Shown here: one piece after another, positions 1 through 64,000 of the stretch
Layout: each line of letters opens with the position of its first letter
How positions within the stretch are numbered: the stretch's first letter is position 1
NCBI RefSeq assembly: GCF_900113285.1
Contig: NZ_FOOT01000001.1
Span: 1,054,001-1,118,000, forward strand
Reading direction: 5' to 3'
Origin: Pontibacter chinhatensis
GTDB lineage: Bacteria; Bacteroidota; Bacteroidia; Cytophagales; Hymenobacteraceae
DNA: 64,000 nucleotides
Notes under the pieces: model-generated
What the model was told of the DNA's origin: nothing
Seen by the model: only the letters and a program-made list of their open reading frames with translations
The model's database searches: none
Program-made: the position numbers and the translations under genes

Positions 1-38
1 ACCACCCAAGACGGAAGTAGCAAAAAGACTTCCGGTGA

Positions 39-84
39 AAGTATAAGCCGCCCTGTAACAAAAATTGCAGGGCGGCTTATACTT
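39..84. terminator. Hairpin with inverted AAGTATA words at its ends
   Basis: Two perfect 17-nt arms (39-55 and 68-84) enclose a 12-nt loop. The inner part is a GC-rich GCCGCCCTG stem, and each outer end carries AAGTATA or its complement. It probably terminates a gene entering from the left of the window. It is one of several terminators here built from an inverted pair of the dispersed word. Confidence 0.6.
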
Positions 85-200
85 TATACCTGTACTTCCA
101 GCCCTATACTCTCCTGCTCTAAAGTATAAACCCACCTTGCAACGCCACCAGCCCCTAAACCGTAAGCCCATACTTAGTATGTAAAGTATAAAAGTGTAGT

Positions 201-779
201 ATGACGTATATTTTCCAGGATTGGGCTGCCAACAAAGGCAATCTGAAAGGGCGGCTCGTGATGGTGCTCTTCCGCTTAGCCCGCCCCGCCTCTATCAATA
301 AGTTTTTCCGGATCTTGTGGCTTCCGTACCTTGCCTTCTACAAAGTTTTTGTGGAATGGATACTGGGCATTGAGCTGCCGCATTGGACGAGTGTTGGTTC
401 GGGCCTCGTGCTGGGGCACGGTCAGGCGCTGGTGGTGAACGGCTGCTCGGTTATCGGCAGCAACTGTTTTATCAGGCACTCCACCACGCTGGGCAACATC
501 CGCAAGCCGGATGGCTCCTACTCCGGCTCCCCCATCATCGGCGACAATGTGGAGATTGGCTCCAACGTCTGCATTATTGGGGAGGTGCGCGTAGGCAACA
601 ACGTCCGGATTGGCGCCGGATCGGTGGTGGTGAAAGACGTGCCCGACAACGCCGTGGTGGTAGGCAATCCGGCCCGGGTGGTGAAGTTCCTGGAGCCTGT
701 TGACGCTACAAACAAACCGGTGGCACCGGTGCAAAGTATAGCAGCGCCTGGCAAGGAAGTAAGCGCTGTGGACGCTTAA
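201..779 (+). CDS. CysE-like hexapeptide-repeat acetyltransferase
   Basis: This 192-residue protein is a left-handed beta-helix acyltransferase of the serine O-acetyltransferase type. Imperfect hexapeptide repeats run from about residue 65 to 160 (IIGDNVEIGSNV, VRVGNNVRIGAGSVV), with the usual catalytic-type His in IRHSTTLG at residue 93 and the family ending NPARVVKFLEP. The N-terminal helical domain of true CysE (about 270 residues) is missing. It may therefore be a short CysE form or a sugar O-acetyltransferase for surface polysaccharide; the sequence does not decide. It has its own hairpin upstream and no operon partner. The next gene converges on it with only a few bases between. Confidence 0.8.
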   Translation: MTYIFQDWAANKGNLKGRLVMVLFRLARPASINKFFRILWLPYLAFYKVFVEWILGIELPHWTSVGSGLVLGHGQALVVNGCSVIGSNCFIRHSTTLGNIRKPDGSYSGSPIIGDNVEIGSNVCIIGEVRVGNNVRIGAGSVVVKDVPDNAVVVGNPARVVKFLEPVDATNKPVAPVQSIAAPGKEVSAVDA

Positions 780-783
780 AGCC

Positions 784-1338
784 TTATTGCGGTATTTTGG
801 CTACTAACCTGGCAACGCCCTCGCTGATGCGTTTTTGCAGCTTTTCATCGTTATCCTCGGGTACCACGCCTTCCGCTGCGCCTTGCCACACCAGTTCGTT
901 GCGACTGTTATCCACCAGGTGCAGCGAGAGTGTACCCTGCTTGTAGCGGCCCACTTCTACTTCCCTGCTCTTCCAGGTGTAGCGGCGCTGGCCAACATAG
1001 TATGGCGGGTCGGTGAGGATGTTTGTTTCGCGCGTCTGGACTTTCTCGGCCACTACCACGCCCAGGTTCACTTTCAGGTCCGGCTGCGAGGTGCTGCGGC
1101 TCAGGCCACGTTGCTCCAACTGGCGGGTTATCTCTGCCTTCACCTGCTCCAGTTGATGGGAGTAGGGCTCCAGCTCTACGCCGCTTGCCTCTACCTCATA
1201 AAAATCAAAGGTTTTGTAGTTGGCCAGGTGGAACCCCGCGTCGGCCTCCGTCTCCAGAATCCGGACGGGCGAGCATGCCACCACCACCAGCCAGCAGAAA
1301 GATAGAAACAGGTATACTTTGGACGTTAGCTTCATCAT
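784..1338 (-). CDS. DUF4136 domain lipoprotein
   Basis: This is a 184-residue exported lipoprotein. A hydrophobic signal (residues 8-21) ends in a lipobox-like VVAC with Cys22. The rest matches the DUF4136 layout: an early 'YKTFDFYEVE' strand, a central VNLGVVVAEKV segment, a YTWKSREVEVGRYKQGTLSLHLVD segment that is typical near the middle of the fold, and a final LVAKIP stretch. DUF4136 proteins are common envelope lipoproteins in Bacteroidota with no assigned biochemical role. It stands alone, convergent with the acetyltransferase gene. Confidence 0.8.
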   Translation of the reverse strand: MMKLTSKVYLFLSFCWLVVVACSPVRILETEADAGFHLANYKTFDFYEVEASGVELEPYSHQLEQVKAEITRQLEQRGLSRSTSQPDLKVNLGVVVAEKVQTRETNILTDPPYYVGQRRYTWKSREVEVGRYKQGTLSLHLVDNSRNELVWQGAAEGVVPEDNDEKLQKRISEGVARLVAKIPQ

Positions 1339-1511
1339 TAAAAATTGCGTTATACTTTAAAGGGCTATACGCCATACGTTTAGATGCGTTTGTTACCCGC
1401 GGGGTGGCATACCCAAAGTATAAGGCAACCAGATTATGGAGAGAGCCCTCTAAATTTCGGGGCAGCAAACGTTGCAAATTTGATTTGGTGGCTGTAATTT
1501 GGCATTAAAAT

Positions 1512-1585
1512 CGGGGTGTAGCGTAGCCTGGTATCGCGCCAGCATGGGGTGCTGGAGGTCGTGGGTTCGAATCCCGCCACTCCGA
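1512..1585 (+). tRNA. tRNA-Pro(GGG)
   Basis: A full cloverleaf can be drawn: acceptor CGGGGTG/CACTCCG (one G-T pair), anticodon stem CCAGC/GCTGG around the loop ATGGGGT (anticodon GGG, proline), and T-arm GTGGG-TTCGAAT-CCCGC. The discriminator base is A1585 and CCA is not encoded. A terminator follows directly. The last 21 bases of this gene plus its terminator occur again at 3191-3253, which makes this tRNA the probable integration or duplication site for the DNA in between. Confidence 0.95.
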
Positions 1586-1795
1586 CTTTGCAAAAAGCCT
1601 TCTACTGCATGTAGAGGGCTTTTTTGTTAATGTAAAATGCGCTAGCTGGCGCAGGAATTCAGGCAAGAAAACCACCTGCAAAAACCGTAAGCTCTTTCTT
1701 ACATCTCCAAGCGCTCAAAGTGACGCTTTTTGTCCCACCACTCCTGTAGAATTTCCAAGCAAGCCTCTCCAGTCGTTATTATTTCTCCCTATATT
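1565..1795 (+). repeat. Copy A of the tRNA-end repeat and spacer
   Basis: Positions 1565-1627 match 3191-3253 with a single mismatch (tRNA 3' end plus terminator). After a poorly matching stretch, 1738-1795 aligns without gaps to 3343-3400 at roughly 70 percent, beginning with an identical CCACTCCTGTA and ending with an identical CCTATATT. The spacer to the next gene (1586-1918) has no open reading frame that looks real. Confidence 0.8.
1592..1627 (+). terminator. Terminator of tRNA-Pro
   Basis: An AAAGCCTTCTAC stem, a TGCAT loop and a GTAGAGGGCTTTTTT return arm with a T-run follow the tRNA by 6 bases. One base differs from the second copy at 3253, where GTAGAAGGC restores perfect pairing. 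Confidence 0.85.
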
Positions 1796-1918
1796 ACAAT
1801 GTAATTCCATATATTGTGCAGCTGGTAGCGACTGGTATTCCACATTTACAATGGTTGCTGCCAACTTATATAAAGCATTACCTAAATCCATCATCATTCA
1901 TTTTAAGCTTGCTACGAC

Positions 1919-2962
1919 ATGAAGCATACATTGCTACTGATTTTATTTCTTTGTTTAATAACAGGCGGACAAGCTGCTCAAACAAAGCCCATCCACGAGG
2001 CAAGTTTTGTTTCAATAGGCGGTATAGAGCAGTGGGTAACGATCAGCGGAGAGGACAGGGACAAACCTGTTATCCTGTTTCTGCATGGCGGTCCGGGCAG
2101 CACCATGAGCCAGTACGATGATGCCATCTACGGATACTGGAAAAAGGACTTCGTGCTGGTGTATTGGGACCAGCGTGGAGCAGGAAGAACCTTTGGCCGT
2201 AATGCACCTGAAACCATAACGGAGGATTACTGGATCGAAAACCCTCTGACCGTAGAGCGCATGACTGCTGACGGCATCGAGCTGTCAGAGTACCTGATCA
2301 AGCACCTCGGCAAGCGAAAAATAACGCTTGTAGGAACTTCCTGGGGATCAGTCTTAGGAGCCAGCATGGCCTTAAAGCGGCCAGAACTTTTCGCTGCTTA
2401 CATAGCCCATTCACAAATAGTCGATGGGCAAGAAGGGTTCCGTCATGCCTTCAATAAAGTGTCCAAACTGGCCCAGACCGCTAACGACGAGGAGTCTTTA
2501 AATAAGTTAGCGGCCCTAGGCCCTCCTCCCTATGGCGATGCCAGAAAATCAGGCCAGCTCATGCGCATCATCAAAAAGTATGAGCGGGAAAACTCAATAC
2601 CTGCCCCCGCCTCCTGGTGGAAGGTGGCGAGCGAATACGACAATGAGAAAGACACCAATGACAGGTATAATGGAGATGATTATTCCTTTTTATACTTCGC
2701 AGGCCATAAGGGAATGGGAATTAAATCCATGGAGGAAGCGGTGAATTTCAGCAAGGATGGGCTACGCTATAAGATCCCGGTATACTTTATTCAGGGTGAG
2801 GAAGATATCCTAACCGCGCCAGATCTTACCAAAGCGTATTTTGATAAATTGAAAGCTCCTAAGAAAGAGTTCGTGCTTGTGCCGGGTGCTGCACACGGGC
2901 ATAACCAAGCAGTGATTGACGCGCAGTATAAGGCGGTAAAAAAGGCCTTAAATCTCCGTTAA
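1919..2962 (+). CDS. Secreted alpha/beta hydrolase, proline iminopeptidase-like
   Basis: This 347-residue protein has a clear signal peptide (residues 1-20, cut near GQAAQ). It carries the oxyanion motif HGGPG (56-60), the family segment YWDQRGAGR (82-90), the nucleophile elbow GTSWG with Ser141, a likely acid Asp296 in GEEDILTAPD, and His326 in GAAHGHN. HGGPG with DQRGAGR is the hallmark of the proline iminopeptidase branch of peptidase family S33, but many homologues act on other small esters or amides, so the substrate is open. The gene is the only cargo between the two tRNA-Pro end repeats and has no operon partner. Confidence 0.85.
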   Translation: MKHTLLLILFLCLITGGQAAQTKPIHEASFVSIGGIEQWVTISGEDRDKPVILFLHGGPGSTMSQYDDAIYGYWKKDFVLVYWDQRGAGRTFGRNAPETITEDYWIENPLTVERMTADGIELSEYLIKHLGKRKITLVGTSWGSVLGASMALKRPELFAAYIAHSQIVDGQEGFRHAFNKVSKLAQTANDEESLNKLAALGPPPYGDARKSGQLMRIIKKYERENSIPAPASWWKVASEYDNEKDTNDRYNGDDYSFLYFAGHKGMGIKSMEEAVNFSKDGLRYKIPVYFIQGEEDILTAPDLTKAYFDKLKAPKKEFVLVPGAAHGHNQAVIDAQYKAVKKALNLR

Positions 2963-3051
2963 TAAATTAATAAGTTAATTGTAGAAACTGGCTACAACCA
3001 CGACAGTAAAGCTGCTATGCCAGCTTTTTGCCAGGACAGTCAAAATGAACT

Positions 3052-3097
3052 TGCGTCACTTCCTGCGTCAGTAGCGCTTGCGTCAGATGCTGCGTCA
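3052..3097 (+). repeat. Four TGCGTCA direct repeats
   Basis: TGCGTCA occurs at 3052, 3064, 3079 and 3091, with start-to-start spacings of 12, 15 and 12. The cluster lies about 90 bases before the second tRNA-end repeat. Clustered short direct repeats near an att-like site could bind a recombinase or its accessory factor. That is inference; no integrase gene is nearby. Confidence 0.5.
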
Positions 3098-3190
3098 GCT
3101 GGAGTTAAAAACATCGAAATTTCAACGGAAATCAACATTTAACCTACGCTTCTGAGGCATTTTTACATAGCATGAGTTGATGGTATTTGC

Positions 3191-3400
3191 GTTCGAATCC
3201 CGCCACTCCGACTTTGCAAAAAGCCTTCTACTGCATGTAGAAGGCTTTTTTGTTGACGCAAAAGTGAGGTTAATTGATGCAGGTTTCCTGGCCAAACTAG
3301 CACTGGAGCTGTTAGAGAGCAATTCTCCTTGTTTTCATTCTGCCACTCCTGTAAGATCTTTAAGCATGCTCCACTTACTTTAATTGTTTCTTCCTATATT
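3191..3400 (+). repeat. Copy B: duplicated tRNA-Pro 3' end, terminator and spacer
   Basis: This is a tRNA fragment (T-loop half, acceptor 3' strand and terminator) without the 5' two thirds, so it is not a functional tRNA. The match to copy A begins within the T-arm at 3191, a standard crossover region for tRNA-targeting recombinases. Further similarity at 3343-3400 shows that more than an att core was duplicated. The rest of the 2963-3505 gap holds no convincing gene. Confidence 0.85.
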
Positions 3401-3505
3401 CATTCTCTGAAAATATATGTCAACCACACGACCTTTATAGTGTAAGTGTAATCCTGCTATAAGCTGTTAAGCCTCCTCTTAGGATACTTACCAGCCTGAT
3501 GATAA

Positions 3506-4231
3506 ATGCTAAAAATGAATACTAAAACCGCGCTTCTGGGCCTAACACTTTTAACCTTGACGAATTGCTCTTCAAATATTGAACAGGCAAGCAACACCGT
3601 TAAGATTGTTGGGGAGATGAAAAATGTGATGTGGAAAGGGCAACTCTACGGGAACATTCATCTTGACACCCTCTCCGATAAAACACATTTACATGGGCTT
3701 GGCCCTCTTGAATATTTAGCAGGAGAAGTGTTAATCCTGGACGGGAAATCCTACAGATCAACGGTTATCTCCGACTCGACCATGAAAGTTGAAGAAACGT
3801 TTGATATCAAAGCGCCCTTTTTTGGGTACGCCAACATCGCTAAATGGACGGAACAGACGCTGCCCGACAGTATCCAGACAATTCAACAACTTGAACAATA
3901 CCTTGACGAGGTGACTGTGGCTTCAACGCGACCTTTTATGTTCAAACTCTCAGGAGCAGTTGACAAGGCAACAATTCATGTTGTGAATCTGCCGGAGGGC
4001 TCAAAGGTTAGCTCCCCGGCCGAAGCGCATGAAGGTCAGGTGAACTATCAAGTGAATAACGAGCATGCTGATATCGTCGGCTTTTTCTCAACCGAGCACA
4101 AAGCAATTTTTACGCACCACGATACTTTTTTACACATGCACCTCATCACCGCAGACAGACAAAAGATGGGACACTTAGACGAGGCGTTGTTTCAAAAAGG
4201 GACAATGAAACTATACTTGCCTACAGACTGA
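3506..4231 (+). CDS. Acetolactate decarboxylase-like lipoprotein
   Basis: This 241-residue protein has a lipoprotein signal (LTLTNC, Cys21). Its body is BudA-like: HLHGLGPLEYLAGEVLILDG early in the fold, and near the end HMH (His210, His212) followed eleven residues later by His223 in KMGHLDE. That reproduces the spacing of the zinc ligands of alpha-acetolactate decarboxylase, the enzyme that turns acetolactate into acetoin. A lipid-anchored, exported form suggests either an extracytoplasmic acetolactate-consuming role or a changed substrate. ATG 3506 and the in-frame ATG 3515 both give a good signal peptide. It is the cargo of the second tRNA-end repeat unit. Confidence 0.8.
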   Translation: MLKMNTKTALLGLTLLTLTNCSSNIEQASNTVKIVGEMKNVMWKGQLYGNIHLDTLSDKTHLHGLGPLEYLAGEVLILDGKSYRSTVISDSTMKVEETFDIKAPFFGYANIAKWTEQTLPDSIQTIQQLEQYLDEVTVASTRPFMFKLSGAVDKATIHVVNLPEGSKVSSPAEAHEGQVNYQVNNEHADIVGFFSTEHKAIFTHHDTFLHMHLITADRQKMGHLDEALFQKGTMKLYLPTD

Positions 4232-4766
4232 AAGGCATGAAGAGTATTTTGCCTTTTCGGAATATTATACTCCTTTCTAAGCGCTTTTAGTGATAACAGT
4301 ACTCTACTCACAAAACCCGGCCTTACACACAGCACGAGCCCGTTCCCTCCATAGCACCTCTAACAACCAACATTTAGGTTAGTGGATACGTAAACCATCC
4401 ATCTTATACTTTCGGAAAGTATAAACAGAAGAGAAGAACCTGGGCAGTTGGTCCATAGAAAGTATAAGTCGCGGTACAAAAGCGCCTCTGTCTGCTGTGA
4501 TGCGACTTTAAATAATGCAGCACTCACGGGTGCACGTAGTTGTTCCTGAGTATTCTAGTTGTATTACCGTCTACTCCTCCAGCACCATAAAAACGCTCCT
4601 GCTGCTCTGCTACGCCTTCAGGCTTATACTTACTTTTATTGCCCGGCTCCGTAAGTATGGGGCTAAATAAAGATATATGTGGCAAAGTATAGGGAAACGC
4701 TTATTTCTCTATGTATCTTTATGCTTATCATTCATACAAGGATTTAAACGCTCATTCAAAACCACC
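4232..4766. other. Non-coding spacer rich in AAGTATA words
   Basis: I see no gene here. The stretch holds several copies of the dispersed word, including an inverted pair with a 3-nt loop at 4404-4424 (TTATACTTT-CGG-AAAGTATAA) and further copies near 4459, 4623 and 4684. There is no clear TAnnTTTG box before the stressosome operon. Confidence 0.6.
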
Positions 4767-5642
4767 ATGGACAACACATTAGCGAAGGTACTACAAAACA
4801 ACAAGAAGAAAATCCTGGAGATCTGGATGCAAAACCAACTGTCGGATGTATCGCTGCGGGATGATCTGATATCTAACGAAGAGTTACGCCGTCAGTCAGA
4901 AGAGTTGCTTAGTGGCCTGGCCCATGCTGTTGCAAACGGCAGCACCGAAAATGTGCATGCCCCGGAGTATGAGCAAGTCACTGAGATACTAAGCGATATT
5001 TCCATTACCCGAGCCCGCCAGGGCTTTTCGCCCCGCGAAACAGGCATGTATGTGCTCAGCCTGAAGAAAGCCATCAGCCAGGTGCTGGAGGAGAACTACA
5101 ACACTCAACCGGATGTGCTCTACAAATCACTTCTGACACTCACCAACCTGATCGACAGCTTGAGCATGGTTACTTTCGAGACCTATATCAAGGGCCGCGA
5201 GGAGGTTATTCTCCGTCAAACCGATGAGATAAACGAGATTTCAACCCCGGTTATACGCGTGTGGGAAGGCATCCTGGCGCTCCCGATTATCGGAACGCTG
5301 GACAGCGCCCGTACGCAGACCGTTATGGAGAACCTGTTGCAGGAGATCGTGAACACCGGCAGCAGCATCGCCATCCTTGATATTTCCGGTGTGCCTGCCG
5401 TAGACTCGCTAGTGGCCCAGCACCTGATCAAAACCGTAAGCGCCACACGCCTGATGGGCGCCGAGTGCATCATCAGCGGCATTCGCGCCGAAATTGCCCA
5501 AACCATTGTGCACCTGGGCATCGACTTATCCAACATTAAAACCAAGGCTACGCTGGCCAGTGCGCTGCACCTGGCATTTAGCATGCGTAATGTGGAAGTA
5601 CGGAACATGAACAAAAATAAAGGTCTAAATCTAAGTAGATAG
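4767..5642 (+). CDS. rsbR: RsbR-like stressosome scaffold (RsbR N-domain + STAS)
   Basis: This 291-residue protein has an all-helical RsbR-type N-terminal half (about 1-165) and a C-terminal STAS domain (about 170-285) that reads like RsbRA: IGTLDSAR, VPAVDSLVAQH, ECIISGIRAEIAQTIVHLGIDL. The phosphorylation sites Thr171 and Thr205 of Bacillus RsbRA correspond to the LPIIGTLDSA segment (Thr177/Ser180) and to Ser214 in PAVDS. The reading frame is also open from ATG 4677, but those 30 extra residues look like a fortuitous hydrophobic segment, so I chose ATG 4767. It is the first gene of a five-gene same-strand module and would act as sensor and scaffold with RsbS. Confidence 0.85.
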   Translation: MDNTLAKVLQNNKKKILEIWMQNQLSDVSLRDDLISNEELRRQSEELLSGLAHAVANGSTENVHAPEYEQVTEILSDISITRARQGFSPRETGMYVLSLKKAISQVLEENYNTQPDVLYKSLLTLTNLIDSLSMVTFETYIKGREEVILRQTDEINEISTPVIRVWEGILALPIIGTLDSARTQTVMENLLQEIVNTGSSIAILDISGVPAVDSLVAQHLIKTVSATRLMGAECIISGIRAEIAQTIVHLGIDLSNIKTKATLASALHLAFSMRNVEVRNMNKNKGLNLSR

Positions 5643-5653
5643 CCTAGCGTACC

Positions 5654-6064
5654 ATGGAGAGAATTCCAATCCTGAAAATGGGCCCTTTCCTGCTTGTAAC
5701 CATACAAGTGGACCTGTACGACCGCCTTGCCCTTAACCTGGAAAGCGACCTGATTAACATGGTCAGTAAAACCGGCGCAAGAGGAGTACTCATTGATATA
5801 TCTGCCGTAAGCATAGTAGACTCCTTTATGGGGCGCATTCTGGGCAATATTGCCACCATGTCTCGTATTATGGATGCTGAAACCGTGGTAGTGGGCATGC
5901 AGCCTGCCGTGGCCATCACTTTAGTTGAACTGGGCCTTACCCTACAGGGTGTTCACACCGCCCTGGACGTTGAGAAAGGGATGGAACTGTTGCAGGAAAA
6001 GATGGGTATTTCAGAACATCCTGAGCAAGACGAGGAGGAGGACCAGGATGATAGTAATGACTAA
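5654..6064 (+). CDS. rsbS: RsbS-like single STAS-domain antagonist
   Basis: This 136-residue protein is a lone STAS domain close to Bacillus RsbS along its whole length (MERIPILKMGPFLLVTIQ, VLIDISAVSIVDSF, GMQPAVAITLVELGL). Ser57 in IVDSF is the counterpart of Ser59, the residue phosphorylated by RsbT. An acidic tail (about 120-136, EQDEEEDQDDSND) is extra. It starts 12 nt after rsbR ends and overlaps rsbT by 17 nt, so the two are probably translationally coupled. Confidence 0.88.
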   Translation: MERIPILKMGPFLLVTIQVDLYDRLALNLESDLINMVSKTGARGVLIDISAVSIVDSFMGRILGNIATMSRIMDAETVVVGMQPAVAITLVELGLTLQGVHTALDVEKGMELLQEKMGISEHPEQDEEEDQDDSND

Positions 6065-6461
6065 AGACACGATGCAAATCGTGCGGGAGCAGGATGTAGT
6101 ACCGTTTCGGAACCGGGTAAGGGAGCTTAGCACCAAGATAGGCATGAGCCTGGTGAACCAGACGAAACTCATAACCGCTGCCAGCGAGCTCGTGCGTAAC
6201 ATGCTTAAGTATGCGAACGGCGGCAAGGTGCTGCTGGAGACTATCAGCAAAAACGCACAGGCAGGCATCAGATTAACTTTTACAGATGAAGGCCCGGGCA
6301 TAGCCGATGTGCAGCAAGCCATGCGCGATGGCTTTTCGACGGGCAAAAGCCTGGGGCTTGGCCTGCCGGGAGCGAAGCGGCTTGTAAATGAATTTGACAT
6401 TAAAAGCACCGTAGGGCAAGGCACTACGGTAACTATAATACACTGGAAGCATGGACGTTAA
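6048..6461 (+). CDS. rsbT: RsbT-like serine/threonine kinase (switch protein)
   Basis: This GHKL ATPase of about 137 residues has an N box (ASELVRNMLKYA), a G1 box (TDEGPGI) and a G2 region (GLGLPGAKRLVNEF), the RsbT arrangement. RsbT kinases phosphorylate RsbR and RsbS, leave the stressosome and activate a downstream partner. The start at ATG 6048 is supported by a purine-rich GAGGAGGAG about 8 nt upstream, an unusually good Shine-Dalgarno site for this phylum; ATG 6057 is the alternative. The gene overlaps rsbS by 17 nt and the next gene by 11 nt. Confidence 0.85.
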   Translation: MIVMTKDTMQIVREQDVVPFRNRVRELSTKIGMSLVNQTKLITAASELVRNMLKYANGGKVLLETISKNAQAGIRLTFTDEGPGIADVQQAMRDGFSTGKSLGLGLPGAKRLVNEFDIKSTVGQGTTVTIIHWKHGR

Positions 6462-7494
6462 GCAACACCAGCGCTTTCTGATACCAGATAAATCGTATGC
6501 CAGTATTGCAAAGCGGGAGGTAACACGTATCGCTGAAGGTATTGGCATGTCTGCCAACGGGGTAGGAAAGCTGAACATTGTGGTGGCAGAAATGGCATCT
6601 AACCTCGCAAAGCACGCCGCTTTGGGTGGCGAACTGCTGGTGCGTGTGCTGGGCGCCCCATACCCAGGAATTGAAGTAATCTGCCTCGACAGCGGCCCCG
6701 GCATGGCAGACCCCTCCAAAATGCAGGAGGACGGTGTTTCTACACTCGGTACAGCCGGAGAAGGACTTGGGGCCATTAAGAGGCAGTCGGATGTATTTGA
6801 CTTATACTCGCAGCAGGGCGTAGGCACGGTTATACTTTCCAGGATATACCTCAACAATAAAAGCACAGCCGGTGCCCAGGCTGCCAGCCACCACTACGAC
6901 GTTGGCTATGTGCTGGTGCCAAAGCCCAAAGAAACCTTATGCGGCGACGGGTTGGCCATACTAGAGCACGAGAAAGGCGTTTACCTGCTTGCCCTGGATG
7001 GTCTTGGCCACGGCGCAAGCGCCCACGAGGCCTCCCAACTGGCGGTACAGTTCTTTACCTCCTCCCCTGCCCTGCTACCGGCCGACGCGCTTCGCAATAT
7101 CCACCAAAGTATAAAACGCACCCGTGGGGCTGTGGGCATTGCGGCCAACATCAGCACCCGGAGCAACAGGCTCAGTTACTGCGGAATAGGCAACATAGCA
7201 GGTAAGCTTTACGGCCCTGATGGTTCCTATGGCAGCAGCTCTTACAAGAACATCATCTCCTATAACGGCATCCTTGGCCACAACATCCCAACAACCCTGA
7301 ACAGCCAGGAACTGGAGTGGGGCCACCACCGTATGCTGATACTGCACTCCGACGGGCTTAAATCGAGGTGGGACCTGAGCAGGTACCACGCCCTGAACCG
7401 CCACCTGCCCTCTACCGTTGCCGCGCTGCTTTATAAAGACCACAGCCGCCAAACCGATGATGCACTTGTGGTGGTGTGCCGCAGTAAACCATAA
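6451..7494 (+). CDS. Fusion of RsbT-like ATPase and SpoIIE/RsbX-type PP2C phosphatase
   Basis: This 347-residue protein has two domains. Residues 1-135 form a second GHKL module (VVAEMASNLAKHA N box, LDSGPGM G1 box, GEGLGAIKR G2 box). Residues about 145-345 form a PP2C/SpoIIE phosphatase with the metal-site motifs LALDGLGHG, LHSDGL and TDDALVVV. In Bacillus the kinase RsbT and the phosphatase RsbX that resets the stressosome are separate proteins; here a kinase-like module is joined to an RsbX-like one. Likely role: dephosphorylating RsbR/RsbS, with the ATPase part as docking or regulatory domain. It overlaps rsbT by 11 nt. Confidence 0.85.
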   Translation: MDVKQHQRFLIPDKSYASIAKREVTRIAEGIGMSANGVGKLNIVVAEMASNLAKHAALGGELLVRVLGAPYPGIEVICLDSGPGMADPSKMQEDGVSTLGTAGEGLGAIKRQSDVFDLYSQQGVGTVILSRIYLNNKSTAGAQAASHHYDVGYVLVPKPKETLCGDGLAILEHEKGVYLLALDGLGHGASAHEASQLAVQFFTSSPALLPADALRNIHQSIKRTRGAVGIAANISTRSNRLSYCGIGNIAGKLYGPDGSYGSSSYKNIISYNGILGHNIPTTLNSQELEWGHHRMLILHSDGLKSRWDLSRYHALNRHLPSTVAALLYKDHSRQTDDALVVVCRSKP

Positions 7495-7500
7495 CCCGTT

Positions 7501-8853
7501 ATGCCACAATACATACTCAAAATAGAGATAAACAATGAGCTGGACGTGGTGCTGGCCTACAAGCGCGCCATGCAGCTATCTGAGCGGCTGGGGATGCAAC
7601 AGGCCAACCAAACCAAGTTTGCCACAGCGGTATCTGAAATTTGCCGCAATGTGGTGGAGTATGTGGGCAGTGGCAGCATACAGTACAGCCTTGCCGAAGT
7701 AGCAGGGCGCAGGTACCTGGAGGCATTGGTCTCAGACAGAGGTCGGGGCATAGGCAACCTAGATGATATCCTGAAACGCACAGACCTTGTATCGTACAAC
7801 AACCGTGGCACCGGCATTCTTAATTCGAGAAAGCTGGTGGACCTGTTTGAGATTGAGAGTGATTTTGAGCGGGGCACGCGCGTAAGGCTAGCTAAAAGCC
7901 TGCCCCAATCCAGCCCTGCCATCGGCCGGGAAATGCTAAAGCACTGGATACAGGAGTTTGAACACGAGGCCGTTATTTCGCCCTACGCAGAGATAAAGAG
8001 GCAGAACATGCAATTGCTGGAGGTCCTGGAGCAGCTGCGCATGCGCAACCTGGAGGCCGAGCAGCAGCTGCAGGAAATTCGCCGCCTGAACACGCAGCTG
8101 CAGCAGTCGAACCAGGAGATCAACAAGCTACTGGAGGACAGGGAGAAGCAGAACCTGAAGCTGCAGGACATCAACCAGAACCTCGATGCCTTTGCCCACA
8201 CTGTTTCCCATGACCTGCGCGCCCCGCTGCAGAACATAAACGGCATTTCCACCGCTCTGGAAGCCTGCCTAGAGGCCGGGCAACTGGAAGAGGCGGCGTA
8301 CGTTTTCCCGATGCTGCGGCAACAGACCCAAAAAATGGATCGCCTCATCACAAGTATACTTGCCTACTCGCTGGCAGGACATGGCAACCTGCCCAAAAAA
8401 GCTCTGGACCTGCAGGTGCTGCTACACCAGGTTGTCGCGTCGCTTAATGTACCCGCTACCTTCCGGATAGAAATTCAGGAGAACCTGCCGGTGCTATACA
8501 CACAGGAGATATACTTGTATCAGGTTTTCAGCAACCTGATCAGCAATGCCATCAAGTACCACGATCAACCGGAACAGGCGCTTTTGCAGATTAGCTATGA
8601 GCTGAAACCAGACTTCCTATACTTTACTGTGGAGGACAACGGGCCAGGCATCCCTGCCGAAAGACACAGGCAGCTTTTTAACATGTATGAACTGGGGCAC
8701 TCCTTCCCGCGGGAGAACAGCTCCGGGCTGGGCCTGTCGATTGTGCGCAAGCTGGTAGAGGAAAAAGGCGGTAGTATATGGTTAGACTCGTCAGGCCGTG
8801 GCAGTCGCTTTACCTTTACCTGGCCAACGTATGAACTGATACTGGAGGAATAA
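7501..8853 (+). CDS. Sensor histidine kinase with an N-terminal RsbT-like ATPase domain
   Basis: In this 450-residue protein, residues 1-135 are a third GHKL module (VSEICRNVVEYV, SDRGRGIGN, GTGILNSRKLVDLF). Residues about 160-230 form a long Gln/Glu/Leu-rich coiled coil. A HisKA domain follows with FAHTVSHDLRAPL (phospho-acceptor His237), then a classical HATPase_c domain (NLISNAIKYH, VEDNGPGIP, GLGLSIVRKLVEEKGG). There are no membrane segments, so it is cytoplasmic. The product therefore carries both an anti-sigma/RsbT-type ATPase and a two-component kinase, a plausible bridge from stressosome output to phosphotransfer. It starts 6 nt after the phosphatase gene, and its likely partner regulator lies convergently just downstream. 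Confidence 0.85.
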   Translation: MPQYILKIEINNELDVVLAYKRAMQLSERLGMQQANQTKFATAVSEICRNVVEYVGSGSIQYSLAEVAGRRYLEALVSDRGRGIGNLDDILKRTDLVSYNNRGTGILNSRKLVDLFEIESDFERGTRVRLAKSLPQSSPAIGREMLKHWIQEFEHEAVISPYAEIKRQNMQLLEVLEQLRMRNLEAEQQLQEIRRLNTQLQQSNQEINKLLEDREKQNLKLQDINQNLDAFAHTVSHDLRAPLQNINGISTALEACLEAGQLEEAAYVFPMLRQQTQKMDRLITSILAYSLAGHGNLPKKALDLQVLLHQVVASLNVPATFRIEIQENLPVLYTQEIYLYQVFSNLISNAIKYHDQPEQALLQISYELKPDFLYFTVEDNGPGIPAERHRQLFNMYELGHSFPRENSSGLGLSIVRKLVEEKGGSIWLDSSGRGSRFTFTWPTYELILEE

Positions 8854-8887
8854 AAAAGGTGCTGTTTGGACAGCACCTTTTTTATTT
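8853..8887. terminator. Bidirectional terminator
   Basis: AAAAAGGTGCTGT, a 4-nt loop and ACAGCACCTTTTT lie exactly between the kinase gene and the convergent response regulator gene. A-run and T-run flanks serve both strands. Confidence 0.85.
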
Positions 8888-9331
8888 TTTCTTCTTGAAG
8901 AACTCTCTCATAATCTCATCCACGTCATACTTGGTGAGGGCTTTGGAGAAATGTTTCTTCACCTTTGAATAAGATTTTAGGCGCTCCAAATCGTAGAAGC
9001 TGGCCGAGGAAGTAAGCATAAGTATGATAATCGGATCCACTTCCTCTTGCGCTACCTGGTGGTATTTGTCCAGAAAGGCAAACCCATCCATCACGGGCAT
9101 TTTGATATCCAGAAAAATTAGATCCGGAATCTTATACTCCCCTTCGTTCCCTGGCTGCTTCGCCTTGTTAAGATACTCCAGCGCCTCCTGCCCGTTCTTT
9201 AGAGCCAGTACCGTTTTAGCTACCTGCATCTCCCGAAGCAAACGCTCGTTCAGGTAGTTTGTGGTGTCATCATCATCTACTAACAACACCAGATCCAACG
9301 GATAATTATAAGACTTAACCAAGCTACTCAT
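8882..9331 (-). CDS. Single-domain response regulator
   Basis: This is a 149-residue CheY-like receiver without an output domain. It has the acidic cluster VDDDD near residue 20, phospho-acceptor Asp75 in LIFLDIKMPVMDG, Thr107 in LMLTSS and Lys130 in FSKAL; the usual Pro after the Lys is Ala here. The length and the long loop before the phosphorylation site (GNEGEYKIPD) match the Bacteroidota group of Rcp1-like regulators. It converges on the stressosome histidine kinase across a shared terminator, so it is the best candidate for that kinase's phosphate acceptor. Confidence 0.88.
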   Translation of the reverse strand: MSSLVKSYNYPLDLVLLVDDDDTTNYLNERLLREMQVAKTVLALKNGQEALEYLNKAKQPGNEGEYKIPDLIFLDIKMPVMDGFAFLDKYHQVAQEEVDPIIILMLTSSASFYDLERLKSYSKVKKHFSKALTKYDVDEIMREFFKKKK

Positions 9332-9662
9332 AGTGCCTTATGTCCCCTCAAAGTTTAATCTCTCTCCTGCAGCATATACTTTTGCCATGGGAGGATCTGT
9401 TTACCACCTGCGAATATCGCATTAGTGTAGTTAATATCAAAAGTGACTTCTTACTATTTTATAACATGTAAGTGCTCAGGCTCCTATATGATACAATCAC
9501 GCTCTCCCTTGTGGCACGAGGTTGGGAATTAAATTAACCAAACCTGCCACAGCAACTCTATTTCCATCAAACCGCCCCTATCCGGCATATCCTTTTAGAC
9601 AAAGTATAAGTATGAGGTGTAGGAGGCCACTGGCCCAAGATCATTAACCTAGCATTTATACT
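9332..9662. other. Intergenic region, no gene seen
   Basis: AT-rich spacer between the divergent response regulator and the small coiled-coil protein. It contains a TACTTTTG box on the plus strand at 9377-9384 (about 280 bases before the next plus gene) and AAGTATA words near 9376 and 9602. Nothing else is recognised. Confidence 0.5.
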
Positions 9663-9959
9663 ATGGATAATTACCCTTTGAAACCCGAAAACATGCGCGT
9701 GCCGGAGCACCTTACCAAGGGCGAGGTACAGAAGAGCCTTGATGAGCTGGATAATAAAATAAAGACCCTAAAAGCCCGTGTAAACGCCACCACAGCAGAC
9801 TCTAACCATACCTATCATGAGCACATTGCCGGGCTGGAGCGGAAGCGCGAGCTGATCCTGCAGAAGATGGGAGACCCCAACAACAACGAGCAGCACTGGA
9901 GCGACCTGCACAAGAACATTGGTAACCTCCACAACGATGCCGACGGCCTGATGAAATAA
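9663..9959 (+). CDS. Small charged coiled-coil protein of unknown function
   Basis: This 98-residue soluble protein has no signal peptide. Residues about 20-75 are highly charged and heptad-like (VQKSLDELDNKIKTLKARV, IAGLERKRELILQKMG). The C-terminal part is rich in His and Asn (HWSDLHKNIGNLHNDADGLMK). Small proteins of this sort are often found among stress-induced proteins, but I do not recognise the family and assign no function. It stands alone and is followed at once by a strong terminator. Confidence 0.65.
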   Translation: MDNYPLKPENMRVPEHLTKGEVQKSLDELDNKIKTLKARVNATTADSNHTYHEHIAGLERKRELILQKMGDPNNNEQHWSDLHKNIGNLHNDADGLMK

Positions 9960-9992
9960 AAAAAGCCCCTGCATTGCTGCAGGGGCTTTTTT
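9958..9992. terminator. Terminator after the coiled-coil gene and paaN
   Basis: A GCCCCTGCA / TGCAGGGGC stem with a TTGC loop, A-run before and T-run after, can serve both the plus gene ending at 9959 and the minus paaN gene ending at 10014. Confidence 0.8.
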
Positions 9993-10013
9993 GTAAATAT
10001 AAATTTATACTTT

Positions 10014-11687
10014 TTAGCCTGCCACCGGCTCACGGAAGCCTACCCAGGTAAAGCGCTTGATCACAAACTCAGGGTTGGTGAAAGAAGCGTTGCCCGCCGG
10101 GTTGCCGCCCGTCACGTGGAAATCAGAGAAGCTGGCGTTCTGGTTCACGAAGATGCCGCCCGTCAGGTTGAAGCTCACCGGCGTTCCGGCCAGGCTCATC
10201 TCATCCATGATCTTTTCCTTCACAACAGCATCCGTCGTATAGGCACCGCAGGATATGGCGCCATACTTAGAGGCCATTTCGCTCGCAATTTCTATACTTT
10301 GGTCGGTGTCCTGCGTCTTGATGATCAGGGCCACAGGGCCGAACAGTTCGCGGCTGTAGCTCTCTTTCTCAGTCGCATCCACCTCATAAATAACCGGAGT
10401 GCAGGTGCGGGCGTTGCTGAACATTGGGTTCTCGAAATCGCAGCTGCTCAGCACCTCGCGGCCTTTCACGGTGGCGGCACTCTTCACGCGCTCGGCCGTG
10501 GCCGGATTCTGAATCGCGCCCAAAATGTGCGGCCCGGCCTTCGGGTTATTTACCAGCGCGGTCACGGCGCCGGTTATTTTCTCCACCACCTGCTCGTAAG
10601 GCACCGTTTCGCCGGCAACTTTCACGCCGCTCTCCGGCACAAAGAAGTTCTGCGGGGCAGTACACATCTGCCCTGAGTATAGCGAGATAGAAAAAGCCAG
10701 GTTCTGCACCACCTTATCCAGATCCTCCACCGAATCCAGGATAATGGAGTTCACGCCTGTTTTCTCGGTAAACGTTACCTTGCCTGGCAGGCTTTCGATG
10801 TAATTGCCAAATTCGGAGCTACCGGTATAGTCAATGATTTTCACCTTCCGGTGCTCGGCCAGTTCCTTTGTGATCAGGCGGTCGTCGGCGTCCACGGCCA
10901 GCTGGCAAATGTTCGGGTTGAGACCGTTCTGCTGCAGCACCTTCTGTACTTCGGCCACCACGATGGCAATCGGTAGCACGGCTTTCGGGTGCGGCTTCAC
11001 AATCACGGGGTTACCTGTTACCAGGCTGGCGAACATGCCGGGCACCGTGTTCCAGGTCGGGAAGGTAGAGCAGCCGATGGCCAGGGCCACGCCTTTGGGT
11101 ACCGCCTTCCAGGTTTTATTCAGCTTGAGGTTATACTTGCCCATGGGCTTCTCCCACTCGGCACTCTCCGGGAAGCGGGTCTGCTCCTCGTAACCGGCGG
11201 CCACGGCCTCCAGGGCGCGGTCAGCGGCGTGCGGACCCGATGCCTGAAACGACATCATATAAGCCTGCCCGGTGGTGTGCATGGTAGCGTAGGCAATCTC
11301 GAAGAAGCGGTTGCGCATGTTCTCCAGCGCCTCAACCAGCAGGGCCGCCCGGTCCAGCGGCTTTACTTTCCGCCACTGGTGGAAGGCCTCTTCAGCCCGG
11401 CTCACCAGTGCCTCCGGTTCAAAATACGGATACTTTATGCCCAGTGGCTGCTGCTCATACGGCGACTCCTCCTGCCCTACCCAAGCCTGTTCGCCTTCCT
11501 GCAGCAGCTCGGTAAATTTATTGTTCAGTGTGCTTTTATACTTTTCGCGGCCTTCCTTGTCGGCGGTCTCGCCATACACCTCCGGGGATGGGTTTTCCGG
11601 GTAATGGGCAAAGAAGGTGCGCTGGTGCAAAGCCTGCACAGCCTTTTGTAATGTTTCGCGGTGTTTGTCAGCTAATTCCAGATTCAT
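10014..11687 (-). CDS. paaN: PaaN-type aldehyde dehydrogenase of phenylacetate degradation
   Basis: This 557-residue protein is an aldehyde dehydrogenase-fold enzyme of the PaaN family. It shows the PaaN-specific N-terminal extension (about 1-100), the segment MHTTGQAYMMSFQASGPHA, the NAD-site segment VPKGVALAIGCSTFPTWNTV, and the putative nucleophile Cys342 in YSGQMCTAPQNFF. PaaN is thought to oxidise the ring-opened aldehyde intermediate of the phenylacetyl-CoA pathway in organisms lacking the PaaZ fusion. It stands alone here; the other possible paa genes in the window (hydratase and TetR regulator) lie at the far right end. I see no PaaR-type operator in the 150 bases before it. Confidence 0.85.
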   Translation of the reverse strand: MNLELADKHRETLQKAVQALHQRTFFAHYPENPSPEVYGETADKEGREKYKSTLNNKFTELLQEGEQAWVGQEESPYEQQPLGIKYPYFEPEALVSRAEEAFHQWRKVKPLDRAALLVEALENMRNRFFEIAYATMHTTGQAYMMSFQASGPHAADRALEAVAAGYEEQTRFPESAEWEKPMGKYNLKLNKTWKAVPKGVALAIGCSTFPTWNTVPGMFASLVTGNPVIVKPHPKAVLPIAIVVAEVQKVLQQNGLNPNICQLAVDADDRLITKELAEHRKVKIIDYTGSSEFGNYIESLPGKVTFTEKTGVNSIILDSVEDLDKVVQNLAFSISLYSGQMCTAPQNFFVPESGVKVAGETVPYEQVVEKITGAVTALVNNPKAGPHILGAIQNPATAERVKSAATVKGREVLSSCDFENPMFSNARTCTPVIYEVDATEKESYSRELFGPVALIIKTQDTDQSIEIASEMASKYGAISCGAYTTDAVVKEKIMDEMSLAGTPVSFNLTGGIFVNQNASFSDFHVTGGNPAGNASFTNPEFVIKRFTWVGFREPVAG

Positions 11688-11809
11688 AGTTATTTTTTAA
11701 TATTTAATAGCAAAATAGAAACATTTATTTGTAAATATCAGTTGAAGGAAATATACATAATTTATTTGTAAGACAAGGCTGCATCAGATTTTTTTGTCGT
11801 GGAAGTTTG

Positions 11810-11817
11810 TACTTTTG
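11810..11817 (+). promoter_or_regulatory. Bacteroidota -7 box before the subtilase gene
   Basis: TACTTTTG fits TAnnTTTG and lies 65 bases before the ATG at 11882. A TTTG at 11793-11796 is closer than the usual -33 spacing, so only the -7 element is well supported. Confidence 0.45.
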
Positions 11818-11881
11818 CAATACCCTTCCATGATATTCTACATATTCGGAACCAGGTATTAACAGGACTTTTATCGAGCAG

Positions 11882-14800
11882 ATGTTTACCCTTATCCCGC
11901 TGCCCAGGCGCAGCTTTGTTTTTGCAGTCCTTCTGCTGCTCTACGTACCTTTGCTGTACGCACAGCGCCCTGCTTTGGACTTTGGAGCTAAAACCATCCC
12001 AGGCAGAGTCGTCTATAAACTCAAGCCACAACAGTCCGCCCAACTGCGCAAACCAACCGGGGACGGCATGGCCAATGCCCTGCGGCAAATAGGGGCACGC
12101 GACGTCGTGCAGAAGTTTCCGGAAGTAGCGGCCCGGCAAACCCTTTCCAACGCCCGCAAAGCAGCCCCAGCCGTAGACCTCTCGCTCCTATACGAATTAC
12201 AGTATGGTTCCGGCCATACGTTTGAGGAGGTGCAGGCCGCTTTGATAGCCACCGGACAGGTAGAATACGTGGAACCGCTCTACATCCGGGAGCCTTTCCA
12301 CCAGCCCAATGACCCTGCCTCCGACTCGACCAAGACCACACAGTATTACCTCAAAAAGATACAAGCCTACGCTGGCTGGGCCGTCGAGCAAGCCGATACC
12401 ACCATCGTCATCGGCATCCTGGACACTGGTTTCCGTCTTTCCCACCACGACCTGAAGACCAAGGTAAAGTATAACTACGACGATCCGGTGGATGGGATTG
12501 ACAACGATGGCGACGGTCTGATTGACAACTTCAGCGGCTGGGATTTTGCCGACGGCGACAACGACGTGTCGGACGATACTGCCTGGAAGGGTCACGGCAC
12601 GGCCGTGGCGGGAGTGGCAGCCGGAGCCACCAACAACGGCATCGGCATTGCCGGTACCGGGTACAATGCCCTGTTTTTGCCCCTGAAGGTGTTCTCTTCC
12701 TATCCTGGCGGAGGATTTGGCGGATATGAGGCCATTGTCTACGCCGTTAACAAAGGATGTAAGGTTATTAACCTGTCCTGGGGCGGAACTGGCTTCTCTA
12801 AGTATGAACAGGATATCATTAATTACGCTGTACTGGAGAAAGACGTGGTGGTGATTGCCTCAGGCGGCAACACCAACGCCTTCGTGGACATTTACCCTGC
12901 CGCTTATGATAACGTTATCTCGGTAGGCGGCTCCAACAACCAGGATGTTAAGTATAAAGACCATACCTACAACTATAACATCGACCTGATTTCTCCGGGC
13001 ATCAACATTTACAGCACCTCGCAGTCCGGTGATGAGCGGTATGGCAACGTGGGCGGTACCTCGTTTGCTGCCCCTACGGTAGCCGGTGGCGCAGCCCTTG
13101 TCCGCGCCCGCTTCCCCGAACTTAACGCCCGCCAGGTAGCCGAACGCCTCCGGGCCAGCACCGACAGCATCTACCACCTGGACGGCAACCGCCCTTACCT
13201 GGAGATGCTGGGCACCGGCCGCTTTAACCTGAAAAGGGCACTGAAGCTGGAAAACCCGAAGTCGGTGCGTTGCGTGTCCTTCTCCCCTTCGCCCAAGCAA
13301 AGCCTGGTGGCAGGGAACGAGGTAACCATTGATGCCAGCTTCTTAAACTTCCTGGCGCCGGTGCAGGGGCTGCAGGTAGAACTCACTTCTCTATCTCCGC
13401 ACGTGCTGGTAACCCGCGGGCAGACCACCTTGGGAAGTATGGGCACCATGGGCACCGCCTCTACCAACGAGCCTTTTGTCATCAAAATCAGCGAACGCTC
13501 CCCAGCCAACCTGAAAGTATACCTGCGCCTGGGCTTTACCGACGGGGAGTATACCGACTTTCAACACTTTGCTATCGTTATTAACCATAACTTCGCTACC
13601 CTGACGGCCAACAACCTGCACCTGAGCCTCAACAGCGAGGGCAACATCGGCTACAACGGCCTGAACATGAGCCAAGGCGTTGGAGTAAAGTATAAAGGCA
13701 GTGCTTCTTTGCTTTTTGAGGGCGGGCTTATACTTTCTGCCGACAGCGGCAAGGTAGCCGATAACGTGCATAACTCCTCCTGGCAGAATAACCGGGGCTT
13801 TAAGCCGAGTATGCTTACCCGGGCCTACTACAACACCAGCATGGCCAACCAGGAGCTGCGGGGTATTATGCAGACCGACGTGAGCGGGCACCCGGAGGTA
13901 GAGGTAAAAACAGTGGCCTACGCTTGGTCTGAGTCGCCTTACCAGGACTTCGTGATAATGGAGTATAAGCTTACCAACCGCTCTTCCGAAACTATTCCCT
14001 ACCTGCACGCGGGCCTCTTTGCAGATTGGGACATTGGCAACTACACCGAAAACAAGGCTGGCTGGGACGAAGACCTGCAACTCGGGTATGCCTACCATGC
14101 CTACGCCGACTTGCCTTATACCGGGCTGACACTGCTGACGCCGGAGACGCTCCCTATTTACCATGCCATTGACAACATCGGCAGCAACGACTCTACCGTA
14201 ACCGTGGACGACGGTTTCTCCAATGCAGAAAAGTATAAAGTAATCTCCAAAGGAGTGAGCCGCACGAAAGCCGGAGGGAAGAACGGCAACAGCATCTCGC
14301 ACCTCCTGGGCGCCACCGCCATCGACCTTGCCCCGGGCCAAACTAAAACGCTGGCCATTGCCATACTTGCCGGTGATGATTTGGAGGCTTTGAAGGAGCA
14401 CGCCAGAACAGCACAACTGAAGTATAGGGGTATCAAATCGGGGCCGGAGCCGGTACCGATGGCCTTTCAGGCTTGTGTAGCAGATGCCGTGGTGATTGCC
14501 CCGCAAGGCGGAAGCTCCTTTAACTTCTATACTGATGCAACTGCCTCGGTCCTGCTTGGCACGGGCCCTACTTATACTTTAACAGAGGCGCTTGAGAACA
14601 GCACTATCTACGTGGCGAATGCAGACTCCATTTACCTGAGCGATCTGGTGCCAATGGACGTGCAGATACTGTCGGCTTCTGAAGCTGGCTTTAAACCGGG
14701 AAACAACTTTGCACAGGTAAGCAAGGGGGTTCAGTTTCAGGACAACAGCCTGCATGCCACCAGCTGGCTCTGGGATTTTGGGGATGGAAGTCAGTCGACT

Positions 14801-15175
14801 GAACAACACCCGCTGCACCAGTACAAAAAGCCGGGCACGTACACCATATCGCTCACGGTCACGAATGTGCTGGAATGCACCCGCAGCACCTACCAACGGG
14901 TGCTGGATGTGTACGCCACAAGTCCGGCCTTATACCCTAACCCAGCCTCGGGCAGCATCAACCTGAGCCTGACTGCCCCGCTTACGGAGTTGCAAAACTC
15001 TCAGCCACAGCTCCGGCTCACAGATATGACCGGCAAAAGTATAGCGGCTACCCCCATATCTGTAGTGGGTACGCAACTTCAGTACGATCTGAGCCAGCTG
15101 AATGCAGGCCTGTACATCGCGCACATCACCTATCAGGGAGAGACTTTTGTGGAGAAGGTGCTGGTGAGGAAATAA
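11882..15175 (+). CDS. T9SS-exported subtilisin-family (S8) serine protease with PKD domain
   Basis: This 1,097-residue protein has a signal peptide (about 1-26) and a propeptide region to about residue 150. The subtilase domain has the triad Asp181 (GILDTGF), His238 (GHGTAVAGV) and Ser394 (GGTSFAAP). A DNDGDGLIDN stretch after the Asp looks like a calcium loop. A long beta-rich region follows (about 450-930), then a PKD domain (WLWDFGDGS, HQYKKPGTYTISLTV), and finally a type A T9SS sorting domain (LYPNPASGSINL ... GLYIAHITYQG ... KVLVRK). It should be secreted across the outer membrane and anchored or released by the T9SS sortase. It is a single-gene unit with its own terminator. Confidence 0.92.
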   Translation: MFTLIPLPRRSFVFAVLLLLYVPLLYAQRPALDFGAKTIPGRVVYKLKPQQSAQLRKPTGDGMANALRQIGARDVVQKFPEVAARQTLSNARKAAPAVDLSLLYELQYGSGHTFEEVQAALIATGQVEYVEPLYIREPFHQPNDPASDSTKTTQYYLKKIQAYAGWAVEQADTTIVIGILDTGFRLSHHDLKTKVKYNYDDPVDGIDNDGDGLIDNFSGWDFADGDNDVSDDTAWKGHGTAVAGVAAGATNNGIGIAGTGYNALFLPLKVFSSYPGGGFGGYEAIVYAVNKGCKVINLSWGGTGFSKYEQDIINYAVLEKDVVVIASGGNTNAFVDIYPAAYDNVISVGGSNNQDVKYKDHTYNYNIDLISPGINIYSTSQSGDERYGNVGGTSFAAPTVAGGAALVRARFPELNARQVAERLRASTDSIYHLDGNRPYLEMLGTGRFNLKRALKLENPKSVRCVSFSPSPKQSLVAGNEVTIDASFLNFLAPVQGLQVELTSLSPHVLVTRGQTTLGSMGTMGTASTNEPFVIKISERSPANLKVYLRLGFTDGEYTDFQHFAIVINHNFATLTANNLHLSLNSEGNIGYNGLNMSQGVGVKYKGSASLLFEGGLILSADSGKVADNVHNSSWQNNRGFKPSMLTRAYYNTSMANQELRGIMQTDVSGHPEVEVKTVAYAWSESPYQDFVIMEYKLTNRSSETIPYLHAGLFADWDIGNYTENKAGWDEDLQLGYAYHAYADLPYTGLTLLTPETLPIYHAIDNIGSNDSTVTVDDGFSNAEKYKVISKGVSRTKAGGKNGNSISHLLGATAIDLAPGQTKTLAIAILAGDDLEALKEHARTAQLKYRGIKSGPEPVPMAFQACVADAVVIAPQGGSSFNFYTDATASVLLGTGPTYTLTEALENSTIYVANADSIYLSDLVPMDVQILSASEAGFKPGNNFAQVSKGVQFQDNSLHATSWLWDFGDGSQSTEQHPLHQYKKPGTYTISLTVTNVLECTRSTYQRVLDVYATSPALYPNPASGSINLSLTAPLTELQNSQPQLRLTDMTGKSIAATPISVVGTQLQYDLSQLNAGLYIAHITYQGETFVEKVLVRK

Positions 15176-15225
15176 TGGCTTGGCCTATACTTCAAAGTAT
15201 AAATTAAGCCGAAGCCATAGATAAC

Positions 15226-15255
15226 AAAAAGGCCCCGCTGTGGCGGGGCCTTTTT
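15226..15255. terminator. Bidirectional terminator between the subtilase and aconitase genes
   Basis: AAAAAGGCCCCGC, a TGTG loop and GCGGGGCCTTTTT lie between the two convergent genes. Confidence 0.88.
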
Positions 15256-15278
15256 GTTTATACTTAGCAACGTTGCAA

Positions 15279-17552
15279 TTAAGCGTTTTGCTTCTGCTGC
15301 TGGCTGATCAGGTTGAGGGCAGAACCTGCCTTGAACCACGCGATCTGGCCTTCGTTATACGTATGGTTTACCTGGATTACATCCTGGCTGCCATCTTTGT
15401 GGTGCAGAACCACTTTAAGCGGCTGTCCTGGTGTGAAGTTCTCCAGTCCGATGATGTCGATGGAGTCGTTCTCCTCGATCAGATCATAATCCGACTTGTT
15501 GGCAAACGTAAGCGCCAGCATACCTTGCTTCTTCAGGTTGGTTTCGTGGATACGGGCAAATGACTTCACCAGCACGGCACGAACACCCAGGTGGCGTGGC
15601 TCCATGGCCGCATGCTCACGGGAAGATCCCTCACCGTAGTTCTCGTCACCAACCACTACAGTACCGATACCGGCAGCTTTGTACGTACGGGCTGTAGCAG
15701 GCACCGTGTCATAACCACGGGTCATGTCGTTGTACACGCTGTTAGCCTCACCATTGAACGCGTTGATGGCACCGATAAGCATGTTGTTGGAGATGTTGTC
15801 CAGGTGGCCACGGTACTTCAACCACGGACCTGCCATCGAGATGTGATCGGTCGTACACTTACCCTGCGCTTTGATAAGCAGTTTCAGGCCTTTCAGGTCT
15901 GTGCCTTCCCATGGCTTAAAGCCCTCGAGCAGCTGCAGACGGTCAGAAGCCGGATCAACCACTACCTGTACTTTGCTTCCATCCTCAGCAGGAGCCACAT
16001 AACCGGCATCCTCCACGGCAAAGCCTTGGGTTGGCAGCTCGATACCTCTTGGCTCGTCCAGTTTCACCTGCTGGCCATCCTTGTTTGTCAGGGTGTCTGT
16101 CAGCGGGTTAAACGTCAGGTCGCCGGCAATAGCGAAAGCCGTTACGATCTCAGGAGAGGCCACGAATGCGTGCGTGTTCGGGTTACCGTCGTTACGCTTG
16201 GCAAAGTTACGGTTAAAGGAAGTGATGATAGAGTTCTTACGGGTTGGGTCGTCGGTATGACGTGCCCACTGGCCGATGCACGGACCGCAGGCGTTTGCCA
16301 GTACCACACCGCCCATCTGCGCGAACGTGTCGAGCAGACCATCGCGGGCTGTAGTGTAACGCACCATCTCAGAACCCGGCGTAATAGTGAACTCAGCCTG
16401 GGCAACCAGGTTTTTAGTTATCGCCTGCTCTGCCACAGAGGCGGCACGCGTCAGGTCTTCGTAAGAAGAGTTAGTACAAGAACCAATCAGACCTACCTCC
16501 AGTTTAGCTGGCCAGCCGTGCTCTTTCACCACAGCGGCGAACTGAGAGATTGGCCAGGCAGCGTCCGGCGTGAAAGGGCCGTTTACGTGCGGCTCCAGCG
16601 TAGAAAGGTCGATTTCGATCAGCTGATCGTAGAAGGCAGCAGGGTCAGCGTATACTTCGTCGTCAGCGCGCAGGTGCTGGGCTACTTCGTCAGCCATCTG
16701 CACGATCTCCTCACGGTCTGTAGCGTTCAGGTAAGCGCGCATGCTGTTGTCGTAGGCAAACACAGAAGTAGTAGCCCCGATCTCGGCACCCATGTTACAG
16801 ATAGTGCCTTTGCCTGTACAAGACATAGACTCAGCGCCTTCGCCGAAGTACTCCACGATAGCACCTGTTCCGCCTTTTACAGTCAGAATTCCGGCCACTT
16901 TCAGGATCACGTCTTTCGGAGAAGTCCAGCCGTTCATTTTACCGGTCAGCTTCACACCGATGATTTTCGGGAACTTCAGCTCCCAAGGCATTCCGGCCAT
17001 CACGTCCACGGCATCAGCACCACCCACACCAATGGCGATCATACCCAGACCACCCGCGTTAGGCGTGTGCGAGTCGGTACCGATCATCATACCGCCCGGG
17101 AAGGCATAGTTCTCCAGCACTACCTGGTGGATGATACCAGCACCCGGCTTCCAGAAACCGATGCCATACTTGTTGGAAACAGAAGCAAGGAAGTCATAAA
17201 CTTCTTTGTTCTCTGAGTAAGCGTCCTGCAAGTCAGAATCAGCACCCACGCGGGCCTGAATCAGGTGGTCGCAATGCACGGTAGAAGGCACGGCCACGGT
17301 TGGCTTACCAGCCTGCATGAACTGAAGCAAGGCCATTTGCGCTGTAGCATCCTGCATGGCCACCCTGTCCGGAGCGAAATCTACGTAAGACTTTCCGCGC
17401 TCAAAAGCCTGCTGTGCTGTACCATCGAAAAGGTGAGCGTACAGGATCTTCTCTGTCAGGGTAAGCGGACGCCCAACTGCCTGGCGGGCAGCAGCAATTC
17501 GCTCATCCATGCCGGCATACACTGCCTTGATCATTCCTAAATCAAATGCCAT
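15279..17552 (-). CDS. Aconitate hydratase
   Basis: This 757-residue enzyme interconverts citrate and isocitrate in the TCA cycle. The length and sequence fit the mitochondrial-type aconitase used by Bacteroidota. The iron-sulfur cluster ligands are in [11 protein letters not shown] and in [10 protein letters not shown], and the substrate-binding swivel domain carries [14 protein letters not shown]. The N-terminal region ([23 protein letters not shown]) is also typical. It is a single-gene unit with a TACATTTG box upstream. Only one AAGTATA word lies inside its 2.3 kb (near 16650), fewer than in neighbouring genes. Confidence 0.95.
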
Positions 17553-17597
17553 AGTTTTGCTATTGTTAATGTTTTATACTCTTTTTTATGAGGTTCA

Positions 17598-17605
17598 CAA
17601 ATGTA
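17598..17605 (-). promoter_or_regulatory. -7 box of the aconitase promoter
   Basis: On the minus strand this reads TACATTTG, a perfect TAnnTTTG, 45 bases before the start codon. No clear -33 TTG is visible. Confidence 0.5.
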
Positions 17606-17706
17606 CGAAAACTAAATCTCTGTAAAAACATTAGCCTCCATGAATATGTTGCTACACGAATATGCAGGCATAATTAGCAGCTTCAGGTTTTTCGGTTCTT
17701 ATGCCC

Positions 17707-17714
17707 TACTTTTG
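17707..17714 (+). promoter_or_regulatory. -7 box before the TlpA-like gene
   Basis: TACTTTTG fits TAnnTTTG and lies 27 bases before ATG 17741, giving a leader of about 20 nt. The -33 element is not clear. Confidence 0.5.
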
Positions 17715-17740
17715 TACTACGTTATTATCAAATTCCGCAC

Positions 17741-19003
17741 ATGAAACTTTCCTATACTAATACCCGTGCCACCCTATTTTTGTTTTTTACTCTTCTAATT
17801 CCACAGCTTATAACATCCTGTACCTCTATGACATCTACCGACAACACCATTAAGCCCGGCAGCTGGCGAGTAGCCCTGCAGCACGCCGACGGGAAAGAGA
17901 TTCCGTTTGTAATGGAAGCCGAGGAAAAAAACGGCAAAACAGTGCTGTACCTGATAAACGGTGAGGAGCGCATCCTGGTAGATGAAATTGAGCAAGCCGG
18001 AGATTCTGTAAAAATTGGCCTCCACATTTTCGACGCCGACCTGATAGCGAAGGTAGAAGGGGAAAAAATGACCGGCCGCTTTGTGAAGAACGATACGGCT
18101 ACTCCTTATTCGGTGCCTTTTACTGCTGAGCACGGGAAGAGCAACCGGTTTGAGGAAAATCCTGCTCCAGCTGATTTCAATTTTGATGGCAAGTGGGAAG
18201 TGCTGTTCACCGACCGCGACGGCAAAAGCTACAAGGCTATCGGCGAGTTTAAGCAGAAAGATAATTACGCCACCGGCACGTTTATGACCGAGACCGGCGA
18301 CTACCGTTTTCTGGAAGGACAGGTAGCCGGCAACGAGCTGAAGCTCTCTACCTTTGATGGCAACCACGCCTACCTGTTCACGGCTACTCCGGAGAACGAC
18401 AGCACCTTGCAAGGCAACTTCTACTCGGGCATGAATTACTCCGAAACCTGGACGGCCAAGCGCAACCCTGATGTGCAACTCGCCAGCGCAGACACGCTCA
18501 CGTACCTGAAGCCGGGCTACGAAACCCTCTCCTTCACGTTCCCGAACCTGCAGGGCGAGCAGGTATCGCTGGCAGACGACAAGTATAAAGGCAAGGTGGT
18601 GCTGGTGCAGCTGCTGGGCTCCTGGTGCCCCAACTGTATGGACGAGACCAACTTCCTGGCGCCTTACTACGACAAGAACAAGGACCGCGGCCTGGAAATC
18701 ATCGGCCTGGGCTTCGAGCGCAGCCCTGAGTTCGATAAGGCCGCAGCCCGCCTGAAGAAGATGCAGGAGCGCCTGAACGTGAACTACGATCTGTTGGTAG
18801 CCGGCACGTCGGATAAGGAGGCGGCAGCCAAAGCCCTGCCAGCGCTTAACCATGTGCTCTCCTACCCCACCACCATCTTCATCGGCCGCGACGGCAAAGT
18901 ACGCAAGATCCACACCGGCTTCTCAGGCCCCGGCACTGGCAAGCATTACGAGGAATGGGTAGCTGATTTTAACAAGACGATGGATGTGTTGCTGGCGGAG
19001 TAG
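17741..19003 (+). CDS. Lipoprotein with TlpA-type thioredoxin domain
   Basis: This 420-residue protein has a lipobox at LITSC (Cys27). Residues about 40-250 form a beta-rich N-terminal region with two similar halves (GSWRVALQHADGKEIPF and GKWEVLFTDRDGKSYKA). The C-terminal domain (about 265-420) is a TlpA/peroxiredoxin-like thioredoxin fold with the redox pair Cys296 and Cys299 in GSWCPNCMDE and a cis-Pro loop at LSYPTTIFIGRDGKV. It is a likely periplasmic or outer-membrane-facing thiol-disulfide reductase; the partner is unknown. It is a single-gene unit followed by a terminator. Confidence 0.85.
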   Translation: MKLSYTNTRATLFLFFTLLIPQLITSCTSMTSTDNTIKPGSWRVALQHADGKEIPFVMEAEEKNGKTVLYLINGEERILVDEIEQAGDSVKIGLHIFDADLIAKVEGEKMTGRFVKNDTATPYSVPFTAEHGKSNRFEENPAPADFNFDGKWEVLFTDRDGKSYKAIGEFKQKDNYATGTFMTETGDYRFLEGQVAGNELKLSTFDGNHAYLFTATPENDSTLQGNFYSGMNYSETWTAKRNPDVQLASADTLTYLKPGYETLSFTFPNLQGEQVSLADDKYKGKVVLVQLLGSWCPNCMDETNFLAPYYDKNKDRGLEIIGLGFERSPEFDKAAARLKKMQERLNVNYDLLVAGTSDKEAAAKALPALNHVLSYPTTIFIGRDGKVRKIHTGFSGPGTGKHYEEWVADFNKTMDVLLAE

Positions 19004-19043
19004 TTTCGTTATCCGTTGCTCGTTTTTCGTTAATCGGAAAGTA

Positions 19044-19090
19044 TAAAAAGCGAAGGCCGCTACTTTAACAGTAGCGGCCTTCGCTTTTTA
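19044..19090 (+). terminator. Terminator after the TlpA-like gene
   Basis: Two 20-nt arms (19044-19063 and 19071-19090) with a 7-nt loop. The left arm is the tail of a GAAAGTATAAAAAG copy of the dispersed word. Confidence 0.8.
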
Positions 19091-19656
19091 TCTCCGTGCT
19101 TTTCTGGCGCAAGCGTCCGCTTGTGTCCGCTACTAGCGGCCGCTTCCTTTAACATGAACCAAGCTATCCTTACCAGCTGCCGTTCCTCCTCCAGACCTAC
19201 ATACCTACAGTTGCACCTCTAACTTGGCTCCCTCCCAGACCGGGAGGCCTCGCCTTCGGGCATCGCGCTGTGTTCCCTCCTTGCCTCGCTTTCGCTCGGC
19301 ATGCCCTTAACGGGCACCGGATCTCACAAGGCGCTCAACCCAAAGGCTGGGAATTACTCGATAGCCGCTGCTTTTTGTCATCTCGACCTTTGGGAGAGAA
19401 CTAAAGGGAATTCCACCTGTCATCTCTCGCCCTGCTCAAGATGACAGGTGGAGCGGTAAGTATAAATTCCCCTCTCGGGAGGGGCTAGGGGTGGGTTTAT
19501 ACTTTGCAGAAACAGCAGCAACGAAGCTTATACTTCGGCAACAGTAACCACAAGTTCCCCGCCTTGGACAAGGAGGGGTTAGGGGTGGTTGGACCCGGGC
19601 CTGCAAAGCTCTCCTTTGTGAGTAAGGCCTCAAGAACAGCAAGGAGCCAGACAATG
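19091..19656. repeat. Repeat-rich non-coding region with REP-like palindromes
   Basis: No gene is seen. It contains an inverted pair CCACCTGTCATCT (19413-19425) / AGATGACAGGTGG (19439-19451); a CCCCTCTCGGGAGGGG palindrome followed by AGGGGTGGG (about 19466-19500); and a related element CCCCGCCTTGGACAAGGAGGGG followed by AGGGGTGG (about 19556-19590). Similar elements occur at 53947-54027. Such G-run-tailed palindromes are known as dispersed intergenic repeats in many bacterial genomes. Confidence 0.65.
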
Positions 19657-20274
19657 CTACTTCCGCAATCTCACCACCCTGAAAGTGCCGTTAAAGGCGG
19701 CTGCTTCGTTCAACTCTACACGCAAGGAAGTATGGCGCACGATGCTACCTATACTTCGGTTGATGTCTGAAAACAGTGTGCTGGCAACCTGGTTGAGCAG
19801 GCGGCGAAGTATGGACGGCTGCTGCCCGTCGGGCAGAAACTTATCAAACACCATCACCGTTCCGCCCGGCTTCAGGACACGCTCCACTTCCTTGATGCAG
19901 GCCACGGGATCTGGAATCACGGCAAGTATGAGGTGAAGTATAACCGCATCGAAAGAGGCGTTGGCAAAGCTTAGCTGTTGCCCGTTCATCACCTGCGCCT
20001 TTACGGGGATACGCAGTTCCGCTGCCCGCTGCTTAAGTTTGCTGATCATCCCAGGCGTGATGTCGATAGCCGTGAGGTTGGTGTAACCCTGCAGGTACGG
20101 CAGATCGAGGCCGGTGCCGGCGCCAAGTATAAGTATGGCATCGTCAGGCTTAGCACCCATCAATTGTACGGAGCGCTTTCTATACTTGCGGAAAATGCGG
20201 TCGGCTATAAAATCGTAGATGGGCAGGTACAAGGTATACCGCAGACGGTTCCAGGCGTTCGTGTTCAGGCTCAT
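19657..20274 (-). CDS. Class I SAM-dependent methyltransferase
   Basis: This 205-residue protein has the Methyltransf_11 layout: motif I LILGAGTGLDLPYL, an acidic residue at the end of the second strand (LTAIDITPGM), motif II around FDAVILHLILAVIPDP, and motif III VLKPGGTVMVFDKFLP. The N-terminal segment RLRYTLYLPIYDFIADRIF resembles membrane-lipid N-methyltransferases of the PmtA type and UbiE-like enzymes. The substrate cannot be told from sequence. It is a single gene with no operon partner. Confidence 0.8.
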   Translation of the reverse strand: MSLNTNAWNRLRYTLYLPIYDFIADRIFRKYRKRSVQLMGAKPDDAILILGAGTGLDLPYLQGYTNLTAIDITPGMISKLKQRAAELRIPVKAQVMNGQQLSFANASFDAVILHLILAVIPDPVACIKEVERVLKPGGTVMVFDKFLPDGQQPSILRRLLNQVASTLFSDINRSIGSIVRHTSLRVELNEAAAFNGTFRVVRLRK

Positions 20275-20509
20275 TTTTCATAGGTTATTTTGCTGGTGCA
20301 AAGCTACCTACTGATCCTATACTGCCTTTTACATAATTCCGGCTGAGGATTACAAATTTGTCCGAAGTGGAGCTTTTAGGATTGAGTTAATTGGCAGGGT
20401 TTATACTTTGTCTGAAGTCTGTTAGTTTCTGGTTAATTGTCGTTCATACTTCTAGATTACGACACAAGCGTTTGCTTATACTACTCTCACACAACCAGAG
20501 CATGCAGCA

Positions 20510-20851
20510 TCAAAATGTTACTTCATTTACTCCAAGAATAGCCGCTACAAAAACCAACGCTATTACTCCTCCGAAAGAAATCCAAAACAGATTTACATAA
20601 AGCATCACTTTGTTTTGCAACCTGTTGGTTTCTGGATCCTCGAAGTCTTTAAACTTGATATAGATTGGAAAGAATAAGCCTATGTTGCCGTAGAAAAGGA
20701 TCGGGTTAAAGTACAAGTGCAGAAATTTAGCATCTGCTAGTTCGGGGTTCAGCCTCCTGCGCAACTGGAAATGATAATAGGCCTTGCTATATAATAGGAT
20801 GATAGCTAAAACGACAAGAGAAAGTACGGTATAACTATAGATCAGCTTCAT
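20510..20851 (-). CDS. Small membrane protein of unknown function
   Basis: This 113-residue protein has three hydrophobic segments (about 3-22, 50-64 and 85-107) separated by charged loops. I do not recognise a family. It starts 8 bases after the stop of the polyprenyl synthase gene on the same strand, so it is probably the second gene of that operon. Confidence 0.6.
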   Translation of the reverse strand: MKLIYSYTVLSLVVLAIILLYSKAYYHFQLRRRLNPELADAKFLHLYFNPILFYGNIGLFFPIYIKFKDFEDPETNRLQNKVMLYVNLFWISFGGVIALVFVAAILGVNEVTF

Positions 20852-20859
20852 GGAAGCGC

Positions 20860-21837
20860 CTACTTCTCCCGCTCAATAGTATAAGCGATGAGTTGCTCCA
20901 GCGAGCGGCGGGATGGGGATTCGGGGTAAGTATGGAGGATTTCCAGTGCCTCGGCATGGTAGCGGTTCATCACCTCAATGGTATACTGTATGCCGCCGGA
21001 TTGCTTCACGAAATCAATGACCTGCTGCACACGCTTGTTGTCGCCGTTGTTGTTTTTCACGTTGTAGATCACGCGGCGTTTGGTCAGCCAATCGGCCTCG
21101 CGCAGGGCGTGGATTAGTGGCAGGGTCATCTTCTTTTCCTTGATGTCGATGCCTACGGGTTTGCCAATCTCAGCGGTGCCGTAATCAAACAGGTCATCCT
21201 TAATCTGGAAAGCGATGCCTACTTTCTCCCCGAACAAGCGGGCTTTCTCAATTTCCTCCTTACAAGCACCGGCAGAGGCAGCGCCCACGGCACAGCAGGA
21301 GGCAATCAGCGAGGCGGTTTTCTGGCGGATGATGTCGAAGTACACTTCCTCGGTAATATCGAGGCGGCGGGCTTTCTCAATCTGCAGCAACTCTCCTTCA
21401 CTCATCTCCTTCACCGCGTTCGACACGATCTTGAGCAACTCGTAATCGTCGTTTTGCAGCGAGAGCAGCAAGCCTTTGGAAAGCAGGTAGTCGCCCACGA
21501 GCACGGCGATCTTGTTTTTCCAGAGCGCATTTACGGAGAAGAAGCCGCGGCGGTAGTTGGCATCGTCCACCACGTCGTCGTGCACCAGCGTGGCCGTGTG
21601 CAGCAGCTCGATGAGGGCGGCACCGCGGTAAGTGGCCTCGGCAATACTTTCGTTGAAAAGCTTGGCGGTGAAAAACACGAACATAGGCCGCATCTGCTTT
21701 CCCTTGCGCTTGACGATGTAGCTCATGATCCGATCCAGAAGCAGTACACGGGTCTTCATCGAAGCCCTGAACTTCTTTTCGAATTGCTGCATCTCGGGCG
21801 CAATGGGCGCCTGTATTTCGTTTAAACTTATGCTCAT
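20860..21837 (-). CDS. Trans-polyprenyl diphosphate synthase
   Basis: About 325 residues from the chosen ATG at 21837; the frame extends to 21894, but those 19 residues are not family-like. The first Asp-rich motif is in LVHDDVVDDANYRRG, the second in FQIKDDLFDYG, and the GKQMRPMFVFFTAKLF substrate lysine segment is present. Proteins like this make the long isoprenoid tail of menaquinone (octaprenyl/heptaprenyl type). The carotenoid cluster in this window has no crtE, so a supply of geranylgeranyl diphosphate from this or another synthase is possible, but the sequence does not decide chain length. Confidence 0.85.
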   Translation of the reverse strand: MSISLNEIQAPIAPEMQQFEKKFRASMKTRVLLLDRIMSYIVKRKGKQMRPMFVFFTAKLFNESIAEATYRGAALIELLHTATLVHDDVVDDANYRRGFFSVNALWKNKIAVLVGDYLLSKGLLLSLQNDDYELLKIVSNAVKEMSEGELLQIEKARRLDITEEVYFDIIRQKTASLIASCCAVGAASAGACKEEIEKARLFGEKVGIAFQIKDDLFDYGTAEIGKPVGIDIKEKKMTLPLIHALREADWLTKRRVIYNVKNNNGDNKRVQQVIDFVKQSGGIQYTIEVMNRYHAEALEILHTYPESPSRRSLEQLIAYTIEREK

Positions 21838-22019
21838 GTGTTGGGTCCGCAATATTACGGTCTCTGGCAGTGCTTTCCAAACCCGGGCTGGCAAAACAGC
21901 ATTTAATTGTTAAATTGCTGAATGGTTAAATTGTAGAGGTAGATGCTGCCCTTGCACCCGCTCCTCCGTAAACCAAACAATCAAACAAGTAGCAATTTAG
22001 CCATTCAATCCTATAACAG

Positions 22020-22865
22020 ATGAAAGTCGATTTTGTAGTATACCCTGAGCACGGACGCCCCTTTACCGCCGACGCCACCTATTGGCCCGACAGCAACCCA
22101 AAACCTGTGGTTATTTTTGCCCACGGCTTTAAAGGTTTTAAGGACTGGGGGCACTTTAACCTGTTAGCTACCTACTTTGCCCGGCAGGAGTTCGTGTTCA
22201 TCAAATTTAACTTTGCCTACAATGGCACCACGGTGGATAACCACGCCGACATGCACGACATGGAGGCCTTTGGGCAAAATAACTTCAGCCTGGAGCTCGA
22301 CGACATGCAGGCCCTGATTGAGCTGCTGCACTCCGAAAACCCTCCCGTAGCGAAAAACGAGCTGGACCTGAGCCGCATTTACCTGATCGGGCATAGCCGT
22401 GGAGGCGGAGCCGTGATCTTAAAAGCCGCAGAGGAACCGCGCGTAAAGGCCGTCGCCACCTGGGCCGCTGTGAACCGCTACGACAATCGTTGGAGCGACC
22501 TGCAAATGGAGCAGTGGAAAAAAGATGGCGTGCAGTATGTGCCTAATGCCCGCACCGGGATGCAAATGCCGCTCTACTACCAGATAGTGGAAAACTTTAT
22601 CGAGAACCACTACCGCCTGGACATCCCCACCGTGGTAAAGCGCCTGCAGCAGCCCCTGCTCCTGCTCCACGGTGAGCAGGACGAAACGCTGCCCACCCAG
22701 ATGGCCCACGACCTGCAAAGCTGGAAACCCGACGCCGAGCTGCACCTGTTGCCCGAAGCCGATCACTCTTTTGGTGGCAAGCATCCTTACGAGCAGGAGG
22801 AGCTTCCGGAGGCTGCCCGCCAGGCAGCTGATTTAACGATAGACTTTTTCCGCCGACATGCCTAA
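22020..22865 (+). CDS. Cytoplasmic alpha/beta hydrolase (dienelactone hydrolase-like)
   Basis: This 281-residue protein has no signal peptide. It has an oxyanion segment FAHGFKGFKDWG (34-45), the nucleophile elbow GHSRGG (Ser126), a late acidic site in LLHGEQDETLP and the catalytic His in EADHSFGGKHPYE. This arrangement is common in DLH/S9-like esterases of unknown substrate. It overlaps folK by 8 nt, so the two are co-transcribed, although no functional link is evident. Confidence 0.8.
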   Translation: MKVDFVVYPEHGRPFTADATYWPDSNPKPVVIFAHGFKGFKDWGHFNLLATYFARQEFVFIKFNFAYNGTTVDNHADMHDMEAFGQNNFSLELDDMQALIELLHSENPPVAKNELDLSRIYLIGHSRGGGAVILKAAEEPRVKAVATWAAVNRYDNRWSDLQMEQWKKDGVQYVPNARTGMQMPLYYQIVENFIENHYRLDIPTVVKRLQQPLLLLHGEQDETLPTQMAHDLQSWKPDAELHLLPEADHSFGGKHPYEQEELPEAARQAADLTIDFFRRHA

Positions 22866-23343
22866 GGTATACTTGCTTTTGGGCGGCAACCTCGGCGACC
22901 GCACCTTATACTTGCAACAGGCCCGCGAAAGTATAAACCGGCAGGTAGGCACCCTCACGCGCAGCTCCAAAGTATACGAGACGGCCGCCTGGGGTAAAAC
23001 TGACCAGCCCAACTTCCTGAACCAGGTGCTAGAGGTGCAGACGGAGCTTACGCCGGAAGAGGTGCTGCAAAGTATAAATGGTATTGAACAGGAGCTTGGC
23101 CGGGTGCGGCAAGAGCATTGGGGAGCCCGCGTCATCGACATCGACATACTTTTCTACGACGATCTGGTGCTGCAAACGCAACGCCTCACCATCCCTCACC
23201 CGCAGCTGCACCTGCGCCGGTTTACCCTATTGCCGCTGGCGGAACTGGCTCCGGAAATGGTACACCCGGTGCTCGGAAAAAGTATAAACCAGCTGCTACA
23301 GGAGTGCCCGGATGAGCTGGAGGTGTGGGCGTTTGAGGAATGA
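22858..23343 (+). CDS. folK: HPPK, 2-amino-4-hydroxy-6-hydroxymethyldihydropteridine diphosphokinase
   Basis: This 161-residue protein has the full HPPK signature: LLGGNLGDR at the start, SKVYETAAWGKTDQPNFLNQV, GRVRQEHWGARVIDIDILFYDD (metal-binding Asp pair) and IPHPQLHLRRFTLLPLAELAP. It catalyses ATP-dependent pyrophosphorylation in folate synthesis. It overlaps the upstream hydrolase gene by 8 nt. The coding sequence is remarkable for carrying six AAGTATA/TATACTT words in 486 bases, with every Ser-Ile-Asn tripeptide written as AGT-ATA-AAT/C. Confidence 0.93.
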   Translation: MPKVYLLLGGNLGDRTLYLQQARESINRQVGTLTRSSKVYETAAWGKTDQPNFLNQVLEVQTELTPEEVLQSINGIEQELGRVRQEHWGARVIDIDILFYDDLVLQTQRLTIPHPQLHLRRFTLLPLAELAPEMVHPVLGKSINQLLQECPDELEVWAFEE

Positions 23344-23417
23344 TTTAGAACCTTTGCACATAGTGCAGATAAGCGTAGGTTTACGTTTATACTTTAGTTG
23401 TGTGGTAATAAGTAATC

Positions 23418-23843
23418 ATGAAGAAAGAATTTATACTTCTCATTTTGTGCTTTCTTGCTTTTGTGGCTCCCTCATTTGCCTGTGACTGTGACGGAGAAGT
23501 CCCATTAAAAGAATCATTAGCTAAGTCTCCCAAGGTATTTCTGGGAAAAGTAATTTCTATAAAGGGCTACAAAACACTTGTAAAGCCAAAATATGATTGG
23601 CAACAATATTATGTAATAGAATTTAAGCCAAAAGAAGTATACAAAGGTAAAAAATCAGATACTATAATGTTAATAGCAGAATCATCTGACTGCGGTGGTG
23701 AGTTTATGGAAGGCAGCTCATATTTGGTTTTTACGTTCTGGAATGAGAAAGAAAAAAAGTTAGAATATCACCAGTGCTTCAGAATGGCTTTGCCTGAACA
23801 ATATGCAGCTAAAGACATCGCCAAGATTAAATCAAAGAATTAA
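23418..23843 (+). CDS. Secreted Cys-rich protein, TIMP/netrin-like
   Basis: This 141-residue protein has a signal peptide (1-21) that ends just before a CDCDG motif. The mature part resembles the bacterial relatives of the TIMP/netrin OB-fold: paired N-terminal Cys, 'KSPKVFLGKVISIKG', a hydrophobic YVIEFKPKEVYKG strand, SSDCGGEF, GSSYLVFTF and a last Cys in HQCFRM. The function of these bacterial proteins is unknown to me. Base composition is distinctly AT-rich compared with folK before it, which suggests recent acquisition together with the next gene. Confidence 0.6.
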   Translation: MKKEFILLILCFLAFVAPSFACDCDGEVPLKESLAKSPKVFLGKVISIKGYKTLVKPKYDWQQYYVIEFKPKEVYKGKKSDTIMLIAESSDCGGEFMEGSSYLVFTFWNEKEKKLEYHQCFRMALPEQYAAKDIAKIKSKN

Positions 23844-23856
23844 AACCACTAACCCA

Positions 23857-23898
23857 GTGCAGCCTTAATCCTCGCTACGCTGCGGGCTTCGGCTGCAC
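23857..23898. repeat. Palindromic hairpin between two AT-rich genes
   Basis: GTGCAGCC (23857-23864) pairs with GGCTGCAC (23891-23898) around an imperfectly paired GC-rich interior. It is far more GC-rich than the genes on either side. The shape resembles an attC-like fold, but the flanks do not carry the RYYYAAC/GTTRRRY cores. Confidence 0.5.
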
Positions 23899-23923
23899 AA
23901 ATTCGTTGTGATTCATTTAAAGT

Positions 23924-24553
23924 ATGAAAGAAGAGTTTGAAGAGTATCTTGCAAGGGTATATCAAGCTTCTAAAGTTGACTCTCCCTTTTCATTAGGTGG
24001 TGACATTCACATTAGATTTGAATTAGGCGGAGAGCTCACAAATGCAACCAAAGAAAGGGTTGAACAGGCAGTTGGTAGAGCAGAGAAAATATTTCATAGC
24101 ACCTTTCCAGAGTCTGATAAGCAGGTATACCTTATCGTCTATGACTATGACGGTAATTCTCCCTTCACTAAGGACAAAGGCTACATCTATACTCTTATTG
24201 AAAAAGAACAATTTCAGGGATTTTACAATGAAGCTGCCCAAATCAATGTAGGTGACTTAACAGATGAAGATTGGGTAGCAGGTAGAATCATTGTTGGAAG
24301 AGTTAAGCTAGCCGACATAGGTATAAAAGACATACTTGAAGGCATTGCTAATCTGGAAATGGGTTTTGAACCTGCCATACCACAGCAAGTTTATTTTTTT
24401 GATGTGCATTCCAGCAAAGGGTTCTACATGTATGACGACAGGGGGTGCTTTGTTTTTAGTGCCACTTCAAAAGAAATAAAGAGTGTCTATGATGAGCTAA
24501 ACGAATGGATTGTAGATTACCACAGACCTGAAATAGACGCTTTCTTCAAATAA
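23924..24553 (+). CDS. DUF3885 domain protein
   Basis: This is a 209-residue soluble protein. The C-terminal stretch (YMYDDRGCFVFSATSKEIKSVYDELNEWIVDYHRPEIDAFF) is the DUF3885 signature, and the N-terminal half (IHIRFELGG, VYLIVYDYDG) fits the family. DUF3885 proteins are often accessory, frequently found in clusters of immunity-like orphan genes, and have no known activity. AT-rich composition and flanking hairpins suggest a small acquired cassette together with the preceding gene. Confidence 0.7.
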   Translation: MKEEFEEYLARVYQASKVDSPFSLGGDIHIRFELGGELTNATKERVEQAVGRAEKIFHSTFPESDKQVYLIVYDYDGNSPFTKDKGYIYTLIEKEQFQGFYNEAAQINVGDLTDEDWVAGRIIVGRVKLADIGIKDILEGIANLEMGFEPAIPQQVYFFDVHSSKGFYMYDDRGCFVFSATSKEIKSVYDELNEWIVDYHRPEIDAFFK

Positions 24554-24574
24554 GAAAAACATATTACAACACCA

Positions 24575-24600
24575 GCTATAGTGCATAAATGCACCATAGC
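24575..24600. repeat. Second palindromic hairpin flanking the AT-rich patch
   Basis: GCTAT-a-GTGCAT, an AA loop and ATGCAC-c-ATAGC: 11 pairs with one A/C mismatch. Just beyond it GCCCAAC matches one attC-type core (RYYYAAC), but the opposite core is missing. Confidence 0.5.
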
Positions 24601-24688
24601 CCAACCGTCACATCCCACAACCCCTCCCACCACCTTCATTCTTTCTATATCCGACCGAACACCATAGCAGCGGCCTAAAACTTTGAAA

Positions 24689-25234
24689 ATGGACGAACAG
24701 ACTAACGAACGAACCTTGGGAACCTTTCAGACTTTTGAGACTGAGCGGTTGCTCCTTAGACCTACTTCTTACGAAGACGCTCCTTTTGTATTAGAGTTAC
24801 TCAACACGCCGGAGTGGATACAGTTTATCGGCGACCGAAATGTAAAAAGTATAGAAGCTGCAAAAGAGTACATCAGCACCCGAATGATGCCCCAACTGCA
24901 ACGCCTCGGCTACGGCAATTACACGGTTATCCGTAAGTCCGACGGTGCCAAACTTGGCTCCTGCGGCCTCTACGACCGCGATGGCCTGGAGGGCATCGAC
25001 ATTGGCTTTGCTTTCCTGAAGGAGTATGGCGGGCAGGGTTATGCGTTTGAGGCAGCCAGTAAAGTAAAAGAGGCGGCATTCAGTATTTACGGCATTAGGC
25101 AGCTCGTCGCCATCACCACAAAAGATAACCTTGCCTCCCAGAAATTGCTGGAAAAGCTAGGGCTGAAGTATAGCAGAATGGTAAAACTGCCCAACGATAA
25201 CGAAGAACTGATGTTCTACGAGCTGTCCCTGTAA
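24689..25234 (+). CDS. GNAT-family N-acetyltransferase (RimJ/RimL-like)
   Basis: This protein of about 181 residues starts at ATG 24689; a TTG two codons earlier is also in frame. It has the RimJ/RimL layout: FETERLLLRPTSYEDAPFV, LGSCGLYDRDGLEGIDIGFAFLKEYGGQGYAFEAA (acetyl-CoA pyrophosphate loop QGYAFEA) and TTKDNLASQKLLEKLGLKY. Such enzymes acetylate protein N-termini, amino acids or small amines; the target is not predictable. GC content is back to the genome level, so it marks the right edge of the AT-rich patch. Confidence 0.85.
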   Translation: MDEQTNERTLGTFQTFETERLLLRPTSYEDAPFVLELLNTPEWIQFIGDRNVKSIEAAKEYISTRMMPQLQRLGYGNYTVIRKSDGAKLGSCGLYDRDGLEGIDIGFAFLKEYGGQGYAFEAASKVKEAAFSIYGIRQLVAITTKDNLASQKLLEKLGLKYSRMVKLPNDNEELMFYELSL

Positions 25235-25241
25235 GACCGGG

Positions 25242-26051
25242 TTAAGTATAGCTTTGAGGTAAATCGCCTCTCCTCTCTAGTTGCAACGGCTGTTTATACT
25301 TTGATTTGAGCACAAAGTATACCGCAGGCAGCATAAGGGCTGTTACCGCCAAGCTAACCCAATCGTAAAACGGCGCTTCGCGCACGTTTTCCAGCTGCCA
25401 TACGCCGTTCCCATCGAAGCCATACAGCACACGGTACATCATGTTGCCGCCCCAATGCAAGCCCAGCGACATCCAGATGGCGCCAGTTTTAAGTACAGTG
25501 TAGGCAAAGGTTGCCCCAAGTATGGCGGAGAACACCAGGTTCATTGGGTCCGGGCCGGCGTTCCAAACATCATCCAGCGCATAAAGTATAGTGGCCGCGA
25601 AAACATACCAAGCCAGCAGCTGTCGTCGCCGGAAAAAGGCATACCAATAGCCCCGAATGGTGATGTCGTTGAGGATGGAGGAGAAAAACATGGCCAGCAG
25701 CGCCTGCCCCAGCATCGGAAGAATAAAAGCAAGCTCCTGCAGCCCTGCCACTTCGAACTTGCCCAGCCGCCAGAAGGCAAAATACTTCAGGGCATACACA
25801 CCAAAGCCAATCATAAACCCGGTGGCCAGGTTTTTCAGCCATCCTCTGTGTCGCTCCATGCCCAGCTGCCCTAGCCCCTGCAGCTTCAGCAGAAACCTGC
25901 TCACCAGGTAGGCCAGTACAAAAAAGCCCGCCCAGTAGGCAAACCAATGTGGCACGTGACCGGCATCAAAAAAGCGGGGCAACAGGTGCACGTACAGGCT
26001 CAGCAGCACGAAGCCGAGCAGCCAAACTGCCAGCGGGGTTTGCTTTTTCAT
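25242..26051 (-). CDS. CPBP-like intramembrane protein lacking the catalytic Glu pair
   Basis: This 269-residue protein has about seven membrane segments. The fold-defining parts of the CPBP (Rce1/Abi) family are visible: a SSILNDITIRGYWYAFF helix where EExxxR is expected, and HWGGN (His199, Asn203) in the later helix. The two metal-activating glutamates are replaced by Asn128 and Asp129 while Arg133 is kept, so it may be a pseudo-protease or a divergent enzyme. It converges with the GNAT gene with only 7 bases between. Confidence 0.65.
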   Translation of the reverse strand: MKKQTPLAVWLLGFVLLSLYVHLLPRFFDAGHVPHWFAYWAGFFVLAYLVSRFLLKLQGLGQLGMERHRGWLKNLATGFMIGFGVYALKYFAFWRLGKFEVAGLQELAFILPMLGQALLAMFFSSILNDITIRGYWYAFFRRRQLLAWYVFAATILYALDDVWNAGPDPMNLVFSAILGATFAYTVLKTGAIWMSLGLHWGGNMMYRVLYGFDGNGVWQLENVREAPFYDWVSLAVTALMLPAVYFVLKSKYKQPLQLERRGDLPQSYT

Positions 26052-26142
26052 ATAGCAGAAAGTATGCAGCGGTAAATGTAGTTATTTATACTTTGCTGTC
26101 AACAGGTTATACTTTGCTGCTAGCTCAATTTCATACTTCCCC

Positions 26143-26193
26143 AAAGTATAAACGCCCTCTCCGGCACTTGGCCAGAGAGGGCGTTTATACTTT
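26143..26193. terminator. Terminator with 19-bp arms ending in AAAGTATAAA words
   Basis: Perfect 19-nt arms (26143-26161 and 26175-26193) join an inner CGCCCTCTC stem to outer AAAGTATAAA words. A further TATACTT lies 3 bases beyond. It sits downstream of fabD on the minus strand. Confidence 0.85.
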
Positions 26194-26211
26194 TATACTT
26201 TCTAAAGGAGA

Positions 26212-27090
26212 TTATTCTGCTGAGCTAACTTCGGCGGTGCGCTCAATTTTCTTCACCAGTCCCTGCAGCACTTTACCTGGGCCACACTCCACAAAATGCG
26301 TGGCACCGTCGGCTACCATCTGCTGCACCGACTGCGTCCAGCGTACCGGGGCTGTCAGTTGCTTGATCAAATTCTGCTTAATTTCGGCAGGATCGGTGTG
26401 CGGCTTGGCGTCCACGTTCTGGTAAATCGGGCAGATGCCCTGCGCGAAGGTGGTTTCCTCGATTGCTTTGGCAAGTTCTTCCTCGGCCGGCTTCATCAGC
26501 GGCGAGTGGAACGCGCCTCCTACCGGAAGCGGCAGGGCACGCTTGGCACCGGCCTCTTTCATTTTCTCGCAGGCAATCTCGATGCCTTTGTTTGAGCCGG
26601 AAATTACCAGCTGGCCGGGGCAGTTATAGTTGGCGGCTACTACTACTTCGCCTTCCACAGAGGCACATACTTCCTCTACTTTCGCATCGTCCAGGCCAAG
26701 TATAGCGGCCATGGTAGATGGGTTGGCCTCACAAGCCGCCTGCATCGCCAGCGCTCTTTTCGACACCAGCCGCAGACCATCCTCAAAGCTAAGCACTTTA
26801 CTAGCTACTAAGGCAGAAAACTCACCCAGCGAGTGACCAGCCACCATATCCGGGGCGAAGTCTTTGGCTACGGCCGCCTGCGCCACAGAGTGCAGGAAAA
26901 TAGCCGGTTGCGTTACTTTCGTCTGCTTCAGCTCCTCGTCAGTGCCGTTAAACATGATCTCGGTGATGTTGAAACCCAGGATCTCGTTTGCCTTGTCGAA
27001 CAGCTGCTTCGCCTCTTCGTGCTGCTCGTACAGGTCTTTGCCCATCCCTACAAACTGAGAACCCTGTCCCGGGAAAACGTATGCTTTCAT
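26212..27090 (-). CDS. fabD: Malonyl-CoA:ACP transacylase
   Basis: This 292-residue protein has the FabD motifs: FPGQGSQ at the start, nucleophile Ser87 in GHSLGEFSAL, catalytic His195 in VGGAFHSPLM, the substrate segment QPAIFLHSVAQAAV, and a C-terminal FVECGPGKVLQGLVKKI. It loads malonyl groups on acyl carrier protein for fatty acid synthesis. It appears to be a single-gene unit, not next to other fab genes in this window. The region before it (27091-27239) holds only AT-rich repeats of the TAAATGGTT type. Confidence 0.93.
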   Translation of the reverse strand: MKAYVFPGQGSQFVGMGKDLYEQHEEAKQLFDKANEILGFNITEIMFNGTDEELKQTKVTQPAIFLHSVAQAAVAKDFAPDMVAGHSLGEFSALVASKVLSFEDGLRLVSKRALAMQAACEANPSTMAAILGLDDAKVEEVCASVEGEVVVAANYNCPGQLVISGSNKGIEIACEKMKEAGAKRALPLPVGGAFHSPLMKPAEEELAKAIEETTFAQGICPIYQNVDAKPHTDPAEIKQNLIKQLTAPVRWTQSVQQMVADGATHFVECGPGKVLQGLVKKIERTAEVSSAE

Positions 27091-27239
27091 TCCTTTTATT
27101 GTTAATTGATAATTGCTGATCGTTTTATGCTTAAATGGCTAAATGGTTAAGTTGCTAAATGGTTGCTCCCTTAACAATAGGCCTATGGTTTGTAAACCTA
27201 TACAGAAACCAACAATTCAACAATTAACAATATAGCAAT

Positions 27240-27665
27240 TCAAAAAAACCTGGCCCTTTGCTCGGGGCTGGGCAGCAGGCAGGCTTCGGTGCGGCCGGCA
27301 ATGCGGTAGCGGTTTTTAGCCACCAGCCGGTACACAAAATTGCGGAAAGATAAGGGAATAATGCGAAACACAGCAAGTATGGACAGCGGAAAATCGAGGT
27401 GGCCGGCAATGCGCAGCGCCGCCTCCGACTCGGTATAGAGCCTGCCCTTCTCGTAAAAAAGCATGGAGTCCGGAAGTGGATTCGGGATTTGGGCCTTGGG
27501 CACCAACGCCTCCAGCACCCCTGATTGCAGCGCGGCAAAGTATAAATGCTGCTTAGCGTTATACTTTAAGGCTATCTGAACACTACCCTGGCAAAAGCCG
27601 CAGGTGCCGTCGTAAAACACAACGGGCTTGTCCTGCAGCTGTTCCAGGTCTGGTAAGTTTTTCAT
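27240..27665 (-). CDS. DCC family thiol-disulfide oxidoreductase-like protein
   Basis: This 141-residue protein is of the DUF393/DCC family, named for the N-terminal DGxCxxC motif, here YDGTCGFC (Cys22, Cys25). The family segments FYDGTCGFCQGSV, LYFAALQS, SMLFYEKGRLYTESEAALRI and FRNFVYRLVAKNRYRI are all present. The family is predicted to be thioredoxin-like; the role is not established. Its ATG overlaps the stop of the upstream T9SS protein gene by one base (TAATG arrangement), so it is co-transcribed with it. Confidence 0.85.
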   Translation of the reverse strand: MKNLPDLEQLQDKPVVFYDGTCGFCQGSVQIALKYNAKQHLYFAALQSGVLEALVPKAQIPNPLPDSMLFYEKGRLYTESEAALRIAGHLDFPLSILAVFRIIPLSFRNFVYRLVAKNRYRIAGRTEACLLPSPEQRARFF

Positions 27666-30430
27666 TAGCGTACTATCTCTACCCAGCCTTTGTACGTGGC
27701 GCGCGCCTTGGCCGGGTCTAAAGTATAAAATTCAACTTCTGCCTCGTAGTAGTAGGTGCCGTCGGTCAGGCGGTTGCCATCGTTGTCCACACCTGGCCAG
27801 TTAATGTAGCGGCCCTCTCCCTGCGTAATGGTGCCTCCGTCATACACCTGCACACCCCAACGGTTGTAAACCCTGAAGCGCATGCTCCTGATAAAGGCCC
27901 TTACTTTAGGACGGAATACGTCATTGAGGTTGTCGCCGTTCGGCGTGATGATGTTTGGAAGTATAAACGAGATACAGTTGTCGTTGCACACCTCGTTGCT
28001 GAACGCGCTCTCGCGCCCGTTCACGTCGGTAGCCGTTACCACATAGCAGCCGGCAAAGGTTTCCAGGCCGCTGTGCGTATAGGTCGTCTCGGTGGTGGTG
28101 TCCAGCGGGGTATACTCGGCATCCAGTGTCGGTTTAAAGTATACCGTGTAATAGGCAATTTCATCCGTGCAGTCGCCCGTAATGTTCGGCACCCAGTTCA
28201 GCACGTTCTGGTAAGGCGGCTCGGTTGGGTTCTGGTTAAACGCGTTACAGTCGAGCTGCTGTATACTCAGTTCCGGCGGGCAGATCAGCTTCGGCAGGGT
28301 AACACAAACACGCTGGCTGTAGTTGAGCAGCGGCTCGGGTATCCCCTTAACCTGGTAGGTACCGGCCGTTACCACGTAATAGCAGTACTCCTGCCCACGC
28401 ACCAATTCCTCGCCATTAAACGTGCCTCTGTCAGTGTAGGAGCCACTCGTAGCCGTCGCCGACACGCTATCGATCAGCACAAACTCGCCACCCGTAGCCT
28501 GACGGTAGATATAATGCTGCAGCACCTCGTTTTTCCACGGAACGTTGTAGGTCCAGTTTAAGGCGACCTCTTTCGCTTCGCCTTCTGCAGGCGTTAGGTT
28601 CAGGTATACACTGGAAGCCTCGGCGCTATCGCGCAGCAAGGTAGGCTGTCCGCCAGGCGCCGGACTGCGGTAAAACTCCAGGCGATAACGGTAAGCGTTC
28701 TCCACTGTGTTCAGGTTTCTGTCCACAAAAGTAGTATCGGCCATATTGCGGGTACGCTTTACCTCCGTGAAGCCGTTGCCAGCTTCCATGCCCACCTTAC
28801 GGTACAGGCGGTACTCCAGCGGCGGGGTGAGCTTCTCCACGTCAATCGGCTGGGTCCACTTCACGGTTATCCGCCCGTTGGTGGTGCTGGTTTCATCCAC
28901 GGTCACATTGGTCAGGTAAGGGATATCCTGGTCGATAACCACGCACACCTCCAGAGAGGCAAGGCTCTCCCCGCGTCCCGGAGCCGGGAAAGTCGCATAG
29001 ATGATGTAGCAGTATTCCACCCCGGCCTTCAGGTTCGGATCGTCGTCGAAGAAGGTTGTCTCACCGGCATCCACCTCTCCTATCAGCACATAGCCCGTAG
29101 AGGCAGGCACACCGGTCTGGCAATAATCCGGTACAAAGTTGCTCGGTCCTTCCCGCCTGTAGATGCGTATTTTATCGGCATTCTGGCACGTGTAGGAGTT
29201 CCAGGTGAGGGTGACGTTGCGGTCAGCGCTGGTGGCATCCAGGTTCTCCGGCGCAGGCCCTATCACGGTAATGTTCCAGGGCTGCAGGTCTGCCAACCGC
29301 TTATCGCCCTGCGGCCTCACGTCTTCAGCACGGAAAATCACCTGGTATGGCGAGCGACGCACATCGGCGCATTCGGTGTTCCAGATAAACAAACCTGTGG
29401 CAGAGCCCGGGTTGTTGGTTCTTTGCTCAAAGGTCGCCGGAGGCACAATACCACTACCGGCAACAGTCAGGTTGATCAAGTCGCCATCCGGGTCGGTAGC
29501 CCTTACAATGCCGCGGAGGGTGGTTCCAGCTACCACGCAGGTATCCTTGGGCTCCAGTACAGGCGGCCGGTTTTCGTTCTCCTCTACGTTAATGCGCATG
29601 TCGCGCACTACCTCACCTATCTTCACGGCACCACCGTTCGGCCCGCGCCGCCACTCTTCTACCACAAAGGCAATGTTGTACCTGCCGGCAAGGCAGGGGG
29701 CATCCCAGGTGAGCTGACCGGTGATGGGGTCGAGCCGGAAGAAGGCAGGGCCGCTATCGTCGGAGGTACGGCAGTTGGCCACCTGGTCGGGGTGGCGGTA
29801 GCCGGGCACTACGGTAATAGCACCGCTGGGATCGCGGTAGCGTGGGGCTACTAGCTTAAAAGAAAGGCTGTCACCGTCGGCATCATAAGCGCCGGGGTTG
29901 TGCACGAACTTACGGAACATCGCCGCATCATCGATGGGCTCCACGGTAAGTACCGGGGTGGAGTTAAAGCCGCGCAGGGCGTTTATATCGATGGTCGTGG
30001 AGATGAAGAAGGAACGCTGGTCAGACGGAGCTGCCATGTTCAAAATGTTATTGTCGCGGTTCTCGCCTACCCAGTACGTCGTATAAGTACCATCTGAGGG
30101 GTACGTGTACTCCCACTCAAAGACCTCGCGGTCAGTTTCGGAGTTAATCGGGGTAACGGACTTGCGGGGAACGATGATGGACGTGGTACCAACCCCTGGA
30201 TAAATAGTTACCTCCGGGTCCTCGGCCTGCGAGAGGTGGTTGGTATAAATAATCATGGTGAAAAAGAAGCGGCGGGGATTAGGGTTTGGCGTCGTGTCCC
30301 GCTTGGCAGTAATATCCCCTGCTCTAATATGAGTAGCCTGTGCCTCCGGAGAAGCACCCAACAGCAACAGAATCAACACCCACAACAGACTCCCATGCAG
30401 CAGATACTTATGGCGTAAATGGTTTAGCAT
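27665..30430 (-). CDS. Large secreted protein with Ig/FnIII repeats and T9SS type B sorting domain
   Basis: This 921-residue protein has a signal peptide (about 1-32, ending near SPEAQA). Cadherin/Ig-like folds occupy residues about 35-390, including two DADGDS/TDPDGDL calcium-type motifs (YDADGDSLSF, ATDPDGDLINL). Several fibronectin type III units follow (about 390-800; CYVVTATDVNGRES is a typical end). The C-terminal gliding-motility/type B T9SS sorting domain contains LPNIITPNGDNLNDVF, VYNRWGVQVYDG, DGTYYYEAEV and GWVEIVR. It is a likely cell-surface adhesin or motility-associated protein exported by the T9SS. The partner DCC gene follows with a 1-base overlap. Confidence 0.88.
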   Translation of the reverse strand: MLNHLRHKYLLHGSLLWVLILLLLGASPEAQATHIRAGDITAKRDTTPNPNPRRFFFTMIIYTNHLSQAEDPEVTIYPGVGTTSIIVPRKSVTPINSETDREVFEWEYTYPSDGTYTTYWVGENRDNNILNMAAPSDQRSFFISTTIDINALRGFNSTPVLTVEPIDDAAMFRKFVHNPGAYDADGDSLSFKLVAPRYRDPSGAITVVPGYRHPDQVANCRTSDDSGPAFFRLDPITGQLTWDAPCLAGRYNIAFVVEEWRRGPNGGAVKIGEVVRDMRINVEENENRPPVLEPKDTCVVAGTTLRGIVRATDPDGDLINLTVAGSGIVPPATFEQRTNNPGSATGLFIWNTECADVRRSPYQVIFRAEDVRPQGDKRLADLQPWNITVIGPAPENLDATSADRNVTLTWNSYTCQNADKIRIYRREGPSNFVPDYCQTGVPASTGYVLIGEVDAGETTFFDDDPNLKAGVEYCYIIYATFPAPGRGESLASLEVCVVIDQDIPYLTNVTVDETSTTNGRITVKWTQPIDVEKLTPPLEYRLYRKVGMEAGNGFTEVKRTRNMADTTFVDRNLNTVENAYRYRLEFYRSPAPGGQPTLLRDSAEASSVYLNLTPAEGEAKEVALNWTYNVPWKNEVLQHYIYRQATGGEFVLIDSVSATATSGSYTDRGTFNGEELVRGQEYCYYVVTAGTYQVKGIPEPLLNYSQRVCVTLPKLICPPELSIQQLDCNAFNQNPTEPPYQNVLNWVPNITGDCTDEIAYYTVYFKPTLDAEYTPLDTTTETTYTHSGLETFAGCYVVTATDVNGRESAFSNEVCNDNCISFILPNIITPNGDNLNDVFRPKVRAFIRSMRFRVYNRWGVQVYDGGTITQGEGRYINWPGVDNDGNRLTDGTYYYEAEVEFYTLDPAKARATYKGWVEIVR

Positions 30431-30580
30431 AGATCATTTGGGTTAGGCGGTAAATATAGTATAATCTTAAACTAAACTTATACTAAAATGTTGTGTATAT
30501 GGGCTGTCAGCGGGGAAAAAGATGTTGCTTCTCTGAATTACGGCCTTCAATTTAGATTGATTCAAAATATTGTGGAGAAA

Positions 30581-30611
30581 TTGCTTTCTACGTGGCCTCC
30601 GTGTACCTTTG
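30581..30611 (+). promoter_or_regulatory. Promoter of sdhCAB
   Basis: TTG at 30581-30583, 20 bases, then TACCTTTG at 30604-30611 (perfect TAnnTTTG). The start codon of sdhC is 51 bases downstream. Confidence 0.55.
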
Positions 30612-30662
30612 GGCAGTAAAAACACTACGCTTAATCACAATTTAAATCTATAACAAACACAG

Positions 30663-31337
30663 ATGAATTGGTTTACTAAAACGTTTTCCAGTACAGTCGG
30701 GCGAAAGATCGTAATGTCTGTTACGGGCCTTTTCCTTTGCTCCTTCCTGGTAGTGCACCTGATCGGTAACCTTCAGTTGTTCCGAAACGATGGTGGAGAG
30801 GCCTTTAACATTTACTCAGACTTCATGGCCCACAACGGCATCATCCGTTTCATGGAGATCATTCTTGTACTGGGGTTCCTGTTTCACATTTATGATGCCC
30901 TCGTTCTGACGCGCCGCAACAAAGCTGCCCGTCCTGTTTCTTACGCCAACAGCCACCCGGAGGAGAACAGCACCTGGGCTTCGCGCAACATGGGCCTGCT
31001 AGGCACTGTTATCCTGGTGTTCCTGATTGTGCACCTTTGGAACTTCTTCGTTCCAGCTCGTTTCGGCGGTCTGGAGGCCGTTCCGGACAAAGACTACGAC
31101 AACCTCTACAGCGAGATTGTACTGGCGTTTAAAAACCCGATATACGTGGCTATCTACGTTATCTCCATGATAGCCCTGGCATACCACCTGATTCACGGCT
31201 TCCAGAGCGCCTTCCAGACCCTGGGCCTTGACCACAAGAAATACACTCCTTTCATACAGAAGTTCGGCGTTGCCTTCTCCATCCTTATTTGCCTTGGCTT
31301 CGCGAGCATTCCGCTGTACTTCTTCTTCTTTGTGTAA
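30663..31337 (+). CDS. sdhC: Succinate dehydrogenase cytochrome b subunit
   Basis: This 224-residue membrane protein has five hydrophobic helices and conserved His residues in VVHLIGN, FLFHIYDAL, LIVHLWNFF and AYHLIHGFQSAF. These are the heme b ligand and quinone-site helices of the single-subunit, two-heme type B succinate:quinone reductase of Bacteroidota. It is the first gene of sdhCAB, 22 bases before sdhA. There is no sdhD, as expected for this type. Confidence 0.93.
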   Translation: MNWFTKTFSSTVGRKIVMSVTGLFLCSFLVVHLIGNLQLFRNDGGEAFNIYSDFMAHNGIIRFMEIILVLGFLFHIYDALVLTRRNKAARPVSYANSHPEENSTWASRNMGLLGTVILVFLIVHLWNFFVPARFGGLEAVPDKDYDNLYSEIVLAFKNPIYVAIYVISMIALAYHLIHGFQSAFQTLGLDHKKYTPFIQKFGVAFSILICLGFASIPLYFFFFV

Positions 31338-31359
31338 TTAAAAGCTATCTATCATTACT

Positions 31360-33294
31360 ATGATATTAGATTCAAAAATCCCGGAAGGCGCCTTAGCCGA
31401 GAAGTGGGACAAGCATAAATTCAACGTAAAGCTGGTAAACCCGGCCAACAAGCGTAAATACGATATTATCGTGGTGGGTACGGGCCTTGCCGGTGCTTCT
31501 GCCGCTGCTTCTTTCGGAGAACTGGGCTACAACGTAAAAGCTTTCTGCTTCCAGGATTCTCCCCGCCGCGCGCACTCTATCGCGGCACAGGGTGGTATAA
31601 ACGCCGCCAAGAACTACCAGAACGACGGTGACTCTATCTTCCGTCTGTTCTACGATACGATTAAAGGTGGTGACTACCGTGCCCGTGAGGCCAACGTATA
31701 CCGCCTGGCCCAGGTATCTGTTGACATCATTGACCAGTGCGTAGCGCAGGGTGTTCCATTTGCCCGTGAGTACGGCGGTCTGCTGGCTAACCGCTCGTTC
31801 GGTGGCGCGCAGGTATCGCGTACGTTCTACGCCCGCGGCCAAACCGGACAGCAACTGCTGCTGGGTGCTTACTCTGCCCTGAACCGTCAGATAGCTTACG
31901 GCAAGGTAAAAATGTACCCGCGCACTGAGATGCTGGACCTGGTAATGGTGGATGGCAAAGCGCGCGGTATTGTAGTCCGTAACCTTATCACTGGTAAAAT
32001 AGAATCGCACAGCGCGCACGCCGTGGTGCTGGCAACCGGTGGCTACGGCAACGTGTTCTACCTCTCTACCAACGCCATGGGCTCTAACGCCACAGCGGCC
32101 TGGAGAGCCTACAAGAAAGGTGCCTTGTTCGCCAACCCTTGCTATACTCAGATTCACCCAACCTGTATTCCGGTTTCCGGCGATTACCAGTCTAAACTGA
32201 CGTTGATGTCAGAATCGCTGCGTAACGACGGACGCGTATGGGTACCGAAAACGAAAGAAACAGCTGAGAAGCTCCGTAGAGGCGAAATCAAAATTAACGA
32301 TATTGCCGAGCAGGACCGTGATTACTACCTGGAGCGTAAGTACCCGGCCTTCGGTAACCTGGTGCCGCGTGACGTGGCTTCCCGCAACGCGAAGTTGGTT
32401 TGCGACGAAGGACGCGGCGTTGGTGCCTCCGGCCTTGCCGTATTCCTAGACTTTGCCGATGCTATCAGACGTGAAGGCCAGCCGGCTATTGCAGCCAAGT
32501 ATGGCAACCTGTTCGATATGTATGAGAAGATCACCGACGAGAACCCATACGAACAGCCGATGCGCATCTACCCGGCCGTGCACTACACCATGGGTGGCCT
32601 TTGGGTAGACTATAACCTGATGACCAACATCCCGGGTCTTTACGCTGCCGGCGAGGCAAACTTTTCAGACCACGGTGCAAACCGCCTGGGTGCCTCTGCG
32701 CTGATGCAGGGTCTGGCTGACGGATACTTCGTACTGCCTTACACCATCGGTGATTACCTGGCGAAAATGCCTTACGACAAGGTAGCGGTAGACCACCCTG
32801 CCTTCAAAGAAGCCGAGCAAAACGTTATCGATATCAACAACAGGCTGCTTTCCATCCAAGGCAACCGCACTGTAGACGACTTCCATAAGGCGCTTGGCCA
32901 CATTATGTGGGAGTACTGCGGCATGGCCCGTAACGCAGAAGGCCTGCAATTCGCCAAGCAGGAAATCCGCAAGCTGCGCGACGAGTTCTGGCGCGACGTG
33001 AAAGTAGTTGGCGTGAACGAGGAACTGAACATCACCCTGGAGAAAGCCAACCGCGTTGCTGACTTCCTGGAGTTGGGTGAACTGATGGTAGAAGATGCCC
33101 TGCACCGTAACGAGTCTTGCGGTGGTCACTTCCGTGAGGAGTACCAGACCCCTGAGAACGAGGCCCTTCGTGATGACGAGAACTTTGCTTACGTAGCCGC
33201 CTGGGAGTTTACGGGTGTAGGCAACGATCCTGTGCTGCACAAGGAGGAGCTGAAGTTCGAGAACGTGAAGCTAACGCAGCGTAGCTATAAATAA
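31360..33294 (+). CDS. sdhA: Succinate dehydrogenase/fumarate reductase flavoprotein
   Basis: This 644-residue protein has the FAD-binding [20 protein letters not shown] near residue 36, the flavinylation site [19 protein letters not shown], the substrate arginine/histidine segment [17 protein letters not shown], and [20 protein letters not shown]. It oxidises succinate to fumarate (or the reverse) at the cytoplasmic face and passes electrons to SdhB. It is the middle gene of sdhCAB. None of the three sdh genes contains a single AAGTATA word, unlike most of the window. Confidence 0.96.
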
Positions 33295-33380
33295 TGATTA
33301 ATGAATGATTAAGAATGCGTCTGGAAGCAGGCGGTTTCGGGTTCTTAATTAGAGATTCTTAATTCGTAATTAATAAGAAA

Positions 33381-34163
33381 ATGGCTGGAAGTAATCCAAA
33401 TGCTAAACCAATGGACCTTACACTAAAGGTTTGGCGCCAAAAAGATAAAAATTCACCAGGCCAAATGGTGACCTACCCTGTAAAGGGAATTTCTCCGGAT
33501 ATGTCTTTCCTGGAGATGATGGATGTTCTGAACGAGGACCTGCTGCGCAAAGGCGAAGATCCAATCGCTTTTGACCACGACTGCCGCGAGGGTATCTGCG
33601 GTATGTGCAGCCTCTACATCAACGGTCGTCCACACGGCCCTGAGCGTGGCACAACCACATGCCAGCTGCACATGCGCCACTTCAAAGACGGAGACACCAT
33701 CACGATTGAGCCTTGGAGAGCAGCCGCTTTCCCGGTTCATAAAGACCTGGTGGTAGACCGTTCGGCTTTCGAGCGTATTCAGCAGGCAGGTGGTTATATC
33801 TCCGTAAACACGGGTGGTGTGCCGGATGCCAATGCTATTCCGATTCCAAAATCTATTGCTGATAAGGCTTTTGATGCGGCTACTTGTATTGGTTGCGGTG
33901 CCTGTGTGGCTGCCTGTAAAAACGCATCAGCTATGCTGTTCGTGTCTGCCAAGGTTTCTCAGCTGGCGATGCTGCCACAGGGTAAGGCAGAGCGTAAGAC
34001 CCGCGTGGAGAACATGGTCGCCCAAATGGATATCGAAGGATTTGGTGCCTGCAGTAATACAGGAGCCTGCGCTGCTGAGTGCCCGGTTGGTATCTCCATG
34101 GAGAACATCAACATGCTTAGAAGCGAGTACTTATACGCGAAAGCTACTTCAGAAAATATATAA
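33381..34163 (+). CDS. sdhB: Succinate dehydrogenase iron-sulfur subunit
   Basis: In this 260-residue protein the [2Fe-2S] ligands lie in [16 protein letters not shown] and the following TTCQLHM, and the [4Fe-4S] and [3Fe-4S] ligands in [13 protein letters not shown] and [15 protein letters not shown]. It connects the flavoprotein to the SdhC hemes. It lies 86 bases after sdhA, a longer gap than the sdhC-sdhA gap, filled by AT-rich TTAAT repeats. A terminator follows. Confidence 0.95.
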
Positions 34164-34187
34164 GTAGCTTTGCAAGCAACATACGGA

Positions 34188-34225
34188 AAGGCGGGGCAGT
34201 TACTGTTCCCGCCTTTTCTATTTTA
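34188..34225 (+). terminator. Terminator of sdhCAB
   Basis: AAAGGCGGG (34188-34196) and CCCGCCTTT (34209-34217) with a 12-nt loop, followed by TCTATTTT. Confidence 0.8.
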
Positions 34226-34353
34226 GGCCGCACTACCTATTGGCAATCTTTTTTATACTTCCTCCAAGTATAAATTAGTATACTTGTACTCGCGGTTTGG
34301 TTGTGGGCTAAAAGATAGGCCCCATGAACAGCCGTTGAAGCAACAACAAAAGT

Positions 34354-34878
34354 ATGATTACACTGATATCGGGCACGAACAGGGCTCAGTCCACTTCAAG
34401 AGCCATAGTTAACCTGTACGCTTCTATGCTGGAGCAGCGTGGGCAAGCCTACCAGATCCTGGACCTGGCAGACCTCCCTGCTGACTTTATCGAAACCGCT
34501 CTTTACGAAAACACCGGAAAAAACGAGCAGTTTAACGCTCTGGCCTCCAAGATTGCAACCTCTGACAAAATCGTATTTGTGGTGCCTGAGTATAACTCCT
34601 CCTTCCCGGGTGTCCTGAAGGCTTTTATAGATGGCTTGGCCTATCCCAATACCCTAAAGGATAAGAAAGGGGCTTTGATAGGATTGTCCTCGGGCATGCA
34701 GGGTAGTGGCATCGCGCTAAGTCATTTTTCAGATGTACTAAACTATCTGGGAATGCACGTGATGGCAATGCGGATGAAACTGGCCCACATCGAGAAAAAT
34801 TTTGATGGCCAGCAATTCACCAACAAGTTTTACCAGGAATTACTGGAGCAACATGTGGAGCAGTTTCTGAAGTTCTAG
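34354..34878 (+). CDS. NADPH-dependent FMN reductase family flavoprotein
   Basis: This 174-residue flavodoxin-like protein starts with LISGTNRAQSTSRAI (FMN phosphate loop), followed by VFVVPEYNSSFPGVLKAFIDGLAYP, the classic NAD(P)H:FMN reductase loop, and GLSSGMQGSGIALSHF. It reduces FMN, quinones or azo-type substrates with NAD(P)H; the physiological substrate is open. It is a single-gene unit. The upstream region has a dense run of dispersed words, including AGTATACTT near 34277. Confidence 0.85.
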   Translation: MITLISGTNRAQSTSRAIVNLYASMLEQRGQAYQILDLADLPADFIETALYENTGKNEQFNALASKIATSDKIVFVVPEYNSSFPGVLKAFIDGLAYPNTLKDKKGALIGLSSGMQGSGIALSHFSDVLNYLGMHVMAMRMKLAHIEKNFDGQQFTNKFYQELLEQHVEQFLKF

Positions 34879-34977
34879 CGTCAGATGCTCCGGGAAGGTA
34901 TAAGTACCAGCAATTTATACTTATATAAGGTATGTCAGGAATGGGTATGTCCTAGGGTTATCTTTCTCTAAGAATTT

Positions 34978-35031
34978 CAAAGTATAAAAAAGGGGCTGCA
35001 GCTATCGCTGCAGCCCCTTTTTTATACTTTG
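34978..35031. terminator. Perfect 25-bp inverted repeat terminating the dcw operon
   Basis: Arms at 34978-35002 and 35007-35031 are exact complements with a 4-nt TATC loop. Each outer end is a CAAAGTATAAA word, the centre is a GGGGCTGCAGC stem, and A/T-runs serve both strands. It is placed between the FMN reductase and ftsZ. Confidence 0.9.
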
Positions 35032-35042
35032 AATCCAGGCGA

Positions 35043-36599
35043 TTAGTCTACATTATCGTGCAGGAAGCGGTTATCGCCCAGTATTTCGTTATCGTCGTTC
35101 AGGTTGAAGCGGGAGATATTACGCTCAGAAGAGTGTGCTACTCTGTCCAGGGCAACATTGCGGCGCAGGTAAGCCGGCACCTCAAGCTTCTCTTTGATAG
35201 CCTCCGAAGTAGTCTCGGCGCTCAGCATACGCAGGCGCTCGCGGCGCTCCTCGGCACGACGCTGCATGATCTCACGCTCTTCAGCCAAACGCTGGGCTGC
35301 TTCACGTCTCTCACGAGCCTCACGTGCTTCTTCTTCGCGCGCAAAGCTATTGTTCTGGAACATGTCGTTATGCGAGTTACCCTCCAGATCAAACACTACA
35401 CGCTGCGGCTGTGCCGGCTGCGGGCGCATGGCGCTGCTGTTGTTGTCAAAAGTGCTTGGCGCTTGTGGCGAAGCAGGCTTTGGAGCAACAACCGGAGCAG
35501 GCGCTACAGGCTTGGCAAATGTGGTAATTTCAGGAGCAACCTCTGGTTTAGCAGGCTCTGCTACCTCAATTTTTTTTTGGCTGTCCAGGTCAAATACCGT
35601 TTTCTTCGGCTCAATGATGCTCTCGGCATCGCTGGCAAAACCAGTGGCGATAACCGTAACACGGATGCTCTGACCCAAGGCCGCATCAATACCATGCCCG
35701 AAGATAACCTCAGCTTCCTGACCGGCTTTGTCCTGGATATACTCTGTGATTTCGGTCAGCTCATCCATTTCCAGCTCGGCCTGCTCGCCAGACATGATAG
35801 AAAGCAGGATTTTCTGAGCACCATGAATATCAGTGTTGTTTAGCAGCGGAGATGAAAGCGCCTCTTCGGCGGCACGCAGGGCACGGCCCTCGCCCTCTGT
35901 TGTCGCAGAACCCATCACTGCGGCACCAGAGTCTTTCATTACAGTTTTAACGTCCTCAAAGTCAACGTTTACCTCGGCAGTAACCGTGATGATCTCAGCA
36001 ATAGACTTGGCAGCAGTCGTTAAAACGTTATCCGCTTTCGCAAAAGCCTCACGGATGGTCAGGTTACCGAACATCTCGCGCAGCTTGTCGTTGAGGATCA
36101 CCAAGATGGTATCGCAATTTTCGCTCAGCTCTTTCACGCCGTTTTCTGCGGCTACCTTCTTCTTCTTACCCTCAAAAGCGAAAGGAGCCGTTACGATACC
36201 CACGGTAAGTATACCCAGCTCTTTGGCAACCCTTGCGATAACTGGAGCAGCACCGGTTCCGGTACCTCCGCCCATACCGGCAGTGATAAACACCATTTTG
36301 GTGTCATTGCTGAGCATATCCCGAATCTCTTCCTTACTCTCCAGAGCCGCCTGCTTTCCTTTTTCAGGGTTAGCGCCTGCTCCAAGGCCTTCGGTAAGAT
36401 TCTGGCCAATCTGCAGCCTGTTTGGCACAGCTGCACTCTGCAGAGCCTGTGCATCTGTGTTGCAGATGATAAACTCTACGTCTTTGATGCCCTGGCTGTA
36501 CATGTGGTTTACGGCATTGCTGCCACCACCGCCCACACCGATCACCTTGATGATGGATTTACCGCCGGTTGGTAAATCAAATGCATATGCTGATGTCAT
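35043..36599 (-). CDS. ftsZ: Cell division GTPase FtsZ
   Basis: This 518-residue tubulin-like GTPase has the GTP-binding GMGGGTGTGAAPVIA signature, VIGVGGGGSNAVNHM at the N-terminus and the T7-loop VNVDFEDVKTVM. After the GTPase body (to about 320) comes a long Pro/Ala/Gln/Arg-rich linker, then VPAYLRR, which resembles the C-terminal partner-binding peptide, then about 40 further residues (ERNISRFNLNDDNEILGDNRFLHDNVD region). This extended end is typical of Bacteroidota FtsZ. It is the last gene of the dcw cluster, 43 bases after ftsA, with a strong terminator behind it. Confidence 0.97.
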   Translation of the reverse strand: MTSAYAFDLPTGGKSIIKVIGVGGGGSNAVNHMYSQGIKDVEFIICNTDAQALQSAAVPNRLQIGQNLTEGLGAGANPEKGKQAALESKEEIRDMLSNDTKMVFITAGMGGGTGTGAAPVIARVAKELGILTVGIVTAPFAFEGKKKKVAAENGVKELSENCDTILVILNDKLREMFGNLTIREAFAKADNVLTTAAKSIAEIITVTAEVNVDFEDVKTVMKDSGAAVMGSATTEGEGRALRAAEEALSSPLLNNTDIHGAQKILLSIMSGEQAELEMDELTEITEYIQDKAGQEAEVIFGHGIDAALGQSIRVTVIATGFASDAESIIEPKKTVFDLDSQKKIEVAEPAKPEVAPEITTFAKPVAPAPVVAPKPASPQAPSTFDNNSSAMRPQPAQPQRVVFDLEGNSHNDMFQNNSFAREEEAREARERREAAQRLAEEREIMQRRAEERRERLRMLSAETTSEAIKEKLEVPAYLRRNVALDRVAHSSERNISRFNLNDDNEILGDNRFLHDNVD

Positions 36600-36642
36600 A
36601 CTAATGTCTCCTGCTTCTTTATGGGTTGTAATTTCTTTGTTC

Positions 36643-37962
36643 TTAGTCTATATCGTCTGATAAAAATCCTTTGAGCTTCTGCAGCAAACCTCCACTGCTA
36701 CTGGTGCTGCTCGTGCTGGTGCTTTTCGGCTCGGTAACTTTATTGTATACTTGTTCCGGCACCTCCGAGCGGCGCTCTATGCGCTGGTCTAGCGGGTAGT
36801 ACCCTGCCAGCACGAGGCCCACGCTGGTCGCGTACATTGGTCCCTTCACGGCGTCTATCTTCGATCTGCCCAGGTGCTCGTTCGGGTATCCAATGCGGGT
36901 ATCCATACCGGTGATGTATTCTACCAGCTGCACCAGGTTCTGAAGCTGCGCGCCGCCGCCAGTGATCACGATACCACCGGCCAGGCTGTTGGCGTACCCG
37001 GAGCGTACGATCTCTGCATACACAAGCTCCACAATTTCCTCCATCCTTGCCTCGATGATGTAAGCCAGGTTTTTGAGGGAAATCTCCTTTGGCGTGCGGT
37101 CACGCAGGCCCGGAATGGATACAATCTCGTTCTCAGAAGCCTCATCGGCGATGGCACGACCGAACTTCACCTTCAGCTGCTCGGCCTGGTTCTGCATCAC
37201 CATGCAACCCTGCTTAATGTCAGAGGTGATGATGTTGCCCCCAAATGGAAGAACAGCAGTGTGGCGTATAATATTGTCTTTGAAGATTGCCAAATCTGTG
37301 GTGCCACCTCCAATATCCACTAGTGCTACCCCAGCCTCTTTCTCCTCATCGCTCAACACGGACATACTTGACGCCAGTGGCTCCAGTATCATCTGCTCTA
37401 CTTCTAGTCCGGCGCGGGACACACACTTGTTGATGTTGTTGATGGCATTCGACTGCGCCGTGATGATGTGGAAGTTCCCCTCCAGGCGCACGCCCGACAT
37501 ACCAACCGGATCAACTATACCTTCCTCGTAGTCCACTTTGTACTCCTGTGGCATCACGTGAATGATCTCGCTTCCCGGAGGTGTCACCAGACGGTACATG
37601 TCATTGGTCAGGCGGTTTACATCCTCCAGCGTAATCTCATCGTCCGATACCTGACGCGTAATGCTGCCGTTGTGCTGCAAGCTCTTGATATGCTGTCCGG
37701 CTATGCCCACGTTAACCACCCCAATGTTGATACCTGACTGCTCCTCGGCCTGACGGATGGCCTTTTTGATGGCATCTACCGTTTTGTCGATATTGCTCAC
37801 AATGCCTCTCACCACTCCCTCAGACACGGCTTTGCCCATGCCCAATATCTCCAGCTTGCCAAATTCATTCTTCCGACCAACAAGTGCGCAAATCTTGGTT
37901 GTCCCAATATCCAAGCCTACTACAATTTTGTCGTTCTGCATATCTATGTTTCTTATTCGCAA
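36643..37962 (-). CDS. ftsA: Cell division protein FtsA
   Basis: This 439-residue actin-fold ATPase has the phosphate-1 motif VGLDIGTTKICALVG, phosphate-2 ALVDIGGGTTDLAIF, and adenosine motif GGIVITGGGAQLQNL. The C-terminus (GGLLQKLKGFLSDDID) contains the short amphipathic membrane-targeting helix, preceded by a Ser/Thr-rich linker. It anchors FtsZ to the membrane. It overlaps the ftsQ gene by 10 nt. Confidence 0.96.
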   Translation of the reverse strand: MRIRNIDMQNDKIVVGLDIGTTKICALVGRKNEFGKLEILGMGKAVSEGVVRGIVSNIDKTVDAIKKAIRQAEEQSGINIGVVNVGIAGQHIKSLQHNGSITRQVSDDEITLEDVNRLTNDMYRLVTPPGSEIIHVMPQEYKVDYEEGIVDPVGMSGVRLEGNFHIITAQSNAINNINKCVSRAGLEVEQMILEPLASSMSVLSDEEKEAGVALVDIGGGTTDLAIFKDNIIRHTAVLPFGGNIITSDIKQGCMVMQNQAEQLKVKFGRAIADEASENEIVSIPGLRDRTPKEISLKNLAYIIEARMEEIVELVYAEIVRSGYANSLAGGIVITGGGAQLQNLVQLVEYITGMDTRIGYPNEHLGRSKIDAVKGPMYATSVGLVLAGYYPLDQRIERRSEVPEQVYNKVTEPKSTSTSSTSSSGGLLQKLKGFLSDDID

Positions 37963-38723
37963 ATAATCTGATCTTCGAACTCCACGTTAACTCGCTTGTA
38001 GCGGTCCCATCCCATGGTGGGCAGTACCTTCTTATAAAGAATAGCTAACTTCTTAAACTTCTCCTCCACCTTCTCCGGCTTGCCGAACTCAATCGTGTGC
38101 TCGCCTACCTGGGGTAGAAAAGAAACCTTGCCTTTGCCGTCTATGTGCATGTGGGCAAGCTGTGCCTTCCAAAACTCGTCGTTTTCAATAAACTGGAGCA
38201 AAGAAAGGTATGAATGGCCTAAAGAATCCCTGAAGAATCCCCGGTCAGTTGGTTTTAATTGTGCTGACTTAGTTATTGGTATTACACGCGCCGTGTATCT
38301 GTCGGAGAGAGGCAGAATGTTCCCCTCAGCATCGATGTAGACATCTTGATCTTGTCGTATAATTCTTGCAATAGGCCTGTTCTGTTTTACAAATACCTGG
38401 ATGTTTCCATCTAACCCTCTATACACTTCCGCATCTCTCACAAATTTATGCGATTCTATGCGTTTTTCAAGGTTTTTCAGGTCGATGTTCTGGTTAGGCA
38501 GCCCTTCAAGTTTGCGCTCGCCCTCCCGTGTTAGCAGCCCTCGTACTTCGCTATCACCAATAAAGTAATTATTGTACTCATTATCAATTTTAATTGACAC
38601 TTTTTCACAGATTTTTTCATTCTGCTTAGATGTCGCAAAAGCCGCCAAGCCCCCAATGGAGAGGATGCTACAACATGCAAAAATTAAAGATTTTATTCTA
38701 CTTTTCAAGCCCATACCCTCCAT
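37953..38723 (-). CDS. ftsQ: Cell division protein FtsQ/DivIB-like
   Basis: This 256-residue bitopic protein has a short cytoplasmic start, one membrane helix (about 12-29) and a POTRA-like domain (VSIKIDNEYNNYFIGDSEVRG, LKNLEKRIESHKFVRDAEVYRGLDG, QVFVKQNRPIARI). Sequence divergence is high, as usual for FtsQ, but the position between murC and ftsA is diagnostic. The start codon lies inside the end of murC (26-nt overlap; 17 nt if the ATG three codons later is used). Confidence 0.88.
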   Translation of the reverse strand: MEGMGLKSRIKSLIFACCSILSIGGLAAFATSKQNEKICEKVSIKIDNEYNNYFIGDSEVRGLLTREGERKLEGLPNQNIDLKNLEKRIESHKFVRDAEVYRGLDGNIQVFVKQNRPIARIIRQDQDVYIDAEGNILPLSDRYTARVIPITKSAQLKPTDRGFFRDSLGHSYLSLLQFIENDEFWKAQLAHMHIDGKGKVSFLPQVGEHTIEFGKPEKVEEKFKKLAILYKKVLPTMGWDRYKRVNVEFEDQIICE

Positions 38724-40110
38724 TTCCTAAAATATTTTTGATAGGCTTAACAAGCGTGTCAATGTCGCCTGCACCAACGGTGGCAAGCACGTCAAAATCG
38801 CTGTTTCTAAGCAGATTTGCCACAACATCCTCCTTGTGCAGCAGTTCCTTTACCGGGCAGTTCACCTGCTCCAGAATCATCGCTGAGGTAACACCAGGTA
38901 TAGGCTTTTCGCGGGCCGGGTAAATATCCAACAGTACCAGTTCATCCGCATGGCTGAGGCTTGCTGCAAACTCAGCGGCAAAGTCCCGGGTGCGGGTAAA
39001 CAGGTGCGGCTGAAATATCACTTTTAGCCGCTTGTCCGGGTACAGCGCACGCAGTGATCCCATAAAGGCGTCGATCTCCTTCGGGTGGTGCGCGTAATCA
39101 TCAATGTATACTTTGCCCTGCCCCTCATACACAAACTCAAAGCGGCGCTTTACGCCGGCAAAGGCCTCTACTCCGGCTTTTATACTTTGCGCCGGCACCT
39201 GTAGCACCTGCGCTGCCAGTATGGCCGCCAATGTATTCTCGGTATTATGGAAACCCGGAACCCCTAACCTCAAACCGTCAATATTCCCAAAGGGGCTTAC
39301 CACGTCAAATTCAAACCAGCGTCCGTTTACCTGCAGGTTTTGCACATGCGCCTGCCCGCTGTTCAGGCTGTACTGGTACACCTTTACTCCTTCCTGCACC
39401 AGTTGCGTGAGACGGGAATCCAACCCCTCGTGCAGGAACAGGAAGCCCCCGGGCTTTACCTGGCTGATGAAGCGCTGGAAGGTCCGGATCATCTCCTCGT
39501 GGTCGCCGTAGATATCCAGGTGATCCGGGTCTGCCGAAGTCACAATGGCCACATCCGGGAACAGCGTCAGGAAGGAACGATCATACTCATCGGCCTCCAC
39601 CACTACCACTTCTTGCTCTGTTGTTCCCTTGCTTATCAGCAGATTTGAGTTCAGGTTGGTAGAAACTCCACCCAGAAAAGCGGAGCAATCCACGCCGGCA
39701 TGGTGCAGTAGGTGGGCCACAATGCTGGAAGTGGTGGTTTTGCCGTGCGTACCGGCCACTGCCACCGTATAGGCCGAGGCCGTGATGATGCCCAGCACCT
39801 CTGAGCGCTTCTTGATCGTATAGCCCTGCTCTTTCAGGTAAGCCCACTCGCTATGATCGGCTGGTATGGCCGGTGTCAGCACGACCAGGGTCTTTTCCTT
39901 ATGCTGCAGGATCTCTTCAGGTAGATGCACCAGGTTGTCCTCGTAGTGCACAGCTATTCCCTCCTGCTCCAATGCCTCGGTCAGTGCGGTGCGGGTTTTG
40001 TCGTAGCCCCACACCGGATAGCCTTTGGCCTTGAACCAGCGGGCAATGGCGCTCATGCCGATGCCGCCAATGCCAAGGAAGTAGATATAGCTGTAGTCCT
40101 CCAGTTTCAC
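38698..40110 (-). CDS. murC: UDP-N-acetylmuramate--L-alanine ligase
   Basis: In this 470-residue Mur ligase the N-terminal UDP-binding segment is IYFLGIGGIGMSAIARWF, the ATP loop is VAVAGTHGKTTTSSIV, and the mid-domain has VVVEADEYDRSFLTLFP and ITSADPDHLDIYG. It adds L-Ala to UDP-MurNAc. It overlaps murG by 4 nt (ATGA) and ftsQ by 26 nt. Confidence 0.96.
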   Translation of the reverse strand: MKLEDYSYIYFLGIGGIGMSAIARWFKAKGYPVWGYDKTRTALTEALEQEGIAVHYEDNLVHLPEEILQHKEKTLVVLTPAIPADHSEWAYLKEQGYTIKKRSEVLGIITASAYTVAVAGTHGKTTTSSIVAHLLHHAGVDCSAFLGGVSTNLNSNLLISKGTTEQEVVVVEADEYDRSFLTLFPDVAIVTSADPDHLDIYGDHEEMIRTFQRFISQVKPGGFLFLHEGLDSRLTQLVQEGVKVYQYSLNSGQAHVQNLQVNGRWFEFDVVSPFGNIDGLRLGVPGFHNTENTLAAILAAQVLQVPAQSIKAGVEAFAGVKRRFEFVYEGQGKVYIDDYAHHPKEIDAFMGSLRALYPDKRLKVIFQPHLFTRTRDFAAEFAASLSHADELVLLDIYPAREKPIPGVTSAMILEQVNCPVKELLHKEDVVANLLRNSDFDVLATVGAGDIDTLVKPIKNILGNGGYGLEK

Positions 40111-41219
40111 CTGATCAATTTTACCAGTTCGTTTACAATGTCTGCTGCCGCGTTAGGGCGAGCCATTTTAAGTATATTTTGATGCAGACGTTGCTGCTCC
40201 TTCTCGTCATTTACAAGCTGCAGTGCCGTGGGCACCAGCTTCTCCATGGCCTCTGCATCCCGCACAAGTATGGCAGCCTGCTGTTGCACCAGAGCCATGG
40301 CGTTTTTGGTCTGATGATCTTCGGCCACATTGGGCGACGGCACCAGCACCGCAGGTTTTCCGGCCAGGCAGAGCTCTGAAATGGACAAAGCGCCGGCCCT
40401 GGAGATCACCACATCGGCAGCAGCGTAAGCCAGATCCATGCGTTTGATAAAATCCAGTGCGCGAACACCCTGGTTTTTATATTTTGCCTCCAGTTCCTGA
40501 GCCTGCGGATAAAATACCTTTCCTGTCTGCCAGATAAGTTGATAACCTGCCTCTGCTATACTTTGCAGCTGTGCGGCTATACTTTGGTTGATGGTTCTGG
40601 CCCCCAAGCTCCCGCCAATCACCAGTATCGTCTGCTTCTCCGGGCTCAGACCAAAATGCTGCAATGCCTCTTCCCGCTTTCCCTCCAGGTGCATGATGTC
40701 GGAGCGCACCGGGTTGCCGGTCAGCACAATTTTATCCGCCGGAAAAAAAGCTTCCATACCCGGGTAAGCCACGCATACTTTCTGCACCCGTTTAGCCAGC
40801 AGCTTGTTGGTAATGCCCGCATAGGAATTCTGCTCCTGGATCAGGGCCGGAATCCCACGCGAGGTGGCCGCATACAGCAACGGACCGCTCGCATAACCGC
40901 CCACCCCTACCACGGCGTCAGGCTTAAACTCTCTTAATATTTTGTGTGAGGCACGCACGCTTCTGAGCACTTTCAGCGGAAACGATAGGTTGTCCAACGT
41001 CAGCCGTCGCTGCAGCCCGCTTATCCAAAGCCCCACAATTTTATAACCCGCCTCCGGCACACGCGTCATTTCCATTTTCCCCTGCGCTCCCACAAACAGG
41101 ATCTCAGCTTCCGGATTTATTTCCCGAAGTTGGTTCGCAATAGCCACGGCCGGGTATATATGCCCACCGGTACCGCCACCGCTGATGATCACGCGATATG
41201 GTTTCCCCTGCCTAGGCAT
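40107..41219 (-). CDS. murG: UDP-GlcNAc:undecaprenyl-PP-MurNAc-pentapeptide transferase
   Basis: This 370-residue GT28 glycosyltransferase has the G-loops ISGGGTGGHIYPAVAIA and VIGGSLGARTINQ, VGVGGYASGPLLYAA, and the C-terminal nucleotide-sugar site VISRAGALSISELCLAGKP. It makes lipid II at the inner face of the membrane. It overlaps ftsW by 8 nt and murC by 4 nt. Confidence 0.96.
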   Translation of the reverse strand: MPRQGKPYRVIISGGGTGGHIYPAVAIANQLREINPEAEILFVGAQGKMEMTRVPEAGYKIVGLWISGLQRRLTLDNLSFPLKVLRSVRASHKILREFKPDAVVGVGGYASGPLLYAATSRGIPALIQEQNSYAGITNKLLAKRVQKVCVAYPGMEAFFPADKIVLTGNPVRSDIMHLEGKREEALQHFGLSPEKQTILVIGGSLGARTINQSIAAQLQSIAEAGYQLIWQTGKVFYPQAQELEAKYKNQGVRALDFIKRMDLAYAAADVVISRAGALSISELCLAGKPAVLVPSPNVAEDHQTKNAMALVQQQAAILVRDAEAMEKLVPTALQLVNDEKEQQRLHQNILKMARPNAAADIVNELVKLIR

Positions 41220-42378
41220 GCACGGCTCCTTTCACTGTTGATTTCGCAGTTGCTGCGCCAATAGGACGTTCCTCATTTATATCTTGCCGGCTTACACTAA
41301 GTATAATGCCGATGGAGATACCGGTGAAGATCAGGGAAGTACCACCCATACTTAGCAGCGGCAACGGCAAACCTGTGATCGGACCCAGCCCAACGGCTAC
41401 GGCCATATTGATCATGCCCTGCAACACCAGGCTAAAGCTCAGCCCGGCAGAAAGCAAACCTGCAAAAGCTCCATCGCTTTTACTAACTGTTACCAGCCCC
41501 CTGTAAAGCAAGGCCAAGTATAAAAACAAGACAAACACACCTCCAAACAGGCCATACTCCTCTAGGATGATGGCATAGATAAAGTCGGAGTAAGGGTGTG
41601 GCAGAATGTCGCGCTGATCGCTGTTGCCGGGTCCCTTGCCCACCAAACCGCCGGTTGCAATGGCAATATAAGACTGCTCCAGCTGGAACGGCACCTCGTT
41701 CGGATCCATAAAGTCCTGCACGCGGCTAATGGCCGTACCCATACGCTGGCCGGCTGCCAGCGCCCCTCCTCCAATCACCAGGCCTGCCAACACCACGATT
41801 GCCAGGTATTTAATCGGCACTCTGCCAATAAACATCAGCAGCATGCAGGTTGCAAAAAGCAAGATGGCTGTCGAGGTATTGGTCATGGCAATCAGAGCGC
41901 AGATGGCTACTGTCCAGATCATCATCGGCACCAGCGTTGATTTCCAGTCCTCGAGGTACTGCTGCTTTTTGGACAGCATGCTCGCCAGGTAGGAGATCAA
42001 CGCCAGTTTCGCCAAGTCCGAAGGCTGAAACGTCTGGTTGATAACCGGAATCGTGATCCAGCGGGAGGCCTCGTTGATATTGGAGCCATAGAAGTACGTC
42101 ACCAACAGCAGCGGGGCAGACACCACCAGCGCCACCAGCGAAAGCTTGGAGTAAAAGCGGTACGGGATCTTGTGCGCCAGCCACATAAAGGCCAGCCCCA
42201 CCAGAATCAGGGAAGTATGCTTAAACAGGAAGTACTCCGTGTTTCCTTCCATTTTCTTATAAGCCAGGGTACCTGTGGCAGAGTATACCACGGCCACGCT
42301 GATCAGCGAGAACGCGATCACGATGCCCCATAGCACCGGGTCTCCCTTCAGGTTTTTCTGTAACCACTGCTTTACCAT
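41212..42378 (-). CDS. ftsW: SEDS peptidoglycan glycosyltransferase FtsW
   Basis: This 388-residue polytopic protein (about ten helices) has the SEDS signatures ASRWITIPVINQTFQPSDLAKLALI and GLPLPLLSMGGTSLIFTGISIGI near the end. It works with the class B PBP encoded in the same cluster. It lies 24 bases after murD, with a TATACTTTTATACTTT double word in the gap. Confidence 0.95.
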   Translation of the reverse strand: MVKQWLQKNLKGDPVLWGIVIAFSLISVAVVYSATGTLAYKKMEGNTEYFLFKHTSLILVGLAFMWLAHKIPYRFYSKLSLVALVVSAPLLLVTYFYGSNINEASRWITIPVINQTFQPSDLAKLALISYLASMLSKKQQYLEDWKSTLVPMMIWTVAICALIAMTNTSTAILLFATCMLLMFIGRVPIKYLAIVVLAGLVIGGGALAAGQRMGTAISRVQDFMDPNEVPFQLEQSYIAIATGGLVGKGPGNSDQRDILPHPYSDFIYAIILEEYGLFGGVFVLFLYLALLYRGLVTVSKSDGAFAGLLSAGLSFSLVLQGMINMAVAVGLGPITGLPLPLLSMGGTSLIFTGISIGIILSVSRQDINEERPIGAATAKSTVKGAVHA

Positions 42379-42402
42379 ACCTTCGGCTTATACTTTTATA
42401 CT

Positions 42403-43746
42403 TTACTTCTTCAGCACGATTTTCTCCACAGCCTCTTTAAAGCGCTGCCCACGGTGTTCGTAATTGTTAAAAAGGTCGAAACTGGCGCAGGCCGGCGAAA
42501 GCAGCACCACATCGCCGGGCGTTGCCAGTGAACGGCTCAGGCGCACGGCATACTCTATCGAGGTGGTCTCGGCGATAATCGGCACCACGCGCCCGAAGGC
42601 CTCCTTCAGTTTCTCATTGTCTTTGCCCAAACACACAAGCACCTTCACCTTCTCCCGGGCAAGCTCTACCAGCGTGCTGTAATCGTTGCCTTTGTCCACG
42701 CCCCCTGCAATCCAGATAATGGGCTGTTTTATACCTTCCAGCGCATACCACACGGCTTCCACGTTGGTCGCCTTGGAGTCGTTGATGTAGCTGACCTCCT
42801 TGGCAATAGCCACCAGTTGCAGCCTGTGGTCAGCATTCTCAAACGTCTCCAGCGCCTGTTCAATCTGCGCATCCTCCACGCCCATCAGCTTGGCCACGGC
42901 CACGGCCGCCATGGTGTTGTACTGGTTGTGCTTTCCAATGAGGCCGGAATTTGAGGTATCCACCGTTCCCTCATGAGATTTAGCAGCTACTTTTATACTG
43001 CTGCCCTCAACGTATACTTTCGCCTCGTCGGCACCTTGCAGCGAGAAAGGCACGGTAACACCGCCAAAGCCGGCTGCGTCAAAAGCCTTCCTGATGTTCT
43101 GGTCATCAGCGTTGTAGATAAAGAAATCATCGCTCGTCATGTTCTGCACGATGCGCAGCTTGGAGGCGGCGTACTTGTCCATGCTATACTCGTAGCGGTC
43201 CAGGTGGTCCGGGGTGATGTTGGTGAGCACGGCAATGTGCGGCCGGAACTTGTACATGTTGTCGAGCTGAAAACTGCTCAGCTCCACCACGTAGTAGTCG
43301 TGCTTGTTCTCGATCACCTTCTCTGCCAGGCTCTCTCCGATATTCCCTGCCAGCCCCACGTTGATGCCTGCGTTTTTGAGCAGGTGGTAAGTGAGCAGCG
43401 TGGTAGTGGTTTTACCGTTGGTGCCCGTAATGCAGATGAACTTCGCGTCGGTGTACCTGCCGGCAAACTCAATTTCAGATATTACAGGTATCTGTTTCTT
43501 GGTTGCCTCTTTGATAACTGCAGCTTTACCAGGAATGCCAGGACTTTTAATGATTTCATCGGCGTTGAGTATGGTTTCTAAAGTATGATTTCCCTCTTCA
43601 AAAGGGATAGCAGCCGTGGCCAGCTTAGCCTTGTACTGCTCCTTAATCTCACCTTTATCAGACACGAATACCTCCAGCCCCTTTGCCTTTGCCAGCAAAG
43701 CTGCCCCTACTCCGCTTTCCCCTGCTCCTAGTATCGCTATCTTCAT
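42403..43746 (-). CDS. murD: UDP-N-acetylmuramoyl-L-alanine--D-glutamate ligase
   Basis: This 447-residue Mur ligase has ILGAGESGVGAALLAKAKG at the N-terminus, the ATP loop ITGTNGKTTTTLLTYH, VVELSSFQLDN, VLTNITPDHLDRYEYS and YINDSKATNVEAVWYALEG. It adds D-Glu in the cytoplasmic steps of murein synthesis. It lies 32 bases after mraY. Confidence 0.96.
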   Translation of the reverse strand: MKIAILGAGESGVGAALLAKAKGLEVFVSDKGEIKEQYKAKLATAAIPFEEGNHTLETILNADEIIKSPGIPGKAAVIKEATKKQIPVISEIEFAGRYTDAKFICITGTNGKTTTTLLTYHLLKNAGINVGLAGNIGESLAEKVIENKHDYYVVELSSFQLDNMYKFRPHIAVLTNITPDHLDRYEYSMDKYAASKLRIVQNMTSDDFFIYNADDQNIRKAFDAAGFGGVTVPFSLQGADEAKVYVEGSSIKVAAKSHEGTVDTSNSGLIGKHNQYNTMAAVAVAKLMGVEDAQIEQALETFENADHRLQLVAIAKEVSYINDSKATNVEAVWYALEGIKQPIIWIAGGVDKGNDYSTLVELAREKVKVLVCLGKDNEKLKEAFGRVVPIIAETTSIEYAVRLSRSLATPGDVVLLSPACASFDLFNNYEHRGQRFKEAVEKIVLKK

Positions 43747-43778
43747 AGTTTTAATGTTCGTTTTCTGTTAGCCGATGG

Positions 43779-44999
43779 CTATCTAAGTTTCAACGTTGCC
43801 AGTGTCAGAATTGCGAGCATGATGCCCACGATCCAGAAGCGGCCCACGATTTTGGACTCATGGTAGCCCAGTTTCTGGTAATGGTGGTGCAGCGGCGACA
43901 TCTTAAAGATGCGGCGGCCCTCGCCATACTTCTTTTTGGTATACTTAAAGTAACTCACCTGCAGCATCACCGACAGGTTCTCCACCAGGAAGATGCCGCA
44001 AAGTATAGGAATCAGCAGTTCCTTGCGCACAATCAAAGCCAGCACCGCAATGATGCCGCCAATAGCCAGGCTGCCTGTATCGCCCATGAACACCTGCGCC
44101 GGGTAAGTATTGTACCACAAAAAGCCCACGCAGGCCCCCACGAAGGCCAGACAGAAGATTGTCAATTCACCGGAATTCGGGATAAACATGATGTCCAGGT
44201 AATCGGCGAAGATGGTGTTTCCTGATAGCCAGGCAAAAATGGCGAGCGTCAGACCAATAATAGCTGAAGTGCCTGCCGCCAAACCGTCGATACCGTCTGT
44301 GATGTTAGCGCCGTTGGATACGGCCGTGATCACCAGGATCACGAAAGGGATGTACAAGTAACAAGACCAGCCCTCGAACAGCGGACCCGCAAAGGAAAAC
44401 AGGTTGCAGTAGTCCAGCTCGTTGTTTTTGCGGAACGGAATGGTGGTGATCATGCTGTGCACGTCGGTATACTGCCTGGAGGCATTCACCGCAGAGGTGC
44501 TGCCGTCGGCAAAAATGTACTGGCGCACTACCACGTCCTCGTGAAAGTATAAAGTCAGGCCCACGATCAAACCCAGGCCCACCTGGCCCAGAATCTTGAA
44601 ACGCCCGGCCAAACCTTCCTTATTCTTCTTGAAAACCTTGATATAATCGTCCAGGAAGCCAATCAGACCCAGCCACACGGTGGATACGATCATCAACTGC
44701 ACGTACACGTTGTCGAGGCGGGCAAACAGCAGCACCGGCACCAGGATGGCCAGCAGGATGATGAGGCCGCCCATGGTGGGAGTACCTTTTTTCTCCATCT
44801 GCCCTTCCAGGCCCAGGTCCCGGATGGACTCGCCTACCTGCTTGCGCTGCAGCACTTTTATCAGTCTGCCGCCAAAAATCATCGCAATCAGCAGCGAGAC
44901 AAGTGTCGCCATACCCGCCCTGAACGAGATGTACTGGAACACGCCGGCACCAAACAGGTCGAACTCGCGGTCGAGGTATGTAAAAAGGTGGTAAAGCAT
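43779..44999 (-). CDS. mraY: Phospho-N-acetylmuramoyl-pentapeptide transferase
   Basis: This 406-residue polytopic enzyme has the conserved loops [42 protein letters not shown] and [15 protein letters not shown]. It makes lipid I. Like other Bacteroidota MraY proteins it is longer than the E. coli form, with an inserted segment around residues 170-210 ([20 protein letters not shown]). It lies 49 bases after murE. Confidence 0.96.
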
Positions 45000-45048
45000 T
45001 TACTCTGTAATCAGTATCCTTTGGCTAAAAATTGTTTTGGCTAATCGT

Positions 45049-46512
45049 TTATTTTCCCAGTTGCTGCATCAGCTCGCGCAGCACCTGCTTGTCATCGAAA
45101 TCATACTTCACCCCTTTTATCTCCTGGTATGTCTCATGGCCTTTGCCGGCAATAAGGATGATGTCGTTCGGCTCGGCCAGCATACAGGCAGTTTTAATGG
45201 CCTCCTTACGGTCCAGCACCGAAAGCGTTTTCTTATAATCCAGCGGCTTCACGCCTTTCTGCATATCTTCCAATATAGCCTGCGGCTCCTCGAAGCGCGG
45301 GTTGTCAGAAGTAAGTATAACTTTATCGCTCAGGCGGCAGGCAATATCGGCCATCAACGGGCGCTTGGCCACGTCGCGGTTTCCGCCGCAGCCTACCAGC
45401 GTTATCACTTTCTGGTTAGGGTTTCGGATCTGCTGTATGGTGTTCAGCACGTTCTCCAGCGCGTCCGGCGTGTGGGCATAGTCCACGATGCCAGTTATTT
45501 GCGACTCCGACACAATGTAATCGAAACGCCCGGCTGCAGAGTTCAGGCTGGAGAGCACGGTCAGGGCCTCGGTCGGCTCCTCTCCCAGCAGCACGGCCAC
45601 GCCATAGGCAGCCAGCAGGTTGTAAGCATTGAAAGTTCCGATGAGTTTGGCCCATATCTCCTGCCCATCCACCTCCAGGTGCAATCCCTGAATAGTATTA
45701 TCGATGATGCGGCCCTTAAACTCCACTGCCTTGCGTAAAGCATAAAAATGCGTGCTGGCTTTGGTGTTTTGTACCATTACCGGCCCGCGTTTATCGTCTG
45801 CGTTAATCAGGGCAAAAGCATTTTTCGGCAGCATATCAAAGAAAGACTTCTTTGCCTTGATATATTCATCGAAGGTGCCGTGGTAATCGAGGTGATCGTG
45901 GGTGATGTTGGTGAAAACACCCCCGGCAAAGGTTATACCCACTACCCGGTGCTGCACCATCGCGTGCGAGCTTACCTCCATAAACACGTGCGTGCAGCCG
46001 GCTTTCACCATCTGCGCCAGCAGCTCGTTCAGCTTCACGGCATCCGGTGTGGTATGGGTGGAGGGGATTACCTCCTCGTCTATCTGGTTTTGTACTGTAG
46101 AAATCAGCCCGACATGGTAGCCCAGCTCGCGGAAAAGCTTGTGGAGCAGTGTTACAGAGGTGGTTTTTCCGTTTGTGCCGGTCACCCCGATTAGCTTCAG
46201 CTTCGCGGATGGGTTGCCATAGAAGGCAGCGGCCAGGTAGCCCAGTGCTTCGGAAGAGTTCTTCACCTGCACATAGGTTATACTTGGGTTTAACTCCTGC
46301 GGCAGCTCCTCACATACGATGGCTACGGCGCGGGCCTCTTCTGCCTTAGGAATGAACGTATGGCCGTCAGCCTGCACCCCGCGCACCGCTACAAACAGCA
46401 CTCCTTCCCGCACCTGCCGCGAATCAAACGTAATGCCCTGCACCGCCACGTCCAACGGACCGTGGGTGCTCAGCACGTTTACATTTTGTAGTATGTTCTG
46501 CAGTAGCTGCAT
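45049..46512 (-). CDS. murE: UDP-MurNAc-tripeptide synthetase (meso-DAP adding)
   Basis: In this 487-residue ligase the ATP loop is LIGVTGTNGKTTSVTLLHKLF. The amino-acid specificity loop reads LTSDNPRFEEPQAI; DNPR is the signature of meso-diaminopimelate ligases, so the peptidoglycan of this organism should be DAP-type. It overlaps the PBP gene by 1 nt. murF, which often follows murE in other phyla, is not in this cluster. Confidence 0.95.
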   Translation of the reverse strand: MQLLQNILQNVNVLSTHGPLDVAVQGITFDSRQVREGVLFVAVRGVQADGHTFIPKAEEARAVAIVCEELPQELNPSITYVQVKNSSEALGYLAAAFYGNPSAKLKLIGVTGTNGKTTSVTLLHKLFRELGYHVGLISTVQNQIDEEVIPSTHTTPDAVKLNELLAQMVKAGCTHVFMEVSSHAMVQHRVVGITFAGGVFTNITHDHLDYHGTFDEYIKAKKSFFDMLPKNAFALINADDKRGPVMVQNTKASTHFYALRKAVEFKGRIIDNTIQGLHLEVDGQEIWAKLIGTFNAYNLLAAYGVAVLLGEEPTEALTVLSSLNSAAGRFDYIVSESQITGIVDYAHTPDALENVLNTIQQIRNPNQKVITLVGCGGNRDVAKRPLMADIACRLSDKVILTSDNPRFEEPQAILEDMQKGVKPLDYKKTLSVLDRKEAIKTACMLAEPNDIILIAGKGHETYQEIKGVKYDFDDKQVLRELMQQLGK

Positions 46513-48611
46513 CAGCCAAGTATAATAGTTATCGTTTTCTCTTCATTTATATCGGTTCCGGGCGCTAAAGACTGTTTCTTCACACGCTTGCCCATCCCCT
46601 GCACATCCACTTTCAGATGCTGGTTGCCCAGTATGTACAAAGCATCTCTCAGCGTCATTCCCACCACATCCGGCACCTTGTTCTGCAGCACCGGGTTGGG
46701 TTTAAACTCCAGGGAGCGCCTCTGCGGCTCCACCTTCACCCAGTCCTCCTCCGTTACACCTGCCCGGGTACTTACGCCCAGGTTGTTGTAGATCAGCTTC
46801 AGATCGTCCAGGCTTCCTGCTTCCACCACTGGCAAGCTTTCCTTGTCTGGCACCACACGCTCGTGCATGGGTTTGTGCATGGCCAGGTCTAAGGCGTAGG
46901 CCTTGTCGGCCAGCTCCTTGAACACCGGTGCCGCCACGTCGCTGCCGTACACATTCACCCCTTTTGGGCTGTCGATGATCACGATGCAGCTATACTTCGG
47001 ATTATCGGCCGGGAAGTAACCGGCAAAGGAAGTAGAGTACTCGCGCACATAGCGGCCGTTCTTTACTTTACGGGCCGTACCGGTCTTTCCTGCTATTTTA
47101 TAGTCAGCGTTGCGGATGCTACGGGCTGTTCCGTTCTCTACCACGCCTTCCAGCATCAACTTCAGCTTCTTCAGCGTTGCATCTGAGCAGATCTTCTCGT
47201 TCAGCACGCGGGTCTGGAACGACTGCACCACTTCATCCACCTTGCGGATCTCCTTCACGATGATCGGCTGAATCAGCACGCCGTTATTGGCCACCGCATT
47301 ATAGAAGGCCAGCGTGTGCAGGGGCGACAGCTTGAGCTCGTACCCGATGGACATGGAGGTAAGCGTGGTGCCGTACCAGTCCTTGTCCTGCGGGCTCTTC
47401 ATGTAAGGCACCGCCTCCCCATCCATCTGAAAACCCAGGGTGCTGTTCAATCCAAACTTGTTCAGGTAATCGACATAAGCCTGCTGCTCATGCCCAAAAT
47501 ATTGCTCCATCAGCTTGGCAATGCCGATGTTGGATGACTTCTCAAAAACCTGCTGTACCGTTATCTTGCCGTAGCCATTGATTTTGGCGTCGGTCATAAT
47601 GGTGTTTTTGATGCGATAGCGGCCATCCCCGGCGTCCACCGTATCGGTCAGGCTGATGTCCGGGCGATGCTCGAACAGCGCCATCATGGAGGCCAGCTTA
47701 AACGTAGAACCCGGCTCGGTGCGTCCCTGGTTGCCTACCGCGTAGTTATAGTCCTCTATATAACCGCCCTTGGTTTTGCCGAGGTTGGCAATGGCTTTTA
47801 TCTCGCCTGTCTTTACCTCCATCAGGATCACTGTCCCGTACTCCGCGTCTGTGCGCTCCAGCGCCTTGTACAACGCACTCTCGGCCACGTCCTGCAGGTT
47901 CACGTTCAGCGTGGTTTTGATATCATAGCCATGCTGCGGCTTCACCTCTGTTCCGTCGTAGATAGGCTTGCTGCCACCGGCTATGCGCTCGAAAAGCGCC
48001 TCCCCGTCCACCCCGGACAAATTGCCGTTAAAGCTATACTCCAGGCCGGCCCCGTTCTTATCCTCGTTTATGAAGCCAATGGTACGCTCGGCTAGTATAC
48101 CAAATGGTTTGAAGCGTTTTTCTACTTTCTCAAAGATCACCCCACCCTTGTTCTTGCCTTCCCGGAAGATGGGCCAGCGGGACATTAACTTCTTATCCTG
48201 GTAGCCTATCTGCCTGCTGTTCAGGCGCACGTATCGTTTGCCGGAGTGCCGCGCGTTCTTCATTTTGCGGCGGTAGTAGTCAGCCGACTTATCGCCGTAG
48301 AAGCGCGAAAGCAGCATGGCCAGCGAGTCTACCCCAGCGTTGAACACCTCCGGCTTTGCCACCGCGGGGTCGAAGGCCACCCGGTAAAACGGCAGCGACG
48401 TGGCCAGTATGCTCTCGTTATCGGAGAGGATATTGCCTCGCGTGGCGTGCACCGGCTTGTAGAAGATGCGGCGCTCGTTGGAGATATTCTTCCACTTGTC
48501 ACCGTCCAGAAACTGGATATGCACGATCTTATACACGATCGCGCATGCAAACAGGCAGACAAACAAGAATACCAGCCTAACCCGAACCAGTATGGATTTC
48601 TTAATACTCAT
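46512..48611 (-). CDS. ftsI: Division-type class B penicillin-binding protein with PASTA domain
   Basis: This 699-residue protein has one N-terminal membrane helix (about 8-27), a PBP dimerisation domain (GNILSDNESILATSLPFYRVAFDP) and a transpeptidase domain with EPGSTFKLA (SxxK), KSSNIGIAKL (SxN) and IAGKTGTARK (KTG). A C-terminal PASTA domain follows (about 640-699, VPDVVGMTLRDALYILG). It cross-links septal peptidoglycan together with FtsW. It overlaps the FtsL-like gene by 11 nt. Confidence 0.95.
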   Translation of the reverse strand: MSIKKSILVRVRLVFLFVCLFACAIVYKIVHIQFLDGDKWKNISNERRIFYKPVHATRGNILSDNESILATSLPFYRVAFDPAVAKPEVFNAGVDSLAMLLSRFYGDKSADYYRRKMKNARHSGKRYVRLNSRQIGYQDKKLMSRWPIFREGKNKGGVIFEKVEKRFKPFGILAERTIGFINEDKNGAGLEYSFNGNLSGVDGEALFERIAGGSKPIYDGTEVKPQHGYDIKTTLNVNLQDVAESALYKALERTDAEYGTVILMEVKTGEIKAIANLGKTKGGYIEDYNYAVGNQGRTEPGSTFKLASMMALFEHRPDISLTDTVDAGDGRYRIKNTIMTDAKINGYGKITVQQVFEKSSNIGIAKLMEQYFGHEQQAYVDYLNKFGLNSTLGFQMDGEAVPYMKSPQDKDWYGTTLTSMSIGYELKLSPLHTLAFYNAVANNGVLIQPIIVKEIRKVDEVVQSFQTRVLNEKICSDATLKKLKLMLEGVVENGTARSIRNADYKIAGKTGTARKVKNGRYVREYSTSFAGYFPADNPKYSCIVIIDSPKGVNVYGSDVAAPVFKELADKAYALDLAMHKPMHERVVPDKESLPVVEAGSLDDLKLIYNNLGVSTRAGVTEEDWVKVEPQRRSLEFKPNPVLQNKVPDVVGMTLRDALYILGNQHLKVDVQGMGKRVKKQSLAPGTDINEEKTITIILG

Positions 48612-49032
48612 CTGGGCTCACGATAACCTGGTATGGCGGCCGGGAGCTTTCCTCCAGGCCGAGCGGGGCCACGTTGCGGGCCACCTCCGATTGCTTACTC
48701 GCCTCCATGTACTCCGACTTGAGCGTGGAGTAGTCGGCGCGAAGGTCTTCCACCTCCACTTTCACCTTGTCGATCTGCCGTATGGTTTTGACGGCGAAAT
48801 GGGTATTGCCTATGTATAAAAGCGTAATGCCCGTCAGAAACAGAACGCGCGGCATATACTTAAGCGGCACCCCCTCTTCAAACAAGGCATCAACATTGGC
48901 GTATTTATCCAGCAGTGCAAACAGGCTGAATCCCTTCTTCTTTGGCCTTACCGGCTCCTCTGCCTCTTGCTTCACTCGCGCCGCGTTTGCTTTCGGGGCG
49001 TCTGTATTTTTAATGAGTACATTAGAAGCCAT
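48601..49032 (-). CDS. FtsL-like bitopic division protein
   Basis: This 143-residue protein has a cytoplasmic Lys/Pro-rich N-terminus (1-60), one membrane helix (about 72-90, RVLFLTGITLLYIGNTHFAV) and a short extracytoplasmic coiled coil (IRQIDKVKVEVEDLRADYSTLKSEYMEASKQ). Topology, size and location between rsmH and ftsI are those of FtsL, which is too divergent to identify by sequence alone. It overlaps ftsI by 11 nt. Confidence 0.8.
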   Translation of the reverse strand: MASNVLIKNTDAPKANAARVKQEAEEPVRPKKKGFSLFALLDKYANVDALFEEGVPLKYMPRVLFLTGITLLYIGNTHFAVKTIRQIDKVKVEVEDLRADYSTLKSEYMEASKQSEVARNVAPLGLEESSRPPYQVIVSPDEY

Positions 49033-49059
49033 ACTTGTTTCCTCTAGCTAATAAGTTCG

Positions 49060-49980
49060 TTACTTTTCTTCGCGTTCCTCCTTCTTCTCTGCCACCCTTA
49101 GCTTGGCACTTCTGGAGCGGCTGTTCTGCAGCAGCTCCTCCTCTGTTGGCGTGATCGGCTTGCGATACACCGACTCCAGCGGCTTTATCTCGTTCCCGAA
49201 AAGGTCTTTCTCCACCTCCCCGAAAAATTTTCCCTTTGCAATAAAATTCTTCACCATCCGGTCTTCCAGCGAGTGATACGAAATCACCGACAGCCTTCCA
49301 CCCGGCTTCAGTACCTCAGCCGCCTGTTCCAGCATTTCCTCCAGCGCCTTCATCTCGTCATTCACCTCGATGCGGAGCGCCTGAAACACCTGCGCCAGGT
49401 ACTTGTTCTCCTTCCCCCTCGGGGTGCAGGAGCTGATGGCCTGCTTAAACTGCGCGATGGTTTCCAGCGGCTGGCGGTTACGCTTCTCTACCACCGTCCG
49501 GGCCAGGGTTTTGGCGTTCTTCACCTCCCCATAGATGCCGAAGATGCGGTGCAACTGCTCTTCCGAGTAAGTCTCCAGCACCTCCTGTGCCGTAATGCCG
49601 GCGTCCGGGTTCATGCGCATGTCCAGCGGGCCGTCGAAGCGGGTGGAAAACCCGCGCTCCGGCACATCGAACTGATGCGACGACACCCCCAGGTCTGCCA
49701 GAATCCCGTCCACTTTCTTCACGCCGTACAGCCGCAGGTACTTTTTCAAGTCCCGGAAGTTGGCGCGCACGAACTGAAAGTTTGGCCCCTCCAGCTTCTT
49801 CGACTGCTCCTGCGCGTCGCTGTCCTGGTCAAAACTGTAGAGCTTACCGGTTGTCAGCTCTTTGAGGATGCGTGCTGAGTGGCCTCCGCCCCCAAACGTC
49901 ACATCCACATATATTCCGTCCGGTTTTATGGCCAGCGCTTCAACCGACTCCTCCAGTAGAACTGGGCGATGATATTCCAT
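49060..49980 (-). CDS. rsmH: 16S rRNA (cytosine1402-N4)-methyltransferase
   Basis: In this 306-residue MraW/RsmH protein the N-terminal EYHRPVLLEESVEAL is followed by the SAM loop YVDVTFGGGGHSARIL, then GILADLGVSSHQFDVPERGFS and FQALRIEVNDEM, with VISYHSLEDRMVKNF toward the end. It is the second gene of the dcw cluster; its start overlaps the mraZ stop by one base. Confidence 0.96.
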   Translation of the reverse strand: MEYHRPVLLEESVEALAIKPDGIYVDVTFGGGGHSARILKELTTGKLYSFDQDSDAQEQSKKLEGPNFQFVRANFRDLKKYLRLYGVKKVDGILADLGVSSHQFDVPERGFSTRFDGPLDMRMNPDAGITAQEVLETYSEEQLHRIFGIYGEVKNAKTLARTVVEKRNRQPLETIAQFKQAISSCTPRGKENKYLAQVFQALRIEVNDEMKALEEMLEQAAEVLKPGGRLSVISYHSLEDRMVKNFIAKGKFFGEVEKDLFGNEIKPLESVYRKPITPTEEELLQNSRSRSAKLRVAEKKEEREEK

Positions 49981-50447
49981 TATATACTTGTCTCCTCTGC
50001 CGGTTTATCACCCAAAAACTTCTGGGCGAGCTGCGAGAAATTCTGCTGGTCCTTGATCAGGAACTCCTCATACTTATCCGGGTTCCAGATCTCCACACGG
50101 TTGCCCAGCCCCACCACAATCGCCTCCTTCTCCAGGTCCGCGAAACGGGCCATGGTCTTGGGCACGATAAAGCGCCCGGCGCCATCCAGCTCTATCTCGG
50201 TGTTGCCCCGGAAGAAGTTACGCTGGAAGTGGCGGTACTCCTCGTTAAACTCATTCAGGCCGGCCACCTTGTCGTAAATCACTTTCCACTCTGCCTTCGG
50301 ATACAGCACCAGACACGGCTCAAACCCCCTCATCAGCACCACATGATTGCCAGACGCCTCCGGCAGGTTGGATTTTATCTTTGCAGGTAAAACCAACCTT
50401 CCCTTTGGATCGATCTTGCATTCGTATTCGCCAGAGAGGAAGTTCAT
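49980..50447 (-). CDS. mraZ: Transcriptional regulator MraZ
   Basis: This 155-residue protein consists of two AbrB-like halves, each with the DxxGR motif: MNFLSGEYECKIDPKGRLVLPAKI and IELDGAGRFIVPKTM. I start at ATG 50447, where the family begins; the frame is open to 50540, but the added residues are unrelated. MraZ represses its own dcw operon by binding direct GTGG/TGGG repeats about ten bases apart. A matching array lies upstream at 50517-50540. Confidence 0.95.
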   Translation of the reverse strand: MNFLSGEYECKIDPKGRLVLPAKIKSNLPEASGNHVVLMRGFEPCLVLYPKAEWKVIYDKVAGLNEFNEEYRHFQRNFFRGNTEIELDGAGRFIVPKTMARFADLEKEAIVVGLGNRVEIWNPDKYEEFLIKDQQNFSQLAQKFLGDKPAEETSI

Positions 50448-50486
50448 AGACGATGTCGCTTTGGTCCGTATAGACTTTGGACTATA

Positions 50487-50494
50487 CAAATGTA
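50487..50494 (-). promoter_or_regulatory. -7 box of the mraZ (dcw) promoter
   Basis: On the minus strand this reads TACATTTG, a perfect TAnnTTTG. The expected start of transcription is about 32 bases before ATG 50447. Confidence 0.65.
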
Positions 50495-50516
50495 GCCATT
50501 CAACCAAAGATAGCAA

Positions 50517-50593
50517 CCACAATCTACCACTTTTTACCACTTTGTGGATAAATTATGGTAATCCACACCACTTATCCACATTATCCACACCAC
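50517..50593 (-). promoter_or_regulatory. MraZ-box-like GTGG array of the dcw promoter
   Basis: On the minus strand GTGG units occur with exactly 10-base steps (plus-strand CCAC at 50517, 50527 and 50537), reading AGTGGTAAAAAGTGG. A second looser group follows at 50563-50593. The nearest unit ends 22 bases upstream of the TACATTTG box, in the -33 region. Array form, strand and position fit known MraZ operators. Confidence 0.7.
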
Positions 50594-50741
50594 CGCCCCC
50601 TAATTTTGGGCATAACTAAATTTGCTACGTATCCCTAAAATCTGTAAAATACGAGCTTGTCAAATCTCAACATATTGATTTACAATGCTTTAACCATACA
50701 GCATAGAACATCCGCTATTTTTTATACTTTCCCACACCCAA

Positions 50742-50825
50742 AGTGGGGCAAAGTGGCAAAAGTGGGAGAAAGTGGAAGGGACTATACCAAGGTGGAGCAA
50801 AGTGGGAGAGATTTTCGTATATTTG
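50742..50825 (+). promoter_or_regulatory. Second MraZ-box-like array and -7 box, divergent metal operon
   Basis: On the plus strand (A)GTGG units lie with TGG at 50744, 50754, 50763, 50773, 50793 and 50803: steps of 10, 9, 10, 20 and 10. TATATTTG (perfect TAnnTTTG) is at 50818-50825. The unit at 50793-50795 is 22 bases from the -7 box, the same geometry as the mraZ promoter on the other strand. Transcription would begin at about 50831, practically on the GTG start codon. Confidence 0.6.
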
Positions 50826-50829
50826 TGAC

Positions 50830-51228
50830 GTGAAAAACAGCTTCCGACATACGGTTCTGCTGGCCCTGAGCCTGAGCATACTGCTGGGCTCCTTCGGGGT
50901 GGCTTTGAGCACCCGTTTTTGCGAGGTGACCGGCCTTACGCCATATGCGGTTGCCGCGCAGCCAGACGCGTGTTGTGAGCATCCGGAGGACGGGGAGGTG
51001 GATGACTGCTGCGAAAAGCAGGTGTCTTACGAAAAGCTGGAGCCGGTCCAGGAACACAAGGCTTTCCACCTGCCCCAGCCCCTGCTGGCCCACAGTGCCG
51101 CGCTGCGCCCTGCTCTCCCCTTTCTGGCAGCCGAAGCCCCATCACAACGCGTTTATACTTACAGCGACAGCTCGCCCCCGCTGTACGGCAGGCGGTTGCT
51201 GCATTTCCTTCAGACCCTGATCGTTTAG
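50830..51228 (+). CDS. HYC_CC_PP family secreted protein
   Basis: This protein of about 132 residues starts at GTG 50830, chosen because a proper signal peptide begins there (KNSFRHTVLLALSLSILLGS); the frame is open further upstream but runs through the GTGG array. The mature part has the family marks: one Cys after the signal (RFCEVTG), two CC pairs (DACCEH, DDCCEK) and the C-terminal SPPLYGRRLLHFLQTLIV. The family is found in Bacteroidota beside copper or heavy-metal genes; here it precedes a TonB-dependent receptor and an HMA protein. A metal-related role is inferred from its Cys content and neighbours. Confidence 0.8.
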   Translation: MKNSFRHTVLLALSLSILLGSFGVALSTRFCEVTGLTPYAVAAQPDACCEHPEDGEVDDCCEKQVSYEKLEPVQEHKAFHLPQPLLAHSAALRPALPFLAAEAPSQRVYTYSDSSPPLYGRRLLHFLQTLIV

Positions 51229-51312
51229 CTTGCTTCGGAAAACCATTCTGTGCGCGGCCCATTGTCCTGCGCCTATACTTTTTTCATCCTGAAGGCTTAA
51301 CGATTACTTCCA

Positions 51313-53523
51313 ATGTCCAACATAAGCGGCAACACCAGAGGCTTTCTGCTCCTTCTGCTTGCCATCCTTTCCATACAACAAACCACTGCCCAGCAACTGC
51401 AGGGCAAAGTGGTAGATAAAACCAATCCTGCCCAGCCCCTGATAGGAGCCAATGTGGTGTGGCTGGGTACTGACAAAGGCACCGCCACCGACGGCTCCGG
51501 CAACTTCACCCTCCAACTGGCCGATGCCGCTACGCCCCAGGTAGTGGTGACCTATATTGGCTATACTGCCGACACGGTAGATGTGGCCGGCAAAAACCAG
51601 GTTATACTTTCGCTGAGCCCCGCTTCCGGGTTGAAAGAGGTGGTGATAGAGGGACAGATAGAGCGCCATTCGGCCATCACCCCTACCCAGACGGAAATCA
51701 TCACCCGGCGGGATTTGGAAAAGTCGGCCTGCTGCAACCTGGCTGAAAGCTTCGAGACCAATGCCTCGGTGGAGGTAAGTATGACCGACGCCGTATCCGG
51801 GGCCAAACAGATACAGATGCTGGGTCTGGACGGTTCCTATACCTTGCTGACCACCGATAACGTGCCTGCCCTGCACGGACTGGCTACGCCGTACCGGCTC
51901 AACTACCTGTCCGGCACCTTCATTGAGTCCATCGACATCATCAAAGGCATGGGCTCGGTGCTGAACGGCTATGAGTCGATCTCGGGACAGGTGAACGTGA
52001 CGCTGCGTGACCCGGCCAAGGCCGAGCGCCTATACTTTAACCTCTATGGCAACAGCCTGGCCCGCTACGATGCCAACCTGAACCTGGCCACAGGCCTGGG
52101 CAAAAAGTGGAGCACGCTGCTCATGCTGCACACCAACCAGCTCCACAACCGCACCGACCGCAACGACGACGGCTTTATGGACCTCTCGCTGGGCTCGCAG
52201 TACAACGTGCTGAACAAGTGGAAGTATGAGCACGGCGCCTGGGTATCGGAGTTTGGGCTGAATGCGCTGCGCGAGACAAAGGTGGGTGGGCAGATGGCGT
52301 ATAAAGAGGACATCCCGCAAGCCGAGCAACCTTACTACGGCACCGAATCGGAAGTGGACCGGCTCTCGGGCTTCAACAAGACTTCCTATACTTTCCCCGG
52401 AAAGCCTTACCAGAGCCTGGGCCTCATTACCTCCGCTACGCACCACAAGTTCGACTCACAGTACGGCCTGCGCACCTACAACGGGGAACAGAACAGCGCC
52501 AACGCCCGGCTTATCTTCCAGTCCATTATCGGCGACACGCGCCATACGTACAAAACCGGCCTGAGCTATACTTTTGAGGATTACCAAGAGAGCTTAACTG
52601 ATTCCGCCTACAGCCGCACCGAGCAAGTACCGGGCGCTTTTGCTGAGTACATCTACAACAACGCCGAAAACCTAACGGTGGTAGCCGGGGCGCGCTTGGA
52701 TTTTCACAACCTCTATGGCAACGTGTTCACGCCAAGGCTCAATGTAAAGTATGATTTCACGCCCAATACGATCGTACGCCTGGCAGCTGGCAAGGGCTTC
52801 CGGGTAGCCAACGCGATAGCCGAGAACACTTCCGCGCTTGTCAGCTCCAGAAGGCTTACTGTGCAGGAAGAACTGCAGCCTGAAGAGGCATGGAATGTGG
52901 GTGGATCATTTACCCATTATTTTGAGCTAGCCGGAAGACCGGGCGCTTTCGTGACGGACTTTTACCACACAGACTTCCTCAATCAGGTGGTGGCGGATAT
53001 GTACAGCCAGCCGGGACAGGTGCTGTTTTACAACCTCGAGGGTCGCTCCTACTCCAACAGTTTCCAGGCCGAACTGCAGTATGAGGTCCTGAAGGGGCTG
53101 GACGCCAAGGCCGCCTACAAGTACTACGACGTGAAGACCAGCTACCAAGGAGAACTGCTGCAGCGGCCCATGATACCGGAGCACCGCTTCTTTGTAAACC
53201 TCGGCTTTGCCACCCCCTTTGACAAGTGGCGCGCCGACCTGACCACCCAGTACTTCGGCCTGATGCCGCTGGCGCCTGTAACCGGAAACGCTGAGGAACC
53301 GGTGCAGACCTCCAAGCGCTTTGCCACGGTCAACACCCAGATTACCCGTGCGTTTAAGGGGTGGGATATCTACCTGGGGGCAGAAAACCTTTTAAATTAC
53401 CGCCAGGCAGATCCTATCATGGGTGCCAACGACCCGTTTGGCAGTAACTTTGATGCAAGCATGGTCTGGGGACCGGTAACCGGCCGCATTATCTATGCCG
53501 GCTTGCGATTCAGAATTAATTAA
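51313..53523 (+). CDS. TonB-dependent outer membrane receptor
   Basis: This 736-residue protein has a signal peptide (about 1-26), an N-terminal carboxypeptidase-regulatory-like domain (GKVVDKTNPAQPLIGANVVWLGTDKGTATDGSGNF), a plug domain (ITRRDLEKSACCNLAESFETNASVEV, VPALHGLATPYRLNYLSGTFIESIDIIKGMGSVLNGYESISGQVNV) and a 22-strand barrel to the C-terminal GRIIYAGLRFRIN. The CC in the plug is a common feature of the metal-type branch. It is co-directional with the HYC_CC_PP gene (84 bases before) and the HMA gene (35 bases after), so uptake of a metal or metal-chelate is likely. Confidence 0.9.
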   Translation: MSNISGNTRGFLLLLLAILSIQQTTAQQLQGKVVDKTNPAQPLIGANVVWLGTDKGTATDGSGNFTLQLADAATPQVVVTYIGYTADTVDVAGKNQVILSLSPASGLKEVVIEGQIERHSAITPTQTEIITRRDLEKSACCNLAESFETNASVEVSMTDAVSGAKQIQMLGLDGSYTLLTTDNVPALHGLATPYRLNYLSGTFIESIDIIKGMGSVLNGYESISGQVNVTLRDPAKAERLYFNLYGNSLARYDANLNLATGLGKKWSTLLMLHTNQLHNRTDRNDDGFMDLSLGSQYNVLNKWKYEHGAWVSEFGLNALRETKVGGQMAYKEDIPQAEQPYYGTESEVDRLSGFNKTSYTFPGKPYQSLGLITSATHHKFDSQYGLRTYNGEQNSANARLIFQSIIGDTRHTYKTGLSYTFEDYQESLTDSAYSRTEQVPGAFAEYIYNNAENLTVVAGARLDFHNLYGNVFTPRLNVKYDFTPNTIVRLAAGKGFRVANAIAENTSALVSSRRLTVQEELQPEEAWNVGGSFTHYFELAGRPGAFVTDFYHTDFLNQVVADMYSQPGQVLFYNLEGRSYSNSFQAELQYEVLKGLDAKAAYKYYDVKTSYQGELLQRPMIPEHRFFVNLGFATPFDKWRADLTTQYFGLMPLAPVTGNAEEPVQTSKRFATVNTQITRAFKGWDIYLGAENLLNYRQADPIMGANDPFGSNFDASMVWGPVTGRIIYAGLRFRIN

Positions 53524-53558
53524 GCTTTTATCCTGTTATACCTTAAAATCAACTACAG

Positions 53559-53915
53559 ATGAAACAACTACGTATCTTATTCTTCTCGATGGCGCTGGCC
53601 CTGGTAAGTATGGCCGCGAACGCACAAGGCCAGAAAGGCAATACCGAGACCGTACAGATTAAAACCTCTGCCGTGTGCAGCATGTGCAAAAACACGCTGG
53701 AGAAAGCCATGGCCTACGAAAAGGGGGTAAAGTCCTCGAACCTGGACGTGAAATCGAAGGTGCTGACCGTGGTGTTTGATACCCGCAAGACCAACACCGA
53801 CAACGTGCTGAAGGCGGTAACGAAGGCAGGCTACGACGCCAACGAGCTTCCGGCCGATGCGCGCGCCTACAACCGCCTCGACGACTGCTGCAAGAAAGAA
53901 GCGGGCGACCACTAG
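53559..53915 (+). CDS. Secreted heavy-metal-associated (HMA) domain protein
   Basis: This 118-residue protein has a signal peptide (1-22) and one HMA domain with the metal-binding pair Cys40 and Cys43 in SAVCSMCKNTLEKAM. The ferredoxin-like fold follows (VKSSNLDVKSKVLTVVFD, NVLKAVTKAGYDAN). An additional CC sits near the C-terminus (LDDCCKKEAGDH). It is likely a periplasmic metallochaperone for copper or a similar ion, and the last gene of the three-gene metal operon. Confidence 0.88.
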   Translation: MKQLRILFFSMALALVSMAANAQGQKGNTETVQIKTSAVCSMCKNTLEKAMAYEKGVKSSNLDVKSKVLTVVFDTRKTNTDNVLKAVTKAGYDANELPADARAYNRLDDCCKKEAGDH

Positions 53916-53946
53916 GCTTTTTAAAGTTAAAGTCCAGGTTGCGGCA

Positions 53947-54027
53947 GACCCACCCCTAACCCCTCCGAGGAGGGGAGTATCTTTATTTCTACAGGAATTC
54001 CCCTCTCGGGAGTGGCGGGAGTGGGTT
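53947..54027. repeat. Inverted pair of REP-like elements
   Basis: CCCACCCCTAACCCCTCC...GGAGGGG (53947-53977) and, in opposite orientation, TTCCCCTCTCGGGAG...GTGGGTTT (53994-54027). These are close relatives of the elements at 19466-19590. No coding function is seen. Confidence 0.6.
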
Positions 54028-54061
54028 TACACATACAAAAAGTACAGGTCTCAGCCTGAGT

Positions 54062-54111
54062 TACAAAGTATAAAAAAGGAGCCTGACCAGGCTCCTTTTT
54101 TATACTTTGTA
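54062..54111. terminator. Perfect 24-bp inverted repeat terminator
   Basis: Arms at 54062-54085 and 54088-54111 are exact complements with a 2-nt loop. Outer CAAAGTATAAA words and an inner GGAGCCTG stem repeat the design seen at 34978-35031. It lies between convergent units. Confidence 0.88.
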
Positions 54112-54128
54112 CTTTGCAGTTGTGCTCT

Positions 54129-54725
54129 CTAAAACCTGAAGCCCAGGTGCAGGCCGATGGAAAGTATGGGCGTACCCTTGTTGAAGTGGAAGTAAGATAT
54201 TTTACCCCCGGCGATGCCGTTGCGGAGTATGTCAAAGTCATTTTCCAGAAAGCCGTGGAAGCCTACGTCGGACGTTTTGATGTGGGTAACAGAGCCGTCC
54301 TGCGTCCCCTGCCCCTCCGGGTCGGAGTTAATCTCGGCGCGGTGGCGGAAGGCCGGGCCTGCCCCGAATCGCACATCCACCTTTTCGCCGTTCATTACAT
54401 CAAAGGCAGCCTCTAAAGAGCCCATGTAAAAGGTATTCTGGATAGTATAGATTTGCTTGGCATCGTCGTAGCGCTTGGCAGACAACAGGCCCAGGTTGAG
54501 CCCCAGCGCCAGGCGCTTGCCCAGGTAATGGCTAAAGTTATTGCTAAACATTAGTCCCTGGCTGTCGTTTTCGGAAAGCCACACAAAACTGACGCCTGCT
54601 TTTACCGAAGCAGGCTCCTTTCCTGCCCCCCCATTTACAAAGGTTTGCGCAGCCGCATGGGGCTGGCACAGCACCAACAGGCTCAGCAGGGCACCAAGAG
54701 CCAAAAAGCTTGATCTGGATTTCAT
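54129..54725 (-). CDS. Outer-membrane beta-barrel-like protein of unknown function
   Basis: About 198 residues from ATG 54725 (five more residues to 54740 are possible). A signal peptide (to about residue 26, ending PHAAAQ) is followed by alternating amphipathic strands (VKAGVSFVWLSEN, LALGLNLGLLSAK, FYMGSLEAAFDV, VDVRFGAGPAFRHR) and a final ILSIGLHLGFRF ending in Phe, as in outer-membrane barrels. I do not recognise a specific family. It is a single gene. Confidence 0.65.
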   Translation of the reverse strand: MKSRSSFLALGALLSLLVLCQPHAAAQTFVNGGAGKEPASVKAGVSFVWLSENDSQGLMFSNNFSHYLGKRLALGLNLGLLSAKRYDDAKQIYTIQNTFYMGSLEAAFDVMNGEKVDVRFGAGPAFRHRAEINSDPEGQGTQDGSVTHIKTSDVGFHGFLENDFDILRNGIAGGKISYFHFNKGTPILSIGLHLGFRF

Positions 54726-54828
54726 GTAGAGGAATGGCAAAGGTTAACGTCTTTATAAACCTTTACCGATACGGCAGCCACCCCGCTGCTGTTGCGAAAC
54801 AGGGTGCAACAATTTATACTTTATCCAC

Positions 54829-55521
54829 CTATACTTTTGTTTTATAGAGCTGCCACCACGGAATGTAAGGCTTGTCGTGGTGCTCGTAGTGGTAGCCGAA
54901 GAAGTAACAGCTCAGGAAAGCCCACAGGTGGTTTTTGGCCTGGGTAGTGGATTTATGGGGATTTTCATCTGGATGCTCGCCCCGATGCGGCTGGTAGGTG
55001 CCAAAGTAAAACAGCTGGAACGTCGCCAGGATGGCAGGAAGCATCCAGAAAAGCACTACGTTCTCCAGCGGGAAGTATAACTTGAGCACATTGAACGTGA
55101 GGGCCATGAGCAGCAACTGCCACCAGGTAATGTATTGCCGCAGGAAACTCAGGTACCATGGCCAGAAAGAACCGTGGTGGTAGTCGGGGTCTTGCTCAGT
55201 GGCCACGTGGCGGTGGTGCTGATGATGGCGCGGCAACAGGCGCGGGTACCAGTTATAGGCAAACAGCAAGGCCGTGAGGGTACCGATTAGCCGATTTAGC
55301 TTGGGTTTGCCGGGTGCGGCCACGCCGTGCATGGCATCATGGGCCGTGATGAACAGGCCAGTGTAGAGGTGTGTCTGTAGCAGGATAAAGAGATAAGTCA
55401 GCGGCGAGGCGAAGTTTACCGTGATGGTTGTTAGCAAGTATACCAACAGCACGGCCCAGCAGACAAGTATACCTGCCGCAATCCATACTCCCCGGAAATC
55501 GCTCTTTCTTGCTATGGCCAT
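54829..55521 (-). CDS. crtW: Beta-carotene ketolase, CrtW type
   Basis: This 230-residue di-iron membrane desaturase-fold protein has the His-box series HDAMHG, HHQHHRH and YHYEHH and the CrtW-typical FYFGTYQPHRGEHPDEN and HHDKPYIPWWQLY. CrtW adds the 4-keto groups to beta-carotene (to echinenone and canthaxanthin) or zeaxanthin. It lies about 160 bases downstream of ispH on the same strand and may be the last gene of the crt region. Confidence 0.9.
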   Translation of the reverse strand: MAIARKSDFRGVWIAAGILVCWAVLLVYLLTTITVNFASPLTYLFILLQTHLYTGLFITAHDAMHGVAAPGKPKLNRLIGTLTALLFAYNWYPRLLPRHHQHHRHVATEQDPDYHHGSFWPWYLSFLRQYITWWQLLLMALTFNVLKLYFPLENVVLFWMLPAILATFQLFYFGTYQPHRGEHPDENPHKSTTQAKNHLWAFLSCYFFGYHYEHHDKPYIPWWQLYKTKV

Positions 55522-55684
55522 TTTGCTTATACGTCTCGCTTACCGTATCCCAATTCAGGACAATAGACTTAGTGACAAAGGACAAAAGACTAAGATACCT
55601 GAGGTTTAAAATCCTTTACCAAGTAGCCTGTTAAAGCGGCAAACACCCAGCTGTGATACCTTATACGGACTGCGTGATTCGCGC

Positions 55685-56536
55685 TTAAAGTTCATACTTC
55701 AGCAGTTCGTCGCGCACCTGCTCCATCAGCCACATGGGTGTGGAAGTAGCTCCGCAAATGCCCACCGACTCACCGGCGGCAAACCACTCCGGCTGCAGCT
55801 CTTCTACCTTGGAGACAAAGTATGTCTGCGGGTTGGTATCTTTGCACACCTGGTACAAAACCCTTCCGTTGCTCGACTTGGTTCCGGACACGAACACTAC
55901 CTTATCGAATTTAGCGGCAAAGGTGCGCAGTTCCTTGTCGCGGTTAGATACCTGACGGCAAATGGTGTCGTTGGCGTCCACTTCGTAGCCCTGGCCTTCC
56001 AGTCGCTGTTTTATACTATAGAAATTATCGGTGCTCTTGGTCGTTTGGCTGTAGAGTGTGATTTTGGGCGGCAACTGGTGTTGCAGCAACTCCTCCATAC
56101 TTTCAAACACCACGGCCTGGTTGTTTGTCTGGCCCAGCAAGCCCATCACCTCGGCGTGCCCGTGCTTGCCGTAAATGTAAATCTGCTCGCTTTTATCAAA
56201 GGACGACTTGATGCGGTTCTGCAGCTTGAGCACCACCGGGCAGCTGGCATCGATGAGCGTCAGGTTGTTTTGCAGGGCGATTTGGTAAGTTTCGGGCGGC
56301 TCGCCGTGTGCGCGTATAAGCACGGTCTCGTTCTTTAGCTCGCGGAGCTGCTCATGGCAGATAATGCGCAGGCCGCGGCGCTGCAAGCGCTCCACCTCCA
56401 CATCGTTGTGCACGATATCCCCCAGACAGTATAAATAATCCTGCTCCTCCAACATGTCCTCTGCCATCTGGATAGCATACACTACCCCAAAGCAGAAGCC
56501 GGAGTTATTATCGATTGTTACGTGCAGGGTGCCCAT
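55685..56536 (-). CDS. ispH: 4-hydroxy-3-methylbut-2-enyl diphosphate reductase
   Basis: This 283-residue enzyme is the last of the MEP isoprenoid pathway. Cluster-binding Cys residues lie in NSGFCFGVVYAI, DASCPVV and GICGATSTP, and the family segments LIRAHGEPPETY, VFVSGTKSSNGRVLY and EELQPEWFAAGESVGI are present. It ends 5 bases from crtYcd, so precursor supply is co-transcribed with pigment genes. Confidence 0.93.
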   Translation of the reverse strand: MGTLHVTIDNNSGFCFGVVYAIQMAEDMLEEQDYLYCLGDIVHNDVEVERLQRRGLRIICHEQLRELKNETVLIRAHGEPPETYQIALQNNLTLIDASCPVVLKLQNRIKSSFDKSEQIYIYGKHGHAEVMGLLGQTNNQAVVFESMEELLQHQLPPKITLYSQTTKSTDNFYSIKQRLEGQGYEVDANDTICRQVSNRDKELRTFAAKFDKVVFVSGTKSSNGRVLYQVCKDTNPQTYFVSKVEELQPEWFAAGESVGICGATSTPMWLMEQVRDELLKYEL

Positions 56537-56541
56537 ACTCT

Positions 56542-57240
56542 CTATACCGCTACAGGCCGATATTGTTTAACGCTTTTTCGCCTCCTAATCCCCTCATACA
56601 CAGAGATTGTCAGCAAAAGCATCAGCATGGAATACAAGGTATCTTCCACCGGAATGGAAACGATGCGCAGGCCCAGGTTGTAGGCATCGTTGTACCACAC
56701 GATGGGCATGTAGGTAAGTACGCCGTTCACCAGCAGGAACGGCACCAGGTGCACCAGGTACGCCAGGTAAAAACGTCCCAGATAGCGCGTGCCAAAAAAC
56801 CGGAGGTGCACCAAATGCAGGAGCGTGAGCAGCATAAAAGTGATGGAAGTATAAATCTGGCTCATATGGAAGACGGCGATCAGCGGCAGCACCAGCATCA
56901 GCCCCACAGCAATAGTTTTAGCGTATGGCTGCAGCAGGTCTTTGGTGATGTAGGCGTTGAGCACATCGTAGATAAACACGCAGGCATAAGGCACGGTCAG
57001 GAAGAAGAGCACCTCCTCCAGCGGCAGATTAAAGAGGTAGATTCCCGTCAGGTACTCCTCGTTAAAGCCCCAGATACCCGCCTCGGTAAACAGGGCATCC
57101 CATACTATAAAAAACACTCCGTTGGCAAGGATGGCTGGAAACAGCGCCCCCCAATCTTTATAGAAAGCCACTTTGCGGTCGAAGGACAGCAGAAAAGGGA
57201 ATAAAATAGTGAAAATATTCAGATACAGGTAGAGGTACAT
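56542..57240 (-). CDS. Lycopene beta-cyclase, CrtYcd (heterodimer-fusion) type
   Basis: This 232-residue membrane protein has about six to seven helices and two repeated halves. Each half contains the carboxylate motif of the CrtYc/CrtYd cyclases: NLPLEEVLFFLTVPYACVFIYDV and IPVEDTLYSMLMLLLTI, with an SFDRKVAFY motif after helix 1. It cyclises lycopene to beta-carotene. It is unrelated to the FAD-dependent CrtY/CrtL enzymes. It lies 135 bases downstream of the unknown gene; an AAGTATA cluster fills the gap. Confidence 0.88.
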   Translation of the reverse strand: MYLYLYLNIFTILFPFLLSFDRKVAFYKDWGALFPAILANGVFFIVWDALFTEAGIWGFNEEYLTGIYLFNLPLEEVLFFLTVPYACVFIYDVLNAYITKDLLQPYAKTIAVGLMLVLPLIAVFHMSQIYTSITFMLLTLLHLVHLRFFGTRYLGRFYLAYLVHLVPFLLVNGVLTYMPIVWYNDAYNLGLRIVSIPVEDTLYSMLMLLLTISVYEGIRRRKSVKQYRPVAV

Positions 57241-57375
57241 ACTTCCGGATGATTAATGAAGAACGGGTAATGGGTAAAAGATTAAGGAAACAAATTTGAC
57301 AGCATCTATACTTTAACCACACCCTATACTTTGGTTTAGCAACAGGCACGCACCAACCACCCCGTATACTTTCCC

Positions 57376-57909
57376 CTAAATCCTGATGCTACGGATTTCC
57401 TCCTTCTCCGCCTCGGTGCAATGGTCCTTGGAGAGCAGGAAGTCGCGCATGGTGCGGGCAAACTCCGTGGAAACACCCGACTTAGGGTGTGCTTTCAGGC
57501 TGTTGATCATCACCCGCTTGTCGCTCTCCAGGTTGGGGCTCAGGTTGAGATAGCGGGGCACGTAATGCTCCACCGTGAAGCGTAGAAACCGAATCTCCGG
57601 ATGCTTCTCATCCAGTTGCACCGCCTCCTCGAAAAGGGCGGCTGCGGTTTTCACCTGCTTCAGCTTACTATAGGGATTCCAGACGTACTTGGCCATCACC
57701 GCCTCCGAGGCGGCTTTGTAGGCCAGCATCAGGGGGTCGTTTCCTTTATAGCCAGCCATCTTTTTGTTAAACTGTTCGGCAGCGGCCTTGTCCAGGCTTG
57801 CCTCCAGGTACTCGTTTCGCAGTTCGCTCAGGTTGTAGCGGGCTTTAGTGTCAGCCAGCGCTACCTGGGCCATAAACAGTAAAAATATAAGGGGTAATTT
57901 ATGCAGCAT
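57376..57909 (-). CDS. Secreted helical protein of unknown function in the crt operon
   Basis: This 177-residue protein has a signal peptide (about 1-19, QVALADT) and a helical, TPR-like body (LMLAYKAASEAVMAKYV, AAALFEEAVQLDEKHPEIRFLRF). I know of no function for it. Its ATG directly follows the crtB stop codon with no gap, so translation is coupled to phytoene synthase. Confidence 0.65.
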   Translation of the reverse strand: MLHKLPLIFLLFMAQVALADTKARYNLSELRNEYLEASLDKAAAEQFNKKMAGYKGNDPLMLAYKAASEAVMAKYVWNPYSKLKQVKTAAALFEEAVQLDEKHPEIRFLRFTVEHYVPRYLNLSPNLESDKRVMINSLKAHPKSGVSTEFARTMRDFLLSKDHCTEAEKEEIRSIRI

Positions 57910-58746
57910 CTAAATCGCGTTAAATCGGTACTTGACGTAGGAACTAAGCAGCAGTGCCAGCTTAGTGTTATCAGGTACTCTTACGCGCTCTTTCAGGATA
58001 TGGGTTGCCGGCAGGCCTTGGATCTTGCGGAAAAGCTTGAGGTAGTACACATACGCCAGGTACACGCCCATGCGGGCCGAGCGAGGTAAGGCCATGATAC
58101 CCACGTAGGCACGGTTAAAATCCTGCATGATATCCTGCTCTATCTCGGCCTTGCACTGGTTGCTGAACATTCTGTACTCCACCTTCGGGAAGTATACCCG
58201 GCCGCGCTCATCAAAGTCGCTCTTCATGTCGCGCAGGAAGTTCACTTTCTGGAAGGCCGCGCCCAGGCTGCGCGCCGGCTTCTCCAGCCTGGAGAACATC
58301 TCCTGGTCCCCTTCGCAGAACACTTTCAGGCACATCAGCCCCACCACCTCTGCCGAGCCGTAGATATACTCGTTGTAGAGCTCGCGGTCGTATTCGTGTG
58401 GCTCCAGGTCCATTTCCATACTTTTAAGGAAGGCCTCAATGTACGCCTTGTCGATGCCATACCTGTTGACTACGCATTGGAAGGCGTGCAGCACCGGGTT
58501 CAGGCTGAGTTTCTGGTCGATGGCCTCGTAGGTTTGCTGCCTGAAATCGGCCAGCAGCTTGCGTTTGTCGTGGTTGTGAAACGTGTCCACAATCTCGTCT
58601 GCGCAGCGCACAAAGCCATAGATGGCGTAAACGGGCAGGTGAAACTTCTTGTCCAGCGACTTGATGCCCAGGGAAAATGAGGTACTGTAGGCTTGGGTAA
58701 TAATCTTGCTGCATTGCATGCAGGTGTCTTCAAAGAGCTGCTCCAT
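57910..58746 (-). CDS. crtB: Phytoene synthase
   Basis: This 278-residue trans-isoprenyl synthase has the Asp-rich motifs RCADEIVDTFHN and LRDMKSDFDERGRVYFP, and AYSTSFSLGIKSL at the N-terminus. It condenses two geranylgeranyl diphosphates into phytoene. It follows crtI by 17 bases. The next gene starts immediately at its stop. Confidence 0.93.
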   Translation of the reverse strand: MEQLFEDTCMQCSKIITQAYSTSFSLGIKSLDKKFHLPVYAIYGFVRCADEIVDTFHNHDKRKLLADFRQQTYEAIDQKLSLNPVLHAFQCVVNRYGIDKAYIEAFLKSMEMDLEPHEYDRELYNEYIYGSAEVVGLMCLKVFCEGDQEMFSRLEKPARSLGAAFQKVNFLRDMKSDFDERGRVYFPKVEYRMFSNQCKAEIEQDIMQDFNRAYVGIMALPRSARMGVYLAYVYYLKLFRKIQGLPATHILKERVRVPDNTKLALLLSSYVKYRFNAI

Positions 58747-58763
58747 ACGCTATGGGTTCTGGG

Positions 58764-60260
58764 TTATACATGTACGGTAACCGGCGGTGCGTATTCCTTC
58801 TCAATTTCCTTCGCCACAACCTGCCCTGATATAAGTGAGGGCGGCACGCCAGGCCCGGGCACGGTGAGTTGCCCGGTATAGTAGAGGTTACGGACTTTCC
58901 TGCTCTTCAGGCTGGGCTTGAGGATGGCCGTCTGAAGCAGCGTGTTGGCCAAGCCGTAGGCGTTGCCTTTAAAAGCGTTATAGTCCTGTATAAAATCGCG
59001 GTGCGCATAGCTGCGCTTGTAAATAATATGGCTTCGGATCTCCTGCTTCGTCAGGCGCTCCAGGCGGTCCATCACCAGGTGAAAGTATTTCTCGCGCAGC
59101 TCCTCGGTATCCTCCAGGCCCGGCGCGACAGGGATAAGTATAAACAGGTTTTCGCAGCCCTCCGGCGCCACGCTAGGGTCGGTTACGGAAGGCGCAGAAA
59201 CATAGAAAAGCGGTTTGCGGGGCCACTGCGGTGAAGTATAAATCTCCTCGGCATGCGGGCCAAAGTCCTCGTCAAAGAAAAGGTTGTGGTGGCGCAGGTG
59301 CTGCAGGCGTTTATTCACCCCTACGTAAAATAAGAGCGAAGAAGGCGCCATCACGCGGCTATCCCAGTAAGTATTAGAGTAGCTCTGGCTGGATTTCGGC
59401 AACAGCTCCGTCTCCACGTGGTGGTAGTCGGCGCTGGCCACTACCACGTCTGCCTCAAACACATCGGTAGTAGTCACCACCTGGTTTATACTTCCGGCCT
59501 GCACCTCCAGCCGCTGCACATCCTGGTTGTAGAGAAAGCGTACTCCCTTCCCCTCCGCCAGCTGCACCATTCCCTCCACAATCTTATACATGCCGCCCAT
59601 CGGGTACCAGGTACCCAGGCTGATGTCGGCGTAGTTCATGAGGCTGTACAGGGCAGGGGTGTTCTGCGGCAAAGCTCCCAAAAACAGGATGGGGAACTCC
59701 ATGAGCTTGATAATCTTCTCGTGCCGGAAAAAGCGGCGAATGTGCTTGTGAAACGACTGGAACACATCCAGGCGCAGCACATCCAGCAGCAGGCGCGGGC
59801 TCATAAACTCGGTTACGGAGCGGCCGGGTTTGTACACGAGCTGGTTGATGCCCACCTCATACTTATAGGCGGCCTGCTCCAGAAACAAATCCAGCTGCGC
59901 AGCGCTGCCGGGCTCCATACTTTCCAGGAGCGCCTGCAGCTCCGGCAGCCGGGCTGGTATGTCTACAAAATCGTCCTCGCCAAAGATAACCGTATAGGAA
60001 GGGTCCAGGCGGCGCAGGTCGTAATAATCGGAAGTGCTTTTCCCGAACCTGTTAAAGTATGACTCGAACACGTCAGGCATCCAGTACCAACTGGGGCCCA
60101 TGTCAAACGTGAATCCATCGGCGGTGAAGCTTCGGGCGCGGCCACCGGGGCTGCTATTCTTTTCCAGCACGGTTACCTCATAGCCTTTGGCAGCCAGGCT
60201 GGTAGCAGCTGACAAACCCGAAAAGCCCGAGCCGATAACGATCACTCGTGTTCCACCCAT
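58764..60260 (-). CDS. crtI: Phytoene desaturase
   Basis: This 498-residue FAD oxidoreductase has the dinucleotide fold VIVIGSGFSGLSAATSLAAKG, EKNSSPGGRARSF, GPSWYWMPDVFE, and the C-terminal CrtI signature GQLTVPGPGVPPSLISGQVVA. It performs the desaturation steps from phytoene to lycopene. It follows the ECF sigma gene by 24 bases and precedes crtB. Confidence 0.94.
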   Translation of the reverse strand: MGGTRVIVIGSGFSGLSAATSLAAKGYEVTVLEKNSSPGGRARSFTADGFTFDMGPSWYWMPDVFESYFNRFGKSTSDYYDLRRLDPSYTVIFGEDDFVDIPARLPELQALLESMEPGSAAQLDLFLEQAAYKYEVGINQLVYKPGRSVTEFMSPRLLLDVLRLDVFQSFHKHIRRFFRHEKIIKLMEFPILFLGALPQNTPALYSLMNYADISLGTWYPMGGMYKIVEGMVQLAEGKGVRFLYNQDVQRLEVQAGSINQVVTTTDVFEADVVVASADYHHVETELLPKSSQSYSNTYWDSRVMAPSSLLFYVGVNKRLQHLRHHNLFFDEDFGPHAEEIYTSPQWPRKPLFYVSAPSVTDPSVAPEGCENLFILIPVAPGLEDTEELREKYFHLVMDRLERLTKQEIRSHIIYKRSYAHRDFIQDYNAFKGNAYGLANTLLQTAILKPSLKSRKVRNLYYTGQLTVPGPGVPPSLISGQVVAKEIEKEYAPPVTVHV

Positions 60261-60284
60261 ATAGTAGGTTTAGGTTATACTTTA

Positions 60285-60800
60285 TTATGCATCCAGTTGG
60301 TATACCTTAAGCATCTGTTTGAGCTCCTTGCGGGCAATGTGGATGCGGTTTTTCACCGTACCGATTGGAATCTGCAGTTTTTCTGCAATCTCCAGGTATT
60401 TGTAGCCCACATAGTACATCATGAAAGGCGTGCGATGCTCTTCGTTCAGCGCAGCGATGGCTTTGTTGATATCATTCATGACGAAAGTTGCCGTGCCTTT
60501 GTTCTGTGTCACGTAGTTTTCGTCGGTGTTCAGGTACTGCAGGTACTCGGTGCTGTCAACATTGCTGCTGCGCTTGGTTACCTTATTATAATTGTTAATG
60601 AAGGTGTTACGCATGATAGTATAGAGCCAGGCCTTCAGGTTAGTTCCGGCTTTAAACTTCTCGCGGTTGGTAAGGGCTTTCAGCATGGTTTCCTGCACCA
60701 GGTCTTTGGCATCGTCCAGGTTGCGGGTAAGGTTCATGGCAGCAGGCCGTAGCGACTGCGCCACATTTTGTACAAGGGTATTAAATTCCAGAGCTGTCAT
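60285..60800 (-). CDS. ECF-type sigma-70 family RNA polymerase sigma factor
   Basis: This 171-residue protein has region 2 ([46 protein letters not shown]) and region 4 ([44 protein letters not shown]). There is no adjacent anti-sigma gene. It heads the crtI-crtB operon, an arrangement I know from other pigmented Bacteroidota, so it probably drives pigment and stress genes and its own promoter. Confidence 0.9.
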
Positions 60801-60813
60801 TCTGTTTAAAGTT

Positions 60814-60839
60814 TTATGGTTAAACCATAAACAAATATA
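60814..60839 (-). promoter_or_regulatory. Promoter and TSS palindrome of the sigma-crt operon
   Basis: On the minus strand TATATTTG (60832-60839) is a perfect TAnnTTTG. Right after it lies an 8-bp-arm palindrome, TTATGGTT-A-AACCATAA (60814-60830), which would cover the start of transcription and end 14 bases before the ATG at 60800. This is a good position for a repressor such as the MerR/CarH-like protein encoded upstream; the link is inference. Confidence 0.55.
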
Positions 60840-60988
60840 CGATTATCTGTCAAATAAAAATAGGTTTGTGTAATCTATTTTTGCATTTACTTAAACAATT
60901 TCGACAAATAACGCATTCTTAACCCGTGTACGTACATATTTTCAGGGTAAACGACAGGATAGCCCGACGAAAGGGAGCCAAACAAAAT

Positions 60989-61028
60989 CGGGCCACCGCT
61001 CCCTTTAAACGAAAAGAGCGGTGGCCCG
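60989..61028 (-). terminator. Terminator of the crtZ-regulator unit
   Basis: CGGGCCACCGCTC (60989-61001) pairs perfectly with GAGCGGTGGCCCG (61016-61028). On the minus strand it is followed by ATTTTGTTT. It lies 23 bases beyond the end of the MerR-family gene. Confidence 0.75.
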
Positions 61029-61050
61029 ACCGGGAAATGGTGCAAAAATT

Positions 61051-61926
61051 TTAGTTTATTTTGGCTATTAGGTCCTCCACGCAGGTTAGGCGCACCACAT
61101 TCTCAGGGAACACAAGGAAGTCGTGCTGTGCCTGGTAGCCATACAGGTAAACAGTGCTATCGGGGAAACGCGCCGACAATTTATCGATGTAAGCCTGGAC
61201 CTGCTCCCGCTCCGGAACGGTGGTGAGCACCGTGCAGAGGTATTCTGCCTTAAACTGCTCATGAGTGAGCTCCAGATCTTTAAATGGCAGGTGTTGCCCC
61301 ATGTAAATGACCCGCTGATGATGGGCCCGCAGGACATAGTTCATGTACAGCAGCGCCAGCTCGTGCAGCTCCCCCTCAGGCAAGTATAAAATATAAACGG
61401 GGGCGTCCTCCGCCCATCGGGCTGTCTGGCCGTCTATGGCCACCAGCAGCTTCTGCCGGATTAGGTTACTGACGAAATGCTCGTGTGCCGGCGTAATGTT
61501 TCCGGTTTGCCAAAGCACGCCAATCTTGTTCAGGAAAGGGTAAATCACCTCCCGCATCGTCTCCTGAAAGCCCATCTGCAGGGCAGCCTTGGAGAGCACG
61601 CGGTCGAAAAGCTGCTCGTCCATGTCCACCATCGCCGACACCAGCTCCTTTACGTGGTGTGCCCCTGCGCAGGGCTGCTCGCACAGTTGCTGCACCGTCT
61701 CCTGTATCTGCTGCTCATCCATCTGCGCAATCTTGGAGATCTTGTAGCCCCGTTCGTTCAGCAGCGAGATGTTGAGCAGCGACTTCAGATCGGCGTCGTC
61801 GTAATAGCGGATGTTTGTTTCGGTGCGCATGGGATTGAGGATACCATAGCGCTGCTCCCATATCCGGATGGTATGGGCCTTGATGCCCGAAAGATGTTCA
61901 AGTTCTTTAATAGTATACTGAGCCAC
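61051..61926 (-). CDS. MerR-family regulator with cobalamin-binding domains (CarH/LitR-like)
   Basis: This 291-residue protein has an N-terminal MerR helix-turn-helix (YTIKELEHLSGIKAHTIRIWEQRYG, residues 4-28). A four-helix B12-binding cap follows (about 90-165) with the W-x9-EH motif (Trp139, Glu149, His150), then a Rossmann-type B12 domain (175-290) with GELHELA, where His188 matches the lower cobalt ligand of CarH; the usual Gly at the end of that motif is Ala. CarH-type proteins bind DNA in the dark with adenosylcobalamin and release it in light, switching on carotenoid genes. Its place among crt genes supports that role. It overlaps crtZ by 20 nt. Confidence 0.88.
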   Translation of the reverse strand: MAQYTIKELEHLSGIKAHTIRIWEQRYGILNPMRTETNIRYYDDADLKSLLNISLLNERGYKISKIAQMDEQQIQETVQQLCEQPCAGAHHVKELVSAMVDMDEQLFDRVLSKAALQMGFQETMREVIYPFLNKIGVLWQTGNITPAHEHFVSNLIRQKLLVAIDGQTARWAEDAPVYILYLPEGELHELALLYMNYVLRAHHQRVIYMGQHLPFKDLELTHEQFKAEYLCTVLTTVPEREQVQAYIDKLSARFPDSTVYLYGYQAQHDFLVFPENVVRLTCVEDLIAKIN

Positions 61927-62404
61927 GATTCTCCTGTTCCTGTTTCTTAACTAATTCCTGGGCCAACCGGAAATAGCGCGGGGCTACCCACAGCATTCCG
62001 AATGACTCTGAGCCATGCTTGCCCTGTTCTTTGTGGTGCACCTTATGCGCCATGTTTAAAGCTTTCAGGTAAACACTAGACGTTTTACCGAACAACTTTA
62101 ACCGCCGGTGAATGAACACATCGTGAATCAGAAAGTAGGCGACCCCATACAGGGTAATGCCTGCGCCGATCCAGAACCTGTAATCTATGGGGTCAGTGCC
62201 GAAGATGAAAAAAAGCATCGCCAGCGCCCCATAATAGGCAAAAAACAGGTCGTTCCACTCAAAAGCGTGTTGATGGCGTGTATGGTGCGACTTGTGCAGA
62301 AACCACAGGAAGCCGTGCAATACATACTTATGCATGAGCCACGCCACGCCCTCCATCGCCACAAAAGTCAGAAGCATAACTCCGATGCCTGTCAGCATAC
62401 ACAA
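61907..62404 (-). CDS. crtZ: Beta-carotene 3-hydroxylase, CrtZ type
   Basis: This 165-residue di-iron fatty acid hydroxylase-family protein has four helices and the His boxes HKYVLHG, HKSHHTRH, HDVFIHRR and AHKVHH. It adds 3-OH groups to beta-ionone rings; with CrtW it can yield astaxanthin-type pigments. ATG 62404 and the ATG two codons later are both possible starts. It overlaps the CarH-like regulator by 20 nt, so the light-sensing regulator and the hydroxylase are made together. Confidence 0.88.
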   Translation of the reverse strand: MCMLTGIGVMLLTFVAMEGVAWLMHKYVLHGFLWFLHKSHHTRHQHAFEWNDLFFAYYGALAMLFFIFGTDPIDYRFWIGAGITLYGVAYFLIHDVFIHRRLKLFGKTSSVYLKALNMAHKVHHKEQGKHGSESFGMLWVAPRYFRLAQELVKKQEQENRGSVYY

Positions 62405-62412
62405 AACAGCAA

Positions 62413-62441
62413 GTTTAAGGAATAGTTTAAAAAACTTAAAC
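62413..62441. promoter_or_regulatory. GTTTAA half-sites before crtZ-carH
   Basis: GTTTAA at 62413-62418 and an inverted pair GTTTAA (62425-62430) / TTAAAC (62436-62441) lie within 40 bases upstream of crtZ. They could be an operator for the regulator encoded in the same operon. No experimental consensus for this group is known to me. Confidence 0.35.
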
Positions 62442-62447
62442 AGAAGG

Positions 62448-63257
62448 CTACCACTTTATTTCTTCTTTGTTCAGAAAAGCGGCAATTCCGCGCTGGCAGT
62501 CCTCGCTACCGCGCGCCACGGCATTCATTTCGGCGGCATACTGCAGCCCCTCCTCCAGCGACATACTCTGTACACGGGCAACCATCTCTTTGGTTACCTC
62601 CATACTTTGTCTGGAGTTCTCGGCGCAGAGTTTCTGGGCAAAGGCAAACACCCGCTCCTCCAACTCCTGCACGGGCACCACATAGTTTACCAAACCATAG
62701 CGTTCGGCCTCCTCAGCCGATATTAAATCGCCTGTCAGCAGCAGCTGCTTGGCCCTCGACTCCCCTATTTTGCGCAGCAGGAACACCTTCACAATCGCCG
62801 GGATAAAGCCGATTTTCACCTCTGTATAGCCAAACCGGGCTTCAGGAACGGTAAAACCAAAGTCGCAGATGGCAGCCAGCCCGCAACCGCCTGCAATGGC
62901 GTGGCCGTGTATCTGGGCGATAACCACTTTCTTTAAAGTATAAATCAAACGGAAAAGCTCCATCAGGTGGGTAGAGTCCAGCAGGTTCTCGTGGTAATCG
63001 TTTTCCTGCAGGCGCTGGATGTACTCCAGGTCGGCACCGGCGCAAAATACTTTGCCCTCCGCCCGCAGCACAATCACTTTGCAGGCCTCGTCCTCCTCGG
63101 CGATGCTGAAAGCGCGCTTCAGTTCAGATACTACTTCATAGTTTAAAGCATTGCGTTTCTCTGCCCGGGCCAGGGTGATGTACCCTACCCGCTCTTTTAC
63201 CTCATAGTGCACGAACTCCATTGTCAGCCGCTCGGCCGTATTAGTCAGGTCAGTCAT
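62448..63257 (-). CDS. Enoyl-CoA hydratase/isomerase family protein
   Basis: This 269-residue crotonase-fold protein has ARAEKRNALNYEVV, the oxyanion segment GKVFCAGADLEYIQ, HGHAIAGGCGLAAICDF and ARFGYTEVKIGFIPA, with the second-site acid in this last segment. The C-terminal part (LEEGLQYAAEMNAVARGSEDCQRGIAAFLNKEEIKW) is typical of hydratases of the PaaF/PaaG and methylglutaconyl groups. It is divergent from the TetR gene, with a PaaR-type operator between them, so a phenylacetate or related acyl-CoA role is likely. Confidence 0.85.
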   Translation of the reverse strand: MTDLTNTAERLTMEFVHYEVKERVGYITLARAEKRNALNYEVVSELKRAFSIAEEDEACKVIVLRAEGKVFCAGADLEYIQRLQENDYHENLLDSTHLMELFRLIYTLKKVVIAQIHGHAIAGGCGLAAICDFGFTVPEARFGYTEVKIGFIPAIVKVFLLRKIGESRAKQLLLTGDLISAEEAERYGLVNYVVPVQELEERVFAFAQKLCAENSRQSMEVTKEMVARVQSMSLEEGLQYAAEMNAVARGSEDCQRGIAAFLNKEEIKW

Positions 63258-63386
63258 GATGTTTGTCGTTTAGTAAATAAGGGCTTTGTAAATATACGGA
63301 ACCGCCGAAGCAACGCTACATTAAATCGGAGACATATGATTTCCCCTCAAAATACTTGGCCCGTACTCCTATAAACCTTCTAAAAG

Positions 63387-63400
63387 TATAAACGTTTATA
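63387..63400. repeat. Perfect 14-bp palindrome TATAAACGTTTATA
   Basis: It lies 11 bases upstream of the PaaR-type operator in the divergent promoter region. Its left half is part of an AAAGTATAAAC copy of the dispersed word. It may be a second regulator site or chance pairing of that word. Confidence 0.45.
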
Positions 63401-63403
63401 AAA

Positions 63404-63425
63404 TAAATTTGCTAACGAACGTTAG
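63404..63425 (+). promoter_or_regulatory. TetR promoter and PaaR-type operator
   Basis: TAAATTTG (63404-63411) is a perfect TAnnTTTG. It is followed at once by CTAACGAACGTTAG (63412-63425), an inverted repeat that agrees at every fixed position with CNAACGNNCGTTNG, the consensus I recall for Thermus PaaR, a TetR-family repressor of phenylacetate genes. The operator covers the expected transcription start of the tetR gene and lies between it and the divergent hydratase. Confidence 0.7.
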
Positions 63426-63450
63426 GTTGTGTATGTTTGTTACTTATGGT

Positions 63451-64000
63451 ATGGAAGCAGTATTGACCAGGAAAGAGCAAATCGAGAAGACCGCCACGGC
63501 CCTTTTTAAAAGCAAGGGATACGCGGCCACCTCAATGCGCGATCTGGCCAATGCGCTTGGCATCGAAGCCGCCAGCATTTACTCGCATATCCGATCAAAA
63601 GAGGAGATACTGCAGCGGGTGTGCTTTAAGATGGCCGACGAGTTTTTTGATGCCCTGGATGCCGCCGAAAGTATGGAAAGCACCGCCACCGTGCGCCTGC
63701 AGCGCGCCATTGCCGCCCATGTGCAGGTGCTGACGCAGAACACAGAAGCCTCGGCCGTTTTCCTGCACGAGTGGCGCCACCTGAGCGAGCCGCTGCACAG
63801 CAACTTTCTGGCCCTCCGCGATAAGTATGAGGCCCGCTTCCGGGAGATTATACACGAAGGCATTCAGCGCGGGGAGTTTACGGTGCCGGACGAAAAATTT
63901 GCCGTGCTTACCATACTTTCTGCCCTTAACTGGATACACACCTGGTACAAGCCAGAGGGTAAAATGACGCCAACAGAGATTGCCGAGAACCTATCGGAGA
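63451..64000 (+). CDS. TetR/AcrR family regulator, PaaR-like (truncated by window end)
   Basis: At least 183 residues are visible; the 3' end lies outside the window. The N-terminal TetR helix-turn-helix reads IEKTATALFKSKGYAATSM, then RDLANALGIEAASIYSHI and RSKEEIL. The ligand domain includes AVFLHEWRHLSEP and ALNWIHTWYKPEG, the sort of ending seen in fatty-acyl-CoA or phenylacetyl-CoA responsive regulators. ATG 63433 is an in-frame alternative start eight bases after the operator. It most likely represses itself and the divergent hydratase until the CoA-ester inducer appears. Confidence 0.85.
   Translation, partial: MEAVLTRKEQIEKTATALFKSKGYAATSMRDLANALGIEAASIYSHIRSKEEILQRVCFKMADEFFDALDAAESMESTATVRLQRAIAAHVQVLTQNTEASAVFLHEWRHLSEPLHSNFLALRDKYEARFREIIHEGIQRGEFTVPDEKFAVLTILSALNWIHTWYKPEGKMTPTEIAENLSE

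Follow-up and report, generated by a model that had tools for sequence, protein, structure and literature searches.

The word AAGTATA, which is scattered over both strands of a Pontibacter genome, probably serves as a self-recognition word for natural transformation, and DNA uptake with molecular drive is the reading that best fits its distribution (we put the probability at roughly 60 %). When the window (the whole stretch of 64,000 bases analysed here) was searched, 130 copies were found, about 25 times the 5.1 predicted by an order-1 Markov model of the dinucleotide composition (z = 55).

Word frequency in the window and the genome

The counts in an earlier note on this DNA (24 copies of AAGTATA or TATACTT in bases 1-10,000 and 29 in bases 20,001-30,000) were exact, and the DUS-like density, the extension to a longer form and the presence on both strands that it had claimed were all borne out. 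There are 61 copies on the plus and 69 on the minus strand, and AAAGTATAAA occurs 34 times (19 + / 15 -) compared with 0.1 expected. The density is uneven along the window, the 29 copies in 20-30 kb being followed by 10 in 30-40 kb.

When the genome (5,072,663 bases in 25 contigs) was counted, AAAGTATAAA was found 2,253 times (1,083 + / 1,170 -), compared with 18 (7 + / 11 -) for the reversed word used as control, so that the genome-wide frequency is far above expectation. Forms with one mismatch are also in excess, as 6,895 sites lie within one mismatch of the 10-mer against 507 for the control. AAGTATA itself was counted in 20 stretches that include the window and add up to 439 kb of the 5.07-Mb genome; they contain 980 copies, or about 2.2 per kb. 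Single-letter variants in the window are much closer to chance: 20 of the 21 have 3-19 copies each, or 0.5 to 4.5 times the expected number, and AAGTATG is the outlying variant with 56 copies against 6.7 expected. When the flanks were aligned, A was preferred upstream of the word; downstream, the first position favoured A or G and the second A or C, and the positions farther out were nearly flat.

Placement of the word

Copies had been described both inside and between genes, and the observed densities are 1.5 and 5.5 per kb, respectively (3.7 times denser outside). Like an uptake sequence, the word is short, far above chance and present on both strands in coding and non-coding DNA. Among the 551 words located in genes of the 20 stretches, 274 are sense and 277 antisense, so the orientation of the word is not tied to that of transcription. 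Only 52.6 such words were obtained under synonymous-codon shuffles, and because all six phases exceed these shuffles (4.6 to 52 times), the word is imposed on codon choice.

The inverted pairs that the same note had placed at terminators do exist at the sequence level. Among 51 convergent pairs of words (4-45 bases apart), 12 run directly into a stem of 4-22 further pairs, and judged by their sequence these hairpins look terminator-like (Table 1). DUS are also known to occur in terminator-like inverted pairs. In addition, short same-strand word doublets were observed.

Table 1 Location of the word and of the features built from it (window coordinates)
Feature	Position	Strand	Basis
130 dispersed AAGTATA copies	1..64000	61 +, 69 -	word count
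AAAGTATAAA (start positions)	121, 183, 4416, 7106, 13687, 14230, 15194, 19038, 22928, 23069, 23279, 26143, 27537, 27720, 34979, 44544, 54065, 62935, 63383	+	
AAAGTATAAA (ten bases from each position)	10004, 11535, 19496, 20400, 23386, 25293, 26085, 26184, 26192, 35021, 39179, 42395, 50721, 54099, 54813	-	
Inverted word pair at hairpin base, 10 further pairs, terminator-like	39..84	.	
Inverted word pair at hairpin base, 11 further pairs, terminator-like	26144..26192	.	
Inverted word pair at hairpin base, 16 further pairs, T run ending arm, terminator-like	34980..35029	.	
Inverted word pair at hairpin base, 13 further pairs, terminator-like, between convergent predicted genes	54066..54107	.	
Palindrome AAGTATACTT (two overlapping words) within predicted gene	8352..8361	.	
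Copy of dispersed inverted element (CCCCTC...GAGGGG core) with inverted word at each edge	19458..19504	.	

The small second replicons of three genomes carry 33 words in 140 kb, compared with 104 in 90 kb on their chromosomes, and the word is thus about five times rarer on them; conjugation genes were found on the second replicons of two of the three. When a plasmid collection was queried with aconitase DNA, no match was obtained, a result that is little informative.

A word-poor stretch of genome G028 (L267) was considered as a foreign island and rejected, as it is a ribosomal-protein region. When 76 of 80 loci (those of at least 9 kb) were inspected for other dispersed words, the candidates at L053, L103, L108 and L116 were local arrays. 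A Pfam search of one raw 3-kb stretch gave no match. Among the genes of the window is a pigment gene for a carotenoid desaturase (58764-60260).

Dialects within the genus

When samples of 50 Pontibacter genomes were compared, 42 were found to carry such a word, in the form of AAGTATA (dialect A), AGGTATA (B), AACTATA (C), [CAT]TATATA (D) or CGGTATA (E, weak). Five genomes carry two dialects and eight carry no word. The TATA half is common to the dialects, and none of them has the CTG core of DUS. Outside the genus, 150 genomes sampled from five sister genera had the A, B and C words at background level.

On a tree drawn from one gene (ComEC), the dialects cluster: their labels change 10 times, compared with an average of 27.2 times after shuffling (none of 200 shuffles was as low). 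Two-dialect and word-less labels show 4 changes each, and 77 of 500 shuffles were as low for the two-dialect label. The dialects mostly follow clade, with the two-dialect and word-less genomes scattered.

Words were kept between species of the same dialect more often than 7-mers of the same composition in all five identity bins (the species pairs being non-independent). At 80-85 % identity, for example, 0.60 of 2,105 words were conserved compared with 0.34 of 15,633 such 7-mers. Different dialects also occupy some of the same sites. Dialects A and B have 6 comEC columns in common (shifted mean 0.13) and A and C also have 6 (shifted mean 0.32), neither value being reached in 1,000 shifts; B and C have 2, which was reached by 2 of 1,000 shifts, and the overall sharing of sites between B and C is small (2 of 445 and 2 of 459 aligned words). 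Taken together, the clade dialects, the two-dialect genomes, the low density on second replicons and the selective conservation point towards uptake sequences.

DNA-import genes and search for a reader protein

Matches to ComEC and to DprA were found in all 50 genomes, and a frame with helix-hairpin-helix domains (304-346 aa) is open in 49 of them. All three are equally intact in the eight word-less genomes and in the rest. As ComEC and DprA are present in every word-less genome, machinery and word do not pair simply. Genome G020, in which the comEC, dprA and helix-hairpin-helix frames are broken, has 480 words, the fewest of its clade. We did not use it as support for decay of the word after loss of competence, because its open frames are short overall (possibly an assembly error) and because the intact genomes G001 and G002 have still fewer words (426 and 380). 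A full dialect is found despite broken frames in G038 (comEC) and G040 (comEC and dprA).

Known uptake-sequence systems use a type IV pilus ATPase, and ComP, the reader of DUS, is a minor pilin. When as many as 31 candidates from each genome were scored with PF00437, this ATPase of the DUS and USS systems was not found in the 50 genomes: scores were below the cut-off in 47, and the matches listed span only about 38-66 of 370 positions. Thus, a minor-pilin reader of the ComP type is not to be expected in Pontibacter.

We also analysed DUF5689, a domain of a Riemerella surface protein, which was found in 22 of the 50 genomes and is absent from the window's own. Ten of the proteins are long and belong to one family, and 12 are short. 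The long ones occur in six genomes with words and four without; three of the ten were scanned and are nuclease-like, with lamin-tail, exonuclease-like or sorting domains. Three of the 12 short ones were inspected and adjoin SusD-like or TonB-receptor-like genes. We concluded that these proteins are not suitable as the reader, as their presence does not match that of the words and they are missing from the window's genome. Near comEC of that genome, no receptor-like gene was found among ten frames scanned, one of which has no family match.

Comparison with known systems

The DUS of the Neisseriaceae, as described in the consulted passages of PMC3630211, resemble the Pontibacter word in their thousands of copies, in dialects that follow phylogeny, in an invariant core (CTG in DUS, TATA in Pontibacter), in a genome where two dialects are almost equally frequent (Simonsiella muelleri) and in some relatives without an obvious word. 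They differ in their letters, in their phylum and in having 10-12 firm letters compared with 7 in Pontibacter. Of the DUS-like reading proposed in the earlier note, the genome-wide excess, the lack of a transcription lock, an orientation not clearly locked to replication and the clade dialects have held. The letters, unlike those of DUS and USS, the lack of a type IV pilus ATPase match in the 50 genomes and the import genes in word-less genomes speak against it, and uptake is accordingly given as a candidate function.

The USS of the Pasteurellaceae is likewise a dispersed word for homologous DNA with divergent dialects, and a type IV minor pilin has been proposed as its reader (excerpts of PMC12616744). 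It is, however, a AAGTGCGGT word with an extended AT-rich flank (excerpts of PMC1939737), and the Pontibacter word has no extended flank.

Within the Bacteroidota, transformation of Riemerella involves ComEC, DprA and a helix-hairpin-helix protein that is essential and comparable to the Pontibacter frame, and no known pilus gene is among the essential transformation genes found, according to the relevant sections of PMC8459023. In that paper, however, the term 'uptake sequence' is absent, and the DUF5689 surface protein has no consistent counterpart in Pontibacter.

Alternative explanations

A Chi-like site, or another signal for recombination or repair that would be read within the cell, survives best among the alternatives and is still unlikely. 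An AddAB- or AdnAB-type recogniser would shift its specificity by clade, and the words would spread by steering gene conversion or by shielding DNA from degradation. The high copy number, the low density on second replicons and the clade dialects would fit, and a Chi-type site could also be subject to drive. Chi-type sites are, however, oriented with replication. In the sampled stretches, for which GC skew was the only measure, orientation tracks the skew weakly or not: 237 + / 187 - words were counted at positive and 161 / 162 at negative skew in G028 (12 stretches), and 112 / 132 and 344 / 392 in the two skew classes of the window's genome (20 stretches). Long plus runs in the site lists had pointed to a motif oriented by replichore (KOPS or Chi); these runs come from how the sites were listed and not from replication polarity, and the fetched stretches show both orientations. 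Inverted hairpin pairs are also of no obvious use to an oriented signal.

We consider it improbable that the word is HIP1-like, that is, associated with an orphan DNA methyltransferase or a restriction-modification system. HIP1 of cyanobacteria is a dense short word, and exceptional genomes use other high-frequency words (parts of PMC4390886). However, HIP words are palindromes linked to orphan methyltransferases, and dialects A, B, C and E are not palindromic. The two methyltransferase families searched do not follow the word either: N6_N4_Mtase (PF01555) is without a match in 19 of the 50 genomes, including the window's own, and the Eco57I-type family (PF07669) has none in 3 of 50, many of its matches being weak and lying in frames that vary in length.

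Similarly doubtful is a binding site for a nucleoid or chromosome-organising protein of fast-changing specificity. It would agree with the density, both strands, the low second-replicon density, the hairpins and the same-strand doublets. It can be argued, however, that one would hardly expect 8 of the 50 genomes of a single genus to lack a vital chromosome function, or such a function to have been rewritten several times over at many of its sites. A mutational or codon-use bias with no reader is very improbable, since only the AT-richness of the word and a mild excess of other T-rich TATA forms (e.g. TTTTATA, 323 vs 121) favour it, against the 25-fold excess of a single 7-mer over mostly ordinary variants, the enrichment in all six phases and the different letters favoured by related species, partly at the same sites.

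Proposed mechanism and significance

For the uptake reading, we propose that the reader is not a type IV pilus but a DNA-binding protein on the cell surface or in the periplasm. It would prefer word-bearing DNA, which would be mostly kin-derived and would cross the envelope. ComEC would then import the DNA, DprA would protect it and RecA would recombine it. Because word-bearing fragments would more often take the place of homologous chromosomal DNA, copies of the word would accumulate wherever coding constraint permits (molecular drive). If the specificity of the reader changed in a lineage, the old words would decay, and near-words, old words included, would be rewritten to the new dialect so that only the TATA half stays. 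We infer from the sequence patterns uptake as the driving process, the existence and location of the reader protein and the order of the events in dialect switching. It may well be that Pontibacter imports DNA sequence-specifically without a type IV pilus, with an envelope receptor reading TATA-core words, and that changes in its specificity gave rise to at least five dialects that hinder gene exchange among the clades within this genus.

Uptake sequences are best known from Neisseriaceae and Pasteurellaceae, where type IV pili take up the DNA. No report of a comparable word in the Bacteroidota was found in a literature search in which AAGTATA itself was only an optional term. If true, the present case would add a third uptake-sequence system that evolved independently of the other two. 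It would demonstrate the repeated origin of such systems, and a word with dialects but without a pilus ATPase would uncouple self-recognition from the pilus. With their apparent gains, losses and switches, the 50 genomes would offer a testbed for drive versus mate recognition in the evolution of uptake words. A protein whose variation tracks the dialect would offer a route to the outer-membrane DNA receptor, and adding the correct word to donor DNA could ease the transformation of these harmless bacteria.

Word excess in the window and the genome

Across the window, AAGTATA was counted directly at 61 places on the plus strand and 69 on the minus strand versus 5.1 expected, and the counts made by eye in the earlier note (24 copies up to 10 kb, 29 between 20 and 30 kb) were reproduced exactly. 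Among its 21 single-letter variants, 20 are present in 3 to 19 copies in the window (0.5 to 4.5 times expectation), the exception being AAGTATG (56 copies versus 6.7 expected). In the aligned flanks, little preference is left outside the single base preceding the word and the two following it. The excess also held in the genome-wide count proposed by the earlier note, with 2,253 copies of AAAGTATAAA versus 18 of the word read backwards.

Placement relative to genes and hairpins

Placement was analyzed in 439 kb of the window's genome, in which 355 genes were predicted by our own codon-based calling. The words had been described as lying in both orientations, inside and between genes, and this description is borne out: 551 copies fall within genes (sense, 274; antisense, 277), 411 are outside and 18 are on gene edges. 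The density is 5.5 per kb in non-coding versus 1.5 per kb in coding DNA, and the 551 intragenic words compare with 52.6 in a synonymous-codon shuffle, with an excess in all six phases. In intergenic gaps of 20-1,000 bases, the number of words per kb was 10.5 (convergent), 6.3 (tandem) and 5.3 (divergent). The inverted pairs claimed previously were also recovered: in 12 of 51 convergent word pairs (4-45 bases between), base pairing carries on past the words without a break for 4 to 22 further pairs. Same-orientation words are frequently 6-11 bases apart, with 43 cases in this sample (e.g. AAGTATAAAGTATA); these doublets may reflect cooperative reading, or only overlapping AT-rich ends.

A dispersed inverted element of ~45 bases, with the core CCCCTCC...GGAGGGG and CCCACCCC, is flanked by two inverted words. 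It is possibly a REP-like element that acquired the word.

Coordinates of the word-pair hairpin and the dispersed inverted element (L numbers are sampled loci)
Feature	Sequence	Position
Word-pair hairpin with extended stem (example)	window	54066-54107
Dispersed inverted element	window	19458-19504
Dispersed inverted element	L014	4358
Dispersed inverted element	L015	8916
Dispersed inverted element	L015	16031
Dispersed inverted element	L017	3713

Dialects across the genus

Dialects were called from 30 to 375 kb per genome in 50 sampled genomes (G numbers), which, like the window, we infer to belong to Pontibacter: of 80 loci matched in public genomes by the aconitase gene of the window, three Pontibacter loci share 92% identity, and the following ones, from Hymenobacter and others, 85% or less. 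The labels were assigned by us, and the signal sampled from G016, G023 and G048 is weak. The flanks of the dialects are also unlike (A-AAGTATA-A, C-AGGTATA-G and AACTATA-G).

TATA-core dialects in the sampled genomes
Dialect	Word	Genomes
A	AAGTATA	19/50
B	AGGTATA	12/50
C	AACTATA	4/50
A + C together		5/50 (G012, G014, G016, G045, G049)
D	[CAT]TATATA	1/50
E (weak)	CGGTATA (30 vs 5.8)	1/50
No clear word		8/50

On a ComEC protein tree (a single gene, with G041 entered as B and G020, G038 and G040 as partial sequences), the labels required 10 changes versus 27.2 when shuffled, and none of 200 shuffles was as low. Except for G041, the B genomes form one clade. Dialect C sits within a 7-genome clade whose deepest branch, G045, carries A + C; G016 and G049, which also have both words, are placed elsewhere, and the two-dialect label alone is unclustered (77 of 500 shuffles as low). 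Genomes with both words perhaps represent a switch under way or a reader accepting both. The word-less genomes require four changes.

The pattern ARSTATAR takes in A, B and C and leaves out D and E. Relative to the reversed pattern as control, it is enriched 3.6- to 16-fold across the 40 genomes assigned to A, B, C or A + C; the ratio is 2.8 in G041 and 1.2 in G035, and does not exceed about 1.4 in 150 genomes sampled from five further genera in the family. Some word-less genomes may be eroded rather than primitive, because five of the eight (G013, G027, G036, G037 and G047) keep ARSTATAR at 1.9 to 2.5 times control, possibly as relics of a lost word; the remaining three have 0.95 to 1.45 times control.

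The search for other words in sister genera covered a few named loci. Among the loci scanned, one of Dyadobacter crusticola (L070) contains CAATGCA (20 versus 4.1) and GAATGTA (19 versus 3.6) on both strands over 22 kb, and is a candidate for a further dispersed word in the phylum. In Xanthocytophaga flavus (L080), GCTGTTAC is present on both strands in 18 copies versus 1.8 expected; over half of them fall in the first 8 kb, perhaps stemming from a repetitive gene.

Evolution of word sites

Site comparisons drew on the comEC regions of 32 genomes, each carrying just one of the dialects A, B and C; the species pairs are not independent. Across rising identity bins, same-dialect species retained 0.37, 0.46, 0.60, 0.68 and 0.78 of the words versus 0.26, 0.28, 0.34, 0.42 and 0.62 of same-letter control 7-mers. 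From A to C, the word was swapped at 22 of 353 places and retained at 3, whereas among 548 places with control 7-mers the same change never occurred and the 7-mer was retained at 202. The other changes were A to B (79/1,330 words versus 116/5,952 controls), B to A (83/1,805 versus 120/5,387), C to A (21/646 versus 0/596) and, with no control, B to C (2/445) and C to B (2/459). In a comEC codon alignment of 48 genomes, 32 of which were used for shared columns, A and B words had six columns in common (mean 0.13 after shifts) and A and C words also six (mean 0.32), neither reached in 1,000 shifts; B and C words shared two, reached in 2 of 1,000. Words are thus retained one by one, and some sites have switched dialect without a change of position.

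Low-density DNA and orientation

G001, G002 and G019 have small second contigs on which 33 words were counted in 140 kb (seven 20-kb stretches, 1 to 11 each), versus 104 in 90 kb of chromosomal samples of these genomes. These contigs are putative second replicons, possibly plasmids; conjugation genes (TraG, T4SS coupling protein) lie on the contigs of G001 and G019, and the G002 contig was named a second replicon by size and cargo only. In G028, the count is 17 in a ribosomal-protein stretch versus a mean of 66 in eleven other stretches. Such low counts would be expected if words build up in exchanged, freely changing DNA rather than where the DNA is new or under tight constraint. A role like that of Chi or KOPS is argued against by word orientation, which has no clear relation to GC skew in the sampled stretches.

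Import machinery and origin of the words

ComEC and DprA were matched in all 50 genomes, with broken comEC frames in G020, G038 and G040 and broken dprA frames in G020 and G040, reflecting either real loss or assembly error. A helix-hairpin-helix (HHH) protein of 304-346 aa was found in 49 of 50 and is fragmented in G020. An ATPase of type IV pili or type II secretion was not found, the matches spanning about 38-66 of 370 positions and falling under the cut-off in 47 of 50 genomes. As described in PMC8459023, transformation of Riemerella, another member of the Bacteroidota, requires ComEC, DprA, ComF, RecA, HHH and DUF1343 proteins, a surface protein with DUF5689 and, in the outer membrane, a protein that has a carboxypeptidase-regulatory domain. 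In the model proposed there, DNA is bound at the surface and carried through the barrel. The DUF5689 protein was considered as word reader and rejected, as no consistent one was found among the 50 genomes.

According to PMC3630211, Neisseriaceae have dialects around a fixed core and relatives without a word, one species has two dialects in nearly equal number, and densities reach roughly one word every 405 bases in Kingella oralis (5,918 in 2.4 Mb); this is much the same set of features as in the dispersed words of this genus. In the window's genome, 6,895 forms lie within one mismatch of the extended 10-mer versus 507 for the control, which agrees with the drive on near-matches by uptake bias described by Bakkali (PMC1939737). 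A literature search for uptake words in Bacteroidetes/Bacteroidota and natural competence in Pontibacter, with subscription journals mostly outside its range, returned no such report. In our reading the word would resemble the DUS of Neisseriaceae in its working; it is not classed with the DUS or the USS of Pasteurellaceae because its letters and core differ and no pilus ATPase was found here. The main weakness of the uptake reading is that the import genes are also present in word-less genomes and do not separate these from word-bearing ones. The Neisseriaceae parallels and the one-mismatch excess lead us to regard uptake with molecular drive as the most likely cause of the words, with a probability of roughly 0.6.
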